Origin: Aureococcus anophagefferens | Lineage: Eukaryota > Sar > Pelagophyceae > Pelagomonadales > Pelagomonadaceae | Length of the DNA: 64,000 nucleotides | Direction: 5' to 3' | Assembly: GCF_000186865.1 (NCBI RefSeq) | Contig: NW_008705573.1 | Span: 672,983-736,982, forward strand | Shown: in pieces, positions 1 through 64,000 of the stretch | How the letters are laid out: each line of letters begins with the position of its first letter | Position numbering within the stretch: the stretch's first letter is position 1 | Notes under the pieces: generated by a model | What the model saw: the letters and a program-made list of their open reading frames with translations, nothing else | Databases searched by the model: none | What the model was told of the DNA's origin: nothing | Program-made: the position numbers and the translations under genes

Positions 1-1784
1 GCCTCGGCCTCGGCCTCGGCGGCGGCGCGCGCCGCCGCTTCCTCTTCGGCGACGCGCGCCGCCTCGGCCTCCGCCTCCGCGGCGACGCGCGCCGCCTCCG
101 CCTCCGCGGCGACGCGCGCGGCCTCGGCCTCCGCGACGACGCGCGCGGCCTCGGCCTCGGCCTCGGCCTCGGCCGCCGCCCGCGCCTCGTCCTCGGCGGC
201 CCGCGCGGCCGCCTCCGCCGCGAGGCGCGCGTTCTCCTCGTCGACGAGCGCCCGCTCCTCCGGCGACAGGGGCCGCTCCGTGACGCCCTCGGCCGCGAGG
301 GCCGCGTCGAGCGCCGCCTCCTTGGCGAGTCGCTCCTCGACGTCGAGAATGCTCCGGAGCGCGGCCGCGAAGCGCTCGGCCCGCTCCGGCGTCACGATGG
401 GCACGACCTCGGCGAAGGCCGACGCGATGGCGAGGCGCCGCAGCCGCAGGACCTCGGCCGCGTCCGCGTTGAACGTGGCCGCGAACGTCATCTCCCGATC
501 GCCCAGAAACGCCGCCACGCTCGCGAGCTGGGCGCCCAGGGTCGCGGCGCGCTCGTCGTCGTCGACGGCGAGCCAGTCGGCCGCCGCGGCGTCGAGCGCC
601 GCGGCGGCCGCCTCGACCGCGGCCCTGACCTTCGGCCGCAAATTCGACGGCGCCTCCGGCGCGACGACGACCTCCTCCTCGACGACGACCTCCGCCTCGA
701 CGACCTCCTCCGCCTCCTCGACGACGACCGCCGTGGGATCCACGCCCGCGCGCCGCTCCCGCGTCGCGCGCTCGCCGTCCTCGGGCGTGTAGGCCCGGAG
801 CTCCGAGGCCGCGCCTTTCAAGGCGTCGAGGAACGACCCCGCGGCCGACGGCGCGGCGTCCTCGGCGGCGTCGTCGACGGCGTCCGCGACGGCGGCGGCG
901 GGCAGCGCCGTCGCCCTGGGCAGCGCCGCCCGGGGCGCCGGCGGCGCGTCGTCCTTTTGCGGCAAGGCCCGAAGCACGGACTCGCCGCTCACCAATCTTC
1001 TCCGCTCGCGCGACACGTCGTCGAGCTTGGGCGCGATGGCCGGGAAGGCGTCGGCGACGCGGTCCCCCGGCCGCCGCTCCCGCGCCTCGCGCTTCGCCTC
1101 GTAGACGACGTCGGCCACCGAGCTCTGCATCTTGAGCAGCTTCACGGGCCCGGGCGCGGCCTTGCCCCGCTTCTTCTCGACGGCCGCGAGGAGCTTCGCC
1201 TCGCGCGTCTCCGTCGGCGCGAGCTGCTTCAGGGCCCGCGGCTTCAACAAGCTCGTCGGGTCCACGCCCGCGGACAGGAGCGCGACGGCGTCGCCGAGGC
1301 TCACGTTCTTGGACGCGACGTCTTCGGCCGCCGCGAGCAGGCGGCTCGACTCGTAGGAGACGCGCCGCTTCGCGTACTCGACGACGGCCTGGACGATGGC
1401 CTTGCTCTTCGCGGCCTCCGTCTCGAACCAGATGCTCGCGGAGTCGAGCGCGACCTGCGCTTTCAGGAGCGCCGCGCTCACGGTGCGCAGCGTCGACGAC
1501 GCGTACGTGCCGTCGGCCGCCGCCCTGTAGGCGTCTTCATCAATACCAAAAGCCTTGAGCACGCGGGCGTCGACGGCGTCGTCCGGCGTCTCCGGCGCGT
1601 CGTCGTCGTCGGAGACCGAGGCGAAGGCCGACTCGACCACGGCGTCGACGACGGTCTTCGTCTCCGCGTCGACGACCGTGTCCTCGTCGACGGCGCGCGG
1701 GGGGCGCGCGACGCGCAGCGGCGGCGCGCGCGGCGCGAGGAACGCGGTCGACACGCACAGCAGTGCGAGGGGATGCGCACGCAT
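1..1784 (-). CDS. Plastid-targeted Ala/Glu-rich coiled-coil protein, 3'-partial
   Basis: An open frame runs leftward from an ATG at 1784 to the window edge, so the C-terminus is missing. Residues 1-17 form a hydrophobic signal peptide, followed by a T-A-F-L-A-P segment and Arg/Pro-rich sequence. This resembles the heterokont bipartite plastid presequence (ASAFAP type). The mature part is acidic and mostly helical. The last visible 120 or so residues (about 1-260) are repetitive Ala/Glu/Arg coiled coil, written in the DNA as a GC-rich minisatellite. No catalytic motif is recognised. It is divergent with the Hint gene at 1916, with a 131-bp shared promoter region. Plastid location is inferred from the presequence only. 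Confidence 0.6.
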   Translation of the reverse strand, partial: MRAHPLALLCVSTAFLAPRAPPLRVARPPRAVDEDTVVDAETKTVVDAVVESAFASVSDDDDAPETPDDAVDARVLKAFGIDEDAYRAAADGTYASSTLRTVSAALLKAQVALDSASIWFETEAAKSKAIVQAVVEYAKRRVSYESSRLLAAAEDVASKNVSLGDAVALLSAGVDPTSLLKPRALKQLAPTETREAKLLAAVEKKRGKAAPGPVKLLKMQSSVADVVYEAKREARERRPGDRVADAFPAIAPKLDDVSRERRRLVSGESVLRALPQKDDAPPAPRAALPRATALPAAAVADAVDDAAEDAAPSAAGSFLDALKGAASELRAYTPEDGERATRERRAGVDPTAVVVEEAEEVVEAEVVVEEEVVVAPEAPSNLRPKVRAAVEAAAAALDAAAADWLAVDDDERAATLGAQLASVAAFLGDREMTFAATFNADAAEVLRLRRLAIASAFAEVVPIVTPERAERFAAALRSILDVEERLAKEAALDAALAAEGVTERPLSPEERALVDEENARLAAEAAARAAEDEARAAAEAEAEAEAARVVAEAEAARVAAEAEAARVAAEAEAEAARVAEEEAAARAAAEAEAE

Positions 1785-1915
1785 CGGAAGCTCAAGGCCG
1801 ATCCTCCATGCTCGCCGTCGTTCACGGCAAGGTGCTTCGCATCGATGCATCGTGCGGTTTCGGAGATGCTCCTCTCCGGAATGGCAGCCCCGCCGCCGTA
1901 AGGAGCTCCCGCACG

Positions 1916-3681
1916 ATGCCCCGCTCGACGTCGCCGGACTGGCTCCAGGACCTGAGCCTGAGCGCGCAGAAACTGCGCCGGAGCGACGACCTGGACCTCG
2001 ACAAAATCTACGAAGACGTCAAGATCAGCAGCCCCTCGAAGAAGCTCCCGGAGCTCGCCTCCGTCGACGCGCCGCCGCCGACGCCGCCCCCGCCGCCGGT
2101 GACGCGCGACGGCGCGCTCTTCGAGCGCGCGGCGGCGCTCGCCGCGTCCGTCGACGGCGCGGCGGCGGACGCCTCCCCGGAGAGGCGGCCCCGCGTCAGT
2201 TGGGACGGCACGCCGAAGCGCGGGAGCGCGCGGGAGCGCGACGAGCCGCGCACGCCGCCCCGGCGCGACGCCGACGAGGAGCCCGCGACCGTGCTGCCGG
2301 CCGCGGCGATCCTCGCGGCCTACGCGGCGCCCGGGGACGGCGCGACGGCCGCGGACTTCGCCGCCGCGGCGCGCGCGGCGATCCTCGGCGCGCTCCGGTC
2401 GGACGCGGCGCCGACGCCGCTCTACGCGCGTCGCAACCACTCGCAGGCCGTCGACTTCCCGCACCGGCCCAAGCCCTCGCGCGACTGGTCGCCGGAGCGC
2501 GCGAAGCGCGTCGCGGCGGAGGAGGCGGCGGCGTGGCAGGCGTACTGGGCCGTGCTCAACGAGAACAAGCTCATCAGGCTGTCGTGGAGCTTCGCGCCCC
2601 CCGACCTGACGGCGCGCGCGAACGGGCCGCCGCCGCCCGTGCCCGGCCTCGAGGCGTTCTACGCCTTCTGCGCGCTCGGCGCGCGCCGCGGGGGGCTCTT
2701 CGAGGCCGGCGCCCATGCCCCGGGCCGCACCGCGGAGGTCGTCGCGGCGTCGCCCGACCTCATGCGGCTCGTTTGGGCCTTTTACAACTTCCGGACGCCG
2801 CGGCCCTCCACTATGCCGAGGTCCGTGCACCGCAACGGCGTCGAGGTCGCCAACGACTACGGCACGGAGCCCTACAGCGGCTGCGCGTACCACCCGTACT
2901 GCACGCGCGACTGCGAGTGCCTCGCGGGCGACTGCCTGTTGCGCCTCCGCGACGGCTCGCGGAGGCGCATGGACGCTTTGGCGGTCGGCGACCACGTGGC
3001 GACGGGCGCCGGCGGGCATCGCCGCGTGGTGAAGCTCTGGCCCGCGGCGGTCGATGCCGTCGCCGTCGTCGAGGTCGCGGCCAGGGCAGCACAAGAGAGC
3101 GAAATTCCCAACTTCAAAGGCTCCTTTCTCGGCCATTTTCCACTCGTTTCGGCTGATTTTTGGACGAGCGATCATCTCTCGGAACGGTCTCGAAGCGTGG
3201 ATGCCGTTTTTGGAACGCGCGCGCGCGGAACACGCACGTTGAAGAGACGTTGAATCACCCTTGTGCTGCCCAGGTCGCGGCGGGCTGCTTCCTGACGCCG
3301 AACCACCCCGTGCGCTTTGGCGGCGCGTGGCGCCGCGCGGGCGAGCTCGGCGCGGTCGAGGACCGGGGCCCCGGCGTCGTCTACGGCCTCGAGCTCGAGG
3401 GCCACGTCGACACGGTCCTCGTGGGAGACGGCGCGGTCGTCGCGGCCGTCGGCGTCTACTGCGGGCCGGCCTTCGGCTGGAACGTGTTCACGCGCAAGTC
3501 CGCGCGCTGCGACCGGCTCCGGTGCGCCGCCTGCGACGTCTGCGTCGACGCCGCGCTCGACTTCTCCAAGGTCGCGCCCGCGGACCTCGACGTCGAGTAC
3601 GCGCCCTACGTCGCCGACGACGACGACGACGACGACGTCGGCTTCGTCGACCATCGCCCCGCGATGATCGCGGTCGGCTAA
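1916..3681 (+). CDS. Hint (hedgehog/intein) domain protein, two exons split by an introner
   Basis: Exons are 1916-3073 and 3274-3681 (521 aa). The N-terminal two thirds are Ser/Pro/Ala-rich with no recognised domain. From about residue 335 a Hint fold is evident: C-L-A-G-D opening with a conserved Cys, then R-M-D-A-L-x-V-G-D. After the splice comes L-T-P-N-H-P-V, the block carrying the Hint His. The sequence ends in an H-V-D-T-V-L-V and G-V-Y-C-G-P segment often seen in algal Hint proteins, then an acidic tail. The introner sits inside the Hint domain; joining at GT 3074 / AG 3273 restores it exactly. Hint domains usually drive autoprocessing, but nothing shows a cleaved partner here. An upstream in-frame ATG at 1763 is possible; 1916 is preferred because it leaves a 5' leader clear of the divergent gene. 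Confidence 0.75.
3074..3273 (+). mobile_element. Introner family A copy 1 (200-bp intron)
   Basis: Target-site duplication GTCGCGGC lies at 3074-3081 and 3274-3281. The element begins CAGGGCAGCACAAG and ends CTTGTGCTGCCCAG, an inverted repeat. The donor GT is the start of the left duplication and the acceptor AG is the element end. It interrupts the Hint gene in phase 0. Confidence 0.93.
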
Positions 3682-3819
3682 GACTCGCGGTGTTTGGTGG
3701 TGCCCCCGTTCTTCGAGGGCGCCAAAGCGAAGCAGAGTCGTAGTGGTGTTTAGGAGGGGAGACGAAGCGAGGAAGGTCGGTCCGAGAAGCCGCGCGGACG
3801 GGGCTTTATTATGCCCCGT

Positions 3820-4429
3820 TTAGAGGGCCTCGTCCGACTTCCTGACGAGGTCCGTGAGGGCCATGTCGGACTCGCCCTTGTTGCGCACGTAGCCGCTGAG
3901 CGCGTAGGTCTTGTACGTGTTCGTGTAGAGGCCCGTGTTCGCGTCGATCGAGCCGACGTTGATCTGCACGGACGCCTTGTCGAAGGCCTCGATGAGGCGG
4001 TTCGTCCAGCTGCACTTGCGCGGGATGTAGAGGTCGACGGGCTGGCCCTGATCGTTCTGCGAGGGGAGGGGGGGGGGGTTGGGGTTCGCGCGGCGCGAGA
4101 CGGTCGCGCGACGAGCGCGGCGAACGTCCGACCGCGCGTCCCCGGCGAAGCGGGGAGCCGCGCAACGCCGCGCCGCATCGCCGCGGAGATGCTGTGCGTG
4201 TCTGCCACGCGTCGGCGGCGCCGCGGGAGAGGCGCCCGTCCGTCGAGGACCGCCGCGCACCCGTAGATGCTGCGGCGACCGCTCTCCGCGGAAACGTCCT
4301 CCAGCGGCGTCGTTTTTTCGTGGTTTTGACGCGCGCAGCGTCTCCGCAGCTTAGTGGCACGGCGCGGCGTTTGGAGGGCGGATTTGGGCGCGCGTGGGCG
4401 CGTCTGGACGCCGCTTGGCGAACCTGCAT
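3820..4429 (-). CDS. RPS21: 40S ribosomal protein eS21 (RPS21)
   Basis: This is a small-subunit ribosomal protein of the cytosolic ribosome. The second exon (4056-3820) encodes N-D-Q-G-Q-P-V-D-L-Y-I-P-R-K-C-S followed by the family's K-T-Y-A-L-x-G and G-E-S-D blocks. Total length is 80 aa, close to the usual 83. Exon 1 is just ATG CAG (4429-4424), giving the conserved Met-Gln start. The intron spans 4423-4057 (367 bp, GT-AG) and has a strong pyrimidine tract before the CAG acceptor. A very early intron is common in ribosomal protein genes. A GAGAGAGA run lies just upstream (about 4461-4475), between this gene and the divergent dipeptidase gene. Confidence 0.9.
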
Positions 4430-4511
4430 GATGTCTCGAGTTTTGGGCGACCGGCGAGCCGAGAGAGAGAGAGAGATTATCATTTGTCCGGAGCAAGCTC
4501 TCAGAGCAGCT

Positions 4512-6682
4512 ATGGCAGGCTCGCCAATGATCCGCCTTGCCAGCCTCGTCGCGCTCGTCGCACCGGCAATCCAGTCCTTGGTCATCCTCGGCGACGACTA
4601 CGACCCGGCCTGGCTCAACGACCGCTGCACGTCGATCATCGTCGGCGCCGACGCCACGGGCGACGGCGGCCCAACAACCAGCCACACGAACGACTGCAAC
4701 GCCTGCGACTTCCGCCTCAGCAAGGTCGAAGCGAAGACCGTGGACCCGGAGGGCGACCGGCCCGTCTACCGCTACCGCGCCGAGTACCCGCGCTTCGTCG
4801 GCGACGCCAAGGGCTCGACGTACGCCGCGGCCGCGCTCAAGGACTACTACCCCTGGAAGGAAAATAAGGGCGACTTCGCGCCGCTGGGCACGATCCCCTG
4901 GGGCACGAGCCGCACGAACGCTTATGTCGATGGCGCCTACGCGATGATGAACGAGCACCAGCTCGCGATCGGCGAATCGACGTGCGGCGCGCGGATTACC
5001 GCGTTGCCCGTGAGCGAGGGCGGCCTCGCGCTCCTCGACGCCCGCGAGCTGTCGACCATCGCCCTGGAGCGCTGCGCGACGGCGAAGTGCGCCGTCGAGC
5101 TCATGGGCGCGCTCGCCGAGGAGTACGGCTACTACGGCGCCGATTCGACGGCCGGAGAAGCGGGAGAGGCCCTCACCGTCGTAGACACGGAGCACGCCTG
5201 GGTCTTCCACATCCTCGCCGACGACACGGGCGCGTCGGCCGTCTGGGCCGCGCGGCGCGTGCCGCCGGGCGACGTCGCGGTCGTCGCGAACCAGTTCGTG
5301 ATCACGACGTTGCCCGAGGAAGAAAAGGGCGACTGGTGGCTCGCGTCCGACAACGTCCGGACCGTCGCGGCCAAGGTCGGCCTCTGGGACGGCGCGGCCG
5401 ACTTCAACTTCCTCGAGGTCTACGGTTTGAGCCGGCTCCACCTGTCGCCGTACGCGACGCGGCGCCAGTGGCGCGTCTTCGACACGGCGGCGCCGTCCCT
5501 CAACCTGCCCGGCGACACGGACGCCTGGGGCCGTGACTACCCCTTTTCGGTGACGGCGGAATCGACGTTTGGCGCCGACGCGGTCAAGGCCCTGTTCCGG
5601 GACCACTACGAGGGCACGCCGTACGACATGACGCGAGGCATCGCCGCGGGCCCGCACGGCGACCCGAACCGCTTCGACACGTCGGCGACCTTCGACGTGG
5701 GCTACGCCCACGCGGGCGACGCCGTGACCATGGACGAGGCGTCGAGCGGCATGTTCGAGCGGGCCATCTCCATCTTCCGCTGCTCCTACTCGTTCGGCTC
5801 AGTGCAGGAAAAGAGAGCGAAATTCCCAACTTCAAAGGCTCCTATCTCGGCCGTTTTCCACTCGTTTCGGCTGATTTTTGGACGAGCGATCATCTCTCGG
5901 AACGGTCTCGAAGCATGGATGCTTTTTCCGGAACGCGCGCGCGCGGAACACTCATGTTGAAGCGAACTTGAATCACCCTTTTCCTGCCCAGGTTCGTGTC
6001 GCAGAGCCGGGGCGTCCGGGGCGAGGCCGCGGGCTACCCGTCCGTGCTCTGGGTCGCGCAGTACGCGCCCCACGCCGCGTCCTACGTGCCCGTGTACGTG
6101 GACGCGGATGCCGTGCCGGAGCCTTTGGCGTCGGGCAGCCTGCACGCGGTCGACGCGAAGGCGCAGTACTGGGCGCACGCGATGGTCGGCAACTGGGCCG
6201 CGCGCTTCTGGGACGCGGCCATGCCCATCGTCGCCAAGACCATCGACGACGTCGCCAACGACATCGAGGCGAAACGCCGGGCGGTGGAGGAGGCGGCCAA
6301 GGACGCGGACGGCGCGGCGCGGGCCGCGGCGCTCGGGGCCTTCGCGAACGCGACGGCGGCGGACGCGCTGGCGACCTGGTGGGCCTTGTTCTGGGACCTG
6401 GCGGCGACGGTCAAGGACGGCCAGCGCCTCGACGACATCCACGTCGAGAAGCTCAACCCGACGAAGCTCTTCTACCCGCGGCGCTGGCTCGACGCGATCC
6501 ACTTCTTCCCGGGCTCGGAGAAGAGCGCCTGGGCCACCTACGCGCCGAGCGAGACGTCCATCGTCGCCTACGGCATCTCCTTCCTCCTCGGCGCGGCGCT
6601 CGCGGCCTTCATGGTCAAGCAGAAGGAGCCCAAGGCCGAGCCCGTCCCCGCGACGAACGGCTACGGCCTCGTGAACGCGTAG
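4512..6682 (+). CDS. Peptidase family C69 (dipeptidase/secernin-like), membrane-anchored
   Basis: Exons are 4512-5791 and 5992-6682 (656 aa). The signal peptide is at residues 1-22. N-D-R-C-T-S then places Cys39 as the likely N-terminal nucleophile of this Ntn-hydrolase family, followed by D-G-G and H-T-N-D-C as in C69 dipeptidases. Later blocks E-H-A-W-V-F, V-V-A-N-Q-F-V-I and a W-x-V-F-D-T region also fit. A hydrophobic stretch near the C-terminus (about 625-645) predicts a membrane anchor with a short basic tail. The substrate is probably dipeptides in a secretory or lysosomal compartment (inferred). The introner at 5792 interrupts a codon in phase 2; splicing restores S-Y-S-F-V-S-Q. Confidence 0.82.
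5792..5991 (+). mobile_element. Introner family A copy 2 (200-bp intron)
   Basis: The left flank GTTCGGCT (5792-5799) and right flank GTTCGTGT (5992-5999) match at 6 of 8 bases, so the duplication has drifted. The termini are CAGTGCAGGAAAAG and CTTTTCCTGCCCAG. It is a GT-AG intron in phase 2, and the internal sequence is nearly identical to copy 1. Confidence 0.92.
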
Positions 6683-6906
6683 GGGCTCCGAGGCTCGGCG
6701 ATTTAACCATATGCTGCTAGTGTCCGCGCCAGAGACGAGCACACGAGACCTTGGCGGCGTCTCCCGAGCTGCCCCACAAAAAAAAGGTCGACGGTGCCTT
6801 CTTCAACCGGCGCCTCAACGATCTTGCCCGCAACATAAATTTAGAGTGCGGGCTGCCGAGGGCTGGAGGGTGCCGCCCCGCCTTCTGCCGGGCCTGGTCG
6901 GCCGCC

Positions 6907-9651
6907 ATGAACGTGCGCGGGCTCCACGGCGTGCCCAAGGAGCTCCTGATCAAACCGACGGTCAAGGAGTCCCAGGATGGCCGCGCGTCGGCGCGCAAGC
7001 TCGGCGCCATGGACAAGGACGCGAACGTGCGCGGCCAGCTCCTCAACGCCTACGACGACCCGAGCGGCGCGCTGAGCAACGTGGTCCGCTACTCGCGGGA
7101 GCAGGCCTTCGTCAAGGTCCGCCGCGCGACGGACCGCCACTACCGCAAGCTCCTCTCCGCGGGCCGCTTGTTCGAGGCGAAATTCGCGCCCGGCGCGCAG
7201 CTCGGCTTCCGGCTCCACATCGCGGCCTACTCCAAGGACAAGGCCGTGCGGGAGGTCCTCGAGATCGAGGAGACCTACGAGGACTGCCCCTTCTGGCCCG
7301 ACAAGCTCCAGCCGACGGACGAGCTCGTGGCCGTGAACGGGAAATTGGTCGTGGAAGCGTCGCGCGAGTCGTTCCCGGGCATCGTCGCGGAGGTCACGTC
7401 CGCGGCGCGGCCCATGGTGTTGACGTTTGCGTCGGGCCTCCACCGGGCCAAGGCCTTCTCGGAGCAGCAGCGGCGCCGCGCGGCGGGCGGCGGCGCGCGG
7501 CCCGTCGAGGCCGTCGACGCGGAGAACGACGACGAGGACCGCTTCGCCGCCGAGTACGACGCGGCGCAGCAGGACCGGGCGCGGAACCTCGAGGAGGCGC
7601 GGCGGCAGGGGATCCGCGACGGCGAGCGCGAGGTCGCGTGTTTACTGGACCAGGAGGCGTGCCCGTGCTTCCACTTCCACCTGGGCCTCGCGGCGAAGAA
7701 GTGCCCGGACTGCTGCGAGCCCGTGGACGCGCAGAAGGTGCTGGCGGAGGCGGAGATCCCGGGCTTCAAGCGCGTCCCGGGGCGCAAGGCGGACTGCGCC
7801 TACTCCAAGGGGCAGCTCGTCAAAGTCCGCGCGGGCTGCGCGAACCCTCGGTTGGGCTGGTACGGCGGCTACGTGCGGAGCCCGGCGTCGGTGGGCGTGC
7901 TTCCGATCGACCACGCGTCCATCGGCGTCGTCGTCGACGTCGACCTCACGGCCTACGAGTTCGCCGTCGTCAGCGTCTGCTTCGACTGGGTCGTGCGGGG
8001 CTTCAAGGTCGACGCGGCGGACCTCGAGGCCGCGCACCGCGGCGACGAGAAGGCCTACGACGGCCACTACGACTTGCAGGCCGCGTCCCTGGACGCCTTC
8101 GAGAAGGAGCGCCGGCGGCGGACGAGCTCCTTCGGCCACGTCGACCGCGCGTACATCTTCGTCAACGAGGACCTCGAGGACCACGTCCGCAACGTCGTGC
8201 GGCCGGCGAACGCGCGCCGGTCTATCGCCGCGATGGAGCTCGAGCGCGACGACGAGGACTCGCGGGGCGGCTCCATTATTGTGGCGCACGAGGCCGCCAT
8301 GAAACGCAAACACCGCAAACCCATCGACATCCGCGAGCGCCAGACGGACTACCCCTGCAAGCCCCTCTACGAGGACGCGCCGACGGAGTCCGTGACGCCG
8401 GAGGCGTCCGAGCAGGACCCGCTGGACATCGTCGACGCGGGCGCCTTAATCGACTACGTCTTCGGCGAGATCGACGACACGATCAAGTTCGCCAAGGACG
8501 AGCTCTACGCCGACGAGGACGACGAGGAGGACGTCAAGGCGCCCCACATGACGGAGACGCTCTTCCCCGAGGACGGCTTGGAGAAGCACGTCTACGAGCT
8601 CGGCTACTTTCCCGGCGAGGACATCGGCAAGGACCGGCGGAACTCGTTCAACCCGCCGACGGCGTCCCAGTTCGGCAAGGCGAAGATCGAAAAACTCGAC
8701 GACGTCAACCACGCGCGCCAGGCGCCCCACATCACGGAGGAGCTCTCCTACGTCTGCGCGGACCCGGAGTACGACGCGCGCTTCGCGGTCACGGGCTGGG
8801 ACGGCGACATCACCGAGGCCATGTCGTTCCGCGTGCCCTTCGTCGAGGTCGACGTCGCGCTGCCGGACCTCCCGGACCGCATCGAGATCCCCCACTTCCG
8901 GCTGCCGGACGTGCCGAGCTTCATGCTCCACATGCCCAAGTTCGGCGTCCCGGACATCGACATCCCCGATCTCCCGATCCCCCACATCCCCGGCGTCGAC
9001 ATCCACGACTTCGACATGCTGCCCGAGGTCGAGAAGCCCAAGTTCAAGATCCCCAAGGGGCCGGCGATCCCCCACGACCGCGACTTCTGGGACCCGACCA
9101 TGGTCGAGAACCGCATGCGCCGGGCCAAGGAGGCGTCGTTCCGGGCGGCCACGTCCGTGCGCAACATCAAGCTGCGGCGCAAGAAGCCCGACGGCGGCGA
9201 AACGCAGGAGGAGTTCGCCGCGCCGCCCGTGGCGACGATGCACGACGAGGAGGACTACGAGCACTCGTTCCACCGCGCCGGCGCCGACGTCGCGGGGCTG
9301 GGCGACATGCACGGCTACGCGGACGAGCCCCGGACCGTGCCCGACGGCTTCGCCGAGGCCAAGGACGACTTCGCGCCGGACATCGACGACTTCCAGTTCC
9401 AGTCCGCCTTCGCCAAGTCGCGGCAGCACAAGTACGCGGACTCCGCGGCCGACCGCGTCGCCGAGCTCCCGGGCCGCAAGCCGCCGCCGGTGTCGCTGTC
9501 CTCGGAGAGCTCCTTCCGCCGCGCGGACCTGAAGCACCGCGAGTTCTCCCAGGCCAAGAAGCGCGCGACGATGATGGCCTTCCCGGAGATGGAGTACCAC
9601 CCGGAGGCCAAGGGCACCTACGGCGACGTCGTCGCCGGCGGGCCCCACTGA
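6907..9651 (+). CDS. Large PDZ-like scaffold protein, uncharacterised
   Basis: About 914 aa. Residues 98-175 look like a PDZ fold: an L-G-F-R-L entry, a D-E-L-V-A-V-N-G turn and a final M-V-L-T-F strand. A Cys/His-rich segment (245-275, with CPCFHFH and KCPDCC) may bind metal. It is followed by an SH3-like stretch containing K-G-Q-L-V-K-V-R. Residues about 650-720 are a proline-rich run of P-x-I-x-I-P steps such as D-I-D-I-P-D-L-P-I-P. The rest is acidic and disordered. 6907 is the first in-frame ATG. The frame stays open about 156 bases further upstream without an ATG, so a 5' exon may be missing. No enzymatic motif is seen. Confidence 0.6.
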   Translation: MNVRGLHGVPKELLIKPTVKESQDGRASARKLGAMDKDANVRGQLLNAYDDPSGALSNVVRYSREQAFVKVRRATDRHYRKLLSAGRLFEAKFAPGAQLGFRLHIAAYSKDKAVREVLEIEETYEDCPFWPDKLQPTDELVAVNGKLVVEASRESFPGIVAEVTSAARPMVLTFASGLHRAKAFSEQQRRRAAGGGARPVEAVDAENDDEDRFAAEYDAAQQDRARNLEEARRQGIRDGEREVACLLDQEACPCFHFHLGLAAKKCPDCCEPVDAQKVLAEAEIPGFKRVPGRKADCAYSKGQLVKVRAGCANPRLGWYGGYVRSPASVGVLPIDHASIGVVVDVDLTAYEFAVVSVCFDWVVRGFKVDAADLEAAHRGDEKAYDGHYDLQAASLDAFEKERRRRTSSFGHVDRAYIFVNEDLEDHVRNVVRPANARRSIAAMELERDDEDSRGGSIIVAHEAAMKRKHRKPIDIRERQTDYPCKPLYEDAPTESVTPEASEQDPLDIVDAGALIDYVFGEIDDTIKFAKDELYADEDDEEDVKAPHMTETLFPEDGLEKHVYELGYFPGEDIGKDRRNSFNPPTASQFGKAKIEKLDDVNHARQAPHITEELSYVCADPEYDARFAVTGWDGDITEAMSFRVPFVEVDVALPDLPDRIEIPHFRLPDVPSFMLHMPKFGVPDIDIPDLPIPHIPGVDIHDFDMLPEVEKPKFKIPKGPAIPHDRDFWDPTMVENRMRRAKEASFRAATSVRNIKLRRKKPDGGETQEEFAAPPVATMHDEEDYEHSFHRAGADVAGLGDMHGYADEPRTVPDGFAEAKDDFAPDIDDFQFQSAFAKSRQHKYADSAADRVAELPGRKPPPVSLSSESSFRRADLKHREFSQAKKRATMMAFPEMEYHPEAKGTYGDVVAGGPH

Positions 9652-9740
9652 CGCGGCCCGCGCCGACGCCCCGCCGCGCGCGCGACTCCCAACCCCCGGT
9701 CGGCGCCGCGACAAAAAACCTGTAACCTCTCTCTTTCGCC

Positions 9741-9768
9741 TAACATATCCCGCCGGCGGGATATGTTA
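9741..9768. repeat. 28-bp perfect palindrome upstream of the SOUL-type gene
   Basis: The half-site TAACATATCCCGCC is followed at once by its exact reverse complement, with no spacer. It lies between the PDZ gene and the NTF2/SOUL gene. Its centre, CCCGCCGGCGGG, resembles paired E2F-type sites, but the function is unknown. Confidence 0.85.
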
Positions 9769-9858
9769 CGCCACGCGTGCGGGGCTTGCGTGCGCGGATG
9801 CCATGTTGCCGCCGGGTTGCAGTCGAGTTGCCGCGGGTTGAGGGCGAGAATTGAGCCG

Positions 9859-11067
9859 ATGAGCTGTCGACAACTTCTCGCTTGCGCGTTAGCCTTCGCG
9901 CGCTGCGCGGCGCTCGTCGCGCCGCCCGGGCGGCATCGGACGCGCCCGACGACGACGCTCGTGAACGCCGCCTCCTTCGAGGACGCCGTGCGCGGCGCCC
10001 TCGGCGCGGACCCGGCGCACCTCGACGAGTTTTTGGCGCCCGGCGCGACCTGGCGGAACCCCCTCGGCGACTACGAGGGTGCCGGCGCCGTGCGCGGCCT
10101 CCTCGCCGACGCCGCGGGCTTCCTCGAGGCGCCGCGCTTCGACGTCTACGGCGAGGCCGCGCGCGGCGGCGAAACGCGCTACGAGTGGGTCGCGTCCGGC
10201 GGCTGGCCGGTGCAGTGGGCGCCGCGCGTCGTCCTCCACGGCGCGAGCGTCGTGTCGTGGGATAATGCGGGCCGGGCCGTCGACGTCGTCGACGAGTGGC
10301 GCGCGTCGCCGCAGAAATTGGTGACGGACCAGATCGCGCCCAAGTTCTGGGACGTCTACGACCTCTTCGCGACGCCGACGGCCGAGCGGCCCGGCGAGGA
10401 GACGCTGGACACCGTGAAGCTCGCGGGCGCGACGGCGCGCGTCGTGCGGACGCCGCCGCGGCTGGCCATGGTCGCGTCCGTCGTCGACGTGTCCAACTCG
10501 CGGAAGCAACGCGTCGCGTCCGCGCTGCCCGACTTCTGCTTCCGCGTCGACACGCGGAACCCGACGCGCGGCTCGACGACGACGGCGCCGCTGGCGATCA
10601 GCGTGGAAGCGCTCCCGAAAAGCGACGGCGAGACGACGGTCCGGCGGAAGGTGACTTGGCGGTGCCCGCTGCCGTCGCGCCTCGGCCTCGACCCGGCCGA
10701 CCCGCGCCTGCCGCCCCTGGACGGCGAGCTGCTCGACCCGTCGCTATCGACGGGCGTCGCCGTGGACCCGTCGCTGGCCTACGTGCTCGAGCCGGAGCGC
10801 TACCTGCTGGCGGCGCCGTTCCGCGGCGACGTCCAGGATCCCGCCGTCGACGCGCTCCGCCGCGAGCTCGTCGCCGCGGCGGCGGCGAGCGGCCTCGTAC
10901 CCAAGCCGGGGCCCAACGGCGGCGCCCCGCCCGCGCTGCTCCGCAAGTGGCAGGCGAAGCTCGGCTACACGGGCGACGGCGCCTGCGTCTACGCGGTCTA
11001 CGCGAACACGCCGGCCTTCCTGCCCGTGGACCGCGACGACGTCGCCATCGAGATCGAGCGGCCATAA
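9859..11067 (+). CDS. Plastid-type NTF2-like plus SOUL heme-binding-like protein
   Basis: 402 aa from the ATG at 9859. The start is hydrophobic (L-L-A-C-A-L-A-F) and followed by A-A-L-V-A-P-P, as in a heterokont plastid presequence. Residues about 35-150 resemble an NTF2-like domain (W-R-N-P-L-G-D-Y-E-G, then a W-x-V-x-F-like core). The C-terminal half has the SOUL end pattern: a Y-L-L-A-A-P-F-R-G strand, an A-L-R-R-E-L helix, and Y-A-N-T-P-A-F-L-P with acidic/basic D-D-V-A-I-E-I. The same domain order occurs in plant plastid HBP5-type proteins. Heme binding is inferred from the family only. An ATG at 9763 is also in frame but falls inside the palindrome and gives a less typical leader. Confidence 0.6.
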   Translation: MSCRQLLACALAFARCAALVAPPGRHRTRPTTTLVNAASFEDAVRGALGADPAHLDEFLAPGATWRNPLGDYEGAGAVRGLLADAAGFLEAPRFDVYGEAARGGETRYEWVASGGWPVQWAPRVVLHGASVVSWDNAGRAVDVVDEWRASPQKLVTDQIAPKFWDVYDLFATPTAERPGEETLDTVKLAGATARVVRTPPRLAMVASVVDVSNSRKQRVASALPDFCFRVDTRNPTRGSTTTAPLAISVEALPKSDGETTVRRKVTWRCPLPSRLGLDPADPRLPPLDGELLDPSLSTGVAVDPSLAYVLEPERYLLAAPFRGDVQDPAVDALRRELVAAAAASGLVPKPGPNGGAPPALLRKWQAKLGYTGDGACVYAVYANTPAFLPVDRDDVAIEIERP

Positions 11068-11078
11068 CATCATACTAT

Positions 11079-11623
11079 CTAGAACTCGACGGTGGCGAAC
11101 GCGGGCGCCTCGTGCGCGACCCACGCGAGGAGCGCGGCGCGGTCGGGCCGGCCCCGGAACGCGGCGACCTTGGCGCCCCGCCGGAAGAGCTGGAACGACG
11201 GGAACGAGGGCACGTCGTGCGCGTCCGCCTAGGCATCGCATGCGTGGCGGCCGCGCGCGGGACGCGGGCGCGCGCGAGGTCCTCGTGCTCGACGCCGTCG
11301 CAGCGCGCGAACGTCAGCGTCGCGGTCCCCGCCGCCGCCGCGACGGCGGCGTACTCCGGCGCGAAGCGCTTGCAGTGCTGGCACCAGGGCGCGTAGAACA
11401 TGACGACCGCCGCCGGCGCCCCGCCGACGACCGCGCTCCAGCTGTCGCGGTCCACCTCCTCGACGCCGCCGGCGGACCTGCGCGTGACCGGTGTGTGCGG
11501 CGCCATCGACGACGCCGAGACGCCGGCGACGCGCGTCGTCGACGCCGCGAAGGGGCCCGCGGCCGCCGGCCACGCGAGCAACGCGACCAACGCGAGGGCT
11601 GCCCGCATTCTCGCAAGCTCCAT
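11079..11623 (-). CDS. Secretory thioredoxin-fold (PDI-like) protein
   Basis: Exon 1 is 11623-11264 and exon 2 is 11228-11079. The signal peptide is L-A-L-V-A-L-L-A-W-P-A-A-A. The active site is A-P-W-C-Q-H-C-K-R-F-A-P-E-Y, a CxxC of PDI type. After the junction come V-P-S-F-P-S-F-Q-L-F with the cis-Pro loop and a final helix. The frame changes between E-D-L-A-R-A and H-D-V-P-S-F. A GT-AG intron of only 35 nt (11263-11229) would explain it, as would a single-base error. It is a likely thiol oxidoreductase of the ER or the plastid-surrounding secretory route. It ends 11 bp from the convergent SOUL-type gene. Confidence 0.72.
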
Positions 11624-11723
11624 CGTTGTCACACCGGTGGCACGAAGTTGCTCAACGGTAGGCCTAACGGTCCTCTCTCGCGAGACGCGCGGGCCCTTAA
11701 GAAGACCGCGGCGCGGCGCCTCC

Positions 11724-12695
11724 CTACTGGGCGTCGGAGACGGTGCGCTGGAGCGTGGACCTGTCGGCGGCCTTGTTCCGCGCGACCTGCCAGATCTTGG
11801 CCGTGTGGTCGCGGCTCGCGGTCATGACGCAGGTGCCGTCGGAGGAGAAGGCGACGCAGGTGACGTGGTCCGTGTGGCCGTCGAGGGTGTGGATGCACTC
11901 GTCCGTGCGCCAGGAGTGCCAGAGCTTGGCCGTGTGGTCGAGGCTGCCCGTGACGACGACCTTGTCGTCCTTGGAGAACGCGCACGACGTCACGGTGCCC
12001 TGGTGGCCCTTGATCTCCTTCTGGAACTCGGCGCGCTCGGAGTCCCAGAGCCTAGCCGTCTGGTCCGTCGACGCCGTGACGATGCGCTTGCCGTCGTGGC
12101 TCCAGTCGCACTTGAGGATCCAGTCGCTGTGGCCCGTGAGCGTGCTCACGCACGCGCCCGTCGTCGCGTCCCAGATCTTCGCCGTCATGTCCAACGACCC
12201 CGTGACGACGCGCAGGCCGTCGGGGCTGAAGGCGCCGCTGGAGACCTTGTCCGTGTGGCCCTCGAGCTTGTGGAGGATTTCGCCCGTCGCGACGTCCCAC
12301 AGGATCGCGGTCTGGTCGTCGGACGTCGTCATGAGCCGCTTGCCGTCGGGGCTGAAGTTGCAGCTCAGGCAGAAGGACTCGTGGCCGTCGAGCGTCTTGA
12401 GGAGCTCGCCACTGAAGGCGTCCCAGAGCTTGCACGTGTTGTCCGTCGAGCTGCTCGCGATGACGTCGCCCTTGTTCGACACCTTGCAGGCCGTCACGTA
12501 GGAGGCCTCCTCGATGTCGCGCACGAGCTTCCCGTTGCCCGTGTTCCAGAGCTTCACCGTCTTGTCGTCGCCGCCCGTGACGACGAGGGCGCCGTCGGCG
12601 CTGAAGGAGCAGCTGTGGATGCGCGCCGTGTGGCCCTCGAGCGTGAGCTTCAGCGAGATGCTGCCCTCGGCGTTCTTGCTCTTCCCGCTGCCCAT
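11724..12695 (-). CDS. Seven-bladed WD40 repeat protein, N-myristoylation motif
   Basis: 323 aa. Seven WD repeats are visible; each pairs a G-H-x start (absent in blade 2) with a closing L/I-W-D/N/H/Q. Together they fill one beta-propeller with almost no extra sequence. The ATG at 12695 gives M-G-S-G-K-S-K, a good N-myristoylation signal. That supports this start and suggests membrane association. The partner is unknown; it is a scaffold rather than an enzyme. It is divergent with the glycosidase gene at 12932. Confidence 0.88.
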   Translation of the reverse strand: MGSGKSKNAEGSISLKLTLEGHTARIHSCSFSADGALVVTGGDDKTVKLWNTGNGKLVRDIEEASYVTACKVSNKGDVIASSSTDNTCKLWDAFSGELLKTLDGHESFCLSCNFSPDGKRLMTTSDDQTAILWDVATGEILHKLEGHTDKVSSGAFSPDGLRVVTGSLDMTAKIWDATTGACVSTLTGHSDWILKCDWSHDGKRIVTASTDQTARLWDSERAEFQKEIKGHQGTVTSCAFSKDDKVVVTGSLDHTAKLWHSWRTDECIHTLDGHTDHVTCVAFSSDGTCVMTASRDHTAKIWQVARNKAADRSTLQRTVSDAQ

Positions 12696-12931
12696 GGTGG
12701 AGAGATCCGGCTGGCTGGGACGGGCGGCCGCCGCCGGGCGCGAGCAGCACCACCACCAACGCAACGAGCAGCGGGCGCGTGGCGGTCTGCAGTACGAACG
12801 GCGGGACCGGCGGCGGGAGCGGTCGCCTGGCTTTCAGCGCCGGCGGCTGGGCTGGAAGTTTCAGGAGCTCTATATAAACGTCAAGACTGGGATTTCAAGT
12901 TCATGGTGCACCTCGAGAAGAATACCATAAC

Positions 12932-14830
12932 ATGAAGCGGGCTACCCTCCTCTTCACCGGCGCCGCCGCCGAGTTCGCCGTCCTCCAGCCGCAGAAGTTC
13001 CAGCCGCTCATGGCGCGGCTCCCGACCGTCAACGGCTGGTCGGGCGAGCGCGCCTTCGCCTGGGCCGTCCGAGAGGCGCCCTTCGTCGAGGTCGCCGACG
13101 CCGACGTCGAGGCCGCGTACTACTTCCGCCTGAAGGTGATGCGCGAGCACACCATCGAGACGGGCTTCGACGCGGCGCCCTTCGCCTTCAGCGAGTGCCG
13201 CTACCCCACGACGGAGGCCGACCCGGCGAAGCCGCGGAACCCCTCGAACGGCACCGTGGGCTGCCTCTGGGGCGACGCGCAGGGCGTCATCAACGCCGCC
13301 TCGGGCCACCACCTCGCCGAGGCGCGCTGGCTGCGGAACGCGACGTACCACGACTCCTACCTGCGCTACTTCTTCGCGCGGCCCATGCGCTACGCGAACG
13401 GCACCGAGGCGACGACGACGCCGCCGCGGATTTACACGTCGTGGCAGACCATGGCGCTCCGCCGGTCCCTGGGCGTCGGCGGCGACCTGACGCTCGCCAG
13501 AGCTCTGCTGCCCTCGCTCGTCGCCAACGTCGAGGGCTGGGTGCGCGAGCACCGCTTCGACCGCTGCCCGACGGGCGCGTGCGACTGCGAGGCCGCGGAC
13601 GAGGACCCCTTCGCGACGTGCAACCCGGGCGCCCCGCGATGCTTCCACATCGAGGACGGCTGGGACGCCATGGAGAACTCCGTGTCCGGCGGCGGCTGCC
13701 GGCCGACGATCTCGGGAGCCGTCTACGCGGAGGCGGCCGCGGTGTCGGACATCGCCGCGGCCGTCGGCGAGACGGACGTCTCCGAGACGATGGCGCGCGT
13801 CGCGGCGGACATCCGCGACATGTACCTCGCGACGTTCTGGAACGACAAGGGCTACTTCGCCGTGCTCAAGCTCAACAAGACGCAGTACGCCCGGGACGGT
13901 CACAGCTTCGACGGGACGCGGGACTCGACCGACTGGTACGACTACGACTGCGGCACGCTCGGGCCCGACGCGCAGCACAAGAACTGCAGCTCGGACCTCT
14001 GGCCCTGCGACGCGCTCGCCGACGCCGAGGAATTGCTGGGCCTCGGCAGCCCCTGGTTCTTCGGCGTCGTTCCCTACGACGAGACGGCGAAATACGAGGC
14101 CGCGTGGAAATCGCTGTCCGACGGCTTCGCGGGGCCCCACGGCCTCCGCACGGCCGCGCTGGACGTCCAGGGCCTCTGCCCGTTGGAGGCGTCGAAATAC
14201 TCGGCGATGGTGAGCTGCGGGTGCTACAACTACTCGCATTCGGAATGCGCGTGGAACGCGCCGAGCTGGCCCTACGAGACGTCGCGCGTGTTGACGGCGA
14301 TGTCGGATGTGCTCCACGGCGCGCGCGACGGGCGCTATTCGGCGGCGCAGGCGGCCGCGGTCGGTCGTACCGACTTCGAGGACCTCCTCGCCCAGTACGC
14401 GCGGCAGCACACGAAAGGCGCGGCGCCGAACGCGTCTTCGGAGTTGCCGTACCTCGGCGAGAACATCCACGCGGACGACGGCTACTGGATCGCGCGGTCC
14501 ATGATGTACGGCGCCGTGCCCGGCGCGCAGGGGACGCCGCCGACGCCGGACCGGAACCGCAACGTCGACTACTTCCACAGCACGTTCGTCGACCTCGTCC
14601 TCGGCGGCCTGCTGGGCATCCGCGGCGCGCTCGAGGACCGTTTGGTGATCGCGCCGCTGACACAGTCCCGCTTTGCCGTCGACAACCTCAAGTACCACGG
14701 CCGCGACGTCGCGATCACCTTCGACCCGGACGGCGGGACCGTGTACGGGTGCCCGGGCCTCTGCGCCTACGTCGACGGGACGCTCGTCGCGTCCAACGCG
14801 TCGGCGCCGCTCAACCTGACGCTGGTCTAG
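12932..14830 (+). CDS. GH63-like glycosidase (mannosylglycerate hydrolase-like)
   Basis: 632 aa in one exon. It has the (alpha/alpha)6 barrel hallmarks of the MGH1/GH63 group: D-G-W-D-A-M-E-N-S-V-S-G-G-G-C-R-P-T, then Y-A-E-A-A-A, F-W-N-D-K-G-Y-F, and late blocks W-P-Y-E-T-S-R-V and L-G-E-N-I-H-A-D-D-G-Y-W. Numerous N-x-S/T sites and paired cysteines suggest a secretory or extracellular protein. The N-terminal hydrophobic stretch is weak, so an upstream signal exon cannot be excluded. Substrate is uncertain; an alpha-glycoside or mannosylglycerate-type osmolyte is inferred from the family. Confidence 0.72.
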   Translation: MKRATLLFTGAAAEFAVLQPQKFQPLMARLPTVNGWSGERAFAWAVREAPFVEVADADVEAAYYFRLKVMREHTIETGFDAAPFAFSECRYPTTEADPAKPRNPSNGTVGCLWGDAQGVINAASGHHLAEARWLRNATYHDSYLRYFFARPMRYANGTEATTTPPRIYTSWQTMALRRSLGVGGDLTLARALLPSLVANVEGWVREHRFDRCPTGACDCEAADEDPFATCNPGAPRCFHIEDGWDAMENSVSGGGCRPTISGAVYAEAAAVSDIAAAVGETDVSETMARVAADIRDMYLATFWNDKGYFAVLKLNKTQYARDGHSFDGTRDSTDWYDYDCGTLGPDAQHKNCSSDLWPCDALADAEELLGLGSPWFFGVVPYDETAKYEAAWKSLSDGFAGPHGLRTAALDVQGLCPLEASKYSAMVSCGCYNYSHSECAWNAPSWPYETSRVLTAMSDVLHGARDGRYSAAQAAAVGRTDFEDLLAQYARQHTKGAAPNASSELPYLGENIHADDGYWIARSMMYGAVPGAQGTPPTPDRNRNVDYFHSTFVDLVLGGLLGIRGALEDRLVIAPLTQSRFAVDNLKYHGRDVAITFDPDGGTVYGCPGLCAYVDGTLVASNASAPLNLTLV

Positions 14831-14834
14831 ATTC

Positions 14835-15524
14835 CTAGACGCCCCCGGGCGGCGCCGTGGGGATCTTCTTGTTGATCTCGAGGACGGCCTTGCAGCCCTT
14901 GAGCGCCTCCATCTTCGCGACCCAGGCCGCGACGTCGTCGGAGATGCCGCCGGGGAGCGTGCCGCCGTGGTGCTGCGTGAGGAGGAAGACGGCCTGCCAG
15001 AGCTGGAAGTGCGCGTAGTGCAGCGGCTGGTCCTCCTTCACCAGAGCGTCCAAATGCGCCATCCACTTTTGCGCGCGCGCGGGCTCGTCGACGCTGAACT
15101 TGAAGCCCTGGTCGAGAAAGTCGACGGCGTCGCAGGACATCTGGAGCGCGCGCGCCGCCGCCGCGGGCTCCGAGGGCGCGAGCCCGAGCTCGGCGCCGAG
15201 CGTCGCCATGATCGCCGCGCTCTGCGAGACCGCGGCGCCCGCGGGCGTCTCGACGATCGGACACGCGAAGATCGGCGGGCCGTTCCACTGCTTGTTGTCG
15301 ACGAGCTCGTAGTCCGCGCCCGCGTGCTCGAGGATCGCGAGGATCCCGGGCAGGCGCCCGAGGAACCGCGAGCCCGCGGCCCAGTAGTAGACCTTATACG
15401 TGCCCGTAGGTACCTGCGCGCCGCGCGTCAAGAGCCGCCGGGCCATCTTGCCCATCGCCGGAGCGACGAGCGCCGCGCCCATCGCGCCCATGGCAATGAG
15501 CGACTCGCGCCGGGTGAGCGCCAT
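14835..15524 (-). CDS. Glutathione S-transferase with hydrophobic leader
   Basis: 229 aa. A canonical two-domain GST follows a leader of about 35 residues. The thioredoxin-like half includes P-I-V-E-T-P-A-G-A-A-V-S-Q-S-A-A-I, the Gln-Ser pair that contacts the gamma-glutamyl group. The C-terminal all-helical half follows from about residue 115. The leader carries T-R-R-E-S-L-I, then Ala/Gly-rich hydrophobic sequence to A-P-A-M-G, similar to a twin-arginine signal. It conjugates or binds glutathione. Sigma-type is the closest impression. It is convergent with the glycosidase gene, with 4 bp between the stop codons. Confidence 0.78.
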   Translation of the reverse strand: MALTRRESLIAMGAMGAALVAPAMGKMARRLLTRGAQVPTGTYKVYYWAAGSRFLGRLPGILAILEHAGADYELVDNKQWNGPPIFACPIVETPAGAAVSQSAAIMATLGAELGLAPSEPAAAARALQMSCDAVDFLDQGFKFSVDEPARAQKWMAHLDALVKEDQPLHYAHFQLWQAVFLLTQHHGGTLPGGISDDVAAWVAKMEALKGCKAVLEINKKIPTAPPGGV

Positions 15525-15629
15525 TACGAAGGTGCGAGTACGGGCCTTTCAAAGTGCAATTGAACTGCAAGTGCACTTTTTGAATGCACTAAAAAATCTG
15601 GGGGCCATCTGGGGACCGCCGCCGAGAGC

Positions 15630-17441
15630 ATGAGCGCCGCTCCCCCGTCGTCGCCGTCGGTCCGGGACGTCATGGGCGCGAAGAACGTCCCGGCGGAGCC
15701 CAGGCCCAAGTACGTCTGGCGCGGCCACCCGGGCTTCTTTGCCTGGACCCACGACGCGAAGACGAACAAGCTGATCATCCAGTGGCTCTGGCACGAGAGC
15801 GCCATGTCCTACAACATGTTCAACTGGATGCTGACCATGGCGCTCTACGAGGTCGCGGGCGTGGGGTGGGGCCTCGTGAGCCTGCGCCACTACAGCAAGG
15901 TCGCGGGCCCGGGCAGCAGCCGCCGCGTGAAGCAGCTCGGCTGGCCCGAGATGCCCGCGCTGACGACGGGCACGTCCATCATGGGCAGCGCGCTGTCGTT
16001 TTTGCTGGTGTTCCGCCTGTCGTGGTCCTTCGGCCGCTGGTGGGAGGCGCGGGGTTTGATCGGCACGGCGATGACGAAGATGCGGAACCTGGCGTCGATG
16101 ATCACGGCGAACTCGGGCCAGCCCACGGCGGAGCAGGCCGACGCGCTCCTCGAGCTGCGGCTCGTATCCAAGCTCCACATCGCGACGATGGTCGACATCC
16201 TCGTGCAGGACCCGGCGGAGTCCGACGGCCAAAAAAAGATGCGGTCGAGCAAGAGCGTGCGGGCGCTGATCTTGGAGCTCTCGCCCAAGGAGGTGCGCGC
16301 GCTGGGCGAGGAGCGCGCGCGCCTGCTCGCGCGGAGCACGCGGCGCATCCTCGTCGTCCACTCCTGGCTCGCGCACGCGATCCGCACGTGCTGCGAGCTC
16401 CAGCTGCTGCGCGCGTTCGAGCAGGACTCGGCGCTGGACTGCCAGAACGAGCTGCTGCGCTGCTTCTACTCGTCGATGAAGATCAAGACGACGCCCATGC
16501 CCGGCGGCATCCGCGCGATCTCGCTCGTCGTGCGCTTCGCGTTCTGCGTGTGCCTCTTCCCGCAGTACATGGCCTACGCGTTCGTCATGAAGCTGTCGCC
16601 GGAGCAGCACGAGGTGCGTCTGGTGTGGGACAAGGGCGCGGACCTGTTCGTGACCTGGTTCATCGTGCTGACGGGTTTGATGATCGCGTTCTTCTCCGTG
16701 ATCCACATCGTGGCTTTGGAGCTCGACGACCCCTACGGCGTCGACGGGAGCGACCTGCCCATGGAGAAGATGCGCCTGGGGCTCTGGAAGGATCTGGACG
16801 CGGTCAACGAGATGTACGAGGACAACAACAAGCTCGGCGGCGGCGAGGGGCTCAAGGCGTTCGCGTCGGGGTCGCGGATCCACCACAAGATGGCCAAGCT
16901 CGCGGCGAAGCACAAGAAGCAGTCGTCGTTCCGCGCGCACCCGGGGTCCCACCTCCTCCACGAGGCGCTCCACGCCGAGGGCGTCGCGAAGCGCAAGGTC
17001 GGCGTCGGCCTCCACGAGATCAAGGCCGACGTCGTCCAGTTCGGCGACGGCCTCGTGCACGAGCGCGTGCGCCGCCAGAACTCCTACGCGGCGGCCGTCG
17101 TCGACGAGGACGACGTCGAGGAGGAGGAGGACCTCCTCGAGGAGACGCTGGAGCTCGCCATGGACGAGGACGAGGGCGACGACGCGCCGGCCGTCGAGGA
17201 CGTCGCCGCGGAGTCGGACGACGCGTTCCGCGCGAGCGCGGCCGCGGAGCTCGTCGAGCAGGTCTGCATCGGCGACCAGGCCGACGAGGCCGCCGCCGAG
17301 GAGAAGGACCACTTCGACGACTCCGGCGACGAGCCCCAGCACGACACGATGACCGCCGCGGAGAAGCAGCTCGAGGAGGCGCGGAAGAAGCTCGAGGCCG
17401 CCAAGGCCAAGGCCGCGTCGCCGACGAAGCTCGACGCCTGA
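15630..17441 (+). CDS. Bestrophin-family anion channel
   Basis: 603 aa. The N-terminal region holds four predicted membrane segments (about 55-80, 115-135, 285-310, 345-370). The bestrophin signature is present: F-R-L-S-W-S-F-G-R-W-W-E-A-R-G near 126, then late D-D-P-Y-G-V-D-G-S-D-L-P after the last segment, the region that forms the Ca-clasp in animal bestrophins. The final 200 residues are acidic and coiled-coil. Algal homologues move chloride or bicarbonate, some in thylakoids. No plastid presequence is seen here, so the membrane is uncertain. It is divergent with the GST gene. Confidence 0.85.
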   Translation: MSAAPPSSPSVRDVMGAKNVPAEPRPKYVWRGHPGFFAWTHDAKTNKLIIQWLWHESAMSYNMFNWMLTMALYEVAGVGWGLVSLRHYSKVAGPGSSRRVKQLGWPEMPALTTGTSIMGSALSFLLVFRLSWSFGRWWEARGLIGTAMTKMRNLASMITANSGQPTAEQADALLELRLVSKLHIATMVDILVQDPAESDGQKKMRSSKSVRALILELSPKEVRALGEERARLLARSTRRILVVHSWLAHAIRTCCELQLLRAFEQDSALDCQNELLRCFYSSMKIKTTPMPGGIRAISLVVRFAFCVCLFPQYMAYAFVMKLSPEQHEVRLVWDKGADLFVTWFIVLTGLMIAFFSVIHIVALELDDPYGVDGSDLPMEKMRLGLWKDLDAVNEMYEDNNKLGGGEGLKAFASGSRIHHKMAKLAAKHKKQSSFRAHPGSHLLHEALHAEGVAKRKVGVGLHEIKADVVQFGDGLVHERVRRQNSYAAAVVDEDDVEEEEDLLEETLELAMDEDEGDDAPAVEDVAAESDDAFRASAAAELVEQVCIGDQADEAAAEEKDHFDDSGDEPQHDTMTAAEKQLEEARKKLEAAKAKAASPTKLDA

Positions 17442-17588
17442 CTTCGACGCGGCCCTTTCCCCCGCCCCTACATTCTGTTTTTTTTTGAAGTTGGAGGGCG
17501 TCTTCGAGAAGTTGGAGTTGCCTCTCGTTCGTGAAGATGCCGTCGCACGGTTTGGCGGTGGGTCGAGGGGCTGCCCCGGTCGACCGTC

Positions 17589-18302
17589 ATGGGCGCCGCC
17601 GCGTCGGCCAGCCAGGCGAAGCGGATCGACGCGGCCGCCGCGAAGAAGCTCGCCGGCGAGCGCTTCGACGCCGCGGCCTTCGACGAGGCCGCCGCCGGCA
17701 CGGGCGGCGTCAAAGTCGTGACGTTCCTCGTGCCCGTCAAGGGCAAGGCGGGCCTGGACTGGGGCATGGACTGCTGCGTGAGCCGCGTCGCGCCCAACGG
17801 CTACGCGGCGAAGAAGGGCATCCAGGTGGGCTGGCGCGTCTACGACATCGCGGGAACTGTCGTGAAGACGAAGAGCCAGATTGCGGACGCGATCTCGGCC
17901 GCGCGCGTCAAGCAGAAGCACAACGCGTCGAAGCCCTTCAAGATCACGCTCCTCGCGCCCGCCGGCGACAAGCCCAAGGCGCCACCCGCCGAGGCGACGA
18001 AGCCCGAGACGCAGCCCGCGGCGGAGCCGGCCGTCGAGCCCGCGGCCGCGGCCGCCGCGGAGCAGCCCGCGGTCGAGCCCGCGACCACCGCGGAGACGAC
18101 CGAGCCCGCGACCACGACGGAGCAGCCGGCGGAACCCGCGACCACGACGGAGCAGCCGGCCGAGCCCGCGACCACGACGGAGCAGCCGGCCGCGCCCGCG
18201 ACACCGGCCGAGCCCGCGCCCGCGACCACGACGGAGCAGCCGGCCGCGCCCGCGACACCGGCGGAGCCCGCGCCCGCGACCGAGCCCGTCGCGGCCGCGT
18301 AA
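17589..18302 (+). CDS. Myristoylated PDZ-like protein with Pro/Thr/Glu repeat tail
   Basis: 237 aa. M-G-A-A-A-S-A-S-Q fits N-myristoylation. Residues 45-120 resemble a PDZ domain: G-L-D-W-G-M as carboxylate-loop equivalent, V-A-P-N-G-Y-A-A-K-K-G-I-Q-V-G-W-R-V, and a helix I-A-D-A-I-S-A-A-R. From about residue 130 the protein is a low-complexity tail of repeated E-P-A-T-T-T-E-Q-P-A units. No enzyme motif. A membrane-tethered adaptor role is inferred. Confidence 0.65.
   Translation: MGAAASASQAKRIDAAAAKKLAGERFDAAAFDEAAAGTGGVKVVTFLVPVKGKAGLDWGMDCCVSRVAPNGYAAKKGIQVGWRVYDIAGTVVKTKSQIADAISAARVKQKHNASKPFKITLLAPAGDKPKAPPAEATKPETQPAAEPAVEPAAAAAAEQPAVEPATTAETTEPATTTEQPAEPATTTEQPAEPATTTEQPAAPATPAEPAPATTTEQPAAPATPAEPAPATEPVAAA
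18110..18290 (+). repeat. In-frame minisatellite coding E-P-A-T-T-T-E-Q-P-A units
   Basis: A 30-bp unit is repeated three times, then a longer variant containing A-P-A-T-P-A-E-P is repeated. It codes the disordered tail of the PDZ-like protein. Copy number is probably variable between strains. Confidence 0.8.
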
Positions 18303-18384
18303 GCGGAGTCGCAGTGTTACGACGGGCGCGGGGGAGCTTGAGCTTGGGGGGGAGGGATGCCCTCTTGGAGCTTCGGGGGGAGAC

Positions 18385-19870
18385 TCACGCGGACTTGAAG
18401 GTGGAGCCGAGCGCGGCGCGGATGTAGGCGACCTTCACCGTGAAGAAGGAGTAGAACGCGTCGGCCTTGGCGCCGACGAAGGCCCAGACCGCGGCCCAGA
18501 CGGGCGCCGCGGGCGCCGCGACGACGCCGGGCGCCTTGGGCTTGATCGCGCTCTTGGCGACCTCGGCGCGCGCCTTCGCGACCTTGGCGTCCTCGGCGGC
18601 CCGGGCGCGGCCCGCGGCGCCGGCGAGCTTCGCCTCGAGGGCGTCGCGCTTCGCGGCCGCGACGGCGTCGCGCTTCGCCGCGGCCTTGACCGCGGCCGCG
18701 CGGTCCTTGGCCGCGTTCGCGACCTTGTCCTGCGTCGCCGCCTCCGCGCGCGCGAGCGCCGCGCGGTACTTGGCCTCGGACTCGGCGGCGCGCGCCGCGA
18801 AGGCCGCGGCCGCGCGCGCCTTGACGTCCGGGCTCGCGAAGCCCTTGGCCTTCTCGACCTTGAGCGCGACGGCCTCGGCGCGCCGCGCCTCGGCCTTCTC
18901 CATCTTCCGCGCGCGCGCGCCCTCGGCCTTCTCCTTGAGCGCCGCCTTGGACGCCTTGGCCGCCGCGCCCCGCTCCACGGCCTTGGCCGCCATGGACCCG
19001 GCCTTCTGCTTCTTGAGAAAGGTCGCGAGGTTCGCCGACTGCTCGCCCTGGTCGAGCCGCGCCTCCATTTTGGCCTCCTTGCGCGCGCTCCCGTCGTCGA
19101 CGGGCTTCCAGGGCGACTTCTTCGGCGTCTTCCGCGCGGACAGCGCCTCCTCGCGGCGCGCCGCCGCGGCCTTGAGCTTCGCGACGAGCGCCGCGGCGCT
19201 GTCGGGCGCCTCGACGTCGCCGCGCGGCTTCGCCGGCGTCTTCCGCGGCGTCGCGCGGGCGTTGAGCGCCTCCTCGCGGCGCGCGCTCGCCGCCTCGAGC
19301 TTCGCGCTCAGCGCCGCGGCCTTGTCCGCGGGCGTCGGCGCGTCCGGCTTCGCCGGCGTCTTCCGCGGCGTCTTCCGCGCGGACAGCGCCTCCTCGCGCC
19401 GCGCGCCCGCGGCCTCGAGCTTCGCGGCCAGCGCCGCGGCCTTGTCCGCGGCGTCGTCCTTGGCGGGCGACGGCTTCTTCTGCGGCGTCTTCCGCGCCTC
19501 GAGCATCTGCGACCGCCGCGCTTCCGCCGCGAGGAGCTTCATCGTCAGCTCGTCCGCCGAGTAGAGCTTCGGCGCGTTCTCCTTCGACGCCTCGAGGCGC
19601 TCCTTGACGGGGACCTGTGTTTGCGGGGTCGGGGAGCGGGGGGGCGGAAGCGACCGAGCGGTGCGCGTGTGGGAACGGACGCCGCGGGGGAACCGAGCTC
19701 TTCTTCTTCAGGCGGCGCTTGAGCTTCCCGAGGAAGCCCTTCTGCGGTTCCGGCGACATGAAGAGCGCGCGCGACGAGTTGTTCGACGACGCCAGGGGCG
19801 CCGTCGACGGGGAGGGCGCCACGGCGGGCGCCGGCGGCGCCGTGGGGGACGGGCTCATGACCTCGGCCAT
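18385..19870 (-). CDS. Ala/Lys-rich stathmin-like helical protein with four R-K-T-P modules
   Basis: Exons are 19870-19694 and 19614-18385 (468 aa), with a 79-bp GT-AG intron (19693-19615) ending C-A-C-A-G after a C-rich tract. Exon 1 is Ser/Pro-rich and ends in a basic K-R-R-L-K-K-K-S-S. Exon 2 carries four copies of a module of about 40 residues: A-A-R-R-E-E-A-L-S-A-R-K-T-P-R-K-T-P. Long Ala/Glu/Lys helices follow, then a hydrophobic/aromatic end (V-W-A-A-V-W-A-F-V). The modules could be Ser/Thr-Pro kinase sites on a cytoskeletal protein. This is inference; no family is assigned with confidence. Confidence 0.6.
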
Positions 19871-20204
19871 CGTGCCTACGGCGAATCTGAGCTCGTGCGT
19901 CGTCGCGCGCGAAGGTTCTGAGTTCGTCGCGCGTTCGTCGTCTGTTGCGTCGATTTGCGCGCGGTTTTGATGTCGGGACGGTATGATGATCTCTTCGCGT
20001 CGACTAGGGGAAGAGCTAGGAGTTCAAAGCGCTCGATTAGGTCGCCCAGGTCGTATCAAAGGACACCGCACCATCGCGTCGATTTCCAACGAGCTCTAGG
20101 TTTACTAGGATAAGTTCAAGGTACGCGTTTATTGGAACATCTCGAGCTGCCAAAGCTGCCCCACACCGAGCCACAGCCAGCTCTGTTGCGTCGCGCCGCA
20201 GTCG
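19871..20204. other. Divergent intergenic region, no gene seen
   Basis: These 334 bp separate two divergent start codons. The composition is less GC-rich than the flanks. No RNA gene, repeat or convincing core promoter motif was recognised. It presumably holds both promoters. Confidence 0.5.
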
Positions 20205-20669
20205 ATGGAGTCCAAGTCCGAGGGCAAGTACGACAGCGACGACGACGCCAAGGGCTCCGGCGGCGCCAAGGACGGCGGCGACGCCAAGGGCTCGTCGAGC
20301 GGCGGCGGCGCGCTCATCCGGCAGGTCTTCGACTACTACACGGACTCGAAGGACCTCGAGGACGAGGTGCGGCGCTTCGTCTTCGCGAACTGCAAGACGT
20401 TCGGCGCCGCGAACGGCGAGTACGAGCTGGAGCACACGGAGATCTACAACGATTTCAAGACCCTGCTGGAGAGAAAGCTCGAGGGCTTCATCGAGAGATG
20501 CGGCGCGTCCGTCGGCGACTTCTACGAGGCCGTCGCGGCCAACGAGGGCCGGGGCATGTACAGCGGGTCGAGCTTCGTCGCCGTGCTGACCGGCGCGACG
20601 AGCTTCGAGGTCTTCGCGGATCTGATGGTCGACGCGAAGAACGGCGAGTTCACCTGGGTCATGGAGTAG
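20205..20669 (+). CDS. BART-domain protein (ARL2BP/CFAP36-like)
   Basis: 154 aa. After a Ser/Gly/Asp-rich start, residues 35-150 match a BART fold: V-F-D-Y-Y-T-D-S near the start, F-V-F-A-N-C-K-T-F, then E-L-E-H-T-E-I-Y-N-D-F-K-T-L-L-E and a final helix F-E-V-F-A-D-L-M-V-D. These domains bind Arl2/Arl3-type GTPases or sit in cilia. Partner and location are inferred from the family. Confidence 0.75.
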   Translation: MESKSEGKYDSDDDAKGSGGAKDGGDAKGSSSGGGALIRQVFDYYTDSKDLEDEVRRFVFANCKTFGAANGEYELEHTEIYNDFKTLLERKLEGFIERCGASVGDFYEAVAANEGRGMYSGSSFVAVLTGATSFEVFADLMVDAKNGEFTWVME

Positions 20670-20717
20670 GGGGGTCGGTAAAAAAAGGACCGCGTCGGTC
20701 GGCGCTTTACGCACCCG

Positions 20718-21818
20718 TTACGGCGGCAGCGGCCCGAAGCGGCGGCGGTAGCGCTCGACCTCCGCGAGCGCGGCCTTGAGGTCGCCGTCGAGGCGCTCGT
20801 TCTCGCGGAGCGCCGCGGCGAGCGCGTCCTGGAGGTGGCGCGCGATGGAGTCGTTCTTCGCGCGCGGCGGGTCGTAGGCCGACGGCGACGGCTCCGCGTA
20901 GGCCGGCTCGTCGCCGCGCGGCGGCGTCGCCGCGGCGCGCGGCGACGGCGCGGCGCGCGGCCGGTGGGCCGGCTCGTCGCCCCGCGGCGACGGCGCGGCC
21001 CGCGCGTCGCTCCGCGGCGCCGGCCGGGCCTGGAGCCCGACGAAGGGCGCGCCCGGCGCGCCGTAGACGTCGTCGCGGCGCCGGAGCTGGTCGCGCGTCA
21101 CGCCGTCGTCGCGGCGGAGGTTCGCGGGCGCGTCCTCGCGCGTGCTCCGGCCCGCGCGGCCGCCGTCGTAGCTGATGATGTCGCCGAGCTTGCTGCCGCG
21201 GCCGTTCGCCGACGGCCGGCGGCCGCGGCCCGTCGTCCGCGCGGGGCCGGCGCCGCCGTCGCGCGCGGACGGCAGGAAGCTCGACGCCTGGCGCAGGCGC
21301 TTCTCGTCCTCGCGCCGCTCGTCGTCGCGCTCCTTCTCGAGGCGCGCGGCCCGCGCCTCGCGGTCGCGGAGCACGAGCAGCTCGTGCTCGCGCCTCAGCG
21401 CGGCGCGCTGCTCCTCGGACCGGCCCTCGGGCCCGACGACCGAGACGCCCCCCGCGTGCGACCCCTGCGGCGTCGCGACGCGGACCTCGAAGGAGTCCTG
21501 CTTCTCGCGGCGGCCGCTCCGGGGCGCCGCGCGGTGCGGCGCCGCCGGCGCGGGGCCGTCGTCGCCGCCGAGGGGCAGCGCGGGCGGCCGCTGCGCCGCG
21601 GCGCGCTCCCACCACTCGAGCACCTCCTCCTCGCTCTCCGCGGTCGGACGCTCCCGGTCGCGGATGACCTGGGCGTTGTGCGACAGGACCTCCGTCTCCA
21701 ACTGGCGCGCGTCGAAGTACTCGGCGTCGACGGAGGACCCGTAGGCGCGGGGCTGCATGTCGCCGCCGTGCGGGCCCACGCGCAGCGGCGACCCCGTCAC
21801 CGGGTTGAGGTGCTCCAT
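20718..21818 (-). CDS. Disordered Arg/Pro-rich protein with short coiled coils, unknown
   Basis: 366 aa from the ATG at 21818. It is mostly low complexity, with a charged coiled coil in the middle (L-R-R-E-H-E-L-L-V-L-R-D-R-E) and another at the C-terminus (A-L-R-E-N-E-R-L-D). Repeated P-S-P-R-G-D-E-P motifs lie between them. No domain is recognised. It is divergent with the OGT-like gene, with start codons 131 bp apart. The open frame is long and codon use matches the neighbours. Confidence 0.5.
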   Translation of the reverse strand: MEHLNPVTGSPLRVGPHGGDMQPRAYGSSVDAEYFDARQLETEVLSHNAQVIRDRERPTAESEEEVLEWWERAAAQRPPALPLGGDDGPAPAAPHRAAPRSGRREKQDSFEVRVATPQGSHAGGVSVVGPEGRSEEQRAALRREHELLVLRDREARAARLEKERDDERREDEKRLRQASSFLPSARDGGAGPARTTGRGRRPSANGRGSKLGDIISYDGGRAGRSTREDAPANLRRDDGVTRDQLRRRDDVYGAPGAPFVGLQARPAPRSDARAAPSPRGDEPAHRPRAAPSPRAAATPPRGDEPAYAEPSPSAYDPPRAKNDSIARHLQDALAAALRENERLDGDLKAALAEVERYRRRFGPLPP

Positions 21819-21949
21819 GGGTGAGACGATTGTGCCGGCAGTGGTGTTCGGTGCGGCCCGCGGCACTTCTAAGCGCCCATAAGCTGCCCACTTTGAAATT
21901 CGGCCTTGCAGGCAAACTTCCGGTGCAACTCAGGGCTGCCTCGCCGCTG

Positions 21950-24900
21950 ATGGCGCGCCTCTGGCGCTGGCTCGCGGTCGTAGCGCTCGTGGGCGGGGCG
22001 GATCCCTACCTGCCCGACCTCGAGCGCGCGGCGGCGATGCAGAGCCAGGGCCGCATCGACGAGGCCGAAAAGGTCTACGCCGCCGTGCTCGAGCAGTCGC
22101 CGGACCACCCCGACGCGCTCCACCTGCTCGGGCTCGTCGTCTACGCGCGCCTCGACGCGGAGTGGTACGAGACGGGCGTCCGGCCCGACCCCGGCCACGT
22201 GGCACAGAGCGTCGCCCTCGTGCGGCGCGCCGTCGCTGGCAGGCCGAACGACTCGAACATCCTCACGAATTTCGGGGAGCTGCTGCGCTGGGCCGGCGAC
22301 CACGCGGGCGCGCTGGAGATGCTGGGCCGGGCGACGGCGCTCGCGCCGGACAGCGTGGGCGCCTGGCGCAACGTCGCCGCCGTCCACTTTGAAGCGGAGA
22401 ACTGGTGCGGCGTCGTCGACGCGAACGGGAGGGCGCTGCGAGCCATGGGCGTCGACCCCATGGGCGGCCGCGGCCCGCGCGCCGACGACGACGAGAATTT
22501 GGCGACGATGGAGAAGGTCGCGCGCATGGATTTAGGCGAGGCGCTGCGGCGGTGCCGGACGCTGGAGGAGGGCCTCGAGTTCTTCGAAGTATCGGTCGCC
22601 GCGTGGCCGGACGACCCGCGGCTGAACCTCGGCGCGGGCGTCAACGCGCAGCATCTCGGCTTGTTGGACGTCGCCGCGGGCTACTACGAGGTCGCGGCGC
22701 GCATCGCGGCGGACGGGCCCGTGAAGCGGCAGGCGCTCGTGAACCGCGCGGCGGTGGACCACGAGCGCGGCGCGATGGAACTGGCCATCGCGGGCTACCG
22801 GCGCGTGCTCGACGACTTCCCCGAGGACACGCAGGCCCTCAACAACCTCGGCGCGGCGCTCGTCACCATCGGCGAGCACGAGCAGGCCATGGCCGTGCTG
22901 GACAAGTGCCTCAAGATCGACGGCGACCAGCCCCAAGCCTTGACGAATCTCGCCATGCACCACGCCAACGAGGGCGCCGTCGACGAGGCGCGGGACTTGT
23001 TGCACCGGGCGCGGCGCCTGCTCCGCGCGCGCGCCGGCGGCAACGACAACCGGGGCACGAGCGACGGCGCGGGGCTTCTGGCGCGCGAGGTGACGATGAT
23101 GCGCCCCATGGTCGAGGACGCGGGCCAGATGTACGCGGAGCGGCTGGCGTTCGCGGGCCGCGTGCTCGCGCTCCAGCACGCCTTGAAGGATCCCGTCGTG
23201 CGGCGGCGGTTGCGCATCGAGGATCCCGTGACGGAGGTCGAGCACGTGCATTTCTACGTGCCGTACTCGGGCCTCAACGACCGCCGCCTCCAGGAGGCCG
23301 TCTCCGACTGCTACCGCGCCATGATGAACCCGCAGCTCGACGGGCCCGCGGGGCCGTCCGTGTCGCCCCGGTTCTCCGGGTTCGCCGATCGCAAGGCGCG
23401 CGTCGGCTTCGTCTCGAAGTTCTTCGGCGAGCACGAGCCCCACGGCCTGCTCCTCGAGGGTTTGGTGACGCACCTGCCCCGGGACCTCTTCACGGTCGTC
23501 GTCTGCCCCGTGGCGTCGCCGGGCCGCAACGCGGCGAGCGAGCTGCTCGTGGCCGACGCGGACGAGCTCATCCCTTTGGGTTTCAATTACGCGCAGACGC
23601 GCCTGCTGCTGCTCGCCGCGAATCTGGACGTGCTCGTCTTCGCGGACATGCTCAGCGAGCCCATGACCTACTTCCTGGGTTTTAGTCGGTTCGCGCCCGT
23701 GCAGATCGCCTTCTGGGGCAACCCCATCACGACGGGCCGGCCGTCGGTGGATTTCTTCGTCTCCGCGGATCGCATGGAGCACCCGGAGCGGACGCGGCTC
23801 GCCGGCGACGCGGAGCCCTACACGGAGCAGGTCGTGCTGCTCGACGGCCAGGGCATCTGGTACCGGCGGCCGACGCTGCCCGCGGGCCTGCCGCTGCCGG
23901 GGCCCGGCGACCCCGCGCGCGCCGCGGCGTTGAGGGACGCGCGGGCCGCGCTCGGCATCGACGGCGCCGGCGTCCTGCTCCTCTGCCCCCAGTCCGTCTT
24001 CAAGCTCCACCCCTTTTTTGATGATGTTGTGCGGCGCATCCTCATCGAGGCGCCGGCGGCGACCGTGCTGTTCACGGAAGGCCGGCGGCCGCGGTGGACG
24101 GAGATGTTGAAAACGCGGCTCCAGAGGACGATGGGACCCCTGAGCGACCGCGTCGTCTTCCTGCCGCGCCAGAAGCCCGGCGACGACTACCTGCGCCTCC
24201 TGGGCCTCGCGGACGTCCTGCTCCACCCCTTCCCCTTCGGCGGGTCGCGGACGTCCGCGGACGGCCTCGCTTTGGGGGTTCCCGTGGTCACGAAGCCCAC
24301 CGAGTACCTCCGCTGCCGCATGGCCGCGTCCTTCTACGCGTCCATGGGCCTGACGGGCGCCAACTGGACCCTCGTCGCCCACTCGACGGACGCCTACGTC
24401 GACTTTGTGGCGAAGCTCGCGAACGACGACGACCATCGCGCGGCGGTCGCCCACGCGGTGCGGAGCCGCCAGGACGTCATCTGGGAGGACGCGTCCGTCG
24501 TCGACGAGTGGGCCCAGCTCTTGGCGCGCGTCACGGGGCGCCGGCTGATCAAGGACCAGCGCCTCCACGAACGGCCGCCGTCGGCGACGGCCGTCGACGC
24601 GCACGACCTCGCCGTTGACGCGCGGCGCCTCTACGACGCGGGCCGCCTCGCCGAGTCCGCGGGGCTGTTGGAGACGCTCGTCCGCGCCTGCTACGAGGCC
24701 AAGGACGCCGTCCGCTGCCCCGACGAGGCCAAGGCGAAGAGCGATCTGGGGGCCGTCTACCAGCAGGCGGGCCGCTTCGCCGCCGCGGAGGCGGCGCTCC
24801 GCGCGTCCGTCGCCCTGAACCCGAACAACTCCATCGCCCTCAACAACCTCGCCGTCACCTACGTGTCCCTCGGGCGGCCCGAGGACGCCGAGCCCTACTA

Positions 24901-26150
24901 CGCGGCCGCGCTCGAGACCGCGCGAAACGACGCGAGCCCGTACACCTACCCCTCGATGGGTGCACGCCGCGTCCGTTTTTTTTCCCGTTTTTTTCGCGAC
25001 GCGAGAAGACTATTTCCCACACAGGTCGTTCCTAGCGACGGCGCTCTTCAACGCGGCGAACACCTTCCGCGACGCGGGCGACGCGCGCGGCGCCGCGAAG
25101 GTGCTCCGCGAGGGTTTGGGCGGCGCGTCGCCCGAGGCCGCGGCGCTCGGCCTCTTGGAACCGGCGAACCACCACCCAATAGACGGGGACCACGCCGTCG
25201 CGGCGACGCTCCGGGGCGACATGGTCGTGGCCGTGAACTCGCTGGTCGTGCTGGACACGCACCTGCTGGAGGGCGCGCGGCCGGGCACGTACGAGGCGAC
25301 GCGCGGGCCGCCCTGGGGGCCGGGCGTCGAGGCGCCGCCGACGCTCGACGAGGTCTTCCCCCTGGGCGGCGACCGGCCGGGCTTCCATCTGGTCGTGCAG
25401 GTCTACGAGCCGTCGGACTATTTGCGGCGGCTCGACGTCGCGGTGGCGCTCGGCCGGAATCTGTGCGCGGCGCGCTTCGAGCGCGTCCACGCGCTCGTCG
25501 AGACGGACGCCGACGGCGCCTTCGCGCGGGCCGTGGCGCGGGCGAGCCCGTGTGCGGGGACGCTCGTCGTCGCGCCCCTGCGGCGGCGGCTGCGATTCTC
25601 GGACGCGTTCGACTACGCGGACGAGTTTTTAAAGGGCGAAGTGGTGGTCCTGGCGAACGCGGACATCTTCTTCGACGACGACTCGCTGCTGCGGCTCGGG
25701 GACCCGCGGACGCTGGACCTGGACCGGCGGGTGCTGGCGCTGCTGCGCTGGGAGTGGACCTGCGCCTTCGACGGCGACGCGGTCGAAACGCTCGAGGACC
25801 TGAACGGCCTCTTCTTCGCGGACGGGCGGCCCGGGGCCGACGACTGCGGCCTGCTGCGGCCCCGGGCCGACTCGCAGGACGCCTGGGTCTTCCGCGCGCC
25901 GCTCGACGGCGTCGATCTGCCCGTGGAGCTCGGGCGGGGCAAGTGCGACAACCACGCGGCCGCGACGTTCGCGGACGCGGGCTACGCCGTCGCGAACCCG
26001 AGCCTCGCCATCCGGCCCTACCACGTCCAGAACTGCGCGAAGCGTGCGAACGCGACGGCGGCGCCGCCGAAGCTCCGGTCCTACACGTCGACGACGGAGG
26101 TCAAGGGGCGCGTGGCCTACGTGCCCCTGTCGGACGCGTGGCTGTTTTAA
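21950..26150 (+). CDS. OGT/SPINDLY-like GT41 glycosyltransferase with extra C-terminal domain
   Basis: Exons are 21950-24939 and 25025-26150 (1371 aa). The 85-bp intron 24940-25024 has donor GTACAC and acceptor CACACAG, in phase 2. A signal peptide (W-L-A-V-V-A-L-V-G-G-A) is followed by TPRs to about 400. A GT41 catalytic region follows: G-F-V-S-K-F-F-G-E-H near 482, Q-I-A-F-W-G-N-P near 585, H-P-F-P-F-G-G-S-R-T-S near 757. A second TPR block (about 885-1050) crosses the intron. A C-terminal domain has V-V-L-A-N-A-D-I-F-F-D-D-D near 1205, like a GT-A metal-binding motif. It probably glycosylates proteins within the secretory pathway (inferred). Bifunctionality is possible but unproven. Confidence 0.8.
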
Positions 26151-26193
26151 GCTTGTGTGGAGTGTAAGCTTATGGGGTGTTGGAAGGAGAGGC

Positions 26194-27183
26194 CTAGCCG
26201 AAGACCTGGACCGTCGCCGTGATCTCCGCGCGGCAGATCGGGCAGCGCGAGCCGGAGGCGGAGAGGTGCGTGGAGGCGCACGACGCGCAGACGCACTTGT
26301 GGCCGCACGGGAAGCAGAGGTGCGTCCGCGACGCGTCGGCGAAGCAGATGGCGCACTCGTCTTCCTCTTTCGGCTCCTGGGGCGGCTCGGGCTGCTTCGC
26401 GCGCGCGCGCTTCTTGGGCGGCGGGGCGGCCGGGCGCTTCTGCTTGGGCGGCGCCGCTGCCGCGCGTTTCTTCTTGGGCTGCGCGGCGGCCGCGCGTTTC
26501 TGCGAGGGCTTCGCGGCGATCTCGGGCTTCTTGGCGCGCGCCGCGACGAGCGCTTTGACGTCTGAGGCGGAGTATGTCTTGACGTTGCAGGTGTGGTGAT
26601 TGCCACTCGTCGGCTTCCGGGCGAGCTCGAAGGGGAGGTCGTCGAAAGAATGGATGTTCAGCTGCGGATACCGCGCCATCGCCGTCGTCGCCGTGTAGCG
26701 CGCGCCACTCTCAACCTCGCGCCAGCGCGGGTCGACGGGTACCGGCTCGGCGAAGCGAGCGGCAAGCGCGTCGACGTCGGCCGCGGCAAAGGTCTTGACG
26801 TCGCGCGCGGCTTGACCGGCGCTCCCCGGCTTCCAGGCGATCTCGCTTGGCAGTCTCGCGAAGAACCTCGAATGATTGAGCTGTGGGTACCGCGCCATCG
26901 CCGTCATCGCCGTGTAGCGCGCGCCGCTCTCGACGTCGAGCCAGCGCGGGTCGGCGGGTTCCGGCGCGGCGAGGCGAGCAGCGGCAAGCGCGTCGACAGC
27001 GGCCGCGGCGTAGGTCTTGACGTCGCGCGCGGCTTGACCGGCGCTCCCCGGCTTCCTGGCGATCTGGAAGCGCAGGTCCTTGCATGAATCCTGCGTCAGC
27101 TGCGGGTACCGCACCACGGCCGTCGTCGCTGTGTAGCGCGCGCCGCTTTCGACCTCGCGCCAGCGCACCACCTTCGCCTCCAT
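26194..27183 (-). CDS. RING E3-like protein with three tandem ~70-aa repeats
   Basis: 329 aa from the ATG at 27183. Three consecutive repeats each start R-W-(R/L)-(E/D)-V-E-S-G-A-R-Y-T-A and continue with R-Y-P-Q-L and a D/N-V-K-T-(Y/F) block. A basic A/P/K linker follows (about 205-265). The C-terminus is a C3HC4 RING: C-A-I-C, C-G-H-K-C-V-C, C-A-S-C, C-P-I-C-R-A. The RING suggests ubiquitin ligase activity; the repeats may bind substrate. The repeat family is not recognised. It is divergent with the MIPS-kinase fusion. Confidence 0.78.
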
Positions 27184-27295
27184 GCCGACGCGCGTCAAGG
27201 ATTCGGATCACACCATACTCGGCCGCGACTCGAGGGCTGCCAAGTTGACTAGATCTACAACGTCGGCTTCGTACCTCGAAGCTGAAGAGATCGCA

Positions 27296-29824
27296 ATGGT
27301 CGCCGTTCCGACTCTCGCGCGCCTCCTAGCGATCCTCGCATTTCACCACGCCACCGCACGCATCGGCAATCATGCGCGCCCGTTGCAACTCCGCGGCGGC
27401 GCCAAAAAACTCCGCGGCGGGAGCGAGGACGAGGCGCCGGCGCCGCGCAAGGTCGGGTGCCTCATCGTGGGCCTCGGCGGCAACAACGGCTGCACGGTCC
27501 TGGCGGGCCTCGTCGCGAACCGGCGGCGCCTCGCCTGGGAGGGCCAGAAGCGGCGCATCGACGCCGACTGGGGCGGCTGCCTCACGCAGCGGGGCGATCT
27601 GGCCGAAAAGATGGCGTCGTTCGAGCACGCGGCCGTCGGCGGCTGGGACGTGCGGCCGACGAAGCTCGGCGCGGCGCTCCTCGCGGCGCGCATCGTCGAC
27701 ACGGACCTCGCGCGTTTGGTCGAGGCGGAGCTCGACGCCGTGGAGGTCATGCCGGGCGTCTACGACGAGCGCTACGTCGGCGAGAGCCAACGGGCCACCG
27801 CGACGCACACGAAGCAGGGCCTCGCGACGGCCAAGGAGAAGGTCGACGCCCTGCGCGCCGACATCCGCCGCTTCAAGGAGGCCCACGGCGTCGACGGCCA
27901 CTGCACGGTCATCTGGTCCGCGTCCGTCGAACCGCCTTCCTTGCTACCCGAGGCCGCGGTCGCGACGGCCGACGCGCTGCTGGACATGCTCGCGGGCCCC
28001 CTCGAGTACGACGCGCCGCCGTCCCTGCTCTACGCCGTCGCCGCGGCCCTCGAGGGCTGCTCCTTCGTCAACGGCGGCAGCCAGGACACGGTGTGCGACG
28101 GTCTGGCGGAGCTCTGCGAACGAAAGGGCGCGTACGCGCTCGGCACGGACTTCAAGGCGGGCCAGACCAAGTTCAAGACCTGCGCCGTCGAATATCTCGA
28201 GAACAACGGCTTCACGGTGAAGGTCGTTGCGTCGTCGAACCACCTGGGCAACAACGACATGCGGAACCTCGCGCTCGGGACTCCCACGCAAGCGCGGACG
28301 AACGCCGCGAAGCTGCGGGTCAAGTCGTCGATCTTCAAGCCGGGCGTCGACCACCACGTGAGCGTCCAGTATGCGCCCTTCATCGGCGACGAGAAGCGCG
28401 ACTTCGTCGAGTACACGTCGGAGGCGTTCCTCGGGCAGCTGCACACGATGGCGACGTACACGCGCTGCTCCGACTCCGTGCTCTGCGCGCCGCTCCTCGT
28501 CGACGCGACGGTGCTCCTCGACTTCTTCGCGACGCACGCCGTGGCCCCGGCCGAGGTCGCGGAGGCGACGGCCTACCTGTTCAAGGTGCCCGAGGGCCGC
28601 GCGCGCGCCGACGCCCGAGGATTCCACGCGCAGCTCGACACGATGAAGCGCACCGTCGCCGCCGTCGAAGCAGCGGAGGAGGACGTCGAGGCCCTGGTCG
28701 AGGAAGTCGAGGCACTGGTCGTCGACACGGAAGAGAAGGTGGAAGACGAAGAGGCGCCGGCGGAAGAAGAAGCCGGGGAAACGCCGCCGCCGGAGCCCGA
28801 GGAAACGCCCCCTTCGAAGCCCGCCGTCGTCTGCTGCGGCCTCGCGTGCCTCGACCTGGAGCTCGGCGGCGCCAGCGACGGCGGCCGCGAGGCCATCAAC
28901 GGCTTCGAGGCCGCGACGTCGCGCGCGGGCGGCTCCGCGCCGCAAGCGGCGTCCGCGCTCGCGGACCACGGCGTCGCCGCCGTCGCCGTCGCGCCCATCG
29001 CCGGCGACGCCCAGGGCGACGAGCTCGCGCGGTTACTGCTGGACAGGGGCGTGCGCGTCGACGCGCCGCCGCGCTTCGACGCCGCGCGGACGGGCCTCGC
29101 GGTCGTGCCCGTCTTTTCGGACGGCGGCCGGGGCTGCTACTTCGGCGCGGGCGCGAACGCCGATTTCGGCGGCGAGGACGTCGTCGAGGGCGTGGCGCGC
29201 CAGGTCGCGCGCGGCGGCGTGTTGGCGGTGCACGTCGGCTACCCGCACCTCCTGCCGCGGCTCCGGGGCGTCGGGCTGCGGGCCGCGCTCGCGCGCGTCC
29301 GCGAGCTCGCGCCGAAAGCATTGATCTCGCTAGACGTCAACGGCGTCGGGCCCCGGGACCGCCTGGGCGACGGCATCATCGACGACTGTTTGGGGTTGGT
29401 GGACGTGCTGCACGCGAACGCGGACGAAGCGGCGACGCTCGCGGGCGCGCCCGCCGGGACGCCGCCCGCGCGCCTCGCCTTCGCGCTCGCGTCGGCGGGG
29501 CCCGCGGCGGTGCTCGTGTCCAGCGGCGCCAAGGGGGCGGACCTGGCGCTCTGCCCCGACGCGGCGCGCCTCGCGGCGTCGAATTTGCCGACGAGCTGGA
29601 GGCCCGCGGCGACGGCCGCGCCCGCGCTGCCCGGGCCCGGCGCGCCCAACGCCAACGGCGCCGGCGACGCGCTCTGCGCGGGCTTCATCGCCGCCCTGGT
29701 CGCCGGCGACGGCGCCGTGACCCTCGACGACGCGCTGCGCTGCGCGACGGTCGTGGCGCACGCGCGCGTCTTCGCGCTGCCGCGGCGGCCGATCCCCGAG
29801 ATCCTCGCGGCGCTAAGGGCTTAG
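27296..29824 (+). CDS. Fusion: inositol-3-phosphate synthase + PfkB-family kinase
   Basis: 842 aa in one exon. After a hydrophobic start and L-R-G-G repeats, residues about 50-450 are myo-inositol-3-phosphate synthase. This has G-L-G-G-N-N-G (NAD binding), [12 protein letters not shown] and [10 protein letters not shown], and converts glucose-6-phosphate to inositol-3-phosphate. An acidic linker (about 455-510) leads to a PfkB kinase. The kinase has G-G-S-A-P-Q-A-A near 546, and [13 protein letters not shown] near 786 with the anion-hole GAGD and catalytic Asp. Inositol as the kinase substrate is an inference from the fusion. An in-frame ATG at 27182 would extend the N-terminus. The stop overlaps the next gene's stop. 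Confidence 0.85.
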
Positions 29825-32136
29825 CGCGCGGTGGCGGGCCCGCGGCAGACGGCGTCGGGTATCCTCGTGAAGCCCGCGGCGTAGGCCGGGGACGCGTCGT
29901 CGAGGCACAGGTCGAGCGCGTCCGCGTCGACGAACAACGGGTCCGCGGCGACGGTGGAGTGCGTGTCGAAGCCCGACGACGTCCAGACGGACCAGTTGCC
30001 GATGGTCGTGAGGCCGTCGTTGTGGAAGAAGAACTGGTCGCTGTTCTCGCCGTAGACGTAGTACGTGTTGCGGTCGACGACGGAGAAGAGCGTGTCGAGG
30101 TAGTCGTCCGCGTGCACGAGCGCGCGCGTGGGCGTCCGGCGGAAGGCGACGACGTTGCGCTCGAAGGTGTTGTTCATCCGGTCGCCATCCTCGGCCTCGG
30201 CGACGATCTGCGCCGCGCCGTCCTCGTACTTGACGTCGAGCGACTCGAAGAAGACGTTGTTGACGACCCGGTTCTCCCAGCCGAGGTGGAAGAAGATGCC
30301 CGCCGTGCCCGTCTCGGCGATGACGTTGTCGTGGACCGCGTAGCCCGACGCGTAGTTGTCCAGGTAGATGCCGTAGGACATGTACTTGGTCAGGAGCGCG
30401 CCCACGAGGTCGCCGCTCCCGTCGTCGGCCTCGGCGTAGGACGAGTAGACGCCGACGGCGTCGACGACGCGGTTGTGGGAGATGACGGACTCGGACGTGG
30501 GCGCGTCGCTGTAGGCGATGAGGCTGATGGCGCCGTAGTCCTTCGTCGCCGTGCCCGTCGTTGTGATGCGGTTGTGGCTGACCGTGTTGTTGCCCGAGTT
30601 CGCGCCCTCGATGTCCTGGGACCGGATGGCGACGCCCCAGCGCGACGACTCGCGGATGTCGTTGTCGAAGATGTAGGTGGAAACGCAGGAACAACAGAAC
30701 ACGCCCGAGCTCGACGCGAGCGTCTCGCCGACTCGTAAAATGGCGTTCGACGTGATCGAAACGCCCGAGGGCTGCGTCGTCGCGTTGCCGACGAGCATGA
30801 CCGCCGTCTGGCCCAGGCTCGTGAAGGAATTGCCCGCGACGACGCCGCCCGACGCCGAGTCCGTGAACAGGACGCCGCCGCCGCCGAGCTCCGCGAAGTT
30901 GCAGTCCGCGACGGTGACGTCCCGCGCGCCCCGGACGCGCACGGCCGCGTCCTTGGGGATGCCCACGGACGAGACCATGACGTCGAAATCGTCCTGGAAG
31001 CCGAAGCTGTCGTAGTCCGCGTCCGCGAACGTCACGCCGCGGAACTCGACGCCGTCCGCGCCCGGCATGAGCTCGAAGAGCCCCGCGGCAAGGGGCACGA
31101 CGACGTTCGACGGCGGCCCGTCGCCCTCGCGCGTCGCCACGTACAGCGCGTCGTTGGCCTCGTCGTGGTGCCACTCGCCGACCGCGTCCAAAGCAGCGGT
31201 GGCGGAGAACACGTAGAGCCGCGCGCCCGTTTTGAGCTTCGTGTCGTCGCCGTCGCAGCCCGAGTCCGCGGAGATGGACGGCAGGGGGCAGGAGAGCTGG
31301 AACCACGTCGACGACTCGAGCAGCGACGTCGTCCCGTTGCTCAAATCGACCTCGATCTCCGCGAGCCGCCGCCGGATCGCGTCCGCGGGCCGGCGCAGCG
31401 CGCCCTCGTAGTTGTTCCAGGACTCCGAGGGCCAGACCATGGCGCGGCCGCCGGTCCAGTCCGGCGCGTCGAGCCACGCCGGCAGGCCCGCTTCTTCCGC
31501 GCCCTCCGCGAAGGCCACGGTGAAGTACCACTCGTCGTCGAACTCGTAGGCGTCGCTGACGTAGAGGAACTGGGTCGCGTCGGCGTAGTCGTCCTTCTTG
31601 TTCGGGAAGCGCGCCGGCGTGCCCCGGACGCCGTCTATGGCCAGCGACCGGAAGCGGACGCGTTCTCTGGTTCGCAACTCCTCGCTCGACGCGGCGCTCC
31701 GCAGGTCGCAGGCGTAGCGGTCGACGCCATCCTTCTGCGTGCCCAGCCGCCGCCAGCAGCCGTCGGGCACGGCGGCGCCGCCGCTGAGGACCGTCGAGCC
31801 GTTGCCCTGGATGATGGTGCCCGCGTCCTCGGGGCCGAGGCGCTGGAGGCCGCCTGTGCGGAAGCTGCCGCTCGCGAGCTGGATGACGCCCGGGCCCTTG
31901 CCCCGCCGCAGCTCCAGGGCCTTCGCGAGCGTGCGCACGGGCGACGCCGACGTGCCCGCGGCGGCGTCGTCGCCGGTCGTGGAGACGAAGACGACGCCGG
32001 CCGTGGCGTCGAGGGATGTCACGCGGAGGCTCGAGGGTCGCGCGACGGCGGCGAAAACGACGACGGCGGCGAGGCACGCCGCGGCGACGACACGTCGCGG
32101 GCGGCGGGACTGTCCGATGGCCTCGTAGCCCGCCAT
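29821..32136 (-). CDS. Type II membrane protein with right-handed beta-helix
   Basis: 771 aa. A short cytosolic N-terminus is followed by one membrane segment (about 16-35). Residues 45-770 are a parallel beta-helix of the polysaccharide-lyase/pectate-lyase-like type. It begins [12 protein letters not shown] and contains many N-x-I/V turns such as [24 protein letters not shown] and V-V-N-N-V-F-F-E. Many N-glycosylation sites fit a luminal or surface location. The fold usually binds or cuts carbohydrate; catalytic residues cannot be assigned. The stop codon overlaps that of the MIPS-kinase gene. Confidence 0.75.
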
Positions 32137-32237
32137 AGCTGCCCCTCACCCAATTCACGGCAGGATCGGATTCTTTCCGGCAACATTGTGTCGTTGCAGT
32201 CGGTTTTTACGCCGCGCGCCGCCCGTCCGCGCCGCCT

Positions 32238-32831
32238 CTAGCTGTAGAGCGTGTCGACGCCGACGTTCGCCTCGACGAGGCCCTTCGGGTTCAGCCGGAC
32301 GATCTCCGCGTTGAGGACCGTCGCGAAGACGAGCCAGGCGAGGTAGGGCAGCAGGAGCGCCTTCGCGCCGACGGCGCCGAAGGCCGGCAGCACGGCGACG
32401 AGCGACGCGACGAGGGCGACGTTGAGGCCCAGCGCCGCCTTGAACTGCTTGAGTTTGAAGAAGAGCGGCGCCCAGAGGAGGTTGCCGACGTAGTGCGCGA
32501 CGGCGAGCTTCGGCAAGGCGTTCGCGGCCGCGGCCTTGTAGGCCGCGAAGCCGATGGTCGCGTAGAGCGTCGTCCAGACGGGCGCGAAGATGCCCTTGGG
32601 CGGCGTCCAGGACGGCAGGTTCAGCGTGCCGTCGCCGTACCACGTCTTGGTCGCCGCGACGACGAAGGGCGTGCCGAGGACGCCGCCGAGGCAGGCGCCG
32701 GCCACCCAGGCCGGCGCCGGCGCGACGGCGGCGACGACGGCGCGCCGCGGCGGGGCCTTGGCGTGGTGGCTGGTAGGGCGGAAGCTGCTTGCGGCAGCGA
32801 AGACGAGAGACAAGCAGAGGGAGCGTGCCAT
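32238..32831 (-). CDS. TspO/MBR translocator protein, plastid-type leader
   Basis: 197 aa from the ATG at 32831. The leader L-C-L-S-L-V-F-A-A-A-S-S-F-R-P-T-S matches the heterokont signal peptide plus Phe motif. The TspO core follows with W-T-P-P-K-G-I-F-A-P-V-W-T and five membrane segments, N-L-L-W-A-P-L-F-F, and Y-L-A-W-L-V-F-A-T-V-L-N-A-E-I. TspO proteins bind tetrapyrroles or sterols. A chloroplast-envelope role in tetrapyrrole handling is inferred. An in-frame ATG at 32870 would add 13 residues and spoil the signal peptide. Confidence 0.85.
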   Translation of the reverse strand: MARSLCLSLVFAAASSFRPTSHHAKAPPRRAVVAAVAPAPAWVAGACLGGVLGTPFVVAATKTWYGDGTLNLPSWTPPKGIFAPVWTTLYATIGFAAYKAAAANALPKLAVAHYVGNLLWAPLFFKLKQFKAALGLNVALVASLVAVLPAFGAVGAKALLLPYLAWLVFATVLNAEIVRLNPKGLVEANVGVDTLYS

Positions 32832-32954
32832 GCTCTCCGATTGCTTGCGGTGCATGATCGACTTCATCATCCGCGCGAACCGAAGTTTCCGTAGCTGCCC
32901 CGATGATGGAGCGCTGCTATCTCCTTCGATAGCGCCGCCAAACGCGGGCGCGCA

Positions 32955-34475
32955 ATGCCGCGGCGGCGCGCGATCGGCGGCGCCGAGATCGCCAGCGTGC
33001 TCTGCTGCTTCGGCTGCCTCATGGTCCTGGCCAACGTCGCCTTCGCCACCCTCGAGGCCGCCGCGGCCTGCGACCGCGCCCGCGGCGACCTCGCCGCCGC
33101 CGACGCCGCGGACGCGAAGAAGCCGGAGCCCAGGCCCTTCTCCGTCGTCGCGCTCCAGCGGAGCGTGGTGCCGAGCCTCGCCGCCGAGGCCTGGGCCGCG
33201 TACGCGCCGCCGCCGACGGCGGCGCCGACGCCGCCGACGCCGCTGCTACCGGACGCGCGGCCCGTGAGCGAGCGAAGCGCCCGGGACGAGCGCACGTTCC
33301 TCATCCCGAGCTACCCGACGAGCGGCAGCGAGATGGTCCGCGGCTTCTTCTCCGAGGCCACGGGATTAGGCCAGGGCGAGGTCTACGGCCCGCAACCCGG
33401 CGCGAAGCTCCTCCGCTACGCGGCCGTCGGCCGCGCGGGCGCGAAGCTGCCCTTCTTCTACGACGAGACATACGGCCCGCCGGGGGCGGCGCCGACGCTG
33501 CTCAAGACCCACTTCCCGCTCCTCGTGGGCAAGCAGCGCGACCCCGACTTCTTCGGCGGCTCGGTCCTGAGGACGTACTTCCACGGCGTCGCGCTGCTCG
33601 CGCGCCACCCCGTCGACTGCGTCGTCGGCGAGCTCACGCGCTGGCCCTGCCAGCGCGCCGCGGACGCCGCGAAAGCCGCGCTCGACGCCGGCGCCGCGGA
33701 CTACGACGACCGGCGCGCGGCCGTGAACTCGGAACGGGCCGCGTGCCGCGTCGAAGCGATCCGCGGCCTCTGCCGGCGCGTGAAGCCGCTGGGCCTCGAC
33801 ACGCTCGCGCGCCAGTGGGCCGACTTCTACGAGTACTGGCTCGCCGCGGCGGACGCGCAGGGCGTCCCGGTCCGTGTGGAAATCAACCGCCGGTTTGGCA
33901 CGTCCCGACCAAACTTTGAAATTCTCTCGCTCGGTCACATCGAAGTCGATTTGGCTGATTTTTGGACGAATCGATTGCTCTCGTCGAGTCTTCGAAGCAC
34001 GGCCGAAAAGCCCGGTCCAAACCATTCGATTAAGTGCACATTGAAGTCAGGTTGAAGATTTGAGTTCCACGCAGGTCCCGCTCCGCGTCGTCCGCTACGA
34101 GGACGCGGTCGGCGACCCCGCGGCGACGTTTTCCGACCTCCTCGCCTTCATGGGCGTCGCCGTCGACCGGCGGCGCCTCGCGGCCGCCGCGAAGATCCAG
34201 GTCGCCGCGCGGCCGCCGCCGAAGACGTTCGGCGACCGCCTCTCGGCCGTCTGCGCGACGGGCTGGACCGCCGCGCGGCCGGGGCCCGCGGCGACGCACC
34301 GCGCCGCGGGGCCGTCGCTCGCGGAGGCGACGATCCTGTCCGTCGCGGGACCCACGGCGCGCAGGCTCGGGTACCGCATAAACGGGACTTTGTCGTGGCC
34401 GCGGGCTCTCTTCGGCGCCTGTATCTCGCGATCGCCAAAGCTCCCCCCAAGGGCTGTGGCAGAAACTGCTTTGCG
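32955..34475 (+). CDS. Type II membrane sulfotransferase-like protein, 3' end uncertain
   Basis: Exon 1 is 32955-33863; exon 2 begins at 34075. An N-terminal signal anchor (about 10-33) is followed by a stem and a sulfotransferase core. P-S-Y-P-T-S-G-S-E-M resembles the PAPS 5'-phosphosulfate loop; L-L-A-R-H-P-V-D is the 3'-phosphate region. After the introner comes V-R-Y-E-D-A-V-G-D-P. It would transfer sulfate in the Golgi lumen (inferred). Recognisable sequence ends near L-G-Y-R-I-N-G-T-L at about 34390. The frame stays open to 34992, deep inside the next gene, so a 3' intron or a missed stop is likely. The end given is the start of the next gene, not an observed stop. Confidence 0.62.
33864..34074 (+). 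mobile_element. Introner family B copy 1 (211-bp intron, forward)
   Basis: Flanks are GTCCCGGT (33864-33871) and GTCCCGCT (34075-34082), 7 of 8 matching. Termini are CCGTGTGGAAATC and GAGTTCCACGCAG. It is a GT-AG intron in phase 0; splicing restores A-Q-G-V-P-L-R-V-V-R-Y-E-D. Confidence 0.92.
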
Positions 34476-35771
34476 ATGCCTCGTCGCTCTTTATATACGC
34501 TCATTACGCCTCGCCGCTCTCGCGCCGTGGCGCCCATCGCGTTCAACGAAGAGGCGGATGACGAGGCCAAAGCGAAGACAAACCAGTGGTGGCCGTTGCT
34601 TCGGGCCCTCGCGTCGATGGTCGTGTTGGCGCTCGCGTCGATGGTCGTGTTGCACGCCTTCGTCGGCCCCGCCGCCGCCGTCGACGGCGCCGACGCGCGC
34701 CTCGTCGCATCGCTCGCGCGCGCCCACGTGCCCGGGTGGCGCGAGGCGACGATCGCCGTCGAATCGCCGGAGACCCAAGGCAAGCGGAGCGCGGCGTTCG
34801 TCGCGCGCGCGACCGGCGCGTCGCCCGCGGCCGTCTTCGCCGTGCTCCGCCGCGGCCCGGACGCCGTGGCGCCCGCGGCCGCGCGCGCCGGCTGCGCGCC
34901 GCGAATGTACTACTCCGGAGGCGTCGCGGACGACGCGCGCCACGCGACGATCTCGGCCTTGGCCGGCGACCGCGTCGGGCGGGACTTTTTAGCGACGAAA
35001 AACGTGAAGCTCGCGCGCGCGTTCGGCCGCAAGATATGCTGCGTCCACCGGCTCGCGACGGCCGCGCCGGCGCCGAAGACGCTCCGGGCCGCGCTCGCCG
35101 CGTCTGCGGTCGCGCGCCTCGACGCGAAGACCGAGGCCGCGGTCGTCGAAACGACGGACGACCCGCGGCTCCGGGGGCTGGTCCGTTTCGCGCTCCGGAG
35201 CGCGGCCAACTGGTCGAGGAGCGCGATGATGGAGTCTCACGTCCTCGCGCACGGCGACCTCCACAGCTGGAACGTGCTGCTCCGGGACGCGGACGTGGCG
35301 ATCGTCGACTACGAGCTCGCGCACGCCGGCGGCGGCGCGATCATGGACCTCGCGATGTATCGGCGCGTTCGCGACCGCGACAACGTCGAGGCGCTGCTCC
35401 GCGCCTACCACGCGTGCCGCTTCGGCCGGTCGGGCGAGGGCGGCGACACGTACGATCGCGGGCTCGCGCGGAGGAGCGAGGTGCGAAAGATGCTCTTCGA
35501 CCTGGAGATCGGCGTCGCGAACATCGTCCTCGAGAAGCTGGCGACGTGCGCGACGCTCGCCGGCGGCGGCTGCGCGCGCCTGGACATCGGACGCTTCGTC
35601 GCGACCGCGCGGCACCTGGACCCGGTCGACGGCGCCGCGGCCGCGCCGCCGTCCGCCGCGCAGATCTCCGCCGTGGGCGCCATGTACGCGGCCATCAGCG
35701 ACGAGACGCGGCGCGACGCCGTCGTCGACCTGGGCCTCTACGCCGCGTCGCGCGGGAGGTCGCGGGCCTAA
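34476..35771 (+). CDS. APH/choline-kinase-like phosphotransferase, membrane-anchored
   Basis: 431 aa from the ATG at 34476. A hydrophobic segment (M-V-V-L-A-L-A-S-M-V-V-L near 47-65) predicts a membrane anchor. The kinase core ends with the Brenner-type motif L-A-H-G-D-L-H-S-W-N-V-L-L and I-V-D-Y-E-L-A-H, giving catalytic Asp, Asn and metal-binding Asp as in APH, choline and ethanolamine kinases. The N-lobe is weak. A TATATA element at about 34490 lies just after this ATG, so transcription may start later. The ATG at 34617 would then serve and give a signal-anchor start. Substrate is unknown. Confidence 0.65.
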   Translation: MPRRSLYTLITPRRSRAVAPIAFNEEADDEAKAKTNQWWPLLRALASMVVLALASMVVLHAFVGPAAAVDGADARLVASLARAHVPGWREATIAVESPETQGKRSAAFVARATGASPAAVFAVLRRGPDAVAPAAARAGCAPRMYYSGGVADDARHATISALAGDRVGRDFLATKNVKLARAFGRKICCVHRLATAAPAPKTLRAALAASAVARLDAKTEAAVVETTDDPRLRGLVRFALRSAANWSRSAMMESHVLAHGDLHSWNVLLRDADVAIVDYELAHAGGGAIMDLAMYRRVRDRDNVEALLRAYHACRFGRSGEGGDTYDRGLARRSEVRKMLFDLEIGVANIVLEKLATCATLAGGGCARLDIGRFVATARHLDPVDGAAAAPPSAAQISAVGAMYAAISDETRRDAVVDLGLYAASRGRSRA

Positions 35772-35824
35772 TTTAGGCCCTAAACCTCCGACGTGACCCG
35801 GAGCGGCGGCGGCGGGCTATGCTA

Positions 35825-36697
35825 TTACCCGCGCGCCGCGGCGGGGGTCTGGGGCCGGCTGCGCCGGGAGGACGCCTGGGACGCGGCCGTGTTCGGCCGG
35901 GACGCGGTGTTCGGCCGCGACCGGCCGCGGCTGGACCCGTGGTGGGAGTCCGTCGCCGTCGTCGGGCGGCTCCAGAGGTCCTCCTCGCCCTGGCGGTCCC
36001 GCGGGCCGTAGTGGAGGACGCCGGGCAGCTCGCTCCAGAGGAAGGACGCGCGCGTGTTCGGGTTCGCCGACGACGCGCGGCGCCCGCCCCCCGACGCCGA
36101 CGACCGCCGCCGCTCGCCGGACGGCGCGAGCGCGCGCGGCGCGAGGACCGTGTCGCCCGTGCGCGGCGCCGCGAGCGTGAGCACGAGGGTCGTCGACGCG
36201 CGGACGCCCGCGTCCTCGAGGCATAAAGCGTCCGCGACGGGAGAACCGTCGAGCAAGACGACGTAGCGCGGGTCCCTGGCCGCGCAGGGGCACCGCGCGG
36301 AGGACTTGGCGGCCACGGCCCGCTTGACGTCCTTCAAGGTCGCCAGGGGGCTCAGCTTCAGGGACACGAGCGCGCCGTTGGGCGCGCAGCAGGAGAAGCG
36401 CGTGAAGCTCTTCGTCTGCCGCGCCGTCCGCCGCTTGTTCCGCCCGTAGGCGAACGCGGCGACGCGGCGGAAGTACTGGTACTGGAGCCACATGACCGCG
36501 ACGCGCTCGCCGAGCGTGTCCCGCGCGGCGCCGCCCGGCGTCGTGCTCCAGACCTGCAGGATCTCCTTGAGCTGGCGCGCGAAGAGCGTCGGCTTGAGCA
36601 GGGCCGGGTTCCGGATGCGCATGCCGGGGGGCACGACGATGCCCGGCGCGATGAGGTGGTTGCCGCCCTTGAGGAGCTTCGGGAAGACGACGCTCAT
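35825..36697 (-). CDS. Uncharacterised protein with probable ubiquitin-like fold
   Basis: 290 aa from the ATG at 36697. The basic, compact N-terminal part has no known domain. Residues about 110-185 have a ubiquitin-like pattern: strand A-L-V-S-L-K-L, strand and helix T-L-K-D-V-K-R-A-V, then Y-V-V-L-L-D-G-S-P and T-T-L-V-L-T-L. The C-terminal 100 residues are Ser/Arg-rich and disordered, with repeated S-R-P-N-T-A. No enzyme motif. It shares a 200-bp divergent promoter region with the UQCRC2-like gene. Confidence 0.5.
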   Translation of the reverse strand: MSVVFPKLLKGGNHLIAPGIVVPPGMRIRNPALLKPTLFARQLKEILQVWSTTPGGAARDTLGERVAVMWLQYQYFRRVAAFAYGRNKRRTARQTKSFTRFSCCAPNGALVSLKLSPLATLKDVKRAVAAKSSARCPCAARDPRYVVLLDGSPVADALCLEDAGVRASTTLVLTLAAPRTGDTVLAPRALAPSGERRRSSASGGGRRASSANPNTRASFLWSELPGVLHYGPRDRQGEEDLWSRPTTATDSHHGSSRGRSRPNTASRPNTAASQASSRRSRPQTPAAARG

Positions 36698-36897
36698 GCT
36701 TTCCTCGAGGGCGGCGCGGGGCGGCGCGGGGCTGCCCCCGGCCAAGCCCAGCGCGTCGGCGTGGGGTGCAACATCCGTGCATCTTGACGATCTGGGTCTG
36801 GGTCGACGATGTCTATTCTCGACCTGCGGCTTTGTGTGGAAAGCGATCCTCCTGCTCGCGCCGCCATCTTCCGTCTCGTGTCGCGCCGCCCGCCACC

Positions 36898-38046
36898 ATG
36901 CTGCGCACGTCCCTGAGCTCCCTCGCGCGGCGCGCGGCGGCCGTCCGCCAGAAGTCGGCGGCCGTGGCGACCTTCGACGACGGCCCCGCCGTCGACGAGA
37001 CCTTCGTCGGCGGCTACCCGGCGGGCGACGTGCAGACGACGAAGCTCGACAACGGCGTCACGGTCGTCAGCACCTGCGCGGCCCCCGTGGCCACGATCGG
37101 CGCGAAGCTCGGCGTCGGCGCCGCGTCGGGCCCGGCGTCCGCGGCCTTTGCTGCGTCGAAGATGGCGTTCAAAAGTGCGAACGGCGCCACCGACCTCAAG
37201 ATCCAGCGCGACCTCGAGCTCCTGGGCTCGACGCCCCAGGCCGACGTCTCCGCCGCCGGCCTCGTCGTCGCCGTCGAGGCGCTCAAGGGCGACGGCGCCG
37301 AGGCGGCCTTCAAGTCCGTGGCGACGGGGTTGGGCGTCGGCCGCGACGCGTACGTCGCCTGGGAGTTCGACGAGATGAAGGCGTCGCCGGGCGTCCTGGC
37401 GTCCCTCGAGGCCCTCGCCACCGACGGGGCGTTGGCCGCGGCCGCGCGCGAGGCGGCGGGCGCCGGCGGCAAGGTCGCGTGCGCCGACTCGCTCGCGGCG
37501 CTGTCGTCCGCGGACGTCGACGCGTTCCTCCAGGACGCGCTCGCCGCCGCGCCCCTCACGGTCGTCGCCATGGGCGTCGACCACGCGACGGCGAAGCACC
37601 TCGCCGCCGCGGCCTTCGGGGACCTGCCCGCGCGCGGCGCGGCCGCGGCGCCGCCGGCCTTCGAGGCGGGCATGGCGACCGTGTCGTCCGGCTCCAGCGC
37701 CGTCGCGCTCGCCGTGCCCGCGCCGGCCGACGCCGCCGTCGCCGCGGTCCTCGCCGCCGCCTGCGGCGGCACCCTCGACGCGGGGCTCCTCGTCGTCGCG
37801 GGCGCGGACAAGGCCGCCGCCGCGGCGAAGCTCGACGGCCTCGCGGCCGCGGACGCCGGCGCCGCCAAGGCCGCGGCCAAGTTCGACGTCCTCTCCAAGA
37901 CCGGCATGGACCTCTTCCTCCTCCTCGCCGACGGCGTCGACCCCGCCAAGCTCGCGGGCTCCATCGACGCCGTCTCCGACGCCGCCTTCGCCAAGGCCGC
38001 CAAGGCCGCGGGCGCCGCGGGCGCCGCCATGGCCGTCTCCGTCTAG
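36898..38046 (+). CDS. Mitochondrial M16-type core protein (UQCRC2-like) of complex III
   Basis: 382 aa. The ATG at 36898 sits in GCCACCATG. The N-terminus (L-R-T-S-L-S-S-L-A-R-R-A-A-A-V-R-Q-K) is a mitochondrial presequence. The M16 peptidase fold follows: T-T-K-L-D-N-G-V-T-V-V-S-T, G-A-K-L-G-V-G-A-A-S-G-P, and L-E-L-L-G-S-T-P-Q-A-D-V-S. The zinc motif HxxEH of active processing peptidases is absent, so it is a non-catalytic core-2-type subunit. An alpha-MPP-like protein is less likely because of its short length. Confidence 0.78.
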   Translation: MLRTSLSSLARRAAAVRQKSAAVATFDDGPAVDETFVGGYPAGDVQTTKLDNGVTVVSTCAAPVATIGAKLGVGAASGPASAAFAASKMAFKSANGATDLKIQRDLELLGSTPQADVSAAGLVVAVEALKGDGAEAAFKSVATGLGVGRDAYVAWEFDEMKASPGVLASLEALATDGALAAAAREAAGAGGKVACADSLAALSSADVDAFLQDALAAAPLTVVAMGVDHATAKHLAAAAFGDLPARGAAAAPPAFEAGMATVSSGSSAVALAVPAPADAAVAAVLAAACGGTLDAGLLVVAGADKAAAAAKLDGLAAADAGAAKAAAKFDVLSKTGMDLFLLLADGVDPAKLAGSIDAVSDAAFAKAAKAAGAAGAAMAVSV

Positions 38047-38234
38047 GCGGTCCCCCGCGAGCGGCCGCCGACCCCTCCCCCGCCGCGACTAACACCTTGA
38101 ACACAATCTCACTTCTCTTGAAGTAGGCCTTGAGGTGCACGTTGAGCCCTGAATAAACCGAGTGATCTGATCTGAGGTGGGCTGCTGAAGCTCCGCCTGC
38201 ACCGCGCAGCAGCTCAGTTCGCGCGACGACCATC

Positions 38235-39235
38235 ATGCGGCTGCTCGCGGCGCTCGTCACATGCTGCGGCGCCTACACCGTCGACTGGTGAGTGTTGGGC
38301 ACCTGTTCACCGCAGAGGTAAGCGGCAGCAGCACCGGTTTCACATCATAGGAACGCCCAGTTCGACGCGGACCCGAAGACGCTCACCGTCGACGCCGACG
38401 CCGACGTCGCGTTCGAGTGGAGCGGCGGCCACGACGTCTGGTTGCTCGACGAGGACGGCTACGAGGGCTGCGCGTTCTCCGGCGGCAGCTACCTCGGCGG
38501 CTCGTCGGGCGTCGTCGCGGCCGGGCCCGCCGCGGGCGAGACGCTCTACTTCAGCTGCTCCGTCGGCTCGCACTGCTCCCAGGGCCAGAAGATCGCGATC
38601 ACGGGCGCCGCCGCGGACGACGACGCGGACTCGACGAGCTGGTATTTCAAGAAGTAGAAAACGGCGTCCCGCGGCCGCGAGAGCCCTTGGGCGGGACACC
38701 GACGAGGAATCGTCGTGCTTCGTAGGTCGAAGAACACCTGCGAGAAATACGTACGCTGCCGTGTGATCTGGAGCGGTCCGCCACTTCGCCGTTCATAGGT
38801 CTCAAAGAAGTCGAAGAACTGCAAGAAGAAGGACGAGTTCAAGGTGAAGGCGGAGGCGAGACGCCGGCGCCCCGCAGCCCTCGTTCGACGTACGTACCAA
38901 CTCGTAGGACGCCTGCCCGGAGACCTGCGGCGCCACGTGCGAGGACAGCACGTCGTGGTACGACGCCCGCTCCGTCCGGCTCGCGCGCGACGACGAACGC
39001 GCAGGTACTTCAAGAAGAGCAAGCAGACGTGCTCCGAGTACGTCTCGAAGAAGTCGAAGAACTGCGCGACGCCGGCGTCGCGTTGCTTTTTGCCAGGTCT
39101 CATCGTGACGCGCCACAGGCAAGAAGAAGGACGGCGCGAAAGTCAAGGTGCGAGAGTCTCGCGCGCCGCGCGCGCGAGACGCGCCGCGCGCCGCAGGCCA
39201 AGGACGCGTGCCCGGAGACGTGCGGCGCGTGCTAA
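38235..39235 (+). CDS. Secreted cupredoxin with two ShK-like Cys modules, eight exons
   Basis: Exons: 38235-38287, 38351-38653, 38726-38750, 38797-38841, 38908-38957, 39005-39063, 39119-39147, 39197-39235 (200 aa). The signal peptide is M-R-L-L-A-A-L-V-T-C-C-G-A. The cupredoxin domain (about 18-108) has G-G-H-D-V-W and Y-F-S-C-S-V-G-S-H-C-S-Q-G-Q, with likely copper ligands His, Cys, His and Gln/Met as in phytocyanins. Two ShK-like modules follow, each D-S-T-S-W-Y-F-K-K-S-K, then C, K-N-C and D-A-C-P-E-T-C-G-A. Introns are 46-72 bp, and the two modules match when spliced. Intron 6 (39064-39118) appears GC-AG. Intron 4 may start at 38842 (GT) or 38848 (GC). Function is a small extracellular copper protein (inferred). 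Confidence 0.78.
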
Positions 39236-39241
39236 GGCGTG

Positions 39242-42200
39242 TTATCGAGAGAGGCGCGTGCCCCAGTAGGTGCGGTCGTCGCCCTGGGACGCGTAGGTCT
39301 GGCCCGTGCACGCGTTCTCGTACCAGACGACGCTGTCGCGGTCCGCGAGCGCGCCGATGATGTCGAGGTCGTAGTCGCGGTCGACGTCGGCCATGGCCGC
39401 GAAGCGGATGCCGCCGGCGTCGTCGGAGACGTCGTGGGGCGCGAAGGCCATGGCGCCGTCGTTCTCGTACCACGCGACGGTCGAGTCGTACTTGTTCGAC
39501 GCGAGGACGTCGACGTCGCCGTCGCCGTCGAGGTCCGCGGGGATGACGGAGTAGGCGCCGTCGGCGCCCTCGGAGACGACGTGGGGGTCGAAGGCCATGG
39601 ACCCGTCGTTCTCGTACCACGCGACCTGCGACGCGCCGCGGATCGCGGCGAAGATGTCGACGTCGCCGTCGCCGTCGCCGTCGCGCGCGACGACCATGCG
39701 CGGCTGGACGACCTCCGTGTCGACGACGATGCGCTCGAAGCCCATGGCGCCGTCGTTCTCGTACCAGGTGATGGAGTAGTCGTAGCCCGTCGCGACGACG
39801 ACGTCGACGTCGCCGTCGCCGTCGAGGTCGCCCGGGAACACGGACCAGGGCCCCGCGATGCCCTCGGCGACGACGTGCCGCGTGTAGACCCAGCCCGCCT
39901 CGTTCTCGTACCAGACGACGGAGCCCATGGTCCAGGACGACGCGATGACGTCGTCGTCGCCGTCGCCGTCCATGTCGGAGACCCACACGGACACGGCCGC
40001 GTGCGAATCGTCGACCAAAACCTCCGTGAAGACCATGGCATCGTTGACGAAGAGGCGCGTCGAGTTGTCGCCCCAGGACACGGCGATGACGTCGAGGTCG
40101 CCGTCTTCGTCGAAGTCGGCGAAGGCCGCGAAGGCCGCCTGTTCGGCGTCGTCCGCGATGACGCGCTTCGCGAAGCTCTCGGCGCCGTCGTTCTCGTACC
40201 AGGCGACCGTGTCGTCGTGCAGGGACGTGGCCAGGAGGTCGATGTCGCTGTCCTGGTCCATGTCCGCGGCCCAGACGTAGGACGGGTTGTCCGAGTTCCC
40301 GTCGATGACGCGCTCGTCGAAGACCAAGCCGGTGTCCGCGGAGCAGTCCATGCGCGCAAAGGCGGCGGGCGACGGCGCCCTCGTCGGCGCCCGCGTTTTG
40401 GTCGTGGGCGCCGGCGCCGGCGCGACCGTCGGCACGGGGGCGAAGGTCGCGTAGAGCGCCGCGACCTGGGCATCGTCGAGCGCGACGTCGTAACAAAACA
40501 AGTCGTCGACGGAGCCGAAGAAGGGCGCCGCCGTCGTGCCGCCGATCGTTAAGACTGATGCCGCCGTGGTCAACGACGCCGCGCCCGTGTCCCGGAGCGC
40601 GCCGTCGACGTAGAGCGCCCAGGTCCCGGCCCCGTCGAAGGTCAACAGCACGAGGTGCCACGCGCCCACGACCAACCCGACGTCCGCCACGGCCACGGCG
40701 CAGGCGCCCGTGAACGCGAGCTCGAGGTGGCCGTCCTCGTCGCCCGTGGCGATGCCAAAGTTCTCGCAGGGGCCGTCGCCGCCGCCGACCTCGAGGACGT
40801 AGGCGCCGTCGAACTTGTCGAAGCGGAGCCACGCGCCCAGGTCCGCGGCGCGTCGCCCGTGAGCTCGGGCACGACGTCGTCCATGGCGAAGCCGTGCTCG
40901 CCGCCGAAGAAGCGCGCGGGCGTGTTGAAGGGGCCCGTGTTCAACGACGCGCCGTAGGTCTCGGAGATGGCGTAGCCGTTCGCCGAACCGTCGAACGTCG
41001 GCTGGTCGTAGCCCGTCATGGACCCGTCGTCGAAGTCGAACCAGAAGACGAGCTCGTCGTCCATGAACGCGAGGACGTCCGTCGGCGCCGCCGTCGGCGC
41101 GTTGCTGCAGCCGCAGGCCTCGCGGCACGCCTCGTAGGCGACGCGGCCGTCGTCGCCGACGGCGGCGCACCGCGGCTCGTGCTGCCGCACCCAGTCGCAG
41201 TGCTTCGACGGCGTGTTGGCCTTGAACCAGGCGCCGTCGTCCTCGCACTTCGTCGGGGCGCGCGTCGGGTCCGCCGTCGGGGCCGGGACGGGCGTCGTCG
41301 TCGGCGCGCGCGTCGGCGCCGGCTTCGTCGGCGCGGCCGTGGGCCCCGCGAACGGCGCGGTCGTCGGCGCCGGCGACGGTTTCGCCGTCGTCGGGGCGTC
41401 GGACGGTCGCAGCGACGGCGGCGCCGTCGTCGGGGCCAGCGACGGCGCAAAGGGCGCCGCCGTGGGCCAGAGCAAGGGAATAAAAAACGCGTCGTCGAAG
41501 TCCTCGACGGACGACGCGAACGTCGCGGCCGCGGACGTCGTCGCGGCGCTGGAGAGGGCCGCCGAGGCGCCGTAGAGCTCGCTGTACTGTTCCAGCGCGG
41601 CGTTGAGCTCGTCGTTGCGCAGCAGGGCCGCGCGGACGGCCGCGACGAGCAGTAACGACGTGTTGTAGCGCGCGCTCGGATTTTCCACCTCCAGGACGAA
41701 GCTCAGGTCGATGGAGGCGACGTCGACGGGCTCGAAGTCGTCGATCTGCAGCGACGAGTCGACGAGGGGCTCGACGCCGTCCGGGCCGTAGAGCGCCGCG
41801 AAGAGCGCGTCGCGCGTCGCCGAGGCCTCCGCGTTTCCGAACGACGCCGCGGTCATGTTCGCCACCCGGAACGTCGCGCTCACGTAGGCGACGGCGAGGC
41901 TCGCGTAGGGCGTCGTTTTCGCGGCGCCGCCGCCGCCGTCGTCGTCGTCGCCGCCGCCCGCGGCGACGACGCGGTACGCCGCGAAGCACGTCATCGCCAG
42001 CACCTGGGCAGCACAAGAGTGATTCAACGTCGCTTCAACGTGAGTGTTCCGCGCGCGCGCGTTCCGTAAAAAGCATCCACGCTTCGAGACCGTTCCGAGA
42101 GATGATCGCTCGTCCCAAAATCAGCCAAAACGAGTGGAAAACGGCCGAGAAAGGAGCCTTTGAAGTTGGGAATTTCGCTCTCTTGTGCTGCCCTGGCCAG

Positions 42201-42908
42201 CACGAAGAGGCAGCACCAGGCCCCGAGAAACGTGCGCGCGCAGCGGTCCGACGACGCCGCGCCGCCGTCCTCCGGCTCCGCCTTGTCCCGTTCTTCGGGT
42301 TCCTCCAACCCGAGGAAGGCCCGGCCGGCCCGCTCCGTGGACGCGCGCCGATCGCGCGGCGGGAGCTTGATCTCCGGAGGGACGCCAACATCGTCGACAC
42401 GTTTCTCCCGCTCGACCTCCTCGAGCTGGGCCGCCATCCAGTCCTCGGCCTCGAAGTCGGGCTGGGCGGGGACGCCGCCGTCCTCGGGCGCGTCGTCGAT
42501 GTCCGGCGTGTGGCGCTCGTTCGGCTCGTCGACGGGCGCGTCCGGGTGCGGCCGCGCCCACTCGCGCTCGTGCTGGCAGCAGAAGAAGGGCTCGAGGCCC
42601 GTGAGGGATCGGACGATGTCGAGGGCCGCGTCGGGTTCCGGCGCGTCGAACTCCGGCGCGTCCGGCACCGCCGCTCTGCGCCACGCGGCCTCCTCCGCGA
42701 GGCGCCGGCTCTCCCTGGGCGCGTCGAACCAGCGCTGCGGCGACACGGCCTTCTGCGCCGAGCTCGCGACGGGGGCGAGGTAGGCCGGCTGCTGGTGCGG
42801 CGGCGCGCTCCGCGCTTCGCCGCCGAGGCTCCGGCGCCGGCTCTCCATGAAGTCCTCCTTCTGGCGCGGCGCGTCGCCGCTGCTTTGCCGGCCCCAGCGG
42901 TCCGCCAT
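39242..42908 (-). CDS. Type II membrane protein: SEA-like, ShK-like, LamG and FG-GAP repeats
   Basis: Exon 1 is 42908-42204 (235 aa, cytosolic, Asp/Glu/Arg-rich); exon 2 is 42003-39242. The membrane segment is built across the splice (C-C-L-F-V-L-A-M-T-C-F-A-A-Y). The outer part, in order: a SEA-like region, a P-T-x-x-P stalk, an ShK-like module (D-G-A-W-F-K, C-D-W-V, R-C, C-x-x-x-C-G-C), and a LamG-like domain (A-W-L-R-F-D-K, L-Y-V-D-G, S-V-D-D-L). Then about eight FG-GAP/VCBS-type repeats with D-x-D-x-D-G-D calcium loops and W-Y-E-N-D-G turns. A one-base frame break lies at about 40843-40850, before the LamG strand. About 1155 aa. Adhesion or glycan binding at the cell surface is inferred. 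Confidence 0.75.
42004..42203 (-). mobile_element. Introner family A copy 3 (200-bp intron)
   Basis: Perfect duplication GTGCTGGC (coding strand; window positions 42196-42203 and 41996-42003). Termini are CAGGGCAGCACAAG and CTTGTGCTGCCCAG. GT-AG, phase 0, same orientation relative to the host gene as all other family A copies. Confidence 0.93.
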
Positions 42909-43106
42909 GGGTGCGCTGGCAGCGTCGCGTCACTCACGCGGCGACGGCACGCGCGTCCTCGAGGCTGCCGATGCTTCGAAGCAAGAAGTCGAGAGCAACC
43001 ATCCCCATGCTCGAAAAATCGGTTAAAAGTGATTGAAGCGGATACGGACGCTTCATTGCCCCCCAACTTACCCCACGATTCGGTCCAGTGTGCCGGTTTG
43101 GGCGGC

Positions 43107-46100
43107 ATGGCGCCGCGCGTCGGCGGCGCGTTGGCGCTGCTCGTCGCCGGAGCATCGGCCCAGTGCCACAACAACTGCAACCAGAAGGGCCTCTGCAACA
43201 GCCGGTCGATCTGCGAGTGCTTCACGGGCTACGCGGGCCCGGACTGCGCCGACCGGAGCTGCCCCTCGGGCCGGGCCTGGTCCGACATGCCCAACGCGAC
43301 GGACAGCGCGCACGCGTACGCCGAGTGCTCGAACCGGGGCTACTGCAACCGGAAGACGGGCTTCTGCGACTGCGACGCCCTCTTCGGCGGCTTCGCGTGC
43401 GACCGCCTACAGTGCGCGACGATGTACAGCGAGGCCGAGCCGGACGAGTTCGGCGAGCAGCCCGAGTGCAGCGGCCACGGCCGCTGCATGAGCGTCGCCG
43501 AGGCCGCCGAGTCCTTCGACGGCTTCCACCTGAACCGCAGCGCCCACCGCTACGACCCCCAGGGCGTGCCCTACGATTTGTGGGACGCGGACATGATCTA
43601 CGGCTGCGTCTGCGACCCGGGCTTCGAGTCCTTCGACTGCTCCAAGCTCACCTGCGACGTGGGCGACGACCGGCGCACGGTCGGCCAGCGCGACGAGGTC
43701 GCGACCCTCTTCTGCAAGTGCGAGGCGCCCTGCAACGGCAGGCTCGCCGTGTCGTTCATGGGCGACGAGTCGACGATATCGCCCGCCGCGACGGCCGACG
43801 ATTTGCGGATCAAGCTCGAGGGCATGCGCTACCTCCACGCCGAGGCGGGCCTCCTCTACCCGAAGCCCATCGCCGTGACGTCCGGGGGCACGACGGACGG
43901 CGCGATCTGCTCGCAGGGCGGCCAGCGGAGCGTGATCGAGTTCCTCCGCGACGCGGGCGACCTGCCGCCGCTCTGGGTCGACGACGCCGAATTGTTGAGC
44001 GACATGGGCCGGGGCTACGCCTACATGGAGACGAACATGACGCTCAACTGCTCCTGCGCGGCCTGCTCCGGCTCCTTCACGCTGACCTACGACGGCGAGG
44101 CCACGGGCGGTCTGTCCTACGACGCGTCGCCGGGCGACGTCGAGGCGGCGCTGCTGCGGCTCTCCAACCTCCAGGAGGGCGACGTCCGCGCCGTCCACTG
44201 GGGCGGCAACGCGGGCGCGGGGCTCTGCGTCGGGGAGAACATCCTCGTGACGTTCACGATGCCGTCGGGCAACCAGCCGCCGCTCGTCGCGACGTCGTCC
44301 CTGCTGGAGTCGGGCGCGCCCGGCGGCGCCATCGACGTGTGCAGCAACGACGGCACGAAGGAGCGCGACCTTTGCAACGCCGCGGGCTTCTGCGACCGGG
44401 ATGGGCTCGTCACGCTCGACATCGAAGCGACGGATCCGAAGTTGGTCAACGGCACGTGCGCGTGCGACGAGGGCTTCGTCTTCGACCAGGACTTTGGCTC
44501 CTGCGGGCGGCCGGCGTACAACACGTCGGCGTGGACGGGCCTCCAGCGGTGCCCGGGCTACGTCACGAAGGACACCGCGCGCGAGCCCGCGGCGCCGCTG
44601 AACTGGCGGTGGCTCTACGTGGCCGACGGCATGAACCTGACGGAGCTCGTCGAACTGGAGAACAACCCCGTCGTCGTCTCGTCGGCGAACGAGTCCGGCA
44701 GCGGCGACGTGAAGCTGCCCGGGGCGTACCAGGTCGGCCCGCTCGAGCCGAACGAGGAGGACGTTCCCGAGACGACGCAGCTCTGGAACATGACGAACTC
44801 GTCCGTCGCCGGCGTGGCGCTGGATTTATCGTGGCGGGAGTTGTACTACGTGGACCGCGACCTGGGAGGCATCCGTGTGGCGAAGTTAAAGAACTACAGC
44901 GACCAGCTGACGATCCAGGAGAACCGCTTCGAGAACACGATCGTCGTCCAGGGCCTCGGGAACACGATCGACGGCATCACGCTGAATCTGTTGTTCGGCG
45001 AGCGGACGCTCTACGTGGCGGACCCGGGCCGCGACGGCCACAAGGACGGGAAGATCTACATGGTGTCGCTCGAGGACCGCGGCGGCGCGTACGGGGAGAC
45101 GTACCTCTACGCGAACGTGACGAATCTGACGACGGTCATCGGGAGCCAGGTGGCCCTCGTGGACCCCCAGGGCCTCGCGCTGGACCTGCTGAACCGCAAG
45201 CTCTACTGGACGGACTCGGGCAACAGCTCCGTCGAGGACGGCAAGGTCTACATGTCGAATCTGGACGGGTCCGACGCGGTCTGCGCGCTCGAGCGGGGCC
45301 TCTGGGACCCCATGGGCATCGTCTTGGACCTGCGCAACTACACGATGATCCTCACGGACGAGTCCGCGGGCCACAACGGCCACGGGGCGATCATCAAGGC
45401 GAACATGGCCTACGGGCCGGAGACTGTGTGGAAATCGACCACTGGTTTGGGAGGTCCCCACCAAACTTCAGAACTCTCTAGCTCGGTCAAATCGAAGTCG
45501 ATTCGGCTGATTTTTGGGACGGATCGATCGCTCTCGTCGAGTTCTCAAGCGCGCAAAGAGCTTGCGTCGAACCATTCGAATACGCTCAAATTGAATTCGG
45601 GTTGAAGATTTGATTGCCACACAGGCCGGAGATCTGGAAGCAGAAGCCCAACGCCATCGCGTACTACGCGAACCGGACGTGGTGGCAGGTCATCCTCGAG
45701 GAGTACGAGACGCTAACCGTGGGCGGCGTCGACACGCTCCACAAGCCCTATGGGATCGTCCTCGACACGACGAACGACATGCTCTACGTCTCGGACTCGG
45801 AGTCGGGCCACATCATCAAGTGCGACGTCAACGGCAGCTTGGGGAGCGTCGTGCCCATGACGTTCATGGACCAGGGCGTCCCCATGGGCATGGCCCTGGA
45901 CAACGGCCTCGGCCCGTCCCAGGACCGGGGCGCCTACGAGTGCTACGGCCACGGCCGCTGCGGCGGGCCCGAGGCGAACTTCAAGTGCGCGTGCGACGAG
46001 GGCTGGTACGGCAACTGCAACATGTCCACGTGCCCGCTGGGCCGCGCCTTCTTCGACCAGCCCTGGACGCGCGACGAGGGCCACGCCCTCGTGCCCTGCT

Positions 46101-46957
46101 CGGGCAACGGCTACTGCGACGCGTCGACGGGCGCGTGCGACTGCCGCGACGGCTTCGAGGGCGGCAACTGCGAGCGGCTGAGCTGCCCCGTGGGCGCCAA
46201 CGGCGAGACGTGCTCGGGCCACGGCGAGTGCCTCACGATGCGCATGCTCGGCGCCTTCGCGAGCTACAACGGCGAGCGGACGCCCGTGGACTACGGATCG
46301 CCCAAACAGATCAACGCGACGGCCTGGGACGCGGACGTCGTCCAGGGCTGCCTGTGCTACGCGCCGGGCTACCGCAACGGCTCGTTGCAGAACATGTCCG
46401 CCTGGACGGGCTACGACTGCTCGCGGCGCGAGTGCCCCACGGGCGACTACGCGGCGCAGCCCTACGTGACGAACGCGAACGGGACCCGGGTGTTGAAGTC
46501 CTTCGAGGAGCAGGTCATCACCTGCAAGGCGACGGGCGGGTCTCTGAAGTTGACGTTCCGCGACGAGACGACGCGCGCCATCGAGTACAACGCCCGCGTC
46601 GAGGACGTCGCGGCCGAGCTCGAGGCGCTGTCGTCCATCGGGTCCGTCGACGTCTGGGGAGGGCAGGGCAACGCGACGGGCATCCTCTGCGACTGGAACG
46701 CGAACAACGTCTCCGTGTCCTTCACGTCGGAGCTCGGCGACGTGCCGCTCATCGTCGCCGACGGGTCCCTGCTCGACGGCCCCTACGAGCTCGTCGTCAA
46801 GGAGTACCGCAAGGGCACGAAGGACGACTACGTCTGCTCGCTCCACGGCGAGTGCGACTACGACACGGGCACCTGCGACTGCTTCGCGCCCTACACGACG
46901 TCCGACGCGAACAACGCCTTCGGCTTCCGGGGCGACTGCGGCGTCGCGCTGCTGTAA
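43107..46957 (+). CDS. Large secreted EGF-like/YWTD-type protein
   Basis: Exons are 43107-45415 and 45625-46957 (1213 aa). The signal peptide is A-L-A-L-L-V-A-G-A-S-A. Tenascin/teneurin-type EGF repeats lie at both ends (C-x-N-x-C-x-x-x-G-x-C, C-x-C-x-x-G-Y/F). The middle has beta-rich immunoglobulin-like stretches and then YWTD/NHL-type propeller steps: A-L-D-L-S-W-R-E-L-Y-Y-V-D-R, L-A-L-D-L-L-N-R-K-L-Y-W-T-D, I-V-L-D-T-T-N-D-M-L-Y-V-S-D. The introner falls inside the propeller and joins in frame only with a GC donor at 45416. Such proteins are common in stramenopiles; an adhesive surface role is inferred. Confidence 0.82.
45416..45624 (+). mobile_element. Introner family B copy 2 (209-bp intron, forward, GC-AG)
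   Basis: Perfect duplication GCCGGAGA (45416-45423 and 45625-45632). Termini are CTGTGTGGAAATC and GATTGCCACACAG. The frame is restored (Y-G-P-E-I-W-K-Q) only if the intron starts GC at 45416 and ends AG at 45624. Confidence 0.9.
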
Positions 46958-47028
46958 CACGGTGCGCGCTCATCTTTGAGCGGCTCGTTGATGGCATGTT
47001 GACGACTTGTTGACGAGGACGAGTCAGC

Positions 47029-47733
47029 ATGGGCAAATCATTGGCGCCCGTCGTCGTGGCGGCGCTGCTCGTCTCTACGGCGAGCGCGCTGCGGCCGCAA
47101 ACGCTGCGCACGCGCGCGCCGACGCGCCGCTCCGGCTTCTTCGACGCGCTCGTCGGCGGCGATCCCGCCGACGACATCCGCGCCAAGGAGAAGGTCCTGC
47201 CCGGCCGCTGGCGGCTGAGCTTCGCGCTCCCGGGCTACGACACGCGGAAGAACGTCATCGCCGAGTTCGACGACCTGCTCGGCTACGAGCCGCCCCAGGG
47301 CGAGCTCGTGCTCGTCGACGCGGAGGGAGCCCGGCGCCGCGCCGGCAGCTGGAAGCTGAGCGAGGACCCCGAGGACAAGAAGGACGGCCTCTGGGTCTGG
47401 GGCCTCTTCGAGGAGCCGCTCTACCCGTTCCTCCTTTTATCGTTGGACAGCGAGCAGATCGGGCTGCCGTCCGGCGGACGCCTGCAGGTGCAGATGGGCC
47501 ACAAGGCGCGCCCCGGCGAGGACCAGCAGCTCCTCGGGGCCGGGTCCGTCGCCGTGCGGCAGAAGGAGATCTACGAGGCCGACCGCATGGGCATCTCCAA
47601 GGCCGTGCTCGACATCGACACGGCCATCGGCACCGTCTCCGCGCAGCCCGTGCGAAACGACGAGCGCGGCGCCGCGGAGCCCGAGCCGGACGCGACGCCG
47701 CTCGCGGCCGCGGCCGAGGCGACCGAGGAGTAA
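47029..47733 (+). CDS. Plastid-targeted protein of unknown function
   Basis: 234 aa. V-V-V-A-A-L-L-V-S-T-A-S-A-L-R-P resembles a signal peptide with the heterokont A-S-A-(F/L) cleavage motif and an Arg/Thr-rich transit region. The mature part is a compact beta-rich domain: L-P-G-R-W-R-L-S-F-A-L-P-G-Y, G-S-W-K-L-S-E-D, L-W-V-W-G-L-F-E-E-P-L-Y-P. W-R-L near the start recalls lipocalin or PAP/fibrillin folds, but the match is too weak to name. The C-terminal tail is acidic. It is convergent with the FN2 gene at 47738, with a 4-bp gap. Confidence 0.6.
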   Translation: MGKSLAPVVVAALLVSTASALRPQTLRTRAPTRRSGFFDALVGGDPADDIRAKEKVLPGRWRLSFALPGYDTRKNVIAEFDDLLGYEPPQGELVLVDAEGARRRAGSWKLSEDPEDKKDGLWVWGLFEEPLYPFLLLSLDSEQIGLPSGGRLQVQMGHKARPGEDQQLLGAGSVAVRQKEIYEADRMGISKAVLDIDTAIGTVSAQPVRNDERGAAEPEPDATPLAAAAEATEE

Positions 47734-47737
47734 CACG

Positions 47738-49440
47738 CTAGACTACTGGCGGTTCCCAGGACGACTCGCCCGTGGCCGCGTTGTAGTAGTAGAGGTGGCC
47801 CTCGTCCGTGTAGGCGCTCGTCCAATCGCCGCGCTTCGTCTCGTCGGCCTTGGCGAGGGGGGGCGTCCCGAAGCGCCACGCCGACGAGCGCCGCTTTCCC
47901 CGACCCGAGGCGCCGCGGCGTCGTCCTCGACGCGCGCGCGCTCGTCCGCCGCGTCGACGGCGGCGCCTCCGGGAGCTCGACGCTCCCGCCGTCGGGACTC
48001 AGCGGGTTCGGCGTGAAGTCGACGGGCGACGCCGCGCCCGTCGAGCTCCGCGGCTTGCCCTCGTCCGGCGCCGGCGGCTCGTCGCTCCGCCGCAGGAGCA
48101 CGTAGCGCCGGTAGCCGTTGGCGCAGACGGACGCGAGGCTCGCGGCGAGCGTCGCGAATTCGATGACGCTGTCCGCCGACGGCGCCAGCAGCGCCAGCAC
48201 GGACGCGACGGCGGTGACGCCGTGCTTCGCGAGGTCCAGGGCCAGGGAGACGCGGCTCGAGAAGACCGTGGGAAACGACCGCGCGAAGTGCTTGAGGCCG
48301 ATGCGCTTCAGCCGCACCACGCCCTCGTCGTCGCGGTCCCGCGCGTTCGCGCGCCAGGGCAGCAGGGGGATGAGCTCCGGGTCCAGGGTCACGAAGCCCG
48401 CGATGACGAGCAGCAGCCGCCGTTTGCGCGGGTCCGCCGGGAGGTCCAGGCCCGGCGCGACGACGCGGAGCCGAACGAGGAGCGCCGCGGACCTGGGCAG
48501 CAAAAGGGTGATTCAACGTCGCTTTAACGTGAGTGTTTCGCGCGCGCGCGTTCCGGAAAAAGCATCCACGCTTCGAGAGCGTTCCGAGAGATGATCGCTC
48601 GTCCAAAAATCAGCCGAAACGAGTGGAAAACGGCCGAGATATGAGCCTTTGAAGTTGGGAATTTCGCTCTCTTGTCCTGCCCCGCCGCGGACGACAGCGC
48701 CGCGCACGTCAGGACGCTCACCTCCACGTAGAAGAGGACGCGCCGCGTGTACCAGAGTTCGATCAAAAAGCAGATGACGAAGGCCGTGTCGCAGACCGAC
48801 AGGAGCAGCATCGTCCGCTTCTGTTTGTCCGACACGCGCGACTCCGCCACGACCAGGATGGGCTCGAGGACGGCTAGGAGGCCCAGCGCGAGCACGCCGA
48901 GCGACCGCAGGATCCACCGGTACCAGACGCTGCGCTTCTTCGACCGCGACCACGCGACGCCGCCGCTGGCGATGAAGACGAGGCCGTCGTCGTCGACGGC
49001 ATTTGCGGCGACGACCGTCGCGTTCGTCGGCCGCAGCGACGGCGCGCGCGACGGCGCGCGCGACGCTCGGGCGACGACGGCGCGGGCGACGACGGCGCGG
49101 GCGACGACACCACCACCTTTTGGGGCGCGGGCTCCGCGGACGGCGCGACCGTCGGCCGCGGCGTCGGCCGCGGGGTGGGCCGCGGGGTGGGCGGGTGGCA
49201 GTTGGACGCCTCGCACTCCAGCCACGAGTTATCGTAGGTGATGCCGTCGTCCTTCACGGCATCGGCGCACCAGGGGTAGTGCCAGCTGCCCTTCCCTCCG
49301 CTACCGACGTCCGTGCAGGCCTCGTAGGTCACATCGTAGTAGATGAACGGGAAGATGCAGCCCGCGGGCTGGCAGTCGTCGAACCAGTCGTCGCCGAGCG
49401 CGACGCGGGCGATGGCGGCGAGGGCGAGCCAGCGCACCAT
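47738..49440 (-). CDS. FN2-transmembrane-WW protein, paralogue X
   Basis: Exons are 49440-48693 and 48492-47738. The order is: signal peptide; FN2-like domain (G-C-I-F-P-F-I-Y-Y, then W-C-A-D); P-T-P-R-P stalk; about four membrane segments starting W-Y-R-W-I-L-R-S-L-G-V; a conserved segment with L-D-P-E-L-I-P-L-L-P-W-R; and a C-terminal WW domain (Y-T-D-E-G-H-L-Y-Y-Y-N-A-A-T-G-E-S-S-W-E). Two single-base frame breaks are apparent: one missing base at about 49068 in a GCC/TCG repeat, and one extra base at about 47894 in a short homopolymer. The total length is then exactly divisible by three. Paralogue Y is intact at the first site. Function unknown; possibly a membrane sensor. Confidence 0.7.
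48493..48692 (-). mobile_element. Introner family A copy 4 (200-bp intron)
   Basis: Perfect duplication GTCCGCGG on the coding strand (48685-48692 and 48485-48492). GT-AG, phase 2, restoring L-S-S-A-A-L-L-V-R. The paralogous site in gene Y (at about 50415-50450) is uninterrupted. Confidence 0.93.
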
Positions 49441-49633
49441 GGCGGCGCCGGCCGTCACGCCGCTCGGCGGCGACGGAAAGGCAGCCCCATGATGCACGCG
49501 CGAGACGCGGCAACATCTACATGCAGACTAAAAGCAGTCCGAGTTGCCCAGGCCTAGGCGTGGCGCAATGAATTGCGCGATGGGATCCGCCCGCGCGCCC
49601 ACGTGCCGCAGCCGCATGAGCTCCAGCGACGTG

Positions 49634-51190
49634 TTATCGCTCGCCGAGGCGCCACGCCGTCGAGCGCCGCGGCCCCGACCCGAGGCGCGCGGACCGCGTC
49701 GACGACGGCGCCTCGGGGAGCTCGACGGCGGCCCCGTCGAAGGTCTTCTGCAGCGGGTTCGCCGTGAAGCTGACGGGCGACGACGCGCCGCGCGGCGCGC
49801 CCCCGTCCGGCGCGCCCGGCGCCTGGGCAGGAAAAGGGTGATTCAACGTCGCTTCAACGTGAGTGTTCCGCGCGCGCGCGTTCTAGAAAAAGCATCTACG
49901 CTTCGAGACCGTTCCGAGAGATGATCGCTCGTCCAAAAATCAGCCGAAACGAGTGAAAAACGGCCGAGATAGGAGCCTTTGAAGTTGGGAATTTCGCTCT
50001 CTTTTCCTGCCCTGCCCGGCGCGTCTCCGCGCCGGAGGAGCACGCAGCGCCGGTAGCCGTTGGCCAGCACCGCCGCGAGGCTCACGGCGAGCGTGGCGAA
50101 CTCCAAAACGCTGTCCGGCGACGGCGCGAGCACGGACACGATCGACGTGGCGGCGGTGACGCCGTGCTTCGCCAGGTCCACGGCCAGGGAGACGCGGCTC
50201 GAGAAGACCGTCGGGAACGACCGCGCGTAGTGCTTCAGGCCAAAGTGCTTCAGCCGCAGCACGCCCGCGTCGTCGCGGTTCCGCGCGCTCTCGCGCCAGG
50301 GCAGGAGCGGGATGAGCTCCGGGTCCAGGGCCACGAAGGCCGCGATGACGAGNNNNNNNNNNNNNNNNNNNNNNNNNNNNNNNNNNNNNNNNNNNNNNNN
50401 NNNCGACGCGGAGCCGGACGAGGAGCGCCGCGGACGCGAGCGCCGCGCACGCCACGACGGCGACCTCCACGTAGAAGAGGACGCGCCGCGTGTACCAGAG
50501 TTCGATGAGAAAGCACGCGACGAAGCCCGCGTCGCAGACCGACAGGAGCAGCAGCGTCCGCTTCTGCGCGTCCGACACGCGCGACTCCGCCACGACCAGG
50601 ATGGGCTCGAGGACGGCCAGGAGCCCCAGCGCGAGCACGCCGAGCGACCGCAGGATCCACCGGTACCAGACCGTGCGCTTCTCGGACCGCGACCACGCGA
50701 TCCCGCCCGCGTCGAAGAGCGCCAGCTCGTCGTCGTCGTCGGCGGCGGCGGCCGCCGCGGCGTCGGTCGGCGCGCGCGTGCCCCGCGACGGCGCGCGCGA
50801 CGGCGCTTCCGACGACGGCGCTTCCGACGACGGCGCCCGCCGCTCGGCGGACGGCGCGGCCGACGGCTCCGCGGGCGCGACCGTGGGCGCGTACGTCGGC
50901 CGCCGCGTCGGCCACGGCACGGGCCGCGGCGTCGGCGGGTGGCAGTTCGACGCCTCGCACTCGATCCACGCATTATCGTAGGTGATGCCATCGGCCTCCA
51001 CGGCGGTCGCGCACCAGGGGTAGCGGTAGCTGCCGCTCGCGCTGCTCTCCCATACGTCCGTGCAGCCGTCATAGGTCACGCCGTAGTAGATGAACGGAAA
51101 GATGCAGCCCTCGGGCTGGCAGTCCTCGAAGTCAAAGGTCTGGCCGGCGGCGATGGTCGTCGCGGCGGCGAGGACGAGCCGGCGAAACAT
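49634..51190 (-). CDS. FN2-transmembrane protein, paralogue Y (lacks WW domain)
   Basis: Exon 1 is 51190-50023 and contains an assembly gap; exon 2 is 49822-49634. It is collinear with X: signal peptide, FN2-like domain (G-C-I-F-P-F-I-Y-Y-G-V-T-Y), P-T stalk, the same W-Y-R-W-I-L-R-S-L-G-V membrane block, and L-D-P-E-L-I-P-L-L-P-W-R. It ends R-L-G-S-G-P-R-R-S with a stop where X goes on into a WW domain. The 51 N at 50353-50403 lie where X has 50 bases, which explains the apparent frame change across the gap. About 450 aa. This tandem duplicate has diverged in its tail and introns. Confidence 0.75.
49823..50022 (-). mobile_element. Introner family A copy 5 (200-bp intron, GC-AG)
   Basis: Perfect duplication GCGCCGGG on the coding strand (50015-50022 and 49815-49822). 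The intron begins GC and ends AG, phase 0, restoring R-G-D-A-P-G-A-P-D. No insertion exists at the matching place in paralogue X. Confidence 0.92.
50353..50403. other. Assembly gap (51 N)
   Basis: Unknown bases inside paralogue Y. Alignment by eye with paralogue X predicts 50 bases here. Confidence 0.99.
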
Positions 51191-51358
51191 GCTCGTCGCG
51201 AAGCGGTCTGATTCCAGCCTTCAAGCGGCTCCTCGTCTCCAAGCAGCACCTCGACTCGATATCAAGCAGCTCCTCGACGACGACGTCGATGGAGGGGCTG
51301 CCCCGCGCATCGACGATCGACGTCTCGGCAGCATCGGCCGCATCATCAGAGCGCGCTC

Positions 51359-52348
51359 ATGATGCCGTCGCAGTGCGGCGGCAGCGGTGTGGCAATGGGA
51401 TCTTCACGTTCTTGGGCCAAGAACACGCGCCGCAAGAGCATGCTCAAGAACACGCGCTGCATGCTCTGCCTGCTCGCCACCGGTAGCGTTGCGCTGGCGC
51501 CGAGCCGCCTCGTCGACGTCGCACCGCTCGCGCCGAGCCGCCTCTTCCGCCACGCGACGCCCCAGCCGCTCCGCGCCGAGGAGGAAGCCTTCCTCGCCGC
51601 CATCTCCTGCGACGGCGACGACGAGGCGCGCGCGCAACACATCTACGCGACGTACGGCGTCGTGCGGCTGCTGGAAGCGACGGCGAACGCCGACGCGCTC
51701 GTGCGCCAGGGCACGGCCGCGGGCGTCCCCGCCGACGCGTTCGGCCAAAGTTCGCGCGACGACCGCTTCACGATCCTGCTCCGGGGCACGGCGGAGAAGT
51801 GGGTCGGCGACGGCAGCGACGTCACGCACGACACCCGCGGCGACGGCATCCTCGCGCTCCAGGCGCCCGCCGTCGCCGCGCTCCTCGACGACGACGACGC
51901 GGCCTGGCGCAGGGTCTGCGGCGACGAGAGGATCGTGAGCCTCGCGGAGATGGTCGTGTCGAACCCGGGCGGCAAGCCCCAGAACTGGCACTACGACGGC
52001 GTCGGCGCCACGGCCCAGGTGGCCCTCGTCGACGTGACCTGCGTCATGGGGCCCACGGAGCTCGTGCCGCGCGTCATGCCGGCCGGCTACGTCTCCGGCC
52101 GGAACCGCCTCGCGCGCGCGGTCTTCGACGTCGAGACGCTCCTGACGCGCGCCGCCTGGGCCCTGGCGCGGCCCTTCGCGCCGTGGTTCGTCGACCGGGG
52201 CCTGCGCCCGGCGACGGTGCGTCTCACGGCGCCGAAGGGCTCCGTCGTCGTCTACGACTCGGCCATGTTCCACCGCGGCGGGGAGAACCGCGGCGAGGCG
52301 CCGCGGCCGATCCTGGCCATCCACGTCCGCGACGACCCTAACACCTAG
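51359..52348 (+). CDS. PhyH-type Fe(II)/2-oxoglutarate dioxygenase, plastid-type leader
   Basis: 329 aa from 51359, or 302 aa from the ATG at 51440. The second start gives a clean leader: M-L-K-N-T-R-C-M-L-C-L-L-A-T-G-S-V-A-L-A-P. The jelly-roll core carries N-W-H-Y-D-G (HxD iron ligands), V-V-V-Y-D-S-A-M-F-H-R-G (distal His), and R-P-I-L-A-I-H with the Arg likely for 2-oxoglutarate. It hydroxylates a small molecule or lipid; substrate unknown. It is convergent with the Sel1/AT-hook gene, with one base between the two stop codons. Confidence 0.8.
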   Translation: MMPSQCGGSGVAMGSSRSWAKNTRRKSMLKNTRCMLCLLATGSVALAPSRLVDVAPLAPSRLFRHATPQPLRAEEEAFLAAISCDGDDEARAQHIYATYGVVRLLEATANADALVRQGTAAGVPADAFGQSSRDDRFTILLRGTAEKWVGDGSDVTHDTRGDGILALQAPAVAALLDDDDAAWRRVCGDERIVSLAEMVVSNPGGKPQNWHYDGVGATAQVALVDVTCVMGPTELVPRVMPAGYVSGRNRLARAVFDVETLLTRAAWALARPFAPWFVDRGLRPATVRLTAPKGSVVVYDSAMFHRGGENRGEAPRPILAIHVRDDPNT

Positions 52349-52349
52349 C

Positions 52350-53357
52350 CTAGCGCGCCTTCGGCGGCCGGCCGCGCTTCCGTTTCGCGGGCGGCGCGTC
52401 CGGCGCCGGCTCCGGCGCGCGGACCTTCGGCGGGCGGCCCCGCTTGCGCTTCGGCGGCGGCGGCGCGGGGTCGTCGCTCTCCTCGGGCGGCGGCGGCGCG
52501 GGGTCGTCGTTCTCCTCGTCCTCTTCCGGCTCGTCCGCGGCCTCGTCGTTTTCGGCGTCGGCCTCCGCTTCGTCCGCGACCTCCTCGTCGTCGTTCGCGG
52601 CCTCCTCGCGCGCGTCCTCGGCCTCCTCGACTTCCGCTTCGTCCGCGACCTCCTCGGCCTCCGCTCCGTTCGCCTCCTCTGCGGCCTCGTCGGCCTCCTC
52701 GTCGTCCGCGTCCTCCTCGTCTTTCGCGTCCTCCTCGTCTTTCGCGGCCTCCTCGTCTCCGGCCTCTTCTTCCTTCGCGCCCGCGTCGTCCTCCTCGTCC
52801 TTCGCGCCCTCGGCCTCGTCGTCCTTCGCGCCCGCCTCCGCGTCCGCCTCTCGCGCGCGCGCCTCCGCCGCCTCGGCCCTGGCCTTCTCCGCGGCCTCGA
52901 CTTTCGCCGCGCGCTGCTTCTCGAGGGACTCGGCCCAGAGCGCCTCGGCGCGCGGCGCGTCCTCGGGCACGCCGTGGCCCTCGAAGTAGCAGTAGCCCAG
53001 CGCGTCCATCGCGTCCGTCGAGCCGCGCGCGGCGGCGACCTCGAGCCATTTCACGCACGTCTTCTGCGACCGCACGAAGCCGCCGGCGTCGTCGCCGTCG
53101 CGGCGGCCGCAGTAGTGGAGCGCCGCCAGCGCGACCTGCGCGTTCAGGTCGCCGCGCACGGCCGGCAGGACGCGCGTCTCCTTGAGGCGCTTGTTGTTCA
53201 CGCGCAGCCGGAGCTTGCCGCCGCCCGTCGCCGCGGCCCTGCCGTAGGCCTCCGCGGCGGCGGAAAAGTCCTTCGCCGCCTCGTGGCGCTTCCCGACCTC
53301 GTAGAGCGCCGCGACGCCATCTTCGTGGCTGCCCTCGGAGGCTGATGATTCGTCCAT
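52350..53357 (-). CDS. Sel1-repeat protein with acidic tract and two AT-hooks
   Basis: 335 aa from the ATG at 53357. Residues 20-165 contain TPR/Sel1-like helices (A-L-Y-E-V-G-K-R-H-E, A-A-A-R-G-S-T-D-A-M-D-A-L-G-Y-C-Y-F-E-G-H-G-V). Next is a run of about 130 residues of Glu/Asp/Ala. The C-terminus has two K-R-K-R-G-R-P-P-K AT-hook motifs separated by Pro-rich sequence. AT-hooks bind the minor groove of A/T-rich DNA, so a nuclear or chromatin role is inferred. That is notable in a genome this GC-rich. Confidence 0.75.
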   Translation of the reverse strand: MDESSASEGSHEDGVAALYEVGKRHEAAKDFSAAAEAYGRAAATGGGKLRLRVNNKRLKETRVLPAVRGDLNAQVALAALHYCGRRDGDDAGGFVRSQKTCVKWLEVAAARGSTDAMDALGYCYFEGHGVPEDAPRAEALWAESLEKQRAAKVEAAEKARAEAAEARAREADAEAGAKDDEAEGAKDEEDDAGAKEEEAGDEEAAKDEEDAKDEEDADDEEADEAAEEANGAEAEEVADEAEVEEAEDAREEAANDDEEVADEAEADAENDEAADEPEEDEENDDPAPPPPEESDDPAPPPPKRKRGRPPKVRAPEPAPDAPPAKRKRGRPPKAR

Positions 53358-53415
53358 CGCGCCTTGGCCTTGGGTCAACAACCGTTCAATCACGGTTCAA
53401 AAACCGGCGTGTGCA

Positions 53416-53817
53416 ATGGCCGGGTCGAGGAGCGCCGCGTCGAGCCCCAAGCCGCGCCGCAGCTCGCGCCTCGCGAGCCTCGAGAGCACGGAGTCGCCGC
53501 AGCCGACGTCGCCGCAGCCGTCGCGGGCGAAGCGCGCGCGCGCCGCCGGCGACGACGACGACGCCGCCGCGCCGGCGACCGCCGACGCGGACGCCGCCGC
53601 CGCGCCGACGACCGCGGCGCGCGACGACGACGCGTCGTCGGAGCCGCCGTCGCCGTCGCCCGCGCCGCGGCGGCGCAAGGTCGAGAGGTCGGCCTGGTCC
53701 GCGACGTTCAACGCCGACGCGGTTCGGGAGTTCGCGCGCCTCAGGGAGCACTTCGCCGTCGACATCGACCGCCACAAGCTGACCGTGCTCGACAAGGGCG
53801 AGTGGGTCGAGGGCTAG
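53416..53817 (+). CDS. Small basic/acidic protein, unknown, possibly nuclear
   Basis: 133 aa. The first 90 residues are Ser/Pro/Arg- and Asp/Ala-rich and disordered, with basic clusters (R-A-K-R-A-R, P-R-R-R-K). The last 40 residues are ordered: W-S-A-T-F-N-A-D-A-V-R-E-F-A-R-L-R-E-H-F, then K-L-T-V-L-D-K-G-E-W-V-E. No family is recognised. It is divergent with the AT-hook gene, with start codons 58 bp apart. Confidence 0.5.
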   Translation: MAGSRSAASSPKPRRSSRLASLESTESPQPTSPQPSRAKRARAAGDDDDAAAPATADADAAAAPTTAARDDDASSEPPSPSPAPRRRKVERSAWSATFNADAVREFARLREHFAVDIDRHKLTVLDKGEWVEG

Positions 53818-53979
53818 CCCGACGACGGGCGCGCCCGGGCGGCGGACTCGCCCGGGCCCGCGTAACGCGCGCTGTTGTGTTCCGCGGGGGAGCCTCCTCG
53901 GGGGCTGCGCCGCCGAGACCGGCCGGCGCGGGGCGACGCTCGGACGAGTGTGTTACGACCGCGCCGGTCGGGCCCGCGC

Positions 53980-55727
53980 TCAGCGGTTGAGGGACGATAT
54001 GGAGTCGAAGATGGGGAGCTCCGTGAGGACGCAGACGTTGTAGACGACCTCGAGGCAGAGGAACGCGACGAAGAAGATGAGGACGTTGCGGCTGCCGAAG
54101 GAGTCGGCGAGCCGCGCGCCGAAGAGGCTCCCGAGCCAGGTGCCCGGCAGCGAGACGAGCCAGAGGCACACGGGCACGAGGCCGACGATGAAGTAGTACG
54201 TCGCCGCGATCGCGCTCACGAGGCCCACGACCTGCGCCGAAATCAACCGCTGCGGTCCTGACCAAACTTCAGACCTCTCGAGCTCGGTCAAATCGGCTGA
54301 TGTTTGGACGAATCGATGGCTCTCATCGAGTTCTCCACGGAAATCAAGTCGCGTCGAAACCGTCGCATACGCCCACATTGAAGTCGGGTCGAAGATGTGA
54401 TTCGAGACGCGGCCGGCGACGGTGATGCACGACACGCCCGCCTGCGTCGTGTCGACCTCGACGCGCCGCGGGTGCATGGTCAGGAGCATGTAGAGCATCT
54501 TCTCGATGCCGATGCCGATGAAGCCCGTGATGATGCCGCCGAGGAGGCCGACCGCGAGGATCGACTCCCGGGGCACGTGCGGCTTCTGGTTGTCGGGGAC
54601 CTGGGCAGGAAACGGGTGATTCGACGTCGCTTCAACGTGAGCGTTCCTGCGCGCGCGCTCCAGAAAAACGCATCCGTGTTTCGAGGCCGCTCCGAGGGAT
54701 GATCGCGCGTCCAAAAATCAGCCGAAACGAGTGGAAGGCGGCCGAGCTCGGAGCCTTTGAAGTTGGGAATTCGCGCGCTTTTCCTGCCCTGTCGGGGACG
54801 ACGTCGGCCGCGTCGGCCTGGTCCATCATCTCGCGCCAGGACCCCGCCGACGGCCGGCGGCGCATCGTGCCCCGCGGGTTCTGGAGGTCGTGGACCACGG
54901 AGATGATGAGGACGACGACCTGTGTGGAAATCAACCACTGGTTTGGGGGGGGGGGCACCAAACTTCAGAACTCTCGAGCTCGGTCAAATCGACGTCGATT
55001 CGGCTGATTTTTCGACGAATCGATTGCTCTCGTTGAGTTCACGAAGCACGGCAGAAGAGCTCGTGTCGAAACCGTCGCATACGCTCACATTGAAGTCGGG
55101 TTGAAGATTTAGTTTCCACACGGACGACGACGACGATCGTGAAGATGAGCAGCACGTACCACTCCGGGTCGCCGAAGAAGTACCTAGAGATTCGAAGTCG
55201 AAAGCGGTCGAAGAAACAAGACGCCGAAGGACGCGCTCGAAGACGAAGAGCGTGAGGGACACGCCGATGCCGCCGGAGAACGTGCCCCAGAAGAGGATGT
55301 CGTGCAGGAACACGGCGTAGGCCTCGTAGACGATGAACGACCCGGGCACGAAGAGCCCGACGCCGATCATCTGCGTCGCCGCCGCGTAGGCCACGGCCTC
55401 CGACGGCGAGAAGCCCGCGAGCATGAGGATGGGGAAGAAGACGATGCCGCCGGCGACGGGCGCGCCCGCGGACGGGATCGTCGACGCGAGGCCCATGAGC
55501 GGCCCGTACCAGTACTTGGCGAGCTCGCTCGGCGGGTAGAGGACGCAGGGGATCGTGATCAGGAGCGCCAGCAGCGCGCTGCAGTAGGCGAGCTTCGTCC
55601 AGGTCATGGGCGTGTGCGTCGGCTCCGGCTCCGGCGCCTCGCCCTCGTCGCGCAGCTTGACGAACTCGGCGTGCTCCTCCTCGGGCACGAGGGCCTCCTC
55701 CTCGCCGCCCTTCCGTTCCACGTACAT
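53980..55727 (-). CDS. TauE/SafE-family anion exporter with three introner introns
   Basis: Exons: 55727-55237, 55183-55132, 54919-54800, 54600-54421, 54231-53980 (364 aa). Two TauE/SafE halves are visible. The first has G-A-P-V-A-G-G-I-V-F-F-P-I-L-M-L-A-G-F-S and A-A-A-T-Q-M-I-G-V-G. The second has G-L-L-G-G-I-I-T-G-F-I-G-I-G, V-P-V-C-L-W-L-V-S-L-P-G-T-W-L-G-S and G-A-R-L-A-D. About eight membrane segments; no signal peptide. The family moves sulfite, sulfoacetate or other anions. Intron 1 (55236-55184, 53 bp) fits only as GC-AG. Introns 2-4 are introners B, A and B. ATG at 55727; no ATG lies upstream in frame. Confidence 0.8.
54232..54420 (-). mobile_element. Introner family B copy 3 (189-bp intron, reverse, degenerate)
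   Basis: Flanks GTCGCCGG and GTCGTGGG match at 6 of 8, and the terminal repeats have lost the TGTGTGG core, so this looks like an older insertion. The length is divisible by three and the frame has no stop. It lies in the opposite orientation to copies 1, 2 and 5 relative to the gene. GT-AG. Confidence 0.82.
54601..54799 (-). mobile_element. Introner family A copy 6 (199-bp intron)
   Basis: Perfect duplication GTCCCCGA on the coding strand (54792-54799 and 54593-54600). Termini are CAGGGCAGGAAAAG and TTTCCTGCCCAG. GT-AG, phase 0, restoring A-D-V-V-P-D-N-Q. The interior is the most diverged of the A copies. Confidence 0.92.
54920..55131 (-). mobile_element. Introner family B copy 4 (212-bp intron, reverse)
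   Basis: Duplication GTCGTCGT (55124-55131 and 54912-54919), placed in a GTC repeat that codes Val-Val-Val. Termini are CCGTGTGGAAACT and GATTTCCACACAG. GT-AG, phase 0. The interior contains a run of 12 G on the plus strand near 54945. Confidence 0.9.
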
Positions 55728-55952
55728 GGCGGCGTCGCGGACCGCGGACCGCCGGGTCCGGGGCAGCCCGGCGGACCACAGGGGCTTCGGATGACGGCGC
55801 AGAGAGAAGATGTAAAACTCAACACATGTGCTCGATGGCAAACCTCATTCAATGTCAGCCTTTGTTTTCGTGCACGAAATCTTCCGGTGGATCGGCGTCT
55901 GCTCCGTCGAAGCCGACGCGGGCGCGATCCTCGACGCGTCTCGCGTCTGAAG

Positions 55953-56879
55953 ATGCTGGAGAGGCTCGCCTTTGCAGCGCTGCTGTCGGCGTCGTCCGCG
56001 GCCCAGGCTAGGCCCCTCGTCGTTCGAGGCGGCAGACACGGCGAGGTCGCCGGCATCGATCCTTCGGTGTTTTCCGCGCAGCAGGCACAGCGCAGAAGCC
56101 CTGCACCGCGGTTGAGGTACGCTTTTGTTGGCGACCGGCGCGGCAGCCTGCGAGACAAACACCTGCGAGACAAAAAGTCGCAGGAGCAGTGGAAGCGCGA
56201 CCTCCGGGACGGCGTCGCCGTCGGCGCCGTCGGCTCCCGCGCGCGCATCGTCTTCGTGATGGGGCGCACCATCGCGTCGGCCCTGGCGCGGCCGCACCTC
56301 CTCTTCGCGTCCGCGACCATGGCGCTGGCGCAGTACTCGAACAGCTTCCACGGCGGCGGCGGCCACGGGGACGTCGCCGGCATCAACCTTTCGCATTATT
56401 CCGCGGAAGCCGTCGCGGCTCGGCAGGCGCAGCTGAGCGGCCCCGCACCTCCGTTGAAGTACGCGACCGTGCTCGGCGACGTGCGCGGCAGCCTGCGCGA
56501 CAAGAAGGCGCAGGAACACTGGAAAGGCGACCTCATGGACGGCGTCGCCGGCGGCGCCGTCGGCGCCGGCTGCGGCGTGGCCTACAAGATGGGGCGCACC
56601 ATCGCGTCGACCCTGTGGACGAACGCCGTCTTCGCGTCCGCGACCATCGCGCTGGCGCAGTACGCGAACGTCATCCACATCGACACGAGCCGCGCGCGCG
56701 AGCTCGTCGGGGGCGTCCTGCCGGCGGCGACGACCGCCTTCGAGCGCTACCGGCCGGCGCCCAAGGTCCTGTGGAAGGACCTCGAGGCCCGCGCGAGGGA
56801 CCTCGAGGCCCGCGCGCGGCGCAACGAGCACCGCGCCGCGGGCGTCGTCGCGGGCTTCGTCGCCACCCTCGTGCTCTAG
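55953..56879 (+). CDS. Internally duplicated FUN14-like protein
   Basis: 308 aa. A signal-type leader is followed by two copies of a module of about 100 residues. Each has G-G-x-H-G-(E/D)-V-A-G-I-(D/N), R-G-S-L-R-D-K, W-K-x-D-L-x-D-G-V-A-x-G-A-V-G, M-G-R-T-I-A-S and a hydrophobic F-A-S-A-T-x-A-L-A-Q-Y. The Gly-rich membrane helices and closing A-Q-Y resemble the FUN14/FUNDC1 fold. The C-terminal tail is charged with a last hydrophobic stretch. The duplication is visible in the DNA (55.98-56.35 and 56.36-56.69 kb). The family is a tentative call. Confidence 0.58.
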   Translation: MLERLAFAALLSASSAAQARPLVVRGGRHGEVAGIDPSVFSAQQAQRRSPAPRLRYAFVGDRRGSLRDKHLRDKKSQEQWKRDLRDGVAVGAVGSRARIVFVMGRTIASALARPHLLFASATMALAQYSNSFHGGGGHGDVAGINLSHYSAEAVAARQAQLSGPAPPLKYATVLGDVRGSLRDKKAQEHWKGDLMDGVAGGAVGAGCGVAYKMGRTIASTLWTNAVFASATIALAQYANVIHIDTSRARELVGGVLPAATTAFERYRPAPKVLWKDLEARARDLEARARRNEHRAAGVVAGFVATLVL

Positions 56880-57010
56880 CACGCCCGTGTCTCCGGCACA
56901 CCGCTTCCCCGGGCGGCCACCGTCCGGGGCTTTAATTAATGATATGTGAACCAATACGGCCGCCATCTGCGAGGAAACGAAAGATAAAATTAAAGCCGAT
57001 AGCGCGTCGC

Positions 57011-59971
57011 CTAGATGGCGTCGCAGGTCCAGTCGCCGTCGCGGAAGGCGAACTCGTGGGAGGGCCAGAAGCGGTAGTCCGTCTTGAGCGTCGTCGCGAC
57101 GACCTGGCCCTGGAGGTCCGACGTCTTGAGGCGGACCGCGTCGCCGTCGCGGACGGACCGCGTCGCGTCGACGAAGGCGTCGAGGTCGGCGACGGCGACG
57201 TCGTTGACCTCGACGATGAAGCGGCAGGCCTTGATGGCGTAGAAGTGGGCCGGCGAGCCGTAGAGGTAGTAGGAGCAGTAGACGCCCGTGCCCGGCGCGC
57301 CCATCTCCGTGACCGCGCGGTGCGGCGCCTGCAGCAGGAGCCCGCACCAGACGACGACGCGCTCCGTGCCCGCGCCGCACTTGACGGCGTCCGTCTTCAG
57401 CGCGACGTCGCGCGCGACGCCCTCGCGCCAGAGCGTTACGGTGACGGAGGCCTCGTCCTTCGCCGCGTCCTCGACGTCGCGGAACGTCGCCGTCGGCGAC
57501 CCGTTGACGGCGAGCACGAGGTCGCCCTCGAGGATGCCGCCGTCGTCCCCCGCGTGGGCGAGCTGGGCCACCGATAAGACTTGGGACCGCGACGGCTGCG
57601 CGGCCTGGAGCTTGCGCACCCACGCCTCGCTCAGCTTCATCGACGTCCGCGCCGTCGACAGCGGCAGCCGCTTGAGCCCGAAGCCCACGGTCCGCAACGG
57701 CGCCGGCTGCGCGCCTTTAGCCGCGGCAAATTTCTCCGCCGCGTAGGCGAGCACGTCGACGGAGACGGCGTGGAACGCCTCGTAGTTCTTCTCGTCGTTC
57801 CAGCTGTAGAACGAGTAGCAGCTCCACGTGGCGACGACGTCGCCGGACGCGTCCACCAAGACGCCGCCGAGCGACTTGTTGAGCACCTGGTCGAACTTGG
57901 CGATCTCCTCGTTGAGCGCGCGGAACCGCGGCACGTGCGCGCTGGCTATATTGACGCAGGAGATCTCCGTCACGGTCACGTGCTGGCTCAGGGACTGGTC
58001 CGGGTTCGTGCGGCAGAGGCCCACGAACTGGAGGCGGTCGCCGACCTTGAGCTGGCTCGGCGTCAGTTTGGCAGCCGTCGGCCGGCAGTCCGGCGCGGCG
58101 CCGGCGAAGTGCGCCGGGTCGTACTGGATGAGCGCGAAGTTGTGCGTCGGGTGGACGAAGCGCACCTTGGCGGGGACCTCGACGGCCGCGGCGAAGGTCA
58201 CGGCGCACTCGCCCAGGGACGTGACGACCGTGTTGCGGTCCACGGCGACGAGGCCCAGCGCCGCGTCGACGACCAAGCCCGCGCCCACAAAGTGCCAGTC
58301 GTGGACGCCGTCGATGGCGTGGAGCACGTCGAAGGACACCTTGCACAAACACGACACGACGGCGTTGGCCTCGGGCGAGTCGTGGCTCCGCTGGAACGTC
58401 GCGGAGCTCCGCTGCAGCGGGGATGGGTTGCGTGGTGTGGGTGCACCACTCACGACAGGCGTCGACGACCAGCAGGCGCGGTACTTGGCGTCGCAGGTGC
58501 CCGCGCGGCACGCGGCGCGCACGTCGGCGAGCGGCGGGTCGGTCCGCGTCCACCGGAGCACGCGGAACCAGCGCGCGTTGTTCCGAATGACCGCGACCTG
58601 CTCGTTGTACTGGTCGCCGATGTTGTAGAAGCGTAGTGTGACGCGCTGGCCGTCGGCGAGCTTGGACGCCGCCGCCTCGAAGGCCGCGAGCGTCGGCGTC
58701 GGCGCGTCGTCGACCGCGACGACGACGCTGTGCGCGGGCACGCCCGCGGCGTCCAGGACGAAGCCCGCGAAGGCGACGTAGACGCCGGACGTGCGGTCCA
58801 GATTGCCGTTGCGCGCCGCGCCGAGGCTCAGCTCGTGGAGCACGCCGGAGCCGAACTCGAGGAAGCTGTTCGGGTTCAACGCGTGGAGCGACTCCGCGCC
58901 GTCCGCGATCGTCAGCGACAGCCGCTTCCCCGCGCGCTCCACGACGAGGTCGAAGGGGGTGTTCTGGCACGTGTCGAGGAACGCCTCCAACCCGTCAAAG
59001 TCCGGGAACTTGTGGGGGCCGAGTTCCACCAAGAGGTCGCCCTCCGCCAGCCCCGCGGCCTCGCCCCGGCCGCCGCGGACGACCTGCTCCACGGCCAACA
59101 ACCCCACGGCCGTGAGCGGGTCGCGGTGCCGCGCGTGGTAGGCGCGGAGCTCGCCCTCCGTCGCGTCGTTGACCCCGAAGCGGCGGATCTCGTCGCAGGT
59201 CAGGTGGCGCCAGACGACGCGGAGCGTGCCGCGCGGCGGCTCGACGCCCGCCTTCAACGCGTCGAGGGCGCGGACGACGGCGTGGAGCGGCAGGTAGTAG
59301 GACGCGCTCGAGTTGTTCGAGCCGCCGGCGTTCAAAGCGACGGCGCGGCCGGAAGAGTCCAAAACGGGCGACCCCGACGAGCCGCCGGACGTGTTCGACG
59401 CCGCGGAGATGTAGAAGGTGTTGAAGTCGTTGAAGCCGTCGGACTGGTAGTGGGGCGCGTTGCGGTCGAGGCGCGCGAGCGTGCCGCTCAGGATCGACAC
59501 CTTCTCGCCCGCGTCGTTGCCGACGACGCGGATCTCCAGCCCCACCTTCGCCTTTTCGGGCGCGAGCTCGATGGCCGCGGCCTGGAGCTCGCCCGCGTAC
59601 TTGAGGTGCGCGGCGTCGAAGTGGAAGAAGCCAAAGTCGTGGACGGGGTCCCGGTAGAGGGGCGTCAGCGGCACCTCCTCCTTGGTGACGAACGTCGCCT
59701 CGGCCCGGATGGGGCCCGTGCCGATGACGTGGCGATTCGTGACGATGATGCCGCGCTCAAAGTCCACGACGAAGCCCGTCGCGTGGGCGCTGCCGGCCTG
59801 GTCCCCGTCGAAGGGCTTGACGTAGTTGACGCGGATGACGACGATGGCCGGCAGCACGCGGTCGAGCATGCGCTCCCAGACGTCGCGCTGCCGCCGCCGC
59901 CACCAGGTCAGCGCCGCGGCGGCGATGAGGGCGCCGGCGGCGGCGACGGCGCGCGCCTGCTGCGGCGCCAT
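57011..59971 (-). CDS. Nma111/Deg7-type HtrA serine protease with PDZ domains
   Basis: 986 aa, close to yeast Nma111 (997). An N-terminal hydrophobic stretch (8-25) is followed by the active trypsin-like domain: T-N-R-H-V-I (His), V-H-D-F-G-F-F (Asp), S-G-G-S-S-G-S-P-V (Ser). PDZ domains follow (L-A-E-G-D-L-L-V-E-L-G). From about residue 560 comes a second, degenerate protease-like half lacking the triad (D-R-N-T-V-V-T, T-H-N-F-A-L-I-Q-Y-D) and more PDZ (I-L-E-G-D-L-V-L-A-V-N-G). This double architecture is diagnostic. In yeast it is nuclear; in plants Deg7 is plastidial. The hydrophobic start here suggests a membrane or organelle location. Confidence 0.88.
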   Translation of the reverse strand: MAPQQARAVAAAGALIAAAALTWWRRRQRDVWERMLDRVLPAIVVIRVNYVKPFDGDQAGSAHATGFVVDFERGIIVTNRHVIGTGPIRAEATFVTKEEVPLTPLYRDPVHDFGFFHFDAAHLKYAGELQAAAIELAPEKAKVGLEIRVVGNDAGEKVSILSGTLARLDRNAPHYQSDGFNDFNTFYISAASNTSGGSSGSPVLDSSGRAVALNAGGSNNSSASYYLPLHAVVRALDALKAGVEPPRGTLRVVWRHLTCDEIRRFGVNDATEGELRAYHARHRDPLTAVGLLAVEQVVRGGRGEAAGLAEGDLLVELGPHKFPDFDGLEAFLDTCQNTPFDLVVERAGKRLSLTIADGAESLHALNPNSFLEFGSGVLHELSLGAARNGNLDRTSGVYVAFAGFVLDAAGVPAHSVVVAVDDAPTPTLAAFEAAASKLADGQRVTLRFYNIGDQYNEQVAVIRNNARWFRVLRWTRTDPPLADVRAACRAGTCDAKYRACWSSTPVVSGAPTPRNPSPLQRSSATFQRSHDSPEANAVVSCLCKVSFDVLHAIDGVHDWHFVGAGLVVDAALGLVAVDRNTVVTSLGECAVTFAAAVEVPAKVRFVHPTHNFALIQYDPAHFAGAAPDCRPTAAKLTPSQLKVGDRLQFVGLCRTNPDQSLSQHVTVTEISCVNIASAHVPRFRALNEEIAKFDQVLNKSLGGVLVDASGDVVATWSCYSFYSWNDEKNYEAFHAVSVDVLAYAAEKFAAAKGAQPAPLRTVGFGLKRLPLSTARTSMKLSEAWVRKLQAAQPSRSQVLSVAQLAHAGDDGGILEGDLVLAVNGSPTATFRDVEDAAKDEASVTVTLWREGVARDVALKTDAVKCGAGTERVVVWCGLLLQAPHRAVTEMGAPGTGVYCSYYLYGSPAHFYAIKACRFIVEVNDVAVADLDAFVDATRSVRDGDAVRLKTSDLQGQVVATTLKTDYRFWPSHEFAFRDGDWTCDAI

Positions 59972-60109
59972 GCAAGAACCTGCGGTCGGCCGCGAGCTGC
60001 GGCCGACCGACGCGCAGCTCGGCTCCTACGTCGCGGTATCGTCCTCGAGATCGAGGCAAGTTGACCTTGGTGCGGCTCAACATCGTCCTGCCGCAGCCCG
60101 GGTCTTACG

Positions 60110-60793
60110 ATGGACAGGATTGAGCGCGGTTTTCTCGAGAAATTACAGGCGCAGCATCGGTCCGGCGACCTCGACGTCGACGCCGAAGAAGTGGTTCGTT
60201 ATCTTGGCGGATGGTGCTCGCCCCTCTATTTTGCGACGAGGCTAGGTTGGTGCACGACCATGCGATGGCTCTTGGATCGCGGGGCCGACCCTCACAAGCG
60301 CGCGGACGACTGGACGCCGCTGCATCGCGCTGGTCACTATTGTCGAAACGAGGCAGCGGTCATCCTGCTCGACGCGGGCGCTGATGTCGATGCCAGCAGA
60401 AAACATGGGGTCCGCCCACTGCACGACGCTATTGACTGCAGATGCGAGGGCACAGCCCTGGGCACTTGCAAGCTGCTCTTGAGTCGCGGCGCGTCCCTCG
60501 ACGTGCGCACTCGCAAAGGCAGAGACGCCGAGGCCTGGGCGCGAATCATCAACAAACCACGTCTAGCCGCGCTTTTCGCCGCCGTCCGCGCGGCCGGCGG
60601 CTGGAAGCCCTACGTGGACGCGCCGCGCCGCGAACTCCTCGCGCTCCGCCGGGAGCTGCCCTCCCTGCGCGAGCGCGGCCGCGCGACGCCGTCGGACAAC
60701 CGCCTCTACGAGCGGCTCTTCCACGATGTGCGCGTCCCCGACGACGTCTTCACCCACGTCTTCTCCTACTGGCGCACGCCCCGCGACGCCTAA
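60110..60793 (+). CDS. Ankyrin-repeat protein
   Basis: 227 aa. Three to four ankyrin repeats lie at residues 35-155: L-L-D-R-G-A-D-P-H-K-R, W-T-P-L-H-R-A-G-H-Y, L-L-D-A-G-A-D-V-D-A, and L-L-L-S-R-G-A-S-L-D-V. The tail (G-G-W-K-P-Y, L-P-S-L-R-E-R-G-R, V-F-S-Y-W-R-T) looks like a conserved non-ankyrin end of an expanded family. It is lower in GC than most neighbours. Binding partner unknown. It is convergent with the coiled-coil gene, with a 2-bp gap between the stop codons. Confidence 0.8.
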   Translation: MDRIERGFLEKLQAQHRSGDLDVDAEEVVRYLGGWCSPLYFATRLGWCTTMRWLLDRGADPHKRADDWTPLHRAGHYCRNEAAVILLDAGADVDASRKHGVRPLHDAIDCRCEGTALGTCKLLLSRGASLDVRTRKGRDAEAWARIINKPRLAALFAAVRAAGGWKPYVDAPRRELLALRRELPSLRERGRATPSDNRLYERLFHDVRVPDDVFTHVFSYWRTPRDA

Positions 60794-60795
60794 GA

Positions 60796-63700
60796 TTAGG
60801 CGAAGAGCGGGTAGGGCTGGCGCTGGAGGAGGCCGTCGCCGAAGGCCGTCGCGCGCCGCCGGTCGCGCGCGAGGCCGCCGTCGCCCGCGGGGATCGCGTA
60901 GCACAGTTCGCCGAGATAGTCGGGTGGGCCGGGTCCCGGGACCGTGACGCGCGGCGTCGTCGCGGGCCGCCGCGGCGAGTCGCCGCTCGCGGGCCGCCGC
61001 GGCGAGTCGCCGCTGGCGAAGAACTGGATCGCGCCCGGCGGGTCCCGCGGCGGGTCGCGCCGCGGCGGCGCCTCGAAGAGGCGCTCGATCGCGCGCGTCG
61101 CCTCCGCGGCCTCGCGGTCCGAGGCGAAGTCGCTGCCGGCGGGCGAGTCCGCGGGCCGCAGCGCCGGCTCGACCTCGTCGAGCACCGCCGGCACGCCGTC
61201 CGGCGCCAGGGCGAGCTCCGCGACGTCGAGGCGCGCCGCGCGGCGCCGGTCCGCGTCGCGCCGCGCCTCGCGCTTGACGAAGGCGACCTCCGCGTCGCTC
61301 TCGTCCTCGGAAGCCTCGTCGTCGTCGCCCCGGGCCCGCCGGAGCTCGCGTGCCGTCGCCACGGCGTCGCGCGCCGTCTTCTTGACCTCCTCGAGGTCCC
61401 GCCGCAAACCGAGCACCGTCGACGACGGCTTCTTCGACGGCAGGACCGTCTCGTACCACGTCCTGTCGCTCGCGGCGTCCGCCTCCGCGCGGCTCCGGCG
61501 GAGCCGCCGCCGCTCCTGTTCCAGCGCGGCCACGCGCCGCGTCGCCGCGCCGACGTCGTCCTCGCGCCTGCGCCGCTCGGCGGCCGCGGCCTTGGTCGCC
61601 GCGGCGCACGCTTCGCGGAGCCGCGCGTTGTCCTTGGCCGCGTCCGCCGCGGCCCCGGCGGCGGTCGCCTCCCGCGCGCGCGCGGCCGCGGCGCCGGCCT
61701 CGGCCGCGGCGAGGCGCGCCTCGAGGGCCGTGACGTCCGCGGACGCGTCGAAGAAGTTGTCGAGCGCGAGCTCCTCGGCCGTCGCCTCGAACGCGAAGAC
61801 CGCGGCCTCGTCGAGCGCGCGCTCGTCGGCCTGCGTCCGCAGCGCTTCCCGCAGCGCGTCGATCTCAGACCGGAGCGCCGCCTCGGACGACGAGAAGAGC
61901 CCCGCCGCGGAGGACCGCGTCTCCCGGAGCTCCGCGACCTCGAGATCGGCCTGGAGCCGCGCGTCCGACTCCGCGTCCAGGGACCGCTTGAGCTCGGCGA
62001 CCTTCGCCTCGGCGTCCGCGAGCTCCATCTCCAGGGCCAGGCGCTCGGCCTTCGAGCGCGAGTCCTCGCGCCGCGCGCGCTCGCGCGCGGCCTCCAGCTC
62101 CAAGCTCGTGTCGTCGCCGTCGAGGCTGTCCCAGTCCGACGGCTCCTTGGCCGCCGCGGCCAGCGCGCCCGCGACGGCCTCGGCGGCCGCGGCGCGGTCC
62201 TCGAGCCGCGCGACCAAAGCCGGGTCCGCCGCGCCGAGGCGCGCGACCTCGCCCTTGTAGACGTCGACGACGTGCTTCGCCTCGGCCTCCTTGGCCGCGG
62301 ACCTGTGTGGAAATCAAATCTTCAACCCGACTTCAATGTGCGCGTAATCGAACGGTTTGGACCAGACTCTTCGACTGCTCTTCGAGAACTCGACGAGAGC
62401 AATCGATTCGTCCAAAAATCAGCCGAATCGACTTCGAATTGGCCGAGCTAGAGAATTCTCAAGTTTGGTCAGGACCACCCAAACCAGTGGTTGATTTCCA
62501 CACTGCCGCGGACTCGGCCGCGAGCGCCGCGAGCTCCGCGGTCACGAGGTCGGCCTCCGACGCCGTGTGCGACATGCGCCGGACCTCGCCCTTGTAGGCG
62601 TTGGCGACGTGCTTCGCCTCCGCGGCGCGCGCGGCGCCCTCCGCGCGGAGCGCGTCGACGATCGCGGCGAGCGCCGCGAGTTCGTCGTCGCGGTTCGCCT
62701 CCGAGAGCGCGGCGGCGTGCGACTCCTGGAGCCGCACCATGGCCGAGAAGTGGGACTCGGGGTCCCAGGAGCTCGCGGCCTCCAGCGAGCCCTGCAGGCG
62801 GCTCACGAGGTCCTCCAAATCCTTCGCGCGCGTCGCCTCGGCGCGCAGCTCCGCGAGCGCCTTCGACTCGTTCTCCTTGGCGTTCGCCGTGGCCAGGGTC
62901 ATCGCGTCGAGCTGCTCCGTCGATTTGCGCCGGATGAGGCCGACGGTCTCGGAACGCTCGGCCTCGCGCGCGTCGCGCGCCGCGGCGTCGGCCGCGTGGT
63001 CCTCCGCGCGGCGGGCCAAGGCGTCCCGGAGCCGCGACGCCTCGGCCTCCGCCGCGGACAAAAGGTTCCGCGCGTCGCTCGCGTCCGCCGCGCGCGCGTC
63101 CAACGCGTAGCGCAGCTCCACCAAAGCTTCCTCCGCGGCGTCGCGGCGCACGCGCTCCGCGTCGAGCTCGGCCGCCGCGGCCGCGCGCGCGTCGGACGCG
63201 GAGGCGGCGTCCGTCGCGCGGAGCGCGTCGCCGCGCCGCGCGTCGGCCAGCGACGCCTCGGCGGCCTCGCGGCGCGCGCGCTCCGCGGCGAGGTCGCGCG
63301 CGAACGCGGCGCGCGCGTCGGCGACGGCGGCGTCGAGCGCCGCGGCGCCCGCGTCCGCGAGCGCGGCCTCGCGCGCCGCCGTCGCGTCGACGTCGCGGCC
63401 CGCGAGATCCTCGAGCTGCGCGACGCGCGCGTCCGCGGCGAAGCGCGCGTCCGCGGCCGCCCGCGCGACCCGCGCGGCCTCGGCCTCGGCCGCGGCCGTC
63501 TTTGCGCGCTCCGCCTCGAGGCCCCGAGTCCGGCCCGCGAGCGCGACGCGCAGCCGCTCCGCCTCCGCCTCGACCGCCGCGCGCGCGGCCGTCTCGACGC
63601 CGAGCCGCTCCAGCGCGTCGACGTACTGGTGCTCGACCTCGAGCGCCTTGCCGGGCGTCACGGGGCTCGTCGGCGGGCCGAGCGGCCGCTTCGCGTTCTC

Positions 63701-63977
63701 GCGCGCGTCCCGCAGCGACGTCAGCGCCGCGGCGTGCGACGCCCGCAGCGCCGACAGCGCCGCGTCGCCCTCGTCGACGCGCCGCTCCAGGTCCCGGGCG
63801 CGGCGCGCGCCGGTCTCGACGCGCCGCGCGAGGTCGTCGCGCGCGTCCGTCAGCGATTTGACGTCCGCGGCCAGCCCCGCCGCGGCGTCGCGCTCCGCGC
63901 GGAGCAGCGCCGTCGCGTCGCGCTCCGCGGCGTCCATGACGTCGCGCGTCGACGCGAGCTCCTTGGACGCGACGACG
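60796..63977 (-). CDS. Long coiled-coil protein, 5'-partial, introner-split
   Basis: Exon 2 is 62302-60796 (about 500 aa); the preceding exon runs from 62514 up to at least 63977, where unknown bases begin. The first ATG seen in frame is at 63937, but coding continues above it. It is almost entirely Ala/Glu/Arg/Asp heptad coiled coil. A motif E-A-K-H-V-x-x-x-Y-K-G-E-V occurs once on each side of the introner. The C-terminal 200 residues are less helical, with the repeat G-D-S-P-R-R-P-A (60957-61020) and an aromatic end. A cytoskeletal or structural role is inferred. Confidence 0.68.
60957..61020 (-). repeat. Tandem 30-bp repeat in coiled-coil gene tail
   Basis: Two adjacent copies of a GC-rich unit code the repeated S-G-D-S-P-R-R-P-A segment. 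Confidence 0.75.
62303..62513 (-). mobile_element. Introner family B copy 5 (211-bp intron, forward)
   Basis: Perfect duplication GTCCGCGG on the coding strand (62506-62513 and 62295-62302). This is the same 8-mer as at family A copy 4. Termini are CAGTGTGGAAATC and GATTTCCACACAG. GT-AG, phase 2, restoring A-A-E-S-A-A-K-E. Confidence 0.92.
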
Positions 63978-64000
63978 NNNNNNNNNNNNNNNNNNNNNNN
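63978..64000. other. Unknown bases at window end
   Basis: 23 N; the upstream part of the coiled-coil gene lies beyond. Confidence 0.99.

What the first reader, a model, noticed from the sequence alone, without database searches (positions are those of the whole stretch)
3074..54799. Six near-identical 199-200 bp introns that are transposable introner elements (family A)
Copies at 3074, 5792, 42004, 48493, 49823 and 54601 share one interior, terminal inverted repeats built on GGGCAG(C/G)A, and flanking 8-bp duplications (four perfect to the eye beyond copy 1, one 6 of 8). They sit in six unrelated or paralogous genes, and removing them restores the reading frame each time. All six read in the same direction as the host gene. 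Introns created by DNA-transposon-like insertion are established for Aureococcus; this window shows an unusually dense, young set.
Basis: partly seen in the sequence, partly recalled or inferred. Interest (0 to 1): 0.9.

Follow-up and report, generated by a model that had tools for sequence, protein, structure and literature searches.

The report
Transposon-made introns in Aureococcus
Six near-identical introns in this brown-tide alga are copies of a small mobile DNA element that becomes an intron where it lands in a gene; this is already known for the species, and the extra detail here is that one base at the end of the element goes with the direction in which it can be spliced.

Summary
Confirmed. 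All six segments are real: a 191-192-bp element with terminal inverted repeats (TIRs) and an 8-bp target duplication (five perfect, one 6 of 8). Each reads as a GT/GC...AG intron: the donor is the start of the duplicated target, the acceptor AG is the element's end. A tandem paralogue is a natural empty site for one copy; protein domains run over the junctions of copies 1, 2 and 6. The genome is very probably Aureococcus anophagefferens, with about 1,000 complete copies by an exact-end pattern. Such introners are reported for this species, so the core finding is already known. The window is not significantly denser than the genome.

New as far as I could read: about a third of family A has its interior reversed, yet the base that makes the acceptor (TIR position 2) lies at the downstream end on the coding strand in 102 of 102 copies (148 of 148 for both families). 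Polarity switched at least 3 times on a tree. Copies are sense in coding DNA in 140 of 141 assignable cases, 1 unclear, none antisense; random insertion plus exon selection explains this poorly. No transposase was found, in searches that were partly inconclusive, and no RNA data were at hand.

The parts
3074..3281 (+). Family A copy 1: donor-side duplication GTCGCGGC 3074-3081, element 3082-3273, second duplication 3274-3281; intron 3074-3273
   Evidence: Hint (Vint) domain of the host runs over the junction
5792..5999 (+). Family A copy 2: duplication GTTCGGCT/GTTCGTGT (6 of 8), element 5800-5991; intron 5792-5991
   Evidence: peptidase C69 domain and homologous proteins continuous over the junction
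41996..42203 (-). Family A copy 3: duplication GTGCTGGC, element 42004-42195; intron 42203-42004
   Evidence: no domain support
48485..48692 (-). Family A copy 4: duplication GTCCGCGG, element 48493-48684; intron 48692-48493
50428..50435 (-). Natural empty site of copy 4 in the tandem paralogue: a single GTCCGCGG and no element
   Evidence: alignment
49815..50022 (-). Family A copy 5: duplication GCGCCGGG (GC donor), element 49823-50014; intron 50022-49823; not present in the other paralogue
54593..54799 (-). Family A copy 6: duplication GTCCCCGA, element 54601-54791; intron 54799-54601, in a TauE/SafE-like gene
33864..34082 (+). Family B introner (related core, TIR on C-N-GTGTGG): duplication GTCCCGGT/GTCCCGCT (7 of 8), element 33872-34074
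45416..45632 (+). Family B introner with T at both ends; duplication GCCGGAGA (GC donor), element 45424-45624
54912..55131 (-). Family B introner that reads as an intron against its interior direction: element 54920-55123, donor GTCGTCGT on the - strand
54232..54420 (-). Old, diverged family B copy in the same TauE-like gene (duplication 6 of 8); leaving it out raises the TauE score
   Evidence: 51.7 bits without it, 41.3 with it
62295..62513 (-). Family B introner: duplication GTCCGCGG, element 62303-62505

Best explanation
These are non-autonomous DNA transposons (MITE-like introners). An as yet unidentified transposase inserts the 192-bp element and duplicates 8 bp of coding sequence. If the duplicated target begins with GT or GC on the coding strand, it supplies the donor. 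The element's end ...CTGCCCAG supplies the acceptor AG. Removing 'first duplication + element' from the RNA leaves the original coding sequence. Shown here: duplication, TIRs, one empty site, frames and domains, donor and acceptor dinucleotides, sense placement. Inferred: mobility by a transposase in trans, and actual splicing (no RNA data). In family A the strand that can be spliced goes with TIR position 2: the acceptor end reads C-T-GGGCAG inward (hence CAG at the intron end) and the donor end C-A/G/C-GGGCAG. Interiors lie either way round.
For: Duplications 8/8 in 5 of 6 window copies and in 85 of 100 counted A copies, against 1.0% by shuffling. Empty site with a single target copy. Vint and peptidase C69 domains span the junctions of copies 1 and 2; TauE spans that of copy 6. 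Six homologous proteins, among them an NCBI A. anophagefferens model, are continuous over the copy-2 junction. Genome counts 662, 761 and 402 for end patterns and 1,016 for the complete A-ended pattern, controls 0. With the direction taken from the coding strand alone, the upstream duplication starts GT or GC in 148 of 148 copies, against 19.5% of flanking dinucleotides, and position 2 of the downstream TIR is T in 148 of 148; the upstream end is not T in 102 of 102 A and 19 of 46 B copies. In family B the two ends are otherwise alike, so this contrast (0 of 46 against 19 of 46 changed) points to purifying selection on the AG.
Against: No transposase or autonomous copy was found: the Pfam hAT dimer, KDZ and MULE models gave no match in the genome. 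The hAT and KDZ searches rang in no control genome, so they are inconclusive; only the MULE model rang in controls (3 of 14). No RNA-seq was available. Confinement to coding sense sites is more than a simple random-insertion model predicts.
Confidence: 0.95

Rival explanations
1. RNA-based spread: spliced intron RNA is reverse-spliced into other transcripts, copied to DNA and recombined back.
For: The assignable copies are sense in coding DNA (140 of 141, 1 unclear). The same pattern led the Micromonas authors to favour intron transposition (PMC3879977, passages).
Against: Copies carry their own 8-bp duplications that include the donor site; a reverse-spliced intron would bring the donor sequence of its source and make no duplication. 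TIRs are kept, and the interior occurs in both directions relative to the transcript.
Confidence: 0.03
2. Retained coding inserts: the segments are translated, not removed.
For: ORFs run into some copies in this GC-rich genome, for example 53980-54717 on the - strand, so open frames alone prove nothing.
Against: Protein domains and homologues run straight over junctions; one paralogue lacks the insert; GT/GC and AG are present in 148 of 148 copies.
Confidence: 0.02
3. Random insertion plus selection alone: the element inserts anywhere, and only sense copies at GT/GC targets survive in genes.
For: Explains why exonic copies are sense and have GT/GC; GT is taken 4.4 times as readily as GC relative to background.
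Against: Non-coding DNA should then shelter many copies with any target sequence. None of the 103 family A rows with one T end lacks a correctly placed GT/GC, which puts neutral landing space below about 0.3% of the genome, while my coding model leaves 11-12% non-coding (this includes untranslated parts and missed exons). Either non-coding DNA does not tolerate copies, or insertion is directed to genes.
Confidence: 0.35

Closest known systems
Introner elements of Aureococcus anophagefferens (Huff, Zilberman and Roy 2016, Nature 538:533; paper not held)
   Same: Same species. From citing papers: constant direct repeats, TIRs and canonical splice motifs (PMC7789003, passages), introns of about 210 bp (PMC9481584, passages), insertion between nucleosomes and in both orientations (PMC10228655, passages). 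Recalled, from no call: one splice site carried and the other co-opted from the duplication.
   Different: Whether that paper describes the one-base polarity rule, the T/T family B against polar family A, or repeated switching could not be checked.
Introners surveyed by Gozashti et al. 2022 (PMC9860276; abstract, passages and section 10 seen)
   Same: DNA-transposon introners; [quoted passage not shown] enrichment in genes and linker DNA.
   Different: The parts seen do not mention a terminal base that goes with polarity.
Micromonas introner elements (PMC3879977, passages)
   Same: Only in transcribed regions in sense orientation.
   Different: Those authors favoured intron transposition through RNA; here 8-bp duplications point to DNA.
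Amoebophrya introners with hairpin-forming inverted repeats (PMC7789003, passages)
   Same: Inverted repeats at both intron ends that can pair in RNA, direct repeats at the borders.
   Different: They are a subset of introns with non-canonical splice sites; here GT/GC-AG in 148 of 148 copies.

Membership tests
DNA-transposon introner (MITE type) | Target-site duplication of fixed length | tested here: met
   8 bp; 85 of 100 A copies 8/8, 12 at 7/8, 3 at 6/8
DNA-transposon introner (MITE type) | Terminal inverted repeats | tested here: met
   first 14 bp of family A, position 2 left out: 55 mismatches in 1,300 positions
DNA-transposon introner (MITE type) | Many near-identical copies at unrelated sites | tested here: met
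   1,016 matches to the complete A-ended pattern; median pairwise identity 91.7% among 100 copies
DNA-transposon introner (MITE type) | Empty site with a single target copy | tested here: met
   one case, tandem paralogue
DNA-transposon introner (MITE type) | One splice site carried, the other co-opted from the duplication | tested here: met
   148 of 148 with direction from the coding strand
DNA-transposon introner (MITE type) | Spliced from RNA | not testable with these tools
   no reads; indirect support from domains and homologues
DNA-transposon introner (MITE type) | Nucleosome-sized spacing of neighbouring copies | tested here: inconclusive
   42 adjacent pairs under 1.5 kb: 16 exons of 120-206 bp, none of 207-284, 7 of 285-347; suggestive, but no formal test of periodicity and no nucleosome data
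hAT superfamily of DNA transposons | 8-bp target duplication | tested here: met
   not specific to hAT
hAT superfamily of DNA transposons | Termini of the type C-A-G-N-G (recalled) | tested here: inconclusive
   C1 and G3 136 of 136 at both ends, G5 136 and 135 of 136, but position 2 is T at the acceptor end; the end finder favoured these letters
hAT superfamily of DNA transposons | Transposase with hAT dimerisation domain | tested here: inconclusive
   PF05699: no match, but it rang in no control genome either
RNA-propagated (reverse-spliced) introners | No target-site duplication | tested here: not met
   duplications present

The most novel reading that the evidence does not exclude
Family A is a two-way introner: one base pair, position 2 of its terminal repeat, decides which strand it can be spliced from, while the interior works either way round. 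Lineages have switched polarity at least three times, perhaps by inversion or end exchange between the terminal repeats, and each polarity then spreads as a heritable trait. In addition, insertion is steered to transcribed coding DNA, because selection on random landings leaves too few copies elsewhere.
Probability: 0.35. Interest if true: 0.6.

Novelty: already known. Interest (0 to 1): 0.42.

Why it matters
Introners are a well-documented source of new spliceosomal introns on genomic scales (PMC9860276, abstract). The window gives a clear natural empty site, and the genome about 1,000 copies by one exact pattern. The polarity rule makes a precise prediction: the terminal base, not the interior, fixes the usable strand. 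The lack of sampled copies outside coding sense sites makes the question 'targeting or selection?' directly testable by mapping fresh insertions.

Tried and rejected
1) Self-trained coding model from the longest ORFs: it labelled 56 copies antisense, 15 sense and the rest unclear or ambiguous. I judged that it had learned shadow ORFs on the wrong strand, because many of the longest ORFs were rich in arginine and poor in residue entropy, and replaced it by a model trained on ORFs of high entropy and low arginine (leave-one-out strand accuracy 72 of 80 on 240-bp pieces). The training ORFs include some in the same loci, but introner direction was not used in training. The choice of model was made; the domain-bearing hosts of copies 1, 2 and 6 agree with the second model. 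2) RNA-level pairing of the two arms: the arms co-vary at positions 7, 9 and 11 in family A, but mismatches show no clear excess of G-U over A-C (A: 8 against 9; B: 21 against 14), so selection on an RNA hairpin is not shown; DNA-level constraint or inheritance explains the covariation as well. The mismatch tally was wrong by a script error and was redone. 3) The non-T donor end as an adaptation that frees the AG: predicted folds have the A of AG paired in 17 of 19 T/T family B copies, 1 of 17 other B copies and 1 of 100 A copies, and T/T copies of B more often have perfect duplications (15 of 19 against 6 of 17, P = 0.017). But in B the donor-end changes are T to C in 13 of 17 and the neighbouring T positions drift too, so neutral drift towards G+C is enough. 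4) Introners in viral contigs: no match to the A end; two 18-mer core matches gave only 17-20-base similarity to the elements around that place and are taken as chance. 5) Autonomous element: hAT dimer, KDZ and MULE models without match. 6) Rfam at gathering threshold: no family in the window.

Rows dropped before counts; 164 BLAST places; no ends found for 3 A and 1 B; duplication under 6 of 8 in 2 A and 5 B; three V/V rows (two of them one degenerate place in L022) not assigned. One A/B mosaic (L065:291-482) is counted in both families and once, under B; 148 distinct copies (102 A, 46 B) after leaving out the above, 2 repeats and 1 B copy of unclear strand. Searches use 100 A and 36 B: elements under 185 bp and the 8 B copies with GT/GC both ways were left out; there the direction of 19 T/T copies came from the duplication itself, so the non-circular counts are those. 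Loci L001, L009, L021, L039, L090 and L100 were left out as repeats of places already held.
Full report
Observation. The six segments are present at the stated coordinates. Each is an 8-bp duplication, a 191-192-bp element and a second copy of the duplication. Five duplications are perfect and one is 6 of 8. The introns are 199-200 nt and run from GT or GC (the first bases of the first duplication) to AG (the end of the element). Among 100 counted family A copies, 85 have 8/8 duplications, 12 have 7/8 and 3 have 6/8, against 1.0% at 8/8 after shuffling partners.

Empty site and frames. Two tandem paralogues (about 47.5-49.25 kb and 49.3-51.2 kb, minus strand) align closely over much of their length. 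The first carries copy 4 between two GTCCGCGG; the second has one GTCCGCGG and no insert at that place. The second carries copy 5, which the first lacks, though the sequence around that site has diverged. Removing copies 1-4 gives open frames over the junctions, and copy 5 then agrees with its paralogue. The host of copy 1 has a Hint (Vint) domain and that of copy 2 a peptidase C69 domain across the junction; the hosts of copies 3 and 4 had no Pfam match. The host of copy 6 is TauE/SafE-like across its junction and across two family B copies; an unexplained frame change lies further upstream in that gene. Six aligned homologues of the copy-2 host, from a search that found 916 and listed 120, are continuous over the junction; one is named Aureococcus anophagefferens by NCBI.

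Genome. The window is part of a 49.05-Mb, 86-contig assembly without a name. Pattern counts: right end with T 662, right end with another base 402, left end 761, core 17-mer 2,110, complete elements with a C-A-GGGCAG end 1,016; reversed-pattern controls 0 in each. The window has 6 core matches against 2.75 expected, P = 0.06, and 3 complete-pattern matches against 1.3 expected, so it is not significantly dense. Among 100 A copies the median pairwise identity is 91.7%.

Polarity. When copies are oriented by their interior, family A falls into two forms. Form F has C-A/G/C-GGGCAG at the left and ...CTGCCCAG at the right, with a duplication that starts GT or GC. Form R has C-T-GGGCAG at the left and, at the right, an end without AG (mostly ...CTGCCCTG), with a duplication that ends AC or GC, that is, one that starts GT or GC on the other strand. 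In two fetched sets of 20 each, 20 of 20 and 20 of 20 follow this (two of the F places were already held). Over all rows with a duplication of at least 6 of 8, 74 of 74 F and 29 of 29 R agree (in 33 of these 103 the other strand also starts GT or GC); the 2 remaining A rows are one degenerate place. By exact end patterns on C1 and most of C2, 57 left ends have an exactly matching right end, and 57 of 57 have exactly one T end; 43 of the 100 listed left ends had no exactly matching partner. Genome-wide 6 elements match with T at both ends. Of the first 100 listed matches to the A-ended pattern, none was listed on both strands, as an element with A at both ends would be, and 31 are form R by my reading of that list; the rest of the 1,016 were not listed. 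A tree of 100 interiors needs 9 changes of polarity, at least 3 of them forced by well-supported branches; shuffled labels need about 25. The tree is weak: 13 of 96 inner branches are starred, 61 are open, and the bootstrap had not settled. So polarity is inherited but has switched repeatedly. Both a swap of the two terminal bases and an inversion of the interior between the repeats would do it; I cannot tell them apart.

Family B shares the core but has C-T-GTGTGG ends. Rows with T at both ends (27 of 48 with a duplication) have GT/GC in at least one direction in 27 of 27. Rows with one T end agree with the duplication in 20 of 20; 1 row is unassigned. In the window, the copy at 54920 reads as an intron against its interior direction.

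Direction without circularity. In some searches the direction of a copy was taken from its ends or, for T/T copies, from its duplication, so counts of the acceptor T there hold partly by construction. One search takes the direction from the coding strand alone: 148 copies (102 A, 46 B). The downstream end has T at position 2 in 148 of 148, and the upstream duplication starts GT (80) or GC (68) in 148 of 148. The upstream end is not T in 102 of 102 A and 19 of 46 B. The interior runs against the gene in 28 of 102 A and 25 of 46 B. The contrast between the two ends of family B (0 of 46 against 19 of 46 changed) is the best evolutionary evidence here that the AG is used.

Placement. With a coding model trained on high-entropy ORFs, the splice direction agrees with the coding strand in 140 of 141 assignable copies: A form F 74, A form R 28, B 38; 1 is unclear, none is antisense, and 8 further B copies could not be assigned. 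A first model, trained on the longest ORFs, gave the opposite answer for most copies it could call (56 antisense, 15 sense) and was discarded as trained on shadow ORFs. In the 38 copies picked by end pattern on contig C1 rather than by similarity, it is 38 of 38. In a segment-based reading with the second model, both flanks are coding in the sense direction for 122 of 141 copies, one flank for 17 and neither for 2 family B copies. That model-12% of the sequence non-coding. Since none of the 103 A rows lacks a correct GT/GC, truly neutral landing space would have to be below about 0.3% under random insertion. Directed insertion into genes, or intolerance of non-coding DNA, is needed. Sense-only placement was noted before for Micromonas (PMC3879977, passages).

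Splice sites. In the 136 copies donors are 76 GT and 60 GC, and the remaining six bases of the duplication show no clear consensus. Relative to flanking dinucleotides GT is taken 4.4 times as readily as GC. A 2011 survey gives 39.6% GC-AG introns for A. anophagefferens (PMC3033335, passages), so the high GC share is known. Exons between neighbouring introners cluster at 120-206 bp (16 of 42) and 285-347 bp (7 of 42), with none in between, in line with insertion between nucleosomes but not formally tested.

Literature. Huff et al. 2016 is not held. Citing papers say that it describes these elements in A. anophagefferens, with insertion between nucleosomes and in both orientations (PMC10228655, passages), and with constant duplications, TIRs and canonical splice motifs (PMC7789003, passages). 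I therefore file the finding as already known. The polarity rule did not appear in the parts I saw of PMC9860276 or in the listings of the searches; this is not proof that it is unpublished.

Noticed in passing
L065:291-482: A mosaic element: the left about 130 bp is family B and the right about 60 bp family A, with one perfect 8-bp duplication. It suggests that one transposase can use both end types, or that copies recombine.
   Followed up: partly
window 54232-55131: Three introners (old B, A, B) in one TauE/SafE-like gene, separated by exons of 180 and 120 bp.
   Followed up: partly
window 55132-55844: In the same gene the frame changes between the first exon and the stretch just upstream of the family B copy; an unrecognised intron or an assembly error.
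   Followed up: no
window 50353-50403 and 63978-64000: Two runs of N (51 and 23 bases); the first lies inside the second tandem paralogue, and the frame differs on its two sides.
   Followed up: no
window 39281-40354 and 26542-27166: Tandem repeats with units of 147 bp and about 219 bp, inside long ORFs.
   Followed up: no
P0003 (NCBI A. anophagefferens protein): The deposited model of the copy-2 host lacks stretches that its homologues have (alignment columns 274-334 and part of about 567-632); possibly a gene-model error.
   Followed up: no
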